Positions 1 to 29,388 of a DNA stretch of 29,388 bases are shown piece by piece. Below the pieces are notes generated by a model that did no database searches, had not been told where the DNA came from, and worked only from the letters and a program-made list of their open reading frames with translations. How positions within the stretch are numbered: the stretch's first letter is position 1; each line of letters starts with the position of its first letter. Source of the stretch: Rickettsiales bacterium (lineage in GTDB: Bacteria; Pseudomonadota; Alphaproteobacteria; Methylaequorales; Methylaequoraceae); NCBI GenBank assembly GCA_002710765.1, contig PALK01000017.1, positions 83,134 to 112,521 on the forward strand, written 5' to 3'. The position numbers and the translations under genes were made by a program.

Positions 1-269
1 TCCCAATTGATTTCATCAAGAGTGTAAGGATCGCCATGATAAGTATTGTAATCTCCACCACGGAATCCTTTGTGGCGAGCCAAGTATCCAGCCTCATTAT
101 TGGCTGCTTTTTCATCCGCAGGGAAGTGAGCAACTAACTTAAACTCACCGATTTCGGCTCGGCCAGTTTGTTCTAAAACTTGGGGTAGCATTCTTAGGTC
201 TACCATAGTTCCGAAAAGGAATCTAACAGATTGTAGTGGTAATTCAGTGACAACGGGGGCTTTAGCCAT
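1..269 (-). CDS. Hypothetical protein, N-terminal part (truncated by window edge)
   Basis: An open frame of 89 codons runs from an ATG at 267-269 off the left edge of the window. The start is fixed by a TATATATA box at 292-299, 22 nt upstream, the same spacing as in most units here. The protein begins MAKAPVVTELPLQSVRFLFG and has no signal peptide or TM segment in the visible part. I do not recognise the family. No SD lies before the ATG, so the mRNA is probably leaderless. Confidence 0.75.
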   Translation of the reverse strand, partial: MAKAPVVTELPLQSVRFLFGTMVDLRMLPQVLEQTGRAEIGEFKLVAHFPADEKAANNEAGYLARHKGFRGGDYNTYHGDPYTLDEINW

Positions 270-291
270 GTGTATATTTAGGCTACGCCGC

Positions 292-299
292 TATATATA
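292..299 (-). promoter_or_regulatory. TATA box for the partial gene 1-269
   Basis: TATATATA on the minus strand, preceded by GAAAAG (a possible purine-rich BRE), with exactly 22 nt to the ATG. The spacing suits an archaeal leaderless transcript. Confidence 0.7.
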
Positions 300-305
300 C
301 TTTTC

Positions 306-1688
306 TCAACCATAGAAAATGTCAGTTTCAGATTTATCTTCTTTCCGACTACGCCCTCTTTCTTTGGCAATCATAGTTCTCATCTCAGTTAATTCTTTGT
401 GAGCCTGATCGAAAATGTCTTGAGTAATAATTTTATCTTGGTCGGCAGAAAGCATAATAGCAATATTTACTAACTCTCTCAGATAGGCACCAGACCAACC
501 ATCAGTCTTTTTTACCATTGACTTCAAATCCAAAGCATCAGTGCGACACTTATCTAAATATTTTTCTAAAATCAGGGCACGGGCAGCCACATCAGGGTGG
601 TCAAAATTAACACGGATGTCAAATCTGCCGGGTCTGTCGGCCAAAGCCCAGTCTAAATGATTGGCATAATTTGTGGTGGCCAAAGTGATGACACCTTCAT
701 TCTTTTCAACACCTGCCAAACAATTTAGGAACTCTCCTAAGAGTGGGTGGTCACCTTGCTCACGGTCAATTCCACCGAGAGTATCAATATCTTCTACCAC
801 TACCAAAGATGGTGCTAATTTTCTGGCTAAGCCATAGATTTCATCAATTTGTCCTCGTTCTTGAATGGCATTTCGGGAAACATAAACAATGGTGCATTCT
901 TTACACAAGTTAATAAGAATACTACAACACAGGGTTTTTCCAGTTCCGGGTGGACCTAATAAAAGTAATCCACGACTGGTTCTCATCCCTAATTCTTTAT
1001 AATCATCTAAACGATCCAAGAAGTTAATAGCATGGCGGTCAATCATGGCTTGCTGGTCTTTGGTAAGAACAATGTCATCCCAATCCATTTTAGGAACTTC
1101 CAAAAAGGTATAATCAGCGTTAATGACAGCGTTTTTGTAAATACCTTCAGTCTTAAAATGATTAGATACTTCATCCATAAACTCTACATGATTATAATTA
1201 GAGTTGGTGCTAAAGTAAACTCGGCAATCAATTTCATACATATCATAGGGATAAAAATATAATACCAAAGGATGTCCATCTTCACGGTGTCGTAAAAATC
1301 TGGTTTGTCGGTGTGGAACTTTAATTATTTTTTCTGTGCCATCACGACTTCTTACTTTTTCATCTAAGTATACTGGGTTGGCCTCGGCAGTGCCACGGCC
1401 ATTGTAGGAACATACCTTTTCTACTTCATAATACTTTTCACAAACAGTCATTAAACTATGTGCCCAACCAACATAAGAACGTCCACTATATTCTAATTGT
1501 TTAGACTCTACATAACCATCACTATGAGTAGAAAGAATAAACTCATCTATTTGCCGATCAACCATATCGTGTCCAGTGTTATGATTAATGTATAACATAG
1601 CGTCTTTAACAGACTCTACATCTATATCTATTCCAGCGATGTTTAAGGGTGGGGCGATAATTTTAGTAGGCTTGTCAGGACTGGACAT
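306..1688 (-). CDS. AAA-family ATPase (BCS1/Cdc48-like AAA module)
   Basis: 460-residue protein. Residues 1-200 are an unrecognised N-terminal region; the AAA module follows. Walker A is GPPGTGKT at 245-252, Walker B is LVVVED at 295-300, and the second region of homology has two Arg-finger candidates in DRPGRFD (R352, R355). A sensor-1 type Asn follows ATT near 340. Known family role: hexameric ATPases that unfold or remodel proteins or complexes. Here it could act with the VWA and metallopeptidase proteins encoded about 22 kb away, by analogy with AAA-VWA pairs such as the MoxR-VWA pair of Acidianus two-tailed virus; that link is inference. I chose ATG 1686-1688 because a TACATATA box ends 22 nt upstream; the in-frame ATG at 1704-1706 and GTG at 1707-1709 lie inside that spacer. 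Confidence 0.9.
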   Translation of the reverse strand: MSSPDKPTKIIAPPLNIAGIDIDVESVKDAMLYINHNTGHDMVDRQIDEFILSTHSDGYVESKQLEYSGRSYVGWAHSLMTVCEKYYEVEKVCSYNGRGTAEANPVYLDEKVRSRDGTEKIIKVPHRQTRFLRHREDGHPLVLYFYPYDMYEIDCRVYFSTNSNYNHVEFMDEVSNHFKTEGIYKNAVINADYTFLEVPKMDWDDIVLTKDQQAMIDRHAINFLDRLDDYKELGMRTSRGLLLLGPPGTGKTLCCSILINLCKECTIVYVSRNAIQERGQIDEIYGLARKLAPSLVVVEDIDTLGGIDREQGDHPLLGEFLNCLAGVEKNEGVITLATTNYANHLDWALADRPGRFDIRVNFDHPDVAARALILEKYLDKCRTDALDLKSMVKKTDGWSGAYLRELVNIAIMLSADQDKIITQDIFDQAHKELTEMRTMIAKERGRSRKEDKSETDIFYG

Positions 1689-1710
1689 ATTGTATAGTTT
1701 GGTCATCACC

Positions 1711-1718
1711 TATATGTA
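1711..1718 (-). promoter_or_regulatory. TATA box for the AAA ATPase
   Basis: TACATATA, 22 nt from the ATG at 1686-1688. The identical octamer at the same spacing precedes the genes starting at 4872 and 23226. Confidence 0.65.
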
Positions 1719-1745
1719 GGTATCAGGTTTCCAAAATAACTGTAA

Positions 1746-2645
1746 TCAATCTATTTCAATTGACACTGGATTGGTAGAAGCGGTTAAACGATAGGTAGTT
1801 ATATCGTGCCACTCCTCATCAGTTATATCATCTGGTTGTTGCCAGTCGGCTAAAGGACCCCAATAAGTTAGATAATTGGATTTCAAATCGGCATCACATT
1901 TATCTCGGGCTTCATCACCATAGAGATCTTGCCATGGGTTTTGACCTTTGTCAAAGTAATCTTCATCATGCTGTCGGTAGACACCAACGAAATCATTTTG
2001 GTAAGATAAATATACTTTGTCATCCTGACGGGCATCACCACAAAGATGATACCACAATAATTGGTCTTCTCCTAACCAGACTTCTTCTAAGAATCCACCA
2101 ACTTCCTCAAAGCGTGAACGACGCACTGCGACACTGCTTGGAAAAATAATGGCATCTAAGCGAAAGTGTAAACCATGATATTTAGGGTTCCATGTAGGGT
2201 GATGAGGGTGATAATTGAAGTTTTTGGCAGATTCAAAAGTATTACCACGGGTAGTAGTAAACTTAATAGTTACATCGCCAGCGTTCCACCATAAAACATG
2301 GTCTTCACTGGTTGTAGTAATACAACCTTGTAACTCAGCCAAATGCTCGGGATACCAATAATCATCTCCGTCTAACCATGCAATAAAGGGTGAACTACCT
2401 AAAGTTACGGCTTCATTACGGGCTTGGGAAACTCCAGTTCCAGATTGTCGGAAATAATTAAACCGGGGATGGTTATCATATTCTTCAACAAGTTGCATAC
2501 AACCAGCGTAAGTGTCGGCATCAGTAGGTGTGCCATCAACAACCCAAACAGTGTAGTCATTTAAACTCTGTGCGAAGACAGAATCTACACAACGTTTGAA
2601 CAATGCTGGGTCAATCCGATAGATCGGAATGATGACATCAAACAT
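1746..2645 (-). CDS. Family 2-like glycosyltransferase (GT-A fold)
   Basis: 299 residues, a usual length for a soluble GT2 enzyme. The N-terminus FDVIIPIYR matches the first strand of GT-A nucleotide-sugar binding folds, VVDG near 35-38 is the next acidic site, and AWLDGDDYW (DGDD at 92-95) is the metal/UDP-sugar binding DxD-type motif. A later GEDQLLW near 192-198 fits the catalytic-base ED region. There are no TM helices, so it is probably cytosolic or peripheral. Such enzymes in viruses usually decorate virion proteins or host glycans; the acceptor here is unknown. The ATG follows a weak box (GTTAAGTA) that overlaps the stop codon of the upstream gene, again with 22 nt spacing. Confidence 0.9.
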   Translation of the reverse strand: MFDVIIPIYRIDPALFKRCVDSVFAQSLNDYTVWVVDGTPTDADTYAGCMQLVEEYDNHPRFNYFRQSGTGVSQARNEAVTLGSSPFIAWLDGDDYWYPEHLAELQGCITTTSEDHVLWWNAGDVTIKFTTTRGNTFESAKNFNYHPHHPTWNPKYHGLHFRLDAIIFPSSVAVRRSRFEEVGGFLEEVWLGEDQLLWYHLCGDARQDDKVYLSYQNDFVGVYRQHDEDYFDKGQNPWQDLYGDEARDKCDADLKSNYLTYWGPLADWQQPDDITDEEWHDITTYRLTASTNPVSIEID

Positions 2646-2667
2646 AATCTGTGCTTAGCGAACCACT

Positions 2668-2675
2668 TACTTAAC
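2668..2675 (-). promoter_or_regulatory. Weak TATA-like element for the glycosyltransferase
   Basis: GTTAAGTA sits 22 nt before the ATG and overlaps the upstream TAA stop. It departs from the TATAAATA consensus, so only its position supports it. Confidence 0.3.
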
Positions 2676-2889
2676 TCTTTGCTACCAGATGGTCATGAAT
2701 ACCATTAGCAACTAAGTTACAGCCGATACTAAAGGTGACTAACCCGAGCAGTGCAAGGGAAATGTGTCCTCTAATCTGTGAACCTTTAAACTGTTCAGCG
2801 ACTAACTTCTCAGCGTGATAAGCAGTTAAAGCAGTGCCGACACATATCAGAACGACTCCAGTATTAGTGGAAGTCATCTTCAATTGCAT
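2671..2889 (-). CDS. Small two-TM membrane protein
   Basis: 72 residues with two hydrophobic segments (roughly 10-25 and 45-62) separated by a polar loop rich in Lys, Gln and Arg. The topology and the loop-TM2 pattern (SQIRGHISLALLGLVTFSIG) resemble the small proteins at 4904-5137 and 5134-5418, suggesting a diverged family. No TATA box lies at the expected place. An AGGTG SD 6 nt before ATG 2887-2889 suggests translation from the capsid-like transcript that ends just upstream. An in-frame TTG at 2896-2898 is an alternative start. Function unknown; a virion membrane protein or holin-like role are possibilities only. Confidence 0.75.
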   Translation of the reverse strand: MQLKMTSTNTGVVLICVGTALTAYHAEKLVAEQFKGSQIRGHISLALLGLVTFSIGCNLVANGIHDHLVAKS

Positions 2890-2923
2890 TGGCAACACCT
2901 AACGCTTTCGCTTGACCGTCATA

Positions 2924-2936
2924 CTCCCAGAGGGAG
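2924..2936 (-). terminator. Short hairpin after the capsid-like gene
   Basis: CTCCC-TCT-GGGAG on the minus strand, 28 nt past the stop codon of the capsid-like gene. The 5-bp stem has no strong T-tract after it. It may mark a 3' end or a processing site; evidence is weak. Confidence 0.25.
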
Positions 2937-2963
2937 AATCACTCGGAAAAGGCGAGGTTACGC

Positions 2964-3596
2964 TTAAGCCTGTGCTTGAAGTAGGCTTCGCTTATACCAG
3001 TCTACGTTTCCGGGGTTGATACTGATTCCCATCTCCAACAACTTGTTAGCGATAAGTGCATCTGGACCGTCGTAAAGTGTGTATTTAACGAAACACATTA
3101 GTTCACCAGCAACTGATGTTCCTGCTGCGAAAGCACCTGCGTTGTAGAAAGTTACCAAAACGTCCCAAACTTGACCCGGTAGGACGTAAACGTCTGGGTA
3201 AAGGTTGAAAGCAGGTTGGAAATCAATACTGCGTGGGTAAGGGCTTGCTGCACCGGGGATACCATCGTTAGGGATGTTATCTGGGTCAAGGAAATAATCG
3301 GTTGTGTTGATTCTTACTTGGACGTAGGAACGAGGACCTGCAATACCAGCGGTTCCTGCTGCTCCGTCTATGATCAATCCACGGATAACAGTGTCTGCTG
3401 TGATACCAGCCCAGCAACCCAAAGTGGGTGTGGTTGCGATATCTTCAATAACAACGAACTCTGTTGCAGTGGTTTCCGCAGGCTTTGTGATGTTGTTACC
3501 AACGCCACCGACGAAAATTGATGTTCTTTGACCGACAACTGTTGATACGGTCATTCCTGTGCTGTCCCATTCATATACTTGGCTTCTCATTGACAT
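2964..3596 (-). CDS. Capsid-like beta-rich structural protein, copy 1
   Basis: 210 residues, predicted mostly beta strand with many Gly, Thr and Val; no TM segment and no signal peptide. It is clearly paralogous to the product of 3640-4305: both begin MSMRSQVYEW, share IGNNITKPAETTAT-like and VYVLPGQ motifs, and end in the near-identical block KYTLYDGPDALIANKLLE followed by NVDWYKRSL. Size, strand content, pairing and the strong SD (AGGAG, 9 nt before ATG) suggest an abundant virion protein, perhaps one of two single-jelly-roll capsid proteins as in the Helvetiavirae group. I did not recognise a named family, so capsid identity is inference. The gene lacks a good TATA box and probably shares the transcript of its paralogue. 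Confidence 0.85.
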   Translation of the reverse strand: MSMRSQVYEWDSTGMTVSTVVGQRTSIFVGGVGNNITKPAETTATEFVVIEDIATTPTLGCWAGITADTVIRGLIIDGAAGTAGIAGPRSYVQVRINTTDYFLDPDNIPNDGIPGAASPYPRSIDFQPAFNLYPDVYVLPGQVWDVLVTFYNAGAFAAGTSVAGELMCFVKYTLYDGPDALIANKLLEMGISINPGNVDWYKRSLLQAQA

Positions 3597-3624
3597 ATTT
3601 TTTCAACTCCTATTAAAGTGTTTA

Positions 3625-3641
3625 AATCGGGGTCTCCGATT
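3625..3641 (-). other. Inverted repeat between the two capsid-like genes
   Basis: AATCGG-AGACC-CCGATT on the minus strand, a perfect 6-bp stem with a 5-nt loop that overlaps the stop codon of copy 2 and precedes the leader of copy 1. It could tune read-through, processing or relative expression of the two genes. Confidence 0.4.
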
Positions 3642-4305
3642 AAGCCTGACCTCCAGCGGCTGCAGCGACACGAGAGCGTTGCTGTTGTTCAATCAGGGAA
3701 CGCTTATACCAGTCAACGTTGTTTGGGTTGATGGTGACACCAAGTTCCAAAAGTTTGTTAGCGATAAGAGCGTCTGGTCCGTCATATAGAGTGTATTTAA
3801 CGAAGCAAGAAACAACTTCAGTGGATGTAGCATCTGTTGAAGTAGTTCCGACACTTGTAGTGTAAAGAATCTGGAAAGTCTGACCGGGTAGAACGTAAAC
3901 GTCTGGGTAAAGGTCAAAAGACTTCAAGATGTTCTGTGAACCAACTGAGGACGCTGTAACTGAAGTTAGGTCCAGAGTGGAGTTTGCACCACGAGGGTAT
4001 GGACTTGCCAGACCGGGGATACCATCCATGTTGGTAACGTCGGGGTTCTGGAAGTAATCTGTTGTGTTGATTCTGATTTGAACAGCACCAGAAAGAACTG
4101 GGCTTGCTGCAATATCTTCAATCACAATAAATTATGTGGCGGTTGTTTCTGCGGGCTTGGTGATGTTGTTTCCAATTCCACCTGTGAAAATATCGTATTC
4201 ACGGTTAGCAGTTACTTGAACTGGCTGATCGGTGGAAAGACGGCGAAGTTGATTCGCACTTGTCTGAAGGTTACTCCATTCGTATACTTGGCTTCTCATT
4301 GACAT
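3640..4305 (-). CDS. Capsid-like structural protein, copy 2, interrupted by an in-frame TAA
   Basis: The full frame is 221 codons from ATG 4303-4305, with a TAA at 4132-4134 after 57 residues (...KPAETTAT then stop then FIVIEDIA). The paralogue has Glu (GAA) at the same place, so a single G-to-T change on the coding strand explains it. The frame downstream is otherwise intact to 3640. A GTG at 4123-4125 could restart a 161-residue fragment but has no SD. The gene has the strongest signals in the window: box TTTATATA and SD GGGAGGT. The product has an Ala/Gln-rich C-terminal tail missing from copy 1. A sequencing error, a recent mutation, or a mixed population are all possible; the intact remainder argues against an old pseudogene. 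Confidence 0.85.
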
Positions 4306-4352
4306 AATATCTTACCTCCCTTATCGGGATAGTTTATGTTTTGTTTTTTGAC

Positions 4353-4360
4353 TATATAAA
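4353..4360 (-). promoter_or_regulatory. TATA box for the capsid-like operon
   Basis: TTTATATA, 47 nt before the ATG at 4303-4305. The longer spacing leaves a leader of about 20 nt that carries GGGAGGT, so this belongs to the leadered class used by presumed highly expressed genes. Confidence 0.65.
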
Positions 4361-4389
4361 TCTTTGCACTATTTTTGCGATTTGTAAGG

Positions 4390-4872
4390 TCAATCCTCAA
4401 CATATTGTTCTTGTAAGAGTTCAATATAGTTATTACTTTCGGGAGTTCTTAGTTCTGCGATTACCCACCAGACATCATTATCCTTGTCTACTAACCAATT
4501 AACAGATTTATATTTAGTATTATTGTCAGTGCTGACTACGGTTTTCCATTGATAGGGTCGGTAAGAACTAACATCCGCATTTGATTTAGCGATTTCGTTG
4601 TAAAACTTTAGGATTTGTTCCTTAGCCCGTTGTGCCTCTACAGAACCTCCTCTGTCTCCACTAACAAAACTACTATCTGAATAAGACCACGATAATCCAC
4701 ATTCATCGCAAGCCGAGGGCATAATGTTGGGGTTAGAACAAGTTAGGTAATGTTGGCCGGTATATGCTTCGCCCGGATCTAAACCGTCGGTTTCAGTCTC
4801 ACCACCGACAAAAAAGGCTTTGCCAGTCATACCTCCGGGTGAACTGCGGAGAAAATTAATAACTCCCGACAT
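4390..4872 (-). CDS. Hypothetical protein with one CxxC pair
   Basis: 160 residues. The N-terminal third contains a Gly-rich stretch and SACDECGLSW, a single CxxC that could be half of a metal site (an earlier lone Cys lies in LTCSN). The C-terminal half looks like a small mixed alpha/beta domain ending in an acidic tail. There is no TM segment and I recognise no family. I chose ATG 4870-4872 because a TACATATA box ends 22 nt upstream; a longer TTG-started version (to 4893) would overlap that spacer. It is a single-gene unit just upstream of the capsid-like operon. Confidence 0.75.
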   Translation of the reverse strand: MSGVINFLRSSPGGMTGKAFFVGGETETDGLDPGEAYTGQHYLTCSNPNIMPSACDECGLSWSYSDSSFVSGDRGGSVEAQRAKEQILKFYNEIAKSNADVSSYRPYQWKTVVSTDNNTKYKSVNWLVDKDNDVWWVIAELRTPESNNYIELLQEQYVED

Positions 4873-4894
4873 ATTATAAATATAGTTAGACAAC

Positions 4895-4902
4895 TATATG
4901 TA
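4895..4902 (-). promoter_or_regulatory. TATA box for gene 4390-4872
   Basis: TACATATA with 22 nt to the ATG; it lies just before the stop codon of the next gene (4904), so there is almost no spare intergenic DNA. Confidence 0.65.
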
Positions 4903-4903
4903 T

Positions 4904-5137
4904 TTATTCTTCTTTAGGATAATACTTGTTAGCGATATCCAAACCTTCCATGAGTCCAAAGCCACAAGCCACAGTCATAATTCCGAAAACTGCAATTTGT
5001 TTCATTTGACTATAACGAATACCATTAGCGACTCCAAGGATTCCTCCGAGAGCACCAACTAAAGAACCAGTGTAAACTAAAGAATCAATAGAAGTCAAAC
5101 CCATTTCTTGATAATAGGCTACAGGATTGTTAATCAT
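4904..5137 (-). CDS. Small two-TM membrane protein
   Basis: 77 residues with a Gly/Ala/Val-rich TM segment near 22-42 and a second near 48-65, separated by a short basic turn (RYSQMKQ). The pattern of TM1, basic turn, TM2 beginning with an aliphatic-Gly stretch matches the product of 5134-5418 and, less closely, 2671-2889. The ATG at 5135-5137 overlaps the TGA of the upstream gene (ATGA), indicating translational coupling. Function unknown; the location within a run of membrane-protein genes beside the capsid-like genes suggests a virion membrane component. Confidence 0.8.
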   Translation of the reverse strand: MINNPVAYYQEMGLTSIDSLVYTGSLVGALGGILGVANGIRYSQMKQIAVFGIMTVACGFGLMEGLDIANKYYPKEE

Positions 5138-5418
5138 TGATACCACTCCGCTTCTTCTTCATCATAATCAAAACTCATAAGTTCTAACTCATGAAGTGGT
5201 CCGACGGGTTGAAAAGGACGGTGGGCATTAAGTTTAGTAAGACCGTAGAATAATCCACCAGTCATAAGAGCGTAAAGAGTAATATTTTTATAATCCATAG
5301 CACGAATAGATTGAATAGTAAGATACATACCACTAATCATACCAGCATAGATAGTAAAAACACCTACACCACGAACTATTTCGCCAACGAAATTGTCGGC
5401 TTGTGAGATAATTTCCAT
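5134..5418 (-). CDS. Small two-TM membrane protein
   Basis: 94 residues. TM1 is near 14-36 and TM2 near 44-62, with the turn RAMDYKN between them; the C-terminal tail is acidic (DYDEEEAEW). It appears paralogous to the product of 4904-5137. The start ATG at 5416-5418 is preceded by AGGTGG 5 nt away, and the gene begins 9 nt after the stop of 5428-5973, so it is the third cistron of a membrane-protein operon that begins at 6364. No known family recognised. Confidence 0.8.
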   Translation of the reverse strand: MEIISQADNFVGEIVRGVGVFTIYAGMISGMYLTIQSIRAMDYKNITLYALMTGGLFYGLTKLNAHRPFQPVGPLHELELMSFDYDEEEAEWYQ

Positions 5419-5427
5419 GGAACCACC

Positions 5428-5973
5428 TTAGTAGCCCATAGCGGAATAAAGTTCCTTAGCCTTGGCCATGTTGCCTTTTGCTTCAGCGACACAGGATCGC
5501 CATGCTTGTTGCTTAGGTGTGCCAGACTTTGAAGGTGCGGCTTCCATAGCATTAAGAACCATTTCTTCAGCAGCATATTCTTCATCAGAGATACCGCCTT
5601 CAGCAGCCATTGGAACTACTTCAGGAGTAGGTTGGGCTGCAGTTTGGATTTGGTCACGGAAATCACCAGCAACATCAGAAACTCTTTCTTCAACTACATC
5701 GTAAACATCGCTTACGACTGGTAGTTTAGTGAGTTCACCGAGAACTGGTGTTCGGCGGAACTTGCCCATAAGAACAGCAAGTCCAAGAGTGGCAGGAACT
5801 ACTCCAAGAATGCGGCCAACAGTGACGGATGCACCGCCAACTACTGGGATAGCAGATGGAATAGTTGTAACTTGGTAAGAAAGGATGTCAGCAAAACGAG
5901 TGCTAAAGAAACCAAAACCAACGAGCAGGAGAGACCCTCCGACAGTGTATTCATTAACAATTAGATTTCGCAT
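5428..5973 (-). CDS. Membrane protein of the three-copy NxxxVG family, with processing-like motifs
   Basis: 181 residues. The N-terminal half carries TM segments at about 10-30 and 55-75 and is paralogous to the products of 6005-6364 and 19147-19449: NLIVNEYTVGGSLLLVG aligns with NFIVNPLTVGASLTVVG. The second half is acidic and probably disordered and contains two copies of the recurrent motif (PMAAE and YAAE). I start at ATG 5971-5973 because AGGAG lies 8 nt upstream; the ATG at 5980-5982 sits too close to that SD. The leader shares a 15-nt identity with that of capsid-like copy 1. Probably the second cistron after 6005-6364. Confidence 0.85.
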   Translation of the reverse strand: MRNLIVNEYTVGGSLLLVGFGFFSTRFADILSYQVTTIPSAIPVVGGASVTVGRILGVVPATLGLAVLMGKFRRTPVLGELTKLPVVSDVYDVVEERVSDVAGDFRDQIQTAAQPTPEVVPMAAEGGISDEEYAAEEMVLNAMEAAPSKSGTPKQQAWRSCVAEAKGNMAKAKELYSAMGY

Positions 5974-6004
5974 ACTTAACATCTCCTATTAAAGTGTGTT
6001 AACC

Positions 6005-6364
6005 TTACTCGTTCCATTCAGCGGAGCCGTAGTAAGTAGGAACGCCACGTCCACCGTAAACGGTAGAGTCTTCGCCCCAGTTGGCTTCGTTAGGATCGAT
6101 GTATGCGCCTTCTGCTGCGGATTCATCAGCGATGTCTCCCAAGAATGGGATATCAAAGCCACCGTAGACACGGGCTAATGTCACAAGTCCAACGGACAAT
6201 GGGACGACATACATTACGGTGCCGAGACTGACATTAATTACGGGAATGGTATAGTCCATTACGTTACTAAACATTCCACCTACAAGGCCAGCAGCACCGA
6301 CGACTGTTAGAGATGCTCCAACAGTAAGCGGGTTTACAATAAAGTTCATTATTTGGTTCAACAT
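6005..6364 (-). CDS. Membrane protein of the three-copy NxxxVG family, ending in a WYGSAE-type cassette
   Basis: 119 residues. Two TM segments (about 8-30 and 40-66) belong to the family shared with 5428-5973 and 19147-19449. After the TMs comes a short acidic tail with SAAE at 82-85 and a copy of the NWGEDS...GGRGVPTYYGSAE cassette (95-116) also found four times in the 662-residue protein and partly in the next upstream gene. ATG 6362-6364 has AGGAG 11 nt upstream and a TATATATA box 42 nt away, so this mRNA should have a leader of about 16-20 nt. It heads an operon of four membrane proteins (6364 to 4904). Confidence 0.85.
   Translation of the reverse strand: MLNQIMNFIVNPLTVGASLTVVGAAGLVGGMFSNVMDYTIPVINVSLGTVMYVVPLSVGLVTLARVYGGFDIPFLGDIADESAAEGAYIDPNEANWGEDSTVYGGRGVPTYYGSAEWNE
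6017..6082 (-). repeat. WYGSAE cassette in the 119-residue membrane protein
   Basis: Residues 95-116 (NWGEDS, GGRGVPTYYGSAE) match the cassettes at 10672-10737, 10804-10869, 11098-11160 and 11227-11295 in another gene. Confidence 0.7.
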
Positions 6365-6406
6365 ATTTTTTACTCTCCTGAGTTATTTTATTCTTTTCTT
6401 TTCCAC

Positions 6407-6414
6407 TATATATA
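6407..6414 (-). promoter_or_regulatory. TATA box for the membrane-protein operon 6364-4904
   Basis: TATATATA, 42 nt from the ATG, followed by an A-rich leader with SD AGGAG. The same 42-nt spacing is seen before 18076. Confidence 0.65.
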
Positions 6415-6417
6415 GTT

Positions 6418-7449
6418 TTACATCTGTCCGAGAACAGATCCGTTTCCTTCACCAATGTGGTGAGAAAGGGTCCCTACTGCATTTTGCTCGGCAGAGCCAT
6501 ACCATTGTATAGGTGTTTTGCTGCCGGGGCTGACGACACGGACGGATGCCAGTGGGTTCATATCTGTGTCAGCAGTAGTGAATGGTTTAAAGTATTCTGG
6601 GGCTTGAACGTTTGCCGAAGCAGATTGTTCAACCATTGGCTCTTCAGCCGCATAGTGCACAGGAGGTGCGTAAGCATTTCCACCTGCATACTTAGTAGTT
6701 ACAAACATATTACTCTTGTTCATGTTTTGAGCACGAAGTCCCATAGTATCTACAGAAGAAACATAATCAGCCGCCATCATATCGGTAGGATTCATAGTAG
6801 CAGAAGATTCGCTAACTCCACCGAAGTTTTGGTCAACTCCACCAGTAGGTGCAAACTCAGCACCAAACCACTGGTCAGGTCCGTGACCCAATGGAGATAG
6901 TTCTACAACAGAGGCAACTGCATCAGAAGCAGGAACACGGTCTACCATATCAACAGTCATGTTTTCAAAGTCCCATGCAGGACCTCCATCACCGGGGTAG
7001 CCAGAAGAACCTTCAGTTAGTTCTTCAGCATTCTTAATATCTGAAAAAGAGTGAAGTGCAGTTTCTTGTCCGATAACACTACCGCTACCAGATTGAGGAA
7101 GGTATTCTTCAGCCGAGTAACGACCAACCATAGATCCCAAACGAGGTGAAATCATAGTAGCCGCCTGAACCACAGCCGAAAGCACCAAAGCAGTTCCAGC
7201 GTAATTCATTCCCTTTCCATAGTTGTCAAAACGACTGCGGGAAGAAACGATAAGGTAACCACCAAGTCCAGCAGTTCCCAGTGTGCGACCTACTTCAGCA
7301 AGAGGTCCCAAACGGTAGAATGGAATGTAAGTTAAAAGTCCACCGATGAAAGCACCAGACATAAGTCCAATAACGCCTGCATAAGTAGAACTATCTGTAA
7401 GAACCTCAAAGGAATCTTCTACATCGGGTTGAGATTGTGAGTATTGCAT
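6418..7449 (-). CDS. Multi-TM membrane protein with long disordered C-terminal region
   Basis: 343 residues from ATG 7447-7449 (alternative ATG 7453-7455 or GTG 7462-7464). About three TM segments lie in residues 18-110 (AGVIGLMSGAFIGGLLTYI is the first). The remaining 230 residues are low-complexity and carry five or more motif copies: YSAE, NAEE, FGAE, YAAE and, near the C-terminus, PIQWYGSAE, which matches the cassette of the neighbour 6005-6364. Family not recognised; likely a virion membrane protein. The TATAAATA box lies 23 nt before the chosen ATG, 17 nt before ATG 7453-7455, so the spacing rule favours the downstream start although an AGGTG SD would suit the upstream one. Confidence 0.8.
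   Translation of the reverse strand: MQYSQSQPDVEDSFEVLTDSSTYAGVIGLMSGAFIGGLLTYIPFYRLGPLAEVGRTLGTAGLGGYLIVSSRSRFDNYGKGMNYAGTALVLSAVVQAATMISPRLGSMVGRYSAEEYLPQSGSGSVIGQETALHSFSDIKNAEELTEGSSGYPGDGGPAWDFENMTVDMVDRVPASDAVASVVELSPLGHGPDQWFGAEFAPTGGVDQNFGGVSESSATMNPTDMMAADYVSSVDTMGLRAQNMNKSNMFVTTKYAGGNAYAPPVHYAAEEPMVEQSASANVQAPEYFKPFTTADTDMNPLASVRVVSPGSKTPIQWYGSAEQNAVGTLSHHIGEGNGSVLGQM
6487..6516 (-). repeat. Partial WYGSAE cassette
   Basis: Encodes TPIQWYGSAE near the C-terminus of the 343-residue membrane protein, matching the core of the cassettes in two other proteins. Confidence 0.6.
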
Positions 7450-7472
7450 TACCATATTGTTCACCTAACGAC

Positions 7473-7480
7473 TATTTATA
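7473..7480 (-). promoter_or_regulatory. TATA box for gene 6418-7449
   Basis: TATAAATA followed by GTCG; 23 nt to ATG 7447-7449. Confidence 0.65.
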
Positions 7481-7485
7481 TTTAT

Positions 7486-8313
7486 TCACAGACTCCTTGA
7501 GTTTTTGCGTGGCGCACCGGCCAACTTTGTAGGTGGAGCGATGTGTTGACCTACAGGGTTTTGATTAAATCCTTCTGCGTTGCGTAGCATTCCAGATTGA
7601 ATGTGTGACAACGGAGTAGGCACGATAGTGTCTCCCATGAAATGGTCAGACTTTAGTTTCTGGACTCCTCGGTATTCCGAAGCCAAATCCATTTCCATGA
7701 CGTTGCTTTGATTCATGGATTGTGAAGAAACCGGGGAAGTGCCTGCAAGAGACATCTCGGTTTGTGAAGGAACTTGAATAACCGCAGTGATTTCCGGAGA
7801 CATGTTAGCCAAGACTTCAGAGATAACAGCGTTTTTAACATCATCATTAAGATCGGATTCTTCTACGGAAGTCAGGAAGCGATGTCCCGAGTCGCCACCA
7901 TACTTAGTAATAAGCACAGTAGAAGTATCAGTGTCTTTGCCACCAGATTTAAACCAGTTAACGAAACGATCGAAACCAGTAGATGGGCGTAGTTTAGTTA
8001 AACTAAAGTTATTGTTAGCCGTAGCATAAGAAACAGTGTAAGTTTCACCGTTGATGTTTAACACTTGATTGAAACCTTGCATAGTAGGTGGAGCGAAAGT
8101 AGCATCGTCTGGTAGCACGGCCTTGGATAGTTGGGCATCACCAACAGGTGCAGTAACGCCTACACTGTCTCCGAAAAGTTGGTCGGCCAAACCTGCGTTC
8201 TCGGTGTAAGAACGAAGTTCATATTGAGCACCGAAGTTAGACAATACTCCATGCATAGCACCTTCCATGGGGCTGCGTTTCAAAGTGTTTTGAATGGCGA
8301 GGTCCAGATTCAT
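7486..8313 (-). CDS. Hypothetical virion-like protein
   Basis: 275 residues, no clear TM segment. A central mixed alpha/beta region (about 85-190; VLNINGETYTVSYA, then a stretch ending in VLITKYGGDSG) is flanked by Met/Ser/Gln-rich, probably disordered ends. RNAEGFNQN near 245 is a weak copy of the recurrent x-A-E motif, and FGAQYELR near 30 is a degenerate one. The tail is basic (APRKNSRSL). I recognise no family. It stands as its own unit with TATAAATA 22 nt before the ATG, between two membrane-protein genes. Confidence 0.8.
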   Translation of the reverse strand: MNLDLAIQNTLKRSPMEGAMHGVLSNFGAQYELRSYTENAGLADQLFGDSVGVTAPVGDAQLSKAVLPDDATFAPPTMQGFNQVLNINGETYTVSYATANNNFSLTKLRPSTGFDRFVNWFKSGGKDTDTSTVLITKYGGDSGHRFLTSVEESDLNDDVKNAVISEVLANMSPEITAVIQVPSQTEMSLAGTSPVSSQSMNQSNVMEMDLASEYRGVQKLKSDHFMGDTIVPTPLSHIQSGMLRNAEGFNQNPVGQHIAPPTKLAGAPRKNSRSL

Positions 8314-8335
8314 AATATTACATCCTTGTTACAAC

Positions 8336-8343
8336 TATTTATA
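8336..8343 (-). promoter_or_regulatory. TATA box for gene 7486-8313
   Basis: TATAAATA preceded by ATAAG, 22 nt to the ATG; the spacer also holds AAGGATG. Confidence 0.7.
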
Positions 8344-8344
8344 C

Positions 8345-9238
8345 TTATTGCATACTACGCCTGACCAAGAGGATAGGTAGAACGATGGCAGAAACCGAGG
8401 CTACGCCGATTAAGGCCGGAGCCATATAAGATTTACGAGGGGCTTCAATTTCAATTTCCACGGTGTCAACTTGTGGAAACGCCGGGGCCATGACATCATG
8501 AGTTACGGCATCTAAATTAGGAAGTAGATCTACGACCTGTGAGGCTGGGGCTAAAGTTAATTGTTCTCGGGTTTCTACAACATCACATCCCGAGTAATTA
8601 GTTTGCGACCAAGTAGCGGCAGCGATTTGCACAACTTTAGGATAAATAATAGCATCGTAACCTAAAGTATCTTTATTATAGCCAGCAGAAGTTAAGTTAT
8701 TGATAACACGAGCCAAGGTAACTTGACCTTCGTGATAACCGGGAGTGCCCATGGCTGGGAACAACCAGAGTTCGTATTCGGCAGGAAGCATAGAAGCGAC
8801 TCGTTGAGCCACACCGAATTGGTCACGGGCTTCGGCTCGCATTTCCTCGGTAATAACAGGAGCGATGGGTTCAGCCATCATTTCTGGCTCGGGAGTTTCT
8901 TGATTCTCAAAATCAATACCCGAGTCCTCCACCACCGGCTGGTCTCCAGCCGTTTCAGGAGTAGTGGCATCTGAATCATCTACGACATCATCTAAAGCGA
9001 CTTCTTCTTCAGGTGAATCATCATCATCGTCAGAAATACCTTCAGTTTTCGCAGCGACACCTGCTAAAGCGGCACCTGCCTTTTCCATAGCAGCACCTTT
9101 GGAATCTTTGGTTTCTTTATCGCCGGGGATTGCATCAGTTGTAGGAACAGAGTCCTTAACTTCTTCGTCTACACCTGCAGACTTTTCAATCTCGGCCTTT
9201 AAGTCTTCCAAATCCGGAGACAAATCTTCATCAGCCAT
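8345..9238 (-). CDS. C-terminally anchored membrane protein with acidic N-terminal region
   Basis: 297 residues in three parts. Residues 1-110 are strongly acidic and low-complexity (runs of Asp and Glu). Residues 110-265 form a probable folded domain beginning EARDQFGVAQRVASMLPAEYE and containing the only Cys. Residues 270-293 are a TM segment (ALIGVASVSAIVLPILLV) followed by RRSMQ, so the bulk would face the opposite side to the short basic tail. MMAE and MRAE lie between the acidic region and the folded domain, where cleavage would release the domain from the acidic leader. No family recognised. The unit has TATAAATA 22 nt from the ATG and no SD, a good example of a predicted leaderless gene. 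Confidence 0.85.
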   Translation of the reverse strand: MADEDLSPDLEDLKAEIEKSAGVDEEVKDSVPTTDAIPGDKETKDSKGAAMEKAGAALAGVAAKTEGISDDDDDSPEEEVALDDVVDDSDATTPETAGDQPVVEDSGIDFENQETPEPEMMAEPIAPVITEEMRAEARDQFGVAQRVASMLPAEYELWLFPAMGTPGYHEGQVTLARVINNLTSAGYNKDTLGYDAIIYPKVVQIAAATWSQTNYSGCDVVETREQLTLAPASQVVDLLPNLDAVTHDVMAPAFPQVDTVEIEIEAPRKSYMAPALIGVASVSAIVLPILLVRRSMQ

Positions 9239-9260
9239 AAAGTAGATAGGAGGCTACAAC

Positions 9261-9268
9261 TATTTATA
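9261..9268 (-). promoter_or_regulatory. TATA box for gene 8345-9238
   Basis: TATAAATA, 22 nt to ATG, with no SD in the spacer (it contains the complement, GCCTCCT). Confidence 0.7.
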
Positions 9269-9269
9269 C

Positions 9270-9788
9270 TTATTCTTCCTCTCGGGAGAAAACAGTGAAG
9301 TTATAATCTACACCTGCCAATTCTGGTTCGTAGAGAGCAATAGTGATTTCACCACTCCCAAAAGTATTAACCATAGCACCTTCTAAATACTCAGGTTGTT
9401 CGGCAGCATAAACCCAAACTGGAAGTTTGGTAACCACGGTGTCATCACCCTCTAACTGGGTATCAATAAGTATAGTAGGAACACCGTTCATATCATTAGC
9501 AGATAAAATCCGGTTAACAGTATATTCAGGAGCACGAGGATCGGGTTCACCAACTTGGAATTGATAAGTAGCAATTCGGACTCCATCACTACCATGATAG
9601 CCAGAGTAAGCCCATGCTTTCAATTCGGTAAGAGAAGTGACTTCAAAGAAACTGGGAAAAGCCACAGCATGATGCCCCCAATGAACATAATCTAAATCAT
9701 TCATATCAAAAGCGGCGGCTTGTTCAGCAGGAATACCATTTTCCGCATAATATTCTCTAAACTTATCGTTAAGATCAGAATCAGACAT
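9270..9788 (-). CDS. Hypothetical soluble protein
   Basis: 172 residues, mostly beta-rich in the second half (WAYSGYHGSDGV, TYQFQVGEP, ILIDTQLEGDDTVV), with YAAEQPEYLEGA near 130-141 as a copy of the recurrent motif. No TM segment or Cys clusters. Family not recognised. I start at ATG 9786-9788 because a TATAAGTA box ends 22 nt upstream; a longer frame to 9845 would begin above the promoter. An inverted repeat lies between the box and the ATG. Confidence 0.8.
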   Translation of the reverse strand: MSDSDLNDKFREYYAENGIPAEQAAAFDMNDLDYVHWGHHAVAFPSFFEVTSLTELKAWAYSGYHGSDGVRIATYQFQVGEPDPRAPEYTVNRILSANDMNGVPTILIDTQLEGDDTVVTKLPVWVYAAEQPEYLEGAMVNTFGSGEITIALYEPELAGVDYNFTVFSREEE

Positions 9789-9796
9789 ACACTTTA

Positions 9797-9809
9797 GTGG
9801 TGAAACCAC
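9797..9809 (-). promoter_or_regulatory. Operator-like inverted repeat
   Basis: GTGGT-TTC-ACCAC lies directly downstream of the TATA box of gene 9270-9788, where a bound repressor would block initiation. No other promoter in the window has it. Chance is possible. Confidence 0.3.
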
Positions 9810-9810
9810 A

Positions 9811-9818
9811 TACTTATA
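9811..9818 (-). promoter_or_regulatory. TATA box for gene 9270-9788
   Basis: TATAAGTA, 22 nt to ATG. The same variant octamer precedes the gene starting at 20799. Confidence 0.6.
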
Positions 9819-9850
9819 ACTTCCTTTCCCCTGAATGTAAAGCATTCAAG

Positions 9851-10414
9851 TTAAAGTTTTAGTATCAAAAAGCCTGCTATGGCCATCAAGACTCCGACAG
9901 CACCTTGCATATTAAGTGGTTCAGGTTCAAAACTTTCGGCTCCTAATTCTACGTTAACATCATACCGATAGTAAACATTAAGTTCTTCAACTTTTTCGTC
10001 CTCGTTAACATAGTTAACATAAGTAATGCCTTGAGAACTCGGGTCACGCTCGTTTTCATATTCATAAATGATGTGGTCTTGAACAGCAGAATCAATTAAA
10101 GCAATTAATTCATCGTTGTCAACTTCATCATCATCCATATCAAAGATAGTCCACTCATAACCAACCATAACATCAGCCGCTACGTTACCAGATTCAGTGT
10201 AATCAGCACCGAAACCTAACATTTCTTTAATGGCTTTTCTACGAACTCCTGAATAATCACGACGAGTAGATTTTTTACGATTAGGATCACGAATTAAACC
10301 ACGATATCTATAACTTCTAACGTTTTCAGCACCAAATGGGGCTTGGGAAGTATACTTATAGGGATTATAGTCATCTACAGTTTGGTAATTTCCAGTGTAG
10401 GTGACACCTGTCAT
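9851..10414 (-). CDS. C-terminally anchored membrane protein
   Basis: 187 residues. The N-terminal 60 residues are basic and Tyr-rich (YRYRGLIRDPNRKKSTRR); the middle is acidic; residues 168-187 are a single TM segment ending the protein (GAVGVLMAIAGFLILKL). Copies of the recurrent motif are FGAEN near 29-33, a degenerate FGADY near 69, and LGAES just before the TM. Family not recognised. The ATG at 10412-10414 lies 11 nt after the stop of the 662-residue protein and has GAGG upstream; no TATA box, so it is probably the second cistron of that unit. Confidence 0.8.
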   Translation of the reverse strand: MTGVTYTGNYQTVDDYNPYKYTSQAPFGAENVRSYRYRGLIRDPNRKKSTRRDYSGVRRKAIKEMLGFGADYTESGNVAADVMVGYEWTIFDMDDDEVDNDELIALIDSAVQDHIIYEYENERDPSSQGITYVNYVNEDEKVEELNVYYRYDVNVELGAESFEPEPLNMQGAVGVLMAIAGFLILKL

Positions 10415-10425
10415 AGTGGACCGCC

Positions 10426-12414
10426 TCACTTCTTGGAGGCTAACATGTATCCGAGGTAAGCCAAAATACCGCCGCCAGCAACCATAGCCATAGGGCTTTG
10501 GAACATACTTGGCTTTTGGTAACGAGCACCCATACCGTCAATAGTCTCGGAGAGAAGCAACATGAACTCATCTCCAGTCATGTATTCTCCTTCGGGACTC
10601 ATTTCATCCACGAACTCGTAAGGATGATATGCATCAGGACGTGCTTCTTGCACGGCTACGGATTCAGGAGCCTCTGCGCTACCATACCATTGAGGTGCGC
10701 CACGACCGCCAATAGCGGAATCGTTACCCCATGAGTTGTTAACCAAAGGAACTCCTTGGACGTGAGTAGTTTCTACATTGTCGGAGTAGACAACTTCGTT
10801 GACTTCTGCACCATACATTTGTGGAACTCCGTTTCCAGAGCCACCGGCAGAATCTTCTCCCCATGAGTTAGCAATAACTGGTAGACCGACACCAAGAGCA
10901 TCTTCTCCACCAACTTGTTCAAATACTAAGGGGTTGACTTCAGCATCCATAGTCATAACATCGTCATACTTACGGTGCATACGAGTGTGCATCTTATCCA
11001 TAGCAGCCGCTTCATCTCGGCGGTCATGCTTGGATTGAGAATGAGGACCACGGTGTCGCATTCCAAGTGATTCATCCATCTTATCATTATAGCCTTGTTC
11101 AGCACCATACCATTGTGGAACTCCACGTCCGCCAATAGCGGAATCTTCGCCACGAGTATTAGGAACAATAGGAACTCCTTGAACATGAGTTTCATCTACA
11201 TTGTCAGACATAACTACTTCGTTAACTTCAGCACTACCATACCATTGTGGAACACCTTGTCCACTAACAATTGCGGAGTTAGTTCCATAAGCATTAGCAG
11301 GAGCAAGAATATCAACGCCCGCATCAGGCATCATAACGAAGTTTTCGTCAGAGCCGGGTTGCTCAATTCCATCTGCAGAGTAGTGAATCATATGATCGTA
11401 ATCGCCACCGGCTTGTCCAAAGGCTTGAGTAGTCATAACTTGACGCATTTCTTCTCCCATTGGAACAACTTCAGTCAGTGGTGTGGCCTCAACTTCAGCA
11501 TCAAACTTCATAGCCTTAGCAGCACGAGCAGCCTTACGAGCCTTGCTTCGTGCCTTAGCACTTAGACGGTGTTTAAGAGTTGCCGACTTGGGACCCATTT
11601 TATCAGTCTTCATAGGATTGACGTGTCCGACCTCGCCTTCAGCAGCGTTATCAAAAGTATCTTGAGGAGTGTATCCTCCTTCTACACCAGAAGGATCGTA
11701 TTTAACGTTAGCCGTGCTGTAGGTTTCAGCCGGTGGGTTATCTGCCATTGGGTCAGAAACTTGAAGTGCTTCTGATTCAGGGGCTGCTTCTGCTTCTGCA
11801 GAGAATCCTTCATTCTGTGGGTTTTCGGTTAGTGGACGAGATTCATCGTAAGAAGATGGAGTTGGTGCGACCGATGTTGGGTCTACGAACTCTGCTGACT
11901 TCTGATTGATAACATCGCCAATTTCGCTTTCTAATTTGTTTATAGTTTCCAAGATATCCTTCTCCTCGTAAATAAATGTGTTAATCAAGAATGTGCCGGG
12001 GGTTGTGTTTGCGCCAACGGCTTCCAACTGTGACATATCGGTAGCACTCGGGTCGGCTTCCCTCATAGTAATGGTATCAGTTCCATCAGTAACAACATAG
12101 GGTGGGCTTTGGCCGCCTTCGTCGTAAGTTCGCATTTCAACCATACCTTGTCGGTTAGGTCCACGAACCTTAACGGTGGTGCCTTCGTCACGAATAGCAA
12201 GTGGGGTGTAACCATGGTTGTCCACACGGGACTTATGGTAGAAAAGAGCACATCGGTAGAGTTGGTTACGAACCTCTTCCGGCAATCCATCATACTGGTT
12301 CTTCTTCAAAATCCAGACGTTATCATAAAAGTTTAAAGTATCATTTTTTGATGATGCATCAAAGCCCCAGTAGTCTTGGGATAGAATATATACACGCTCT
12401 CGGGATTCTGCCAT
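10426..12414 (-). CDS. Large repeat-bearing membrane-anchored protein (candidate structural precursor)
   Basis: 662 residues. Residues 1-170 look folded (MAESRERVYILSQDYWGFDA); 175-270 are low-complexity; 281-302 is a Lys/Arg/Ala-rich helix; 370-585 holds four cassettes of the form N-S-W-G-E-D-S-A...G-V-P-Q-W-Y-G-(S)-A-E, two of them followed by VNEVV-SDNV-THVQGVP; and 641-659 is a C-terminal TM ending in SKK. At least eight x-A-E motifs are present (FSAE, FDAE, MDAE, YGSAE, YGAE). The layout suggests a polyprotein-like precursor cut at repeated sites, or a multivalent scaffold; both are inference. Family not recognised. Start set by TATAAATA 22 nt upstream. Confidence 0.85.
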   Translation of the reverse strand: MAESRERVYILSQDYWGFDASSKNDTLNFYDNVWILKKNQYDGLPEEVRNQLYRCALFYHKSRVDNHGYTPLAIRDEGTTVKVRGPNRQGMVEMRTYDEGGQSPPYVVTDGTDTITMREADPSATDMSQLEAVGANTTPGTFLINTFIYEEKDILETINKLESEIGDVINQKSAEFVDPTSVAPTPSSYDESRPLTENPQNEGFSAEAEAAPESEALQVSDPMADNPPAETYSTANVKYDPSGVEGGYTPQDTFDNAAEGEVGHVNPMKTDKMGPKSATLKHRLSAKARSKARKAARAAKAMKFDAEVEATPLTEVVPMGEEMRQVMTTQAFGQAGGDYDHMIHYSADGIEQPGSDENFVMMPDAGVDILAPANAYGTNSAIVSGQGVPQWYGSAEVNEVVMSDNVDETHVQGVPIVPNTRGEDSAIGGRGVPQWYGAEQGYNDKMDESLGMRHRGPHSQSKHDRRDEAAAMDKMHTRMHRKYDDVMTMDAEVNPLVFEQVGGEDALGVGLPVIANSWGEDSAGGSGNGVPQMYGAEVNEVVYSDNVETTHVQGVPLVNNSWGNDSAIGGRGAPQWYGSAEAPESVAVQEARPDAYHPYEFVDEMSPEGEYMTGDEFMLLLSETIDGMGARYQKPSMFQSPMAMVAGGGILAYLGYMLASKK
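10672..10737 (-). repeat. WYGSAE cassette, copy 4
   Basis: Residues 560-581 of the 662-residue protein (NSWGNDSAIGGRGAPQWYG then SAE). Confidence 0.75.
10804..10869 (-). repeat. WYGSAE cassette, copy 3
   Basis: Residues 516-537 (NSWGEDSAGGSGNGVPQMYG then AE), followed by VNEVVYSDNV as after copy 1. Confidence 0.75.
11098..11160 (-). repeat. WYGSAE cassette, copy 2
   Basis: Residues 419-439 (NTRGEDSAIGGRGVPQWYG then AE). Confidence 0.75.
11227..11295 (-). repeat. WYGSAE cassette, copy 1
   Basis: Residues 374-396 (NAYGTNSAIVSGQGVPQWYG then SAE), followed by VNEVVMSDNV. Copies 1-2 and 3-4 form a duplicated doublet. Confidence 0.75.
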
Positions 12415-12436
12415 ATCAATTACTCTCCTTCTTAAC

Positions 12437-12444
12437 TATTTATA
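12437..12444 (-). promoter_or_regulatory. TATA box for gene 10426-12414
   Basis: TATAAATA, 22 nt to ATG; AAGGAG lies in the spacer. Confidence 0.7.
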
Positions 12445-12450
12445 ATTTAC

Positions 12451-13362
12451 TTATACTCTCCTGAGCATAATTTCAAAACCACCACTCTGAGGAATGGCTT
12501 GCACAGTAGTATCACTATGTCGTAATAGAGTGTGGGTGCGACTCCACTGATCCAAAGAAGCAGTGGTTCCATCAGGTCCAGTGTAACTGGCGTTAACCGA
12601 TGGGTCTAAAGATAGTTTACCCATACGACCGTTGTAGTTTTCTTCTCCGGATTCACGAGAGAGGCTACCAAAGCGGTTGGCTCCTTGTTCGGGAGCATCG
12701 CTAACAATAAATGGTGCATCTACAATAGAAACCATGTAAGGCATATCTACAAACGCTTCGGGCGGTGGCTTAGGAACTCCTAATGCACGAGGAGAATTGT
12801 TGTAAACTCCAACGCCGGGGGTTTGTGAAATTGGGACAGAGGGATGACGCACTTTAACGTCAGAAGGTGGTTGACCTGTGGAAGTCAAATAAGGTGCTTG
12901 GCCGGGGGCTTGAGATTCAAAGGAACGGTGTCCGGGCATTTCAGCAGCCAGTTCTTTAGGAACATATTCTTTCATAGGGTGGCTACGACGATTCATATCA
13001 GCCATCAAATAATTTTCTTCAGCAGCCATCATAAGGTCGTCATCGCTGTAGCCTAAATCATATGGATTTTCGTAAACGGCTTGAACGTCAATAACACCGG
13101 GACCCCAAGGTGCATCATTAGCCACCATAGTGGTGTGCTCTAAGTCAAGGAATTGGTATCCCATAAAGGCTTCGGTTAATCCGACGGGAATGGTGTCTAA
13201 AGTTTGACCACTTCTTTCAATCTGCATTTCTTCTAAATCAGCAGCCGTCCAGTGAGCAGGTGCATTAAAGATTTTACCTACTGCAGTTGACCTAAGTGCA
13301 TAAGCAGTTCCGACAATAGCAGCGGCCCCTGCTAAGAAATAACCTAATGGGCTGAATCGCAT
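12451..13362 (-). CDS. N-terminally anchored membrane protein, mostly disordered
   Basis: 303 residues. Residues 5-24 are a TM segment (PLGYFLAGAAAIVGTAYAL), followed by about 280 residues rich in Pro, Ser, Gly and acidic residues. MAAEENYLMAD near 110-120 and LAAEMPG near 137-143 are copies of the recurrent motif, both placed to free the C-terminal part from the anchor if cleaved. The C-terminus (GGFEIMLRRV) may be a small folded or docking segment. Family not recognised. TATAAATA with 22 nt spacing sets the start; the box overlaps the stop codon of the upstream gene. Confidence 0.85.
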   Translation of the reverse strand: MRFSPLGYFLAGAAAIVGTAYALRSTAVGKIFNAPAHWTAADLEEMQIERSGQTLDTIPVGLTEAFMGYQFLDLEHTTMVANDAPWGPGVIDVQAVYENPYDLGYSDDDLMMAAEENYLMADMNRRSHPMKEYVPKELAAEMPGHRSFESQAPGQAPYLTSTGQPPSDVKVRHPSVPISQTPGVGVYNNSPRALGVPKPPPEAFVDMPYMVSIVDAPFIVSDAPEQGANRFGSLSRESGEENYNGRMGKLSLDPSVNASYTGPDGTTASLDQWSRTHTLLRHSDTTVQAIPQSGGFEIMLRRV

Positions 13363-13384
13363 GGTAGTAATTCCTCGTCCCGAC

Positions 13385-13392
13385 TATTTATA
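13385..13392 (-). promoter_or_regulatory. TATA box for gene 12451-13362
   Basis: TATAAATA, 22 nt to ATG; the TAA stop of gene 13388-14779 lies within the box. Confidence 0.7.
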
Positions 13393-14779
13393 CTTTAGGA
13401 TTAACACCTTTTTCTAAAAGGTCTAAGCCATTCAACATTTCATTTATTTGTTTTATCTGATAATCCACTTGAGAGGTGCGTCCGAAGTTTAACTCACCAT
13501 AAATATAATTATATCCTCGTTCCAATGCCTCCCGCTTCTTATAGGAACTTACATCTTGAGTGCTATACATCATTTTGGGAATTGAAGTCTTGACTGAACT
13601 GGGTAGTCCTAACACACCCCAACCCTGACAAGTTTTACATATTCGGTTGGAACTACCACCTTTACCATTACATTTATTACAATGTTCAATCTCAAAAGTA
13701 GGGAGTTCTGGTTCAAAACCTAAATCTTTCATAGTCTTTTCAAAATCAATATAATCTAAATCAGTGGGTATTTTTCCTAAACGATTTCCCGATCTAAAAT
13801 CAGTGGTAGGGTTAATGCCACTAACGATGCGTAAAACCTCAAAAGCATCTCGCAATTGTTCTAAACCTCTTCTCATAAATATAATATTTTCAGGTGTTAG
13901 GGTTTCATAAATCTTTCGGGATTTATCATATTCTTCTAAAGTAGTTTTGACTACATTATGATACTTCCATAAACCATCATAATAAGACATAAGTATTCTG
14001 CGGACATCATCAGTTCGGAAATCTAAATCAGAAGTTACTTCCCAACCAGATTCATCCAATAATTTATCTATCATTTTATTAGTCCCATACTGGCCATAAT
14101 AATTTTGTTGCCAGATGTCTTTCACGCCATAAAGACGGTTAACTTTCATTCGGTTCCATAAACGAGTAGACCGTGGTAATCTTTTCCATAATTGTTTTAG
14201 ACCATCACTCCACCCGCCAAAATAATAACCTCTATCAGATGTCTCTCTAAAAAGCAAATACATTAATCCTACGGAACCTAACTTTCTGGTAAGCAGGTGG
14301 TAAGCACGAAGAGCATGAGCATAGGCAGTTCTATCTTTCGGATCCATGGTGCTTAATTGAGTTTGCATAGGTAAACCTTTCCACTGACGGTAACGCCCGG
14401 TTTGGTCAACATAATGTGGAGAATCAACGTTTTGCATATTAGGGTGGGATTGAATACTGGCTGCGGCCTGAAGTTGAGTTGCTAAATCTGCGGACAAGAT
14501 GGTGCTAACGGATTGGTTAAACAAACTGTTACGCAAACGAGAGTAATTGGCTTCGGGGCTGGAACCAGCCAAACACTCGTAAATATAATCATTATAATCA
14601 GTAGTTAACTCTACTAAGTCTCCATAGTTTAGATTTTCACTAATCCAAACTGCATAGGGTAAAACGGTGCGACGATATTCATAATACTTACGCTCTCCTT
14701 TAAGATTACGAACAGAAGTTAGAGATTTTTGAAGCCCTGCAAAACAACGGTCTAAACCATCTATCCAATTGATAATCAT
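13388..14779 (-). CDS. Hypothetical protein with DnaJ-type zinc knuckles
   Basis: 463 residues, helix-rich with many Arg, Tyr and Leu. Near 367-388 is CNKCNGKG...CKTCQGWG, two CxxCxGxG units as in the DnaJ central zinc domain, which would bind one zinc ion. No J domain (HPD) is present, so it is not a DnaJ chaperone; family otherwise unknown. ATG 14777-14779 follows GGAGG by 8 nt, and that SD overlaps the TAA of the preceding gene (14784), so it is the third cistron of the unit 16234-15821-14779. Unlike its neighbours it has no TM segment and no clear x-A-E motif, so it may not be a virion membrane component. Confidence 0.85.
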   Translation of the reverse strand: MIINWIDGLDRCFAGLQKSLTSVRNLKGERKYYEYRRTVLPYAVWISENLNYGDLVELTTDYNDYIYECLAGSSPEANYSRLRNSLFNQSVSTILSADLATQLQAAASIQSHPNMQNVDSPHYVDQTGRYRQWKGLPMQTQLSTMDPKDRTAYAHALRAYHLLTRKLGSVGLMYLLFRETSDRGYYFGGWSDGLKQLWKRLPRSTRLWNRMKVNRLYGVKDIWQQNYYGQYGTNKMIDKLLDESGWEVTSDLDFRTDDVRRILMSYYDGLWKYHNVVKTTLEEYDKSRKIYETLTPENIIFMRRGLEQLRDAFEVLRIVSGINPTTDFRSGNRLGKIPTDLDYIDFEKTMKDLGFEPELPTFEIEHCNKCNGKGGSSNRICKTCQGWGVLGLPSSVKTSIPKMMYSTQDVSSYKKREALERGYNYIYGELNFGRTSQVDYQIKQINEMLNGLDLLEKGVNPKV

Positions 14780-14783
14780 GAAA

Positions 14784-15821
14784 TTACCTCCACAAATAAT
14801 CAGCAAATCTTTCAAAGCCATTAAAGGGTTGATAACCTTGTTGCACTCCACCATATTGTAATTCCATAAGTTTATAATCTTCTAAACGATTGTCACCCAC
14901 AGGATGTTTCTTAACTTGATTACCTAAATAATCTCGCAATACATTTCGGTTGAAAAACATTTCATAATCTAATTCATTCGGGATAAGTTGGGTAGGATAA
15001 CCATAATTCATGGCATCATAACCAAGGTCTTTATGATTCAAGGCTACGAATCCTGCATTGAACTCTTCGGCTTCTAATCTTTCACCAGCATCTTCACGGA
15101 CTTTTCTCCATGCTAAGTCGTGACGAATAAATATAAGTTCATTAAGATCTTCCGTGGTCTGCAGTTCTTTTCCGCTAACAGGTTCAATCCAAATAACGTC
15201 GGCAGTAGTGGGGCGAACACGATAAATATGAGCAGTGGTTAAATGTCCTGCATTTTTGCCGGGGCGTGAAACCGATACTACGTCACCGGGTTCCCAATCA
15301 CGACTCAACTGTTCATAGTTGCCAATTTTCTTGTGAGCAAATTGTTTAGCAATATTTATTTCTGCTTGTGGTTTAGTATACTCAGATTCGGGAGCAATTC
15401 TTTCTCGCAACAAGGCTAAATTGATGTCACGAGCCTGACGTTCTTCACGAGCCTTATAATAAGCGTTAAGAATAATAGGATCAGATATTCCTCGTTGGGG
15501 TCGGTCGTCAATTAAACCAGATAAATCAGGTCCATTACGGGTAGAAAAGGGAACACCGCCTTCAGCATAGAACTCTAAATAAGGTTCGTAAGCAGGATGA
15601 ATATCTTCTTCGTGAATAATGGGAGGTTCACGGATTCGGAGATAATCGGTAACATCATCAAAGCGACGAATTAAAATTAAATCATCGTAGTTTTCATAGG
15701 ATTGCTTCTGGTCTTCCCAGATAACTCTAACTCGGTCAAAGTCTACATCTACAATAGTGCCAATAGAACCATAACCTTCAATAGCAATTGAAGTAATTTT
15801 ATCTCCTAAGTTCCACTTCAT
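14784..15821 (-). CDS. Protein with two SH3-like barrel domains
   Basis: 345 residues. The N-terminal domain (5-53: LGDKI...IGTIVDVDFDRVRVIWED...LILIRR) and a second one (177-233: PGDVVSVSRPGK...TTADVIWIEP...LIFIRH) share the same strand pattern and the closing acidic-LI-IR motif, so they look like a duplicated SH3/KOW-like fold. Such folds often bind nucleic acid or peptides; the partner is unknown. FYAEGG near 84-89 is a copy of the recurrent motif. Start ATG 15819-15821 overlaps the stop of 15818-16234 (ATGA) and has GAGG upstream; in-frame codons further up lie inside that gene. Confidence 0.8.
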   Translation of the reverse strand: MKWNLGDKITSIAIEGYGSIGTIVDVDFDRVRVIWEDQKQSYENYDDLILIRRFDDVTDYLRIREPPIIHEEDIHPAYEPYLEFYAEGGVPFSTRNGPDLSGLIDDRPQRGISDPIILNAYYKAREERQARDINLALLRERIAPESEYTKPQAEINIAKQFAHKKIGNYEQLSRDWEPGDVVSVSRPGKNAGHLTTAHIYRVRPTTADVIWIEPVSGKELQTTEDLNELIFIRHDLAWRKVREDAGERLEAEEFNAGFVALNHKDLGYDAMNYGYPTQLIPNELDYEMFFNRNVLRDYLGNQVKKHPVGDNRLEDYKLMELQYGGVQQGYQPFNGFERFADYLWR

Positions 15822-16234
15822 AGACCTCGCCTGCCAATAAATATACCAGCAGTCAAAACCAAGCCGCCGAATACAATAAGGCCCCAATAATCTTTAACAG
15901 CATTGTTAATAGCATCTACGGGCGACATTTTAATTTCGGCTGCATTAGCATTAAAATTATCTCGGGCTTCTGCCCTCCAATCTACTTCTACAGGACGAAC
16001 CTTGACTGCTTCGGGAGAAGATTCAGGAACTGGGTGCACTTCTGGTGCAAACGGAGAAGCCGCTAAATCCACACCTAACTCTGCCAGAGTGTATTCAGTT
16101 TGAGGAACTTTATTACGAAAAGCCGATGACGGCATAAAAACACCATCAGGAAGAACTAACCCAGATTCACGATCTTCTTGTGAACCTACATTAGAGTCAC
16201 GACGGACGTAACCATCAACCATGTTAGTAGGCAT
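15818..16234 (-). CDS. C-terminally anchored small membrane protein
   Basis: 138 residues. The first 95 are hydrophilic and Pro/Glu-rich, WRAEARDNFNANAAEIKMS (about 86-105) contains two x-A-E motifs, and residues 118-135 are a TM segment (LIVFGGLVLTAGIFIG) ending RRGL. Both motifs lie just before the TM, so cleavage would shed almost the whole ectodomain. TATAAATA with 22 nt spacing precedes the ATG. It heads the unit 16234-15821-14779, coupled by ATGA. Family not recognised. Confidence 0.8.
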   Translation of the reverse strand: MPTNMVDGYVRRDSNVGSQEDRESGLVLPDGVFMPSSAFRNKVPQTEYTLAELGVDLAASPFAPEVHPVPESSPEAVKVRPVEVDWRAEARDNFNANAAEIKMSPVDAINNAVKDYWGLIVFGGLVLTAGIFIGRRGL

Positions 16235-16256
16235 AATAATAAGTTACCTGCACAAC

Positions 16257-16264
16257 TATTTATA
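16257..16264 (-). promoter_or_regulatory. TATA box for unit 16234-13388
   Basis: TATAAATA, 22 nt to ATG. Confidence 0.7.
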
Positions 16265-16282
16265 GTTGTTCATATCAGTTGG

Positions 16283-17212
16283 TTACTTTTTTCCCCAGTT
16301 TCTCCAAATCCAAGATTTCACGAGACGTTTTTTAGTTAGGTCTTTCCAATAGAATTGTCTCTTACTACCTCGTAAACCAAAGTTGGGGTTAAGGCTGTTC
16401 ACATACCGTTTCGCCTGACTCACTGTCTTAAACATTCGTATTTGATTCGGTAATTTAATGTCATCTCCTTTCTTGAAGGACGCGTTTCCCGTAGATGAAA
16501 CTATCACTGTTTTTTGATATTTTCCATTTTTATCCTGTCCACTAAATCTGCCATTTGTTTGGGCTTTGAAAGACGGCACACCAATCACACGCACTATATA
16601 ATCATTTTGGTTACAAGAATAGCCTTCACACTTCCGGATTTCGTAAGTTTTCCCTTTCCAATTTTTAGGTGCATTGGTGTTATATCCATCTTTATCATAA
16701 GCACCAAACTCTTTATCTTCGGCTGCATAATCAGTAGAGGGATACTCTTGATAATTATCAGGATTGGTTGCCCACTGCATAGCCGAAGGATATGGCTGGA
16801 AGGGAACATTCTTGATGTCGCCATAAGTTTGAATATCTACGAAAGGTTCCCATGGATTGTTACTTTGGGGTGTGGGATAATTATCTGGATTAGGAATAAC
16901 CATGCCGGGGTGAATTGTGTTAGCAAAGGTGCGACCTTGGCCACTAATGTTTTGTGTAAACTGTGGGAAAATTACGCTTTCAGCACCCATGATATCTTCG
17001 GAACCTTGCACTTCAGTAGGATTGAGATGATTAACGTGGTTAGAAGAACCAGAAACATCCTCAGTCATTTCGGAGTTAAACAAAAATTGTTCTCGTTGTG
17101 GGTAATTATACCAATTGGCTAAATCGTTAACTTCTTGAGCAGTAGTTTCAGCACTGGATTCTTCTTCCTCTACTGGCTCGGAAAAGCCAAAGAAGGAGCG
17201 AACACGATCCAT
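16283..17212 (-). CDS. Hypothetical protein, possibly the C-terminal part of a frameshifted gene
   Basis: 309 residues from ATG 17210-17212. The first 160 are Asn/Pro/Tyr-rich and probably disordered, with MGAESV and DYAAEDKE as motif copies; residues 190-309 are basic with a YEIRKCEGYSC pair of Cys and a Lys/Arg/Trp-rich end (WIWRNWGKK). No TATA box or SD supports this ATG. The frame stays open upstream past it to about 17300 and reads GLIIGDCNCGDKSEEVVEP directly into the Met. A -1 shift at the G5 run (17274-17278) in the end of gene 17269-17574 joins the two smoothly. I list them separately because the sequence as given separates them. Confidence 0.7.
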   Translation of the reverse strand: MDRVRSFFGFSEPVEEEESSAETTAQEVNDLANWYNYPQREQFLFNSEMTEDVSGSSNHVNHLNPTEVQGSEDIMGAESVIFPQFTQNISGQGRTFANTIHPGMVIPNPDNYPTPQSNNPWEPFVDIQTYGDIKNVPFQPYPSAMQWATNPDNYQEYPSTDYAAEDKEFGAYDKDGYNTNAPKNWKGKTYEIRKCEGYSCNQNDYIVRVIGVPSFKAQTNGRFSGQDKNGKYQKTVIVSSTGNASFKKGDDIKLPNQIRMFKTVSQAKRYVNSLNPNFGLRGSKRQFYWKDLTKKRLVKSWIWRNWGKK

Positions 17213-17268
17213 GAAAGTAGGTTCTACAACCTCTTCGGATTTGTCTCCACAGTTGCAGTCACCGATGA

Positions 17269-17574
17269 TTAAGCCCCCTGTAAAAAGGATGGGGTGCCAG
17301 TAATATAATCAATCATACCAGATGGGCTGGGGTTAGGAACTCCACCGTAAAGGTGGTTAAGTTCTACATTGGCAATACTTCGCTCTTGAGCATTAGTCAT
17401 AGCCATGTCAGAAAAAGGAAGGGCACGAGTAGCGACACCATCAATTTCCATCATTTCAGCAGCCATTCGTGAATCAACTTCATCGTCGGCAGGAGTCATA
17501 ACTTTATAGACAACAAATGCTGCGATGCCGAGACCAACTAAAGACATCACATGGTTTGCACTAATCAAGTTCAA
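17269..17574 (-). CDS. N-terminally anchored membrane protein, possibly the first part of a frameshifted gene
   Basis: 101 residues from TTG 17572-17574, which has GAGGGGG just upstream; an ATG at codon 10 (17545-17547) is the alternative. Residues 10-26 are a TM segment (MSLVGLGIAAFVVYKV), then MAAEMMEIDG (39-48) carries the recurrent motif. The end is SFLQGA then TAA, with T5 and G5 runs just before the stop. Reading -1 from the G5 run continues into the frame of 16283-17212. The layout TM, motif, long disordered region, basic C-terminus in the fused form matches that of other anchored proteins here. Cotranscribed with 17582-18076 (7 nt gap). Confidence 0.7.
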   Translation of the reverse strand: MNLISANHVMSLVGLGIAAFVVYKVMTPADDEVDSRMAAEMMEIDGVATRALPFSDMAMTNAQERSIANVELNHLYGGVPNPSPSGMIDYITGTPSFLQGA

Positions 17575-17581
17575 AACCCCC

Positions 17582-18076
17582 TCAGTTCATACCGGGCTTG
17601 AACTCCCAATCTTGGCTACGGGTATATGTTTGTCCAGTAACCTTAAGGTCGGTTGCACCTGCAATTCCCAACTTGCGAGCAAGAGGAGTATCAGGAACAG
17701 GCTTGTCCAGTGTTCCATATCCACGGTCTGTGAACCATGAGGTTCCACGGGATGCGTTTGACTTGGTTTGACCAGCAGAAGGTGTCCATGCACCTACACG
17801 GTCACCATCTTTGTAAAGTTGAGAACGACCACCAGTTCGCTTTTGACCAATACCAGTAGTTCCTTCGGAAATACGACGAGGACCTTGCTTAGTGTTGGAC
17901 ACTTGTGCACGAACTTTCTTAGATGCTTTCTTTTGCTTCCAGCCGTCTTGCTTGTATCGCTTGACACCCTCACGGATACCATATTTTGATACATATCGCT
18001 GAACAACAGTCAGCATACCGGCTTTCTTTGTGGATTTCTTTGCTCCTCGGAGATTGGATGAACTCTTGTCAGTCAT
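17582..18076 (-). CDS. Small highly basic protein, candidate nucleoprotein
   Basis: 164 residues with about 21 Lys and 14 Arg against about 12 acidic residues. The N-terminal two thirds hold dense basic clusters (GAKKSTKK, KRYKQDGWKQKKASKKVR, QGPRR, GQKRTGGR). No TM segment, Cys or x-A-E motif. The composition suits binding of DNA or RNA, for example a virion nucleoprotein or genome-condensing protein; no fold is recognised. The unit is of the leadered class: TATAAATA 42 nt upstream and AAAGGTG 8 nt before ATG, which fits abundant expression. Confidence 0.85.
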   Translation of the reverse strand: MTDKSSSNLRGAKKSTKKAGMLTVVQRYVSKYGIREGVKRYKQDGWKQKKASKKVRAQVSNTKQGPRRISEGTTGIGQKRTGGRSQLYKDGDRVGAWTPSAGQTKSNASRGTSWFTDRGYGTLDKPVPDTPLARKLGIAGATDLKVTGQTYTRSQDWEFKPGMN

Positions 18077-18118
18077 AATAATTTCACCTTTGTGGTAATA
18101 GATATGTCTTTGTTCTAC

Positions 18119-18126
18119 TATTTATA
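18119..18126 (-). promoter_or_regulatory. TATA box for unit 18076-16283
   Basis: TATAAATA, 42 nt to ATG, leader with SD AAAGGTG. Confidence 0.65.
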
Positions 18127-18135
18127 CTTTTGTAA

Positions 18136-18750
18136 TTATTCTGTAGGGGGTTCTTGGAATCCAATAACTCCACAAGCCATACGTTTTCCAGCATTACCTG
18201 TTTTTAATGATTCTTGATGCACTTTTTCATTAACTACTTCACCGTTGGCATCTAAACCACCCAAACCTAAATCATCACGGTCTTGGTGAACAATAATCAT
18301 ACGTCCTACAATAAAAGTAATACTATGAGGATCTAAACTTAAAGTCGGGGCAGTTAACTCGCCTCGGGCTTTTCCGTTAGTAGAAGTAATGTTTCCTAAG
18401 TCGCCTTCATGTCGTTCTGCCGAATCTAAACCTCCATGGGTTGTGCCAAAAGGATTAAAATGTGCACAGGCTGATTGACAACCATCAGTTAAGTCACCAT
18501 ATTCATGAATGTGAAAACCATGTTCGCCATCAGCAAGTCCATCAATATTATATTTAATAACTACACCTTGAGAAGTATCTTCAAAGTGCACGACACCAGT
18601 AACACCATTATCATTAGGTGCCATGACTGCCACAGCATAACGAGTAGGTTTAGTTTCACTCAGGTATCTTAAAGAAGGTCTAAAAGTAGACATAATATAG
18701 GCTAATCCCCCACCTATGAAGGCCATAATACCTATATTTTTGATATTCAT
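18136..18750 (-). CDS. sodC: Membrane-anchored Cu/Zn superoxide dismutase
   Basis: 204 residues. Residues 6-21 are a TM anchor or uncleaved signal (IGIMAFIGGGLAYIMS), then a full Cu/Zn SOD domain (about 38-200) that converts superoxide to peroxide and oxygen. Copper ligands are H80 and H82 (GFHIHEYGD), H97 (AHFNP) and H155 (IIVHQDRDD). Zinc ligands are H97, H105 (THGG), H114 and D117 (ERHEGDLGN). The electrostatic-guide Arg is R190 in GNAGKRMACGV, and C91 or C95 can pair with C193. The sequence is of the eukaryotic/giant-virus type (HFNP, ERHxGDLGN, GNAGxRxACGVIG) rather than the bacterial SodC type. ATG 18748-18750 overlaps the stop of the preceding membrane-protein gene (ATGA). Confidence 0.95.
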   Translation of the reverse strand: MNIKNIGIMAFIGGGLAYIMSTFRPSLRYLSETKPTRYAVAVMAPNDNGVTGVVHFEDTSQGVVIKYNIDGLADGEHGFHIHEYGDLTDGCQSACAHFNPFGTTHGGLDSAERHEGDLGNITSTNGKARGELTAPTLSLDPHSITFIVGRMIIVHQDRDDLGLGGLDANGEVVNEKVHQESLKTGNAGKRMACGVIGFQEPPTE

Positions 18751-19106
18751 TGTTCATCACCGACGACAGAGCCATCAGATTCATCTTCTTCGGCTTCATC
18801 ATCTTCGGCAAACTCGGAACAAACGGTTTCAAAATCTAATCGGTGCTGATCATCATTACTATCAGAAGACCAAACTCCGTATCCCCAACCAGAAATCATT
18901 CCTATACCGAGTGGGGCTAAAGCCATCCAACGATTCATAGTAATAAATTGAGAACTAATGAAAAGAATACCTGTGGGAATTAAACCACCGATAACGCCGT
19001 AAGCAATAGATTTATTGAGATGAGCCTTATGACGCTCTGAAATATATGCAGATACTCCAAGCGAGCAAGTTCTACGGGCTTCAGCCTCAGTCTTGGTTAA
19101 CACCAT
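18747..19106 (-). CDS. Two-TM membrane protein with acidic tail, partner of SOD
   Basis: 119 residues. A basic N-terminus with Arg/Lys and one Cys precedes two TM segments (about 32-53 and 60-80); the last 35 residues are very acidic (FAEDDEAEEDESDG). No family recognised. TATAAATA lies 22 nt from the ATG, without an SD. The stop overlaps the start of the SOD gene, so both are made from one mRNA and may sit together in the membrane; the acidic tail could be on the same side as the SOD domain, but orientation cannot be determined. Confidence 0.8.
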   Translation of the reverse strand: MVLTKTEAEARRTCSLGVSAYISERHKAHLNKSIAYGVIGGLIPTGILFISSQFITMNRWMALAPLGIGMISGWGYGVWSSDSNDDQHRLDFETVCSEFAEDDEAEEDESDGSVVGDEQ

Positions 19107-19128
19107 GTAGTAAAGTTATCAACACAAC

Positions 19129-19136
19129 TATTTATA
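19129..19136 (-). promoter_or_regulatory. TATA box for the SOD operon
   Basis: TATAAATA, 22 nt to ATG, spacer without SD. Confidence 0.7.
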
Positions 19137-19146
19137 GTTATGGAAC

Positions 19147-19449
19147 TCAAAGGTGACCGTGGGCTTTTGCGCCTTCAATCATCTCAGCAGACATATCTAC
19201 GAATTGAGTAGGGTTTAGAACGATACTCTTACCGAAGAGCATAACCAATCCGCTACCAACTGCGATAGTTCCGAGAACCTTAAGTGGAGTTACTCCACCA
19301 AAGAGGGGAAGTTCACCAAAGGACATGCTACCAAAAGCATCTTTGTTAAAGAAAGGTAGTGGACCAGAGAACTGGTGTAGACCGATCAAAGTTAGTGTTG
19401 TTCCAATTACGAGTTTGTTGCTTAAGAAATCTGTGACTGCATTCATCAT
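19147..19449 (-). CDS. Membrane protein of the three-copy NxxxVG family
   Basis: 100 residues. Two hydrophobic segments (about 12-30 and 55-75) align with those of the products of 5428-5973 and 6005-6364: FLSNKLVIGTTLTLIG corresponds to FIVNPLTVGASLTVVG. The short tail contains MSAEMIEGAKAHG, so the recurrent motif again sits just after the membrane region, 16 residues from the C-terminus. This copy lies 13 kb from the other two. Start ATG 19447-19449 has TATAAATA 22 nt away; the next codon is also ATG. Confidence 0.85.
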   Translation of the reverse strand: MMNAVTDFLSNKLVIGTTLTLIGLHQFSGPLPFFNKDAFGSMSFGELPLFGGVTPLKVLGTIAVGSGLVMLFGKSIVLNPTQFVDMSAEMIEGAKAHGHL

Positions 19450-19471
19450 ATTATCATATCCTATGTTTTAC

Positions 19472-19479
19472 TATTTATA
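19472..19479 (-). promoter_or_regulatory. TATA box for gene 19147-19449
   Basis: TATAAATA, 22 nt to ATG; spacer holds ATAGGA. Confidence 0.7.
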
Positions 19480-19490
19480 TTTTTGTTTTA

Positions 19491-20354
19491 TCAGAACGGA
19501 CTGTGTAGTGCAGCGTTAGCACCGAAAGCACGGCCAATTCCAGTTCCGAAGCCGTTACTGTTTTCTGCTCCGAAACCACCTAAGTCAGCGTTTCGCACTG
19601 GTGGGGCAACGTGTTTAGCCTCCATACGAATCTTCTTGGGTGGATTGATACTACGAACTACCTTGTTGTGGTTCAGCATAGGTTGTGTGGATGCTGGAAT
19701 GATTGGTCGCTCTCGGATTGGCATACGAGTGCTGGACGCAGGAACATTCAGTTTAGGTGCACCACTAAACATAGCACGAGGGTTGCTCGGGCGGATAGAT
19801 GTGCGGTCTACTTCAAACGCAGGTGAAGCACCGAAAGTTTCAGTAGGTTGGTGAGCGTTAATCTTAGGCATAATTTGTTCTGCCTTCATACGGTTCATGT
19901 GAGAAACATCTGGACCGAAGTTTTGGTCGCCGTAAATCTCAGCGGTGTGAGATGGGCGAGAGTATTGTGCTTCAGGAGTAAGTCTTTGTCCCATAACTCC
20001 GTAAGCCGAGAGATCGAAATCTGCATCACGGCCACTGGCTAAAGCACTAAGGTCTAACTTAGGCATAGTAGAAATAGCAGGTGCTGGGCGAGGCATGTTT
20101 GGAACAACACCTTGTCCGTATCCGCCACCGCTAACCATGGCAGCCATGTCCATAGAAGTAGTTGGAGGCACAACGAAAGCAGGCATATTTACAACAGGGG
20201 CACTGGGTCGTGGACCAGCCTGTGTCAAACCTTGGCCCATAGCATTACGAGCAGGTAGAGTATCATTAACCAAACTAACTTGTGGTAGTGCTGGCATATT
20301 GGGGCTATATGGGATGTCTGGAAGGACAGTATTCTTTCCGATTGTTCGTGCCAT
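19491..20354 (-). CDS. Pro/Ala/Met-rich low-complexity protein
   Basis: 287 residues with little sign of a folded domain: high Pro, Ala, Met, Gly and Asn throughout, many short MP and PR repeats, no TM segment, no Cys. Near the C-terminus FGAENSNGFGTG carries the recurrent motif, 24 residues before the end, in a Gly/Phe-rich tail (GRAFGANAALHSPF). It may be a scaffold-like or matrix-like virion protein; this is a guess from composition and neighbours. Start ATG 20352-20354 has AAGGAG and a TATAAATA box 22 nt away. Confidence 0.8.
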   Translation of the reverse strand: MARTIGKNTVLPDIPYSPNMPALPQVSLVNDTLPARNAMGQGLTQAGPRPSAPVVNMPAFVVPPTTSMDMAAMVSGGGYGQGVVPNMPRPAPAISTMPKLDLSALASGRDADFDLSAYGVMGQRLTPEAQYSRPSHTAEIYGDQNFGPDVSHMNRMKAEQIMPKINAHQPTETFGASPAFEVDRTSIRPSNPRAMFSGAPKLNVPASSTRMPIRERPIIPASTQPMLNHNKVVRSINPPKKIRMEAKHVAPPVRNADLGGFGAENSNGFGTGIGRAFGANAALHSPF

Positions 20355-20376
20355 GTTAATTACTCCTTGTTTCAAC

Positions 20377-20384
20377 TATTTATA
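20377..20384 (-). promoter_or_regulatory. TATA box for gene 19491-20354
   Basis: TATAAATA, 22 nt to ATG; just past the stop of the upstream gene at 20386. Confidence 0.7.
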
Positions 20385-20385
20385 C

Positions 20386-20799
20386 TTACTTGTTCATGAG
20401 AGAGGAAACAGCCAAGAATGCGCCAGTTCCAACTAATGCAAATCCTAAGAGATTCATGAGGGAATTGCCAGAGGATTCACCTTCAGCACTGTAGTGTTCA
20501 GCAACCATGCGGTCTTGTTCGCCTTGGTCTTGTCCAAAGTTTTGGCCGTCAGCATCTCCGCCTTGGTCTCCAGTTTGACCTTCATCGGCACCTTCTGGAG
20601 TATCAGTTTCAGGTTTCAAATCTACTACTTCTGATTCTTGAGTAGCGTCTTGAGGAGATACCATTTGAGTCATGGGGTCAGTCATAACATCACGGTTAGT
20701 GTTCATGAAAGCACGAATAGCATCAGAGTTACGTTCCCAAGAGTAGTGATTTACTACGGTATTAGGATCTACAATCATCGGTTCGTTGAAAGGGTGCAT
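20386..20799 (-). CDS. C-terminally anchored acidic membrane protein
   Basis: 137 residues. Residues 1-100 are hydrophilic, Gln/Asp/Glu-rich and probably disordered. MVAEHYSAEGESSGN (about 98-112) has two consecutive x-A-E motifs, immediately followed by the single TM segment (SLMNLLGFALVGTGAFLAV) and a short tail SSLMNK. Cleavage at either motif would separate the ectodomain from the anchor, one of the clearest examples of this arrangement. TATAAGTA with 22 nt spacing sets the start. Family not recognised. Confidence 0.8.
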   Translation of the reverse strand: MHPFNEPMIVDPNTVVNHYSWERNSDAIRAFMNTNRDVMTDPMTQMVSPQDATQESEVVDLKPETDTPEGADEGQTGDQGGDADGQNFGQDQGEQDRMVAEHYSAEGESSGNSLMNLLGFALVGTGAFLAVSSLMNK

Positions 20800-20821
20800 A
20801 AGAAATTATCATCATGCCGAC

Positions 20822-20829
20822 TACTTATA
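20822..20829 (-). promoter_or_regulatory. TATA box for gene 20386-20799
   Basis: TATAAGTA, 22 nt to ATG, no SD. Confidence 0.6.
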
Positions 20830-20848
20830 CTTTAGCACACAATGGGGT

Positions 20849-21997
20849 TTAATCCCAGCGTTGTAAACTCATTAATTCTTCAGTAGTTAAAGATTCACCA
20901 GCCATTAATTTTTTCATTAACTCATCTACTTTTTGGCGAGCAGTCTTAGGATTGGAAGGTTGATTGGGTGGTTGGAAAGGACTGTTATTACCAGAGCCTT
21001 GAGGATAATAGTTAGCCGGAGTGTTAGAAGTAGAATAAGGATTAGCACGGGCGGGATTAAAGGGATTACCAGTTTGTCGTTGTTTAGCAGGCAGGGGTGG
21101 ATAGTTTTGACCCCGTGGTTGCATAGGATGGTAATAATCAGAATCTGTTTCTTGAGGCCGGGGTGTGGTGACACGTCCTCGGGGTGGTCGCTCAATACCG
21201 CTAACGAGTTTACCAATGCCAGTGAGAGGAAAGTTGATAGTCAGGCTACCTTTAGTCACTTGGTCAGACCACCAACGGAACTTAGGTCGGAACTCACCCC
21301 ATGGAATATACCATTCTTCGGCTTCACGAGGATGTTGGTCTTGATGATGTTTTAAATATTTATTATCATGGCATTCTGGAAAGGTTGGTTCGGCTTGGGC
21401 GTTAAACAATCGCACACCTGCACCCAGTTTAGGTCTGCCTGTTTTACTTCCGCCCCCATTTACTCGGAAATTGGCTCCGTTAACTCCGGGGGCAGCAGGA
21501 AGTAACTCCATTTCAAAATCTTCCCATTTAGGATTATCAAAAGGACGACAAAACATGAGATTACGTTGCCAGCGAGTAGGAACGCAAAGATAATCTTGTC
21601 TTTGGGGTGACCATGCTAAATAACTATCTCCTTTTTGGATAGGTTTCAAAGGGCCACCGCCCTCGGGACATTGAGTAGTGTGTGACCAAATAGGACACCA
21701 TCGTTCAGGTAAAGCCGTAAACTCATAACTTCCGACTCCGAAGATTTCGTCATCAAATACTGCCAGTTGGGAGTTCTTGCCGCGATCGGGTGAGATAAGA
21801 GAACGAGTTCTACCATTTTTCTTAGTAGTGGGTCGGATGTAAACCATGGCGGGAACATTGTTTTCAATAAACCATTGTTCTTTAGTAACTCCATAAGACT
21901 GTGCGAATTGAGTATCTGTTAAATCACGAAAGTGACTGGCGAGAACACCTCTGCCAGAGATGTCGCCTTCTAAACATACAATGTCGCCTGCTTCCAT
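20849..21997 (-). CDS. Hypothetical protein with Pro-rich C-terminal region
   Basis: 382 residues. Residues 1-250 look folded and Trp/Arg-rich (WCPIWSHTTQCPEGGG, FRPKFRWWSDQ), with four or five Cys/His that might bind a metal, though no standard zinc pattern is clear. Residues 265-350 are Pro/Asn/Gln-rich; the last 30 form a short helix (VDELMKKLMAGESLTTEEL). No TM segment. Family not recognised. A TATACATA box lies 24 nt before the ATG, slightly longer than the usual 22. Confidence 0.85.
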   Translation of the reverse strand: MEAGDIVCLEGDISGRGVLASHFRDLTDTQFAQSYGVTKEQWFIENNVPAMVYIRPTTKKNGRTRSLISPDRGKNSQLAVFDDEIFGVGSYEFTALPERWCPIWSHTTQCPEGGGPLKPIQKGDSYLAWSPQRQDYLCVPTRWQRNLMFCRPFDNPKWEDFEMELLPAAPGVNGANFRVNGGGSKTGRPKLGAGVRLFNAQAEPTFPECHDNKYLKHHQDQHPREAEEWYIPWGEFRPKFRWWSDQVTKGSLTINFPLTGIGKLVSGIERPPRGRVTTPRPQETDSDYYHPMQPRGQNYPPLPAKQRQTGNPFNPARANPYSTSNTPANYYPQGSGNNSPFQPPNQPSNPKTARQKVDELMKKLMAGESLTTEELMSLQRWD

Positions 21998-22021
21998 CAG
22001 GAATGATTAGTGGATACGACC

Positions 22022-22029
22022 TATGTATA
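22022..22029 (-). promoter_or_regulatory. TATA box for gene 20849-21997
   Basis: TATACATA, 24 nt to ATG; a slight deviation from the 22-nt rule. Confidence 0.5.
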
Positions 22030-22032
22030 GTT

Positions 22033-23226
22033 TTAGTTGGAGGCTAAACCACGATAAACGACATAACTAAGAGTTCCAGCCACTACTAAACCACCTACTA
22101 CGATGCCGGTGACCATCATACTACCATCTTTTTCGGGTTCTGGTGGTTCTACCTCAACATCATATTCTACTTCAGGTTCGGCTTTCGCCTCAGCATCCCA
22201 ACTCATATTATTTACTAATCGTGCCGGTGGCAGATTACCTACTGGGGAGGGGGTTGCAGGGGGAGGGGTTCTCCAAGAGGCTTCTGCAGCCATCGGTTGC
22301 TTGTGGTTGGGATTGACATCTACTTCTACATCTAAGGCTGCCAAGTCTTGAGGCGAGGCTACAGGATTTTCATCATGGAACTTCAACCGTGAATCTTGAA
22401 TGTTAACGTTGTGTCCTTTGTGTTCGGTCTTACGGTCTCCACGGATTTTACCGATGACTACATATCCTCGGTCACGATAGAACTCGGGTGCATAAGCGAT
22501 AACTTCTCCTTTACGGGCTTTAGCGATACCGTCCAGCATACGCTTAATAGTTTTCTTATCAGTTCCAAAGGATAACTGATCGTCCAGAGCCTTGAGGTCA
22601 CGAGCGTTGATAACGTTGTGAACGAGATAGATAGAGGCTTGAGATAGGGCTTCCTTGCCTACGCCCGCAGGACGCTGGGAGATAAGTGTAACTCCATAAC
22701 CGAGAGCACGGCCTAATTTACAAAGACGAATAATGGGGTCGGCTGAACTTGGTCTTCCCATCTGTGGAATAAAGTCTTGACATTCTTCCACGATTGTTTG
22801 AATACCTTTACCAAGTGCGGCTTCTAAAAGGGCTTCACAATATTCAGCAATCAATTCTTGTTGCTTCTTGAGTGGCAGTCCCGCCAACTTAATAATAACT
22901 GAGTTAGAAGTAGTCTTGAGAGTATCCACTAATTCTTTCATGTTGATAGTCTGTCCCAGAGTAGGTTTGAGTGGCACGACACCGGGCATCTGTTCTGCTA
23001 AATGACCGTGAGCATCCAGAGCGTCAAAACAAACGAATTGTAATCCCAAGCGAGCAAACTCTTCCATCAGAACCGCAGCGGTCCATGACTTTCCGCTACC
23101 ACGCTTACCAGTAATAAACAGAACCTGTGAGATAAGTGAATCATCTCCATAGGCAGAGAAATGAATATCTTTGCCTAACAGGACACGATCCTTGGGGTCC
23201 TGTAATTTCTCTTGAGGTTTACCCAT
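22033..23226 (-). CDS. HerA/FtsK-type ATPase with C-terminal membrane anchor
   Basis: 397 residues. The ATPase module spans about 20-275: Walker A GKRGSGKS at 40-47, Walker B with two acidic residues in IQTIVEEC (142-149), and LISQRPAGVGKEALSQ (181-196), which carries the polar sensor Gln typical of HerA-like proteins. HerA/FtsK ATPases pump or translocate DNA; related enzymes package genomes in membrane-containing viruses. The N-terminal HAS barrel of cellular HerA is absent. Residues 300-365 are Pro/Glu-rich with PMAAEASW and SWDAEAKAE motif copies, and 370-392 are a TM segment. A C-terminal anchor is unusual for the family and points to action at a membrane or virion vertex. ATG 23224-23226 is set by TACATATA 22 nt upstream. 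Confidence 0.9.
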   Translation of the reverse strand: MGKPQEKLQDPKDRVLLGKDIHFSAYGDDSLISQVLFITGKRGSGKSWTAAVLMEEFARLGLQFVCFDALDAHGHLAEQMPGVVPLKPTLGQTINMKELVDTLKTTSNSVIIKLAGLPLKKQQELIAEYCEALLEAALGKGIQTIVEECQDFIPQMGRPSSADPIIRLCKLGRALGYGVTLISQRPAGVGKEALSQASIYLVHNVINARDLKALDDQLSFGTDKKTIKRMLDGIAKARKGEVIAYAPEFYRDRGYVVIGKIRGDRKTEHKGHNVNIQDSRLKFHDENPVASPQDLAALDVEVDVNPNHKQPMAAEASWRTPPPATPSPVGNLPPARLVNNMSWDAEAKAEPEVEYDVEVEPPEPEKDGSMMVTGIVVGGLVVAGTLSYVVYRGLASN

Positions 23227-23248
23227 AGATATAACTTCCCTGCACAAC

Positions 23249-23256
23249 TATATGTA
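23249..23256 (-). promoter_or_regulatory. TATA box for the HerA-type ATPase
   Basis: TACATATA, 22 nt to ATG. Confidence 0.65.
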
Positions 23257-23272
23257 GTTTATGGTAATAAAT

Positions 23273-24280
23273 CTATTTAGTCATCTGTGCCATTTTAGCC
23301 ATGCCGCCACCTAAACTGATAGCAGAACTGGCGTTGGTAGAATCAATGGCTTCAAACAAACCGGGGGGTGGGTTTATGTTTTTACCGTGCACTTCATTCA
23401 GTTTACGGCTGAGTTCAGCCATGCCTTTTTCACCCATGGCTTTACTGTTATAATCTGCGATGGCAATATAGAAAGTAGGTCCATAGGCTCTTAACACTTC
23501 ATCACAAGATTTACCATCGCCACGACCGGCATCAGACATAGCAGCATTGAAAATATAATCTCCGTTTTGGTCCCACATATCAGTGATAACAATAGTAACG
23601 GCTTTATCTATACCTTGTCCTTCCATTCCACGAATGCATTCTCTGAGTCCAGAAGGAATGTTAGTTCCACCACGAGGGTAGAAAGGTAGGTAGCCGAAAC
23701 TGCGTCCACTGTAATTTCGTCCCATATCGTAAGAAGTAATATAATCAATACAATCTTGATGTTGATATGATGGACCTTTCCAGAGAACGTTAGGGTATGA
23801 TTCAAACTCATAAATAGCGAAAGCATCATCACCAAGTAGACATTGTTTAATCATAATAGCGGTGCAAATACGGGCTACCTCCCAGCGACCGAAAGTATAA
23901 CCTTTCCATGAAGCAGCGGTAGCACCCATAGAACCAGATACATCTACAATTACATTTACCATAGTGTTCTTTCCAGATTTTCCACGAGGGACACGGGCTT
24001 GAGCAGCAGTCACAGGTGTAGTTCCGGGCAGTGGAAGTGGAACGAAAGTAGGATACTTGGCACCTTTCATACCTTGAGATGGATCCCAAGTAGTAGTGCG
24101 TATAGGTGCTAATGGTGTGCGAGGTGCTTTAGGTTTTTCTACTAAAGGTGGTGCAATATCTTCATAAAAGGCTCGTAATGGATTTTCAAAACCAAATGGT
24201 TTTTCTTCAGCATCACAATCTCCAACAGGTTCTAACCACACGAAGGGGTCTTTTAGTTTATTAACATCTACTTCACTCAC
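23273..24280 (-). CDS. VWA-domain protein with intact MIDAS
   Basis: 335 residues. The VWA domain (about 105-300) has the MIDAS metal site: DVSGS at 113-117, Thr in YPRGGTNIPSG near 206, and Asp in IVITDMWDQ near 234. It should bind Mg or Mn and a protein ligand. An N-terminal 100-residue Pro-rich region with DAEEKPFG has no recognised fold. VWA proteins commonly partner with AAA ATPases and, in some clusters, with HExxH metallopeptidase-like proteins, one of which is encoded two genes upstream. The GTG start 24278-24280 overlaps the upstream TGA (GTGA), so expression is coupled to the zinc-rich protein. Confidence 0.92.
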   Translation of the reverse strand: MSEVDVNKLKDPFVWLEPVGDCDAEEKPFGFENPLRAFYEDIAPPLVEKPKAPRTPLAPIRTTTWDPSQGMKGAKYPTFVPLPLPGTTPVTAAQARVPRGKSGKNTMVNVIVDVSGSMGATAASWKGYTFGRWEVARICTAIMIKQCLLGDDAFAIYEFESYPNVLWKGPSYQHQDCIDYITSYDMGRNYSGRSFGYLPFYPRGGTNIPSGLRECIRGMEGQGIDKAVTIVITDMWDQNGDYIFNAAMSDAGRGDGKSCDEVLRAYGPTFYIAIADYNSKAMGEKGMAELSRKLNEVHGKNINPPPGLFEAIDSTNASSAISLGGGMAKMAQMTK

Positions 24281-27039
24281 AGTATCACCACGTTACCTTT
24301 TGCCTCGTTCATCTTTTGACTGCCTTCTTGGTTAGCAGGAGTGTGCATCCAATTCCAGAAACCGGGAATTAAACCACTTTGGCCTGTTTGTTCAATGGCT
24401 AACTCAGACCTAAATACCTCTAAAGAATATTGACGAGGTTTAGGGGTCAGCAAGTCAGGAGTATTTCTATCCTTCCAACCTTGAATCCTAATTTGTCCTT
24501 TTCCTTTTCGGAACATTAGCACGGCCATGCCGGGGTAGTAAACACCACGCTCGTAAGCATCTTGTAAATCTTTGCCACCACCAATTAATGTCCAATCACT
24601 GCTGGGGTAAGGAGTTAATTTATTTTTATCTGGGGCGTGTTTTTGAGCCATGGATTTTCCACGCTTATAGATTTGCTCACAAGTTTTACATTTAATCATG
24701 GCCATTCTTCCTTGGCTGGGGTCGTCAATAGAACCTACTTGAGTTATGTCATGCACAGTAATGCCGATTTCTCCGCCAGTGTTAGAAGTTACACTGGACA
24801 AACTACCAGTATGGAAAGGATCACAAATAACATGAGTTTTATCATCACACCATTCGTAGCGGCGAGCCACTTCTAAAGTAGGTGGTGTGGTTTGAGTGCG
24901 AGGGTCGTAATTAGGCCCTAACATGAAACGAGGATAAGTGACGGGTGCTTTAAGTGGGGTGTTGGGATTAGCAGGGTCACGATAACTACGACACTCAACA
25001 GATTCATCCACCCAACGATTTTTACTATTTTTGAAAGCGTGTTGTGCACGACCTTCGGCAATCATCATGGTAAATCCACTCCATGTAACTCCAGAACAAG
25101 GTCCAGTTTGGGTAGCCCCTGCTTGAATCTTAGCCTCTACACAACTAACACCATCGCCCATGTAAGTTCCATTAGCAGCAGTGCAAACCTCTTCAGTAGA
25201 CATCATAGCAGTTCCGTTTGGTAATTGACAACAACCTTGTGGGGCGGGAGTAGTAGGTGTGCCAGTATTGTTTTGAGTATTTCCATTAGGCATCATTACA
25301 GGGTCATGTTCACACTTGATTCCTAATGCTGAGCCTCCGCCGGGGTCTTGGGTGCGGATTTGGTCTAAAGTAGTGGGAACTATGGAAGATGTGTGAATGC
25401 CAGCCAATGATAATCCAAAACGATAATCATCACTATCTCGGGAATCTAAATAAATAGACCAAACAGGTTTATTCCGAATAGGTCTACCAGTAACTTGGGC
25501 AGTAGTTAGGAATCCACCATCTTGTTTAGCAGAGATAACTAATTTTTTACGGGGGAAGAGGAAGGCTCTACCACCAACTCCCTTAAACTCTTGGAGATTG
25601 ACCGGATCGGTTTGGTCTTTACATTGAGGACATTGGTCCATTTTTCTGCCGGGAGGTGTGACATCCCATTTATTACCCATGTTAGCACCTTTACCTGTGG
25701 TTCCAACACCACACTGCCAATTATTTACAGACATTCCACCACATTGTCGGCCAGTCATATCATAATCCATTTGATTTCCACAAACCAAACACCGAGAAAT
25801 AGCGTTGTCAGCCCATAAAGAAGGCATACCTGCTAAGCCATTATAACTATTATGTGCAGTGCATATAATTTTAGGGTCCATAGTAAAAGCATGACGCATA
25901 GCACTGATAGGATAACGACTGGGTAAAGCATTTTTACCACGAGCAATTTGTTGCATATTCATTTCGGCCACATATTCAGGCTTATATTCTTTAGTGGGGC
26001 CTAAAACCTTGGGTTGTCCTATTTCCCACCCCATGTTAGGAAGGTAATTTCCAGAACATCCTGCTTCAGTGCAACGATTGGTTCCATTTTTTCCAATGCC
26101 GTTATAGATACCACCAGTTTGAGGTGAAGAAGGATTATTAGAGGGACTCATATCTACTTCGGATTCAGTCATAGGACGACCAAACGGATAACTGGTAGAT
26201 GGTGGTGGGAAAAATCTTTCATGGTCGCAAGAATCACAAGTGAAACCATAAGGTCGTTTGAAAGCACCGATTTGGTAACCTACTTCTAAATTAGGTATGA
26301 AGTCACAAGCCTCTTCAAAACTATTAATTTGACGATCGTAGGCAGGAGAACTGTAAGTTAAACGATAGGCAAAAGGTTTTCCATGGTCTAATTTAGAAAC
26401 TTTTCCTTTGGGTTGAATCTGCCAGACATATTTTTGTGATTCTACCATATCTTGGGTTTCAGCCTGTAGGTTAGAGACATTCTGTTCTTTAACGAAATGT
26501 TTGGCATAACTTTCTTTGCCACAACCACGCTTTTCCACATTAGAAGAATTACAATAAATGCATACAGAGGCACTGGGATTACGGGTGGCCCATTGTTCAC
26601 CACAATCTTTGCACACTACATAATCATTACAACGCACACGAGTCATAACTAAGAAACCAGACTGACCGTTCATAGAGTTCTTCAGTAAATCTACGTTGCC
26701 TCGCCATGTTTTCATATTGCCGTAAACTCCAAAGTCTACGAACTCCCAATTATAAATAAAATCACGACGGCCACAACCGCCCATAGAGGGGTCACAGATA
26801 TAAATACCTGAATCATAGGATTGGTCGGCGTTAACTGGAGAATAACTGGATAAGAACTTACGGATGTTAAAAACAATTCCGGGTTTGTTCTTCATGAAAT
26901 GACTGACCATTTGTTTTTCATCAGTGTCTTGAATAGTGGTAGCATCATTAGGATCTGTTTGGTAAATGCCATTAAATATATCTAACATAATTTGTTGACC
27001 TTTGGGTGAGTAGAAAGGATAGTCGTCGTAAGTTCCCAT
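24277..27039 (-). CDS. Large Cys-rich zinc-binding protein
   Basis: 920 residues with many Cys pairs: a zinc ribbon near 143-163 (CKDC...CIYC), CDSCDHERFF near 275, CTEAGC, CLVCG, CPQCKDQ, and CKTCEQ near 800. A module near 610-640 (CCQLPNGT...CTAANGTYMGDGVSC) resembles a disulfide-rich repeat common in secreted proteins of Planctomycetota and others. No TM segment or catalytic motif seen. The number of metal sites suggests a scaffold between the metallopeptidase-like and VWA proteins it lies between. ATG 27037-27039 is preceded by AAGGAG that overlaps the stop of 27045-28271; an upstream in-frame GTG (27046-27048) lies too close to this SD. Confidence 0.88.
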   Translation of the reverse strand: MGTYDDYPFYSPKGQQIMLDIFNGIYQTDPNDATTIQDTDEKQMVSHFMKNKPGIVFNIRKFLSSYSPVNADQSYDSGIYICDPSMGGCGRRDFIYNWEFVDFGVYGNMKTWRGNVDLLKNSMNGQSGFLVMTRVRCNDYVVCKDCGEQWATRNPSASVCIYCNSSNVEKRGCGKESYAKHFVKEQNVSNLQAETQDMVESQKYVWQIQPKGKVSKLDHGKPFAYRLTYSSPAYDRQINSFEEACDFIPNLEVGYQIGAFKRPYGFTCDSCDHERFFPPPSTSYPFGRPMTESEVDMSPSNNPSSPQTGGIYNGIGKNGTNRCTEAGCSGNYLPNMGWEIGQPKVLGPTKEYKPEYVAEMNMQQIARGKNALPSRYPISAMRHAFTMDPKIICTAHNSYNGLAGMPSLWADNAISRCLVCGNQMDYDMTGRQCGGMSVNNWQCGVGTTGKGANMGNKWDVTPPGRKMDQCPQCKDQTDPVNLQEFKGVGGRAFLFPRKKLVISAKQDGGFLTTAQVTGRPIRNKPVWSIYLDSRDSDDYRFGLSLAGIHTSSIVPTTLDQIRTQDPGGGSALGIKCEHDPVMMPNGNTQNNTGTPTTPAPQGCCQLPNGTAMMSTEEVCTAANGTYMGDGVSCVEAKIQAGATQTGPCSGVTWSGFTMMIAEGRAQHAFKNSKNRWVDESVECRSYRDPANPNTPLKAPVTYPRFMLGPNYDPRTQTTPPTLEVARRYEWCDDKTHVICDPFHTGSLSSVTSNTGGEIGITVHDITQVGSIDDPSQGRMAMIKCKTCEQIYKRGKSMAQKHAPDKNKLTPYPSSDWTLIGGGKDLQDAYERGVYYPGMAVLMFRKGKGQIRIQGWKDRNTPDLLTPKPRQYSLEVFRSELAIEQTGQSGLIPGFWNWMHTPANQEGSQKMNEAKGNVVIL

Positions 27040-27044
27040 ATTTA

Positions 27045-28271
27045 TCACTCCTTGTAGGCTACATGGTTAGGGTAGGAAATATCAGCAATCCACTGACGAG
27101 CAGCATCTATGCCTTTCAGATTTCCATAGCCGTTGGTAGCAGCATTACCAGCGAACTCTTGTGTTAACAACATACGATACATAAAATTGTGGTCACGGGC
27201 TGGATGTCCAGCAGGAACATTAGTAGAAGGTTGATAAGCACCTACAAACTGATTAGTTATAACTAATCCACAGTCTGGGCAGAGACTATCAAAATATTGC
27301 ACGGGATAAAGTTGACCTTTTATTTTATAATAACGTGGTGGGTCAGGATCGGTGGTGTTAGTTTTTCCACCATAGTGAATTACTTCTTCTACAACATAAT
27401 CGCCGGGGTTGAGTGTTCCTAACTTAGTTCCAGTTCCACCCATAGGAGAAGTGGTAGAATTAGGGAAACAATAGATTTCCATAGTGCTGTTATCTTGATA
27501 AGCAGTAATAGTTTTACTTAATCTAACTTTAGCCCACTTGTTAGCATCTAATCCAGAAGCCAGTGCAAAACCAATTGGTGGATAGAATTGAGTGCCTAAA
27601 CCATGACCTTGCACGGTTTGATAAAGGGGTGTGGCAGTAGTGGGTTTTCCAGTAGCGGGGTCCAGACCTTCTAATTCACCGGGTTTGCCACCGGGAGGTG
27701 ACCAACGATTATCAACTAATTTACCACGGACACGCAAATCATTATGGCGAGTTAAGTGTTCATCACGGTTTTCACCAACTCCACATTGACGAGTTAAAAC
27801 TTCCCACATTCGGCCTTCAGCCATGGCTTTACGATACAAGGCTTCTAAGTTTTTATCGGGCACACGCTTCCAGTTTAAACTGCGAGTAACATTGAAGTTA
27901 ACTACAATATCAGAAAGAACGTTAGACCACATACCTTGTTGGCTGGGAGCACAAGGATAAGATTTTACTTCTTTTTGCCAGTCACATCCTCTGCCGGGGT
28001 GTGTGGTCAGATGTCCAATCTCGTGTCCAATAACGAAAGTAGTGCCAGCAATCCGAGCGATATGATTAGCAGGATAACCATGATAATTGGCAGCAATACA
28101 TTTTTGCATAAAACTATCGCTGAACTCTACATTTTTAGAATCGGTTTTAGCACCTTTAAAAGAATTGCCTAAGAAACATTTGACAGATCCGGGAATACCT
28201 GTAGCCTGTTTTAGAAAGGCCCAAGCATCGGCAAACTCATCGTTAGCCTGTTGAACAGCGTTGTCTGCCAT
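27045..28271 (-). CDS. HExxH metallopeptidase-like protein of the VWA-associated type
   Basis: 408 residues. FVIGHEIGHLTTH (H83, E84, H87) is a zincin active site, and WSNVLSDIVVNFNVTR about 30 residues later resembles the downstream N-x-x-x-D-x-x-x-N motif of the putative metallopeptidase domain (DUF2201-like) that accompanies VWA proteins; D121 may be the third zinc ligand. Residues 200-330 are Gly/Thr/Pro-rich and beta-like; CPDCG near 333 is a possible structural zinc half-site. The substrate is unknown; it could be a VWA-AAA remodelled virion protein or a precursor with x-A-E sites. First gene of the operon 28271-23273; TTTATATA 22 nt before ATG. Confidence 0.85.
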   Translation of the reverse strand: MADNAVQQANDEFADAWAFLKQATGIPGSVKCFLGNSFKGAKTDSKNVEFSDSFMQKCIAANYHGYPANHIARIAGTTFVIGHEIGHLTTHPGRGCDWQKEVKSYPCAPSQQGMWSNVLSDIVVNFNVTRSLNWKRVPDKNLEALYRKAMAEGRMWEVLTRQCGVGENRDEHLTRHNDLRVRGKLVDNRWSPPGGKPGELEGLDPATGKPTTATPLYQTVQGHGLGTQFYPPIGFALASGLDANKWAKVRLSKTITAYQDNSTMEIYCFPNSTTSPMGGTGTKLGTLNPGDYVVEEVIHYGGKTNTTDPDPPRYYKIKGQLYPVQYFDSLCPDCGLVITNQFVGAYQPSTNVPAGHPARDHNFMYRMLLTQEFAGNAATNGYGNLKGIDAARQWIADISYPNHVAYKE

Positions 28272-28293
28272 GATTATAATACTACGGAGAGAC

Positions 28294-28301
28294 TATATAA
28301 A
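28294..28301 (-). promoter_or_regulatory. TATA box for the metallopeptidase-zinc-VWA operon
   Basis: TTTATATA, 22 nt to ATG, spacer without SD. Confidence 0.65.
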
Positions 28302-28306
28302 GTTTA

Positions 28307-29388
28307 TCATTGTAGACAATCTTTGAACCGAGCGTTGAAGAAGTTACGGTCTTGCAGCGACATATTTCCAGTATCAACTAAACAAGCCTTAGCCTTAATT
28401 CGTTGCTTGGTCGGCAAACTCTTAGTTAATTCCTTCATGTAATCATTGAAAGCACCAGCCCATGCGTTGTTATCAACGAAACATTGGGTGTGATATTGTG
28501 AACTTACATCAGCAGGAACAATGTAAACTTGTGTGCCTTGTAACAATTGACCTTTTTCATCACTTTGAGTGGTTCCGATAGCGGAAGAAATACCGGCTGT
28601 AAACAACATGGTTACATATTCAGCATCAGTTTCAGAAGGTTGTGCTTCGGCTTGGTCACCGGCTCGTTGAAGTCTAACCCAAAGACGGAGTGTGTCTTCA
28701 CCGTGCATACCACGGTTAGCAGCCTGTGGGGTGGTAGTTGGAGCGTGTTTAAGAACGAAACAACCAATAACATCATCTTCAGGGGCATTGGTGGGGTCAC
28801 GAATGTTTTGTTGAAGTGCACGAGAGGCTTGTTTAATCCAATCTTCTAAAGAAGTTTTACGCATAGTCATGTTGGCTGCATCACCGAAGTTCTGGAAAAC
28901 ATGACCATCAGTTACATACTGATCGAAAGTCTTTTGGAAGTTAGTGAGAACAGTTCCAATTTCTACTCGGCTACCACTGCGAGTGCTACCGACCTGATAG
29001 CGACCTATCACTCGCAATCCTTGGTCGGCGTTGTTTACTGCTGTAGCCAAATCAGCACCTAATGGTGAAGCGATGCTACCCGAGTTACCAAGAATCATGC
29101 CATTCAGTCCTCGGGTTTGTCCACGGTTAATCAAGATACCATATGGACCCATGCTGTCAAAGTAAGTTCTCCATCCCAAACGATTCGGTCGTGGGTTGGG
29201 GGCGTTGTTAGCATCTCCGAAGAAATCGTTTTGGCGAGGTGCTTGACGAGTTCCTGCAGGTGGTGGTGTAACTGCTTGAGGCATAGGTATAATAGAACCA
29301 GACACACAACCAGACACTTCGTTAATGTCGGAGTCAAGAATTGAATCACCAGAGATAGAACGCATCTCGGAATCCAACATCATCAACA
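28307..29388 (-). CDS. Hypothetical protein, truncated by the window edge
   Basis: At least 359 residues; the frame remains open at the right edge, where two ATGs and a TTG lie in the last few codons, so the true start may be at 29386 or beyond the window. The first 75 visible residues are acidic then Pro-rich; the rest is probably folded, with LLQGTQVYIVPADVSSQYH and a C-terminal helix-rich region (RIKAKACLVDTG). DAEYVTML near 250 is a weak copy of the recurrent motif. No TM segment, no catalytic motif recognised. It precedes the metallopeptidase operon by a 35-nt gap that holds that operon's TATA box. Confidence 0.8.
   Translation of the reverse strand, partial: LMMLDSEMRSISGDSILDSDINEVSGCVSGSIIPMPQAVTPPPAGTRQAPRQNDFFGDANNAPNPRPNRLGWRTYFDSMGPYGILINRGQTRGLNGMILGNSGSIASPLGADLATAVNNADQGLRVIGRYQVGSTRSGSRVEIGTVLTNFQKTFDQYVTDGHVFQNFGDAANMTMRKTSLEDWIKQASRALQQNIRDPTNAPEDDVIGCFVLKHAPTTTPQAANRGMHGEDTLRLWVRLQRAGDQAEAQPSETDAEYVTMLFTAGISSAIGTTQSDEKGQLLQGTQVYIVPADVSSQYHTQCFVDNNAWAGAFNDYMKELTKSLPTKQRIKAKACLVDTGNMSLQDRNFFNARFKDCLQ

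Follow-up and report, generated by a model that had tools for sequence, protein, structure and literature searches.

The [FYWM]-x-Ala-Glu motif is real and is repeated through many proteins of positions 5428-23247 of the window (the whole stretch of DNA analyzed, 29,388 nucleotides). Judged from sequence, it is probably (at about 0.6) the recognition site of a protease that would cut after Glu and would itself probably be encoded by the virus. The window sits in a 136-kb contig (C16) with archaeal-type replication genes, which is probably misbinned and looks like a large, uncultured marine virus of archaeal appearance. Among the 22 ORFs retained in this region by a mechanical ORF picker, [FYWM].AE was counted 28 times, against 3.7 +/- 1.8 expected from within-protein shuffles and 3.7 from 30-residue-block shuffles. 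It is present in 15 of the 22 ORFs (3.3 expected), an earlier note on this DNA having claimed at least fifteen products, and the narrower form [FYWM][ASGD]AE occurs 21 times versus 1.1. The controls [FYWM].EA (reversed; 2 vs 3.7), [FYWM].AD (3 vs 3.6), [FYWM].AQ (3 vs 2.1), [FYWM].SE (4 vs 3.1) and [LIV].AE (7 vs 5.9) were flat or weak in the region, and the bin's other 60 contigs, each covered over at most its initial 20 kb, were flat (98 vs 106). The enrichment test suggested in the earlier note was positive. The features of the window are:

22033..23247, minus strand: HerA/FtsK-like ATPase, C-terminal linker and TM; MAAE 22282-22293, WDAE 22189-22200
20386..20799, minus strand: acidic linker and C-terminal TM protein; MVAE 20497-20508, YSAE 20482-20493
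19491..20375, minus strand: Pro-rich linker protein; MKAE 19878-19889, FGAE 19563-19574
19147..19449, minus strand: small TM protein; MSAE 19183-19194 close to the C-terminus
18136..18750, minus strand: Cu/Zn superoxide dismutase (SOD; PF00080, E 1e-40), N-terminal hydrophobic anchor (by eye)
17269..17574, minus strand: N-terminal TM protein; MAAE 17455-17466 right behind the TM
16283..17212, minus strand: linker protein; FNSE 17069-17080, MGAE 16979-16990, YAAE 16718-16729
15818..16234, minus strand: C-terminal TM protein; WRAE 15968-15979, off-spacing YTLAE 16079-16093
14784..15887, minus strand: ORF, start codon uncertain; FYAE 15561-15572
12451..13362, minus strand: ORF with N-terminal TM; MAAE 13018-13029
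10426..12414, minus strand: 662-aa low-complexity protein, hydrophobic C-terminal end; FSAE 11794-11805, FDAE 11494-11505, YGAE 11098-11109, MDAE 10939-10950, YGAE 10804-10815, off-spacing YGSAE 11227-11241 and 10672-10686
9851..10429, minus strand: ORF; FGAE 10325-10336
9270..9845, minus strand: ORF; YYAE 9741-9752, YAAE 9399-9410
8345..9238, minus strand: acidic linker and C-terminal TM protein; MMAE 8870-8881, MRAE 8831-8842
6418..7464, minus strand: 348-aa membrane protein; YSAE 7108-7119, FGAE 6856-6867, YAAE 6643-6654, YGSAE 6487-6501
6005..6364, minus strand: small TM protein ending in YYGSAE-WNE, off-spacing form at 6017-6031
5428..5982, minus strand: TM protein; MAAE 5599-5610, YAAE 5566-5577
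2964..3596, minus strand: capsid-like protein, motif-free; predicted single jelly roll (weak)
3640..4125, minus strand: second capsid-like protein, motif-free; aligned with 2964-3596
27045..28271, minus strand: HExxH (HEIGH) zinc-peptidase-like ORF, rival protease candidate

The motif recurs, enriched, in five related contigs (G096-G100). The counts are 62 vs 21.2 in C16, 71 vs 30.8 in G096, 76 vs 28.9 in G097, 52 vs 21.4 in G098 and 38 vs 14.1 in G099, as well as 76 vs 28.3 in the hold-out G100, which was fetched only after the motif had been defined. The register is exact. Among the 400 residue pairs possible at +2/+3 following F, Y, W or M, AE reaches a z of 19.7 and the runner-up 6.5, and in a scan of spacings 1-9 only a spacing of 2 is enriched (375 vs 197; remainder 168-197). 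The YGSAE form listed in the earlier note, with the aromatic three residues ahead of AE, shows no excess when its spacing is counted in general (176 vs 197), although PQWYGSAE is a repeated element in its own right. With five elements pooled, P1 favors E (2.6x; D 1.0, Q 1.0), P2 A (2.5) and S (1.4), and P1' T (5.3) and S (4.8), while Pro is not enriched at P3 (1 vs 4.8) or P1' (5 vs 5.6); the extended form [FYWM].AE[ST]F occurs 21 times versus 0.5. The hold-out shows no enrichment of the Ser form (22 vs 25.1) and a slight excess of P1 Asp (33 vs 25.7). Replication-type proteins are not enriched (9 vs 14.1), with 366 vs 126 in all other ORFs.

Retention of the sites among relatives is moderate, P1 Glu being kept at 48% of aligned sites versus 35% for nearby Glu. 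In the ATPase (PF01935, E 2.3e-6; PHROG terminase-like, 3.6e-17) the linker Trp is found, by an eye count, in 31 of 32 aligned homologs and W.AE in nine (11 when W.SE is included), and the strict site is absent from HerA of G096, G097 and G098. Homologs of the 20386..20799 protein were found in three of four relatives searched. Across five elements, the 19491..20375 protein shows MKAE/MKSE, FEAE and FGAE/FGAS with some sites lost, while relatives of the 16283..17212 protein carry MGAESFD or YGAESFD. Near the MAAE of the 12451..13362 ORF, relatives present YYGAE and off-spacing FQPAE and YSDAE, and G098 none. One segment of the 662-aa protein (query about 439-492) has counterparts of 76-81% identity in both G096 and G098 and of 54% identity in G099, and three of four sites of the 348-aa protein align in three relatives (FGAD/FGSE/FGAE, YSAE/YGAE/WYAE, WYGAE/YFGAE/WFGAE). 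Among proteins claimed to be motif-free, the capsid-like pair and the glycosyltransferase are so; SOD lacks the strict motif but carries a Ser form, YLSE (18655-18666), in the stretch that joins its hydrophobic N-terminus to the enzyme. The claimed proximity to TM segments is a weak tendency: in a crude hydropathy test with five elements pooled, 26 motifs fall inside 25 residues, against 17.7 expected.

The sites also coincide with module junctions. A basic DUF5872 module occurs in four polyprotein-like products, in four of six elements, each time with sites on both sides (left FDAE/FDAE/FAAE/LGAE-D, right YRAE/YRSE/YRAE/YRAE) and with different upstream neighbours in all four contexts. Largely the same behaviour was found for the LRTYP (edge sites in two contexts), zinc-ribbon (three, right edge) and GKKNCGCG.DPC Cys-peptide modules (four, both edges strict in two). 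Modules in varying order bounded by one site type, as in the viral polyprotein strategy, are present. The SOD anchor is swapped: YLSE lies behind an N-terminal anchor in C16 and MASE ahead of a C-terminal anchor in G098, while in a G097 polyprotein SOD is flanked by LRAES and FNSEA; these Ser forms were recognised post hoc. Homology breakpoints lie no more than 12 residues from [FYWM].[AS]E in 84 cases versus 45.6 expected (1.84x; 1.79-1.99x for three variants of the motif), an enrichment below twofold computed on breakpoints that are not mutually independent. Reordered or substituted controls gave 0.6-1.41x and.AE. alone 1.5x. Among the 135 junctions of the stand-alone-module subset, 17 are near a site (8.1 expected), several of them off the edge itself. 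Recombination between repeated AE-coding stretches could alternatively have produced junctions at the motif. Anchor shedding, as proposed earlier, fits SOD and the JAMM-like protein described below; since the same sites separate exchangeable modules in polyprotein-like products, their role would go beyond it.

On the protease reading, the code would be F/Y/M/W (also L) at P4, followed by a P3 residue that is small or polar, a P2 Ala (or Ser) and a P1 Glu, usually followed by T/S/Q/D/N/E/G and seldom Pro at P1'. The virion would be large and probably membrane-containing, and cuts would be made while particles assemble, in disordered linkers of scaffold-like and membrane-anchored precursors. Anchored domains would thereby be set free, and polyproteins split into exchangeable cassettes (DNA-repair domains, the basic DNA-binding-like module, zinc ribbons, short Cys peptides and SOD).

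The best enzyme candidate is a conserved JAMM/MPN-like membrane protein, encoded at contig bases 41532-42368, some 41 kb to the left of the window. The motif lies in the linker to its own TM, as it does in 97 of the 112 homologs (3% after shuffling), and 51 of the 112 have a later site. Its predicted fold is MPN-like, and the JAMM/MPN+ residues E, HxH, S and D are present: in 119-120 aligned homologs E36, H86, H88 and S103 are conserved at 1.00 (rounded) and D106 at 0.99, the middle HxH residue being G or S. The JAMM X7 spacing (HS/TH to SXXD) is absent, with 14 residues from HxH to SSTD. PF14464 had no match in G000, G096, G097, G098 and G100, and in the genome of G099 a single match below the cutoff lies on a different contig; hhalign against eight Prok-JAB sequences gave 0.5%, and neither Pfam nor profile-profile comparison placed the candidate in the JAMM family. 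Given cleavage, it is plausible but less likely than not that this protein is the maturation enzyme. The protease of U9/S78 type looked for after the earlier note did not appear: no U9/S77/S78 match was obtained in 10 + 30 + 1 C16 proteins (Pfam) or 20 (PHROGs), which are part of the contig's ORFs, but a candidate of another class did emerge. The HEIGH ORF has no Pfam match at E 0.5, and its HExxHxxTHP-like stretch occurs in C16, G099 and G100. It is rather unlikely, although conceivable, that a widespread 120-170 kb archaeal marine virus lineage (jelly-roll capsids, a PolD of its own) is matured by a membrane-anchored, self-freeing JAMM-type metalloprotease that would cut after [F/Y/M/W/L]-x-[A/S]-E and release repair enzymes, SOD and DNA-binding modules as cargo from polyproteins put together as cassettes around the cleavage site.

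Glu cleavage in maturation, the main idea of the earlier note, is the reading with the best support, and its code differs from those of T4 and phiKZ/SPN3US. Published work on the T4 gp21 system describes short P1-Glu sites, a scaffold cut several times, propeptides or targeting peptides cut in the head, and a protease carrying its own sites (PMC9026906). The likeness lies in short repeated sites with a putative P1 Glu and a candidate protease with sites of its own; the differences are that T4-type [LI].E is not enriched in the region (45 vs 42.6), that no S77/S78/U9 protease was recognised among scanned proteins, and that the capsid candidate looks weakly jelly-roll-like rather than HK97-like. 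For phiKZ gp175 and SPN3US gp245 the same source reports many head proteins cut after Glu at redundant sites (PMC9026906), and in SPN3US cleavage follows A-x-E with Ser preferred at P1' (PMC10052503). Our elements resemble these phages in putative Glu sites that are redundant and spread over many proteins, but have Ala/Ser at P2, a bulky hydrophobic residue at P4 and sites also between enzyme modules of polyprotein-like chains. The phiKZ code as worded in the earlier note, [ASG].E, is flat or weak in the region (101 vs 87.5, p 0.05), which is marked by neither head-maturation form (L/I-x-E or S/A/G-x-E). The JAMM motif is given as EXnHS/THX7SXXD, with Rpn11 and Csn5 acting on isopeptide bonds and the function of lambda tail protein K unknown as of 2003 (PMC300881). 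The candidate shares with AfJAMM, Rpn11, CSN5 and BRCC36 the predicted fold and the conserved E, H, H, S and D, but differs in having 14, not seven, residues between HxH and Ser and in lacking sequence-family support. To our knowledge no JAMM protein has been demonstrated to act as a virion maturase; our literature search returned only an adenovirus review. The single jelly-roll archaeal and bacterial viruses SPV1, HHIV-2, HCIV-1, SH1 and P23-77 have small genomes and internal membranes. A weak structural capsid match, the HerA/FtsK-type ATPase and many TM proteins, which would point to a virion membrane here, recall this group; the IMG/VR contigs are 123-166 kb, in contrast, and C16 encodes its own PolD. 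At E 1e-5, a search of 50,697 phage records gave no match to the capsid-like protein, PolD or JAMM-like protein.

A less probable explanation is docking, in which aromatic-x-A-E in disordered tails would bind a common partner (the capsid, the matrix or a further membrane protein) and recruit both membrane proteins and cargo polyproteins to the particle, with no cleavage. The HerA aromatic outliving AE, the several sites in some proteins, like multivalent scaffolds, and the strict P1/P4 register, which also suits strand-addition binding, are compatible with it; in addition, sites flank the TM helix in some JAMM-like homologs, so that a one-compartment protease would be unable to cut both. However, docking by itself would not call for sites at either end of exchangeable modules, no reader protein was identified, Asp overall does not substitute for Glu, and the lack of a Pro excess at P3 and P1' suits a protease substrate in extended form. 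It is improbable that both apply, i.e., that a targeting peptide first serves as a packaging signal and is cut off afterwards, as gp21 does with the T4 capsid targeting sequence; this would account for aromatics conserved beyond AE, and T4 internal-protein propeptides do target and are then removed in the head (PMC9026906), but the sites here are mostly internal or inter-module, not terminal. That Ala/Glu-rich linkers or duplicated short repeats yield the motif without function is very improbable: a few repeats are plainly duplicated (PQWYGSAE, MKAETF), but the shuffle, replication-set and register tests are strongly contrary to this as a full account, and the other contigs are flat.

In tailed phages, virion maturation through cleavage after Glu is known. 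If the protease reading is true, proteolytic maturation would seem to have arisen in another architecture too, with the same Glu logic, another code, another candidate protease class and polyprotein cassettes in an uncultured marine virus group. Were the JAMM-type enzyme the maturase, its class would be novel for such a role, as far as we know, the cleavage code would lie beyond the HK97/herpes world, and the JAMM protein would gain a testable substrate. Since the code predicts which proteins are precursors and where they would be cut, dozens of unknown genes become directly testable by proteomics.

The earlier note had described a recurrent aromatic- or Met-x-Ala-Glu motif in the products of 5428-23226, and our analysis both confirmed and strengthened this observation. 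The strict form, [FYWM].AE (read P4-P3-P2-P1), occurred 28 times against 3.7 expected by shuffling and was present in 15 of the 22 ORFs of this region, some of which may be wrong since they were picked mechanically. The remainder of the contig (C16, PALK01000017.1) contains 37 sites (19.9 expected), and no enrichment was detected in 60 other contigs of the bin (98 vs 106). The excess was repeated in five related contigs: 71 vs 30.8 in G096, 76 vs 28.9 in G097, 52 vs 21.4 in G098, 38 vs 14.1 in G099 and, in G100, a hold-out obtained once the motif was fixed, 76 vs 28.3. For the analyses involving these relatives the sequence was read in pieces, most of up to 20 kb, so that genes were split at the seams. 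An unbiased scan of five elements placed F.AE as the top three-residue pattern, Cys patterns aside. When the 400 possible pairs at positions +2/+3 from an F/Y/W/M were compared across all six elements, AE reached a z of 19.7 (runner-up 6.5), and of the spacings from 1 to 9 only spacing 2 was enriched (375 vs 197), the others ranging over 168-197. A separate unit, PQWYGSAE or PVWYGSAE, recurs in 6005-12414, often after a VxPNSxG..SA-like stretch; it is longer than the cleavage-like motif and its AE is off-register. The product of 10426-12414 carries a basic, His-rich segment of about 54 residues, 76-81% identical in G096 and G098, while the remainder of the protein is poorly conserved.

Maturation cleavage had also been suggested earlier. 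Of this suggestion, the cut after Glu stands as the best reading of the motif, to which we assign, from sequence, a probability of roughly 0.62, while the T4 or phiKZ code does not: T4-type [LI].E and phiKZ-type [ASG].E were flat or weak in the region, as were the reversed motif, Asp or Gln at P1 and other spacings. Elsewhere on the contig [LI].E was mildly high (363 vs 318.1); Leu, Ile or Val at P4 was weak. The Ser form, [FYWM].SE, was weakly enriched over five pooled elements (174 vs 119) and not enriched in G100 (22 vs 25.1), where [FYWM].AD was slightly so (33 vs 25.7). The proximity of sites to TM segments held only as a small excess (26 vs 17.7, five elements pooled) and for this reason was left out of the main evidence.

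The strongest evidence comes from a group of polyprotein-like products with sites at their module edges. A 1325-residue protein of C16 (37544-41521, minus strand) combines a polX palm and thumb (within residues 454-606), a basic DUF5872 (800-874) and a LigD 3'-phosphoesterase (1147-1246), and its strict sites, at 780, 922, 1134 and 1263, lie between or after these domains. Sites likewise separate GNAT-like and DUF5872 modules in a G096 product and, in a single G097 chain of 923 residues, an SOD, a zinc finger, DUF5872 and, at the C-terminus, a HELGH stretch. All 11 strict sites of these three proteins (13 with off-spacing forms) fall outside the Pfam envelopes, which by itself is weak evidence since only some 20-25% of each chain is covered by them. 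DUF5872, also found in a protein of an algal virus (PMC12085832, in excerpt), is present in four of the six elements with a different upstream neighbour in each. The recurring edges are as follows.

Module edges in the six elements
DUF5872: left edges FDAE-D, FDAE-D, FAAE-D and LGAE-D; right edges YRAE, YRSE, YRAE and YRAE
Zinc ribbon: right edge LPINLGAE-D in three elements, followed by three different sequences
LRTYP module: left edge LGAE or FAAE; right edge LSAE or FDAE
Cys-rich peptide GKKNCGCG.DPC..YGAE: sites on both sides in G096 and G100; N-terminus of the called ORF in G097; no strict left site in G099

In 84 cases (45.6 expected) a homology breakpoint lay no more than 12 residues from [FYWM].[AS]E, a 1.84-fold excess from a test that is of modest size and uses breakpoints that are not independent; reordered or substituted patterns gave 0.6-1.41-fold and AE alone 1.5-fold.

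The residues around AE look like protease subsites. In the pooled data of five elements, Glu was enriched 2.6-fold at P1 (Asp and Gln 1.0), Ala 2.5-fold and Ser 1.4-fold at P2, and Phe (3.2), Met (2.9), Tyr (2.2), Lys (2.0), Leu and Trp (both 1.7) at P4. Gly, Ala, Asp and Ser were favoured at P3, with Pro at 1 vs 4.8, and Thr (5.3), Ser (4.8) and Gln (4.7) at P1', where Pro stood at 5 vs 5.6 against a 2.7-fold mean. The extended form [FYWM].AE[ST]F was found 21 times (0.5 expected). G100 contained neither AE-Pro nor [FYWM]-Pro-AE, with expectations of 1.5 and 1.3 that are too small for much weight.

The distribution of the motif among proteins is uneven. A replication-type set (52 proteins, 25,643 residues), made up of eleven families hand-chosen as non-virion-like (polymerase, helicase, MCM-like, TFB, primase-like, glycosylase-like, ParA, ligase and three conserved families of unknown function), held 9 sites where 14.1 were expected; all other ORFs held 366 vs 126. 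The capsid-like pair was correctly said to lack the motif, as no site was counted in it. Three features are needed here.

2964-3596 and 3640-4125, minus strand: capsid-like pair
18136-18750, minus strand: anchored Cu/Zn SOD, within a virus-like gene block
22033-23247, minus strand: HerA/FtsK-like ATPase

The main rival to cleavage is a docking signal, which we regard as rather unlikely. It is favoured by the HerA linker, whose Trp is shared by 31 of the 32 homologs compared (W.AE by 9 and W.SE by 2, counted by eye), by the lack of a strict site in HerA of G096, G097 and G098, and by homologs of a JAMM-like protein, where sites often flank a TM segment and a later site occurs in 51 of 112, Leu and Ser forms included. 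At aligned sites Glu was retained in 48% of cases (35% for neighbouring Glu), Ala in 45% (33% for neighbouring Ala) and the exact P4 residue in 43% vs 39%, a pattern of turnover and not of strict conservation. A targeting peptide that is later removed would reconcile docking with cleavage.

The SOD offers a case of anchor swapping. In C16 a hydrophobic anchor is N-terminal and followed by YLSE, in G098 MASE precedes a C-terminal anchor (both anchors judged by eye), and in G097 the SOD lies inside the polyprotein-like chain, flanked by LRAES and FNSEA; no SOD turned up in the remaining three elements. The anchor varies in position, but the junction always has a site close by. Of the four sites, three are Ser forms accepted post hoc, a class that is only weakly enriched.

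Cleavage after Glu would call for a protease, and two candidates were considered.

41532-42368 of the contig: membrane-anchored protein with a predicted JAMM/MPN-like fold
27045-28271: HExxH protein

The JAMM-like protein is present in five of the six elements, the sixth being the 61-kb G099. A Pfam Prok-JAB search and profile-profile comparison gave it no sequence support, and a PDB sequence search no useful match. The HExxH protein was ranked below it because its HExxH is kept in three of six elements (C16, G099 and G100) and it has no Pfam match. It shares one gene block with a VWA-domain protein (23273-24280) and an AAA+ ATPase (306-1709), an arrangement reminiscent of MoxR-VWA-peptidase sets. 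In lambda-type tail clusters, JAB domains occur near ubiquitin-like proteins (PMC1779556, in excerpt).

A cellular origin of C16, a contig of 136,324 bp in which the window takes up bases 83134-112521, was rejected because of its GC content (41.5%; of the 60 other bin contigs sampled, 44 are below 31% and 16 at 35-53%) and its archaeal-type replication genes. The contig encodes the large subunit of PolD, the archaeal family D DNA polymerase (PF24846, E 4e-108), a helicase (Helicase_C_2, ResIII), an ATP-dependent DNA ligase, a HerA/FtsK-like ATPase, a Cu/Zn SOD, a TFB-like protein recognised by eye and a weak MCM-like match (E 0.0095). It has the look of a large archaeal virus that was wrongly assigned to a cellular genome bin, and we take it as such. 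A similar case is G099 (PBOB01000001.1, labelled Acidiferrobacteraceae), a relative from another bin; the other relatives come from IMG/VR (G096, 160 kb; G097, 166 kb; G098, 123 kb; G100, 150 kb). A large protein collection yielded 383 homologs of HerA, 318 of the JAMM-like and 1615 of the capsid-like protein (E 1e-5), 120 of each among the matches listed, and 50,697 phage records yielded no match to the capsid-like protein, PolD or the JAMM-like protein. For one JAMM-like homolog cluster (P0124) the longest contig is given as 104 Mb, which probably reflects contamination or a very large assembly. One G098 protein (48925-49581) is matched by about six capsid-like paralogs from C16, some within chains of 324 to 1409 residues. 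Aoguangviridae, tailed viruses of marine archaea, differ from this lineage in having PolB and HK97 capsids (PMC10768690).

No description of the lineage, of a JAMM maturase or of this cleavage code was recognised in a literature search chiefly of titles and abstract openings. T4 gp21 cleaves after L/I-x-E (PMC9026906, in excerpt) and SPN3US gp245 after A-x-E, where it prefers Ser at P1' (PMC10052503, in excerpt). As far as these excerpts describe them, both follow the same logic and share the P1 residue proposed here, whereas the code and the apparent virus lineage differ. Judged by its site code, the putative cleavage motif of C16 is outside the T4/phiKZ system.
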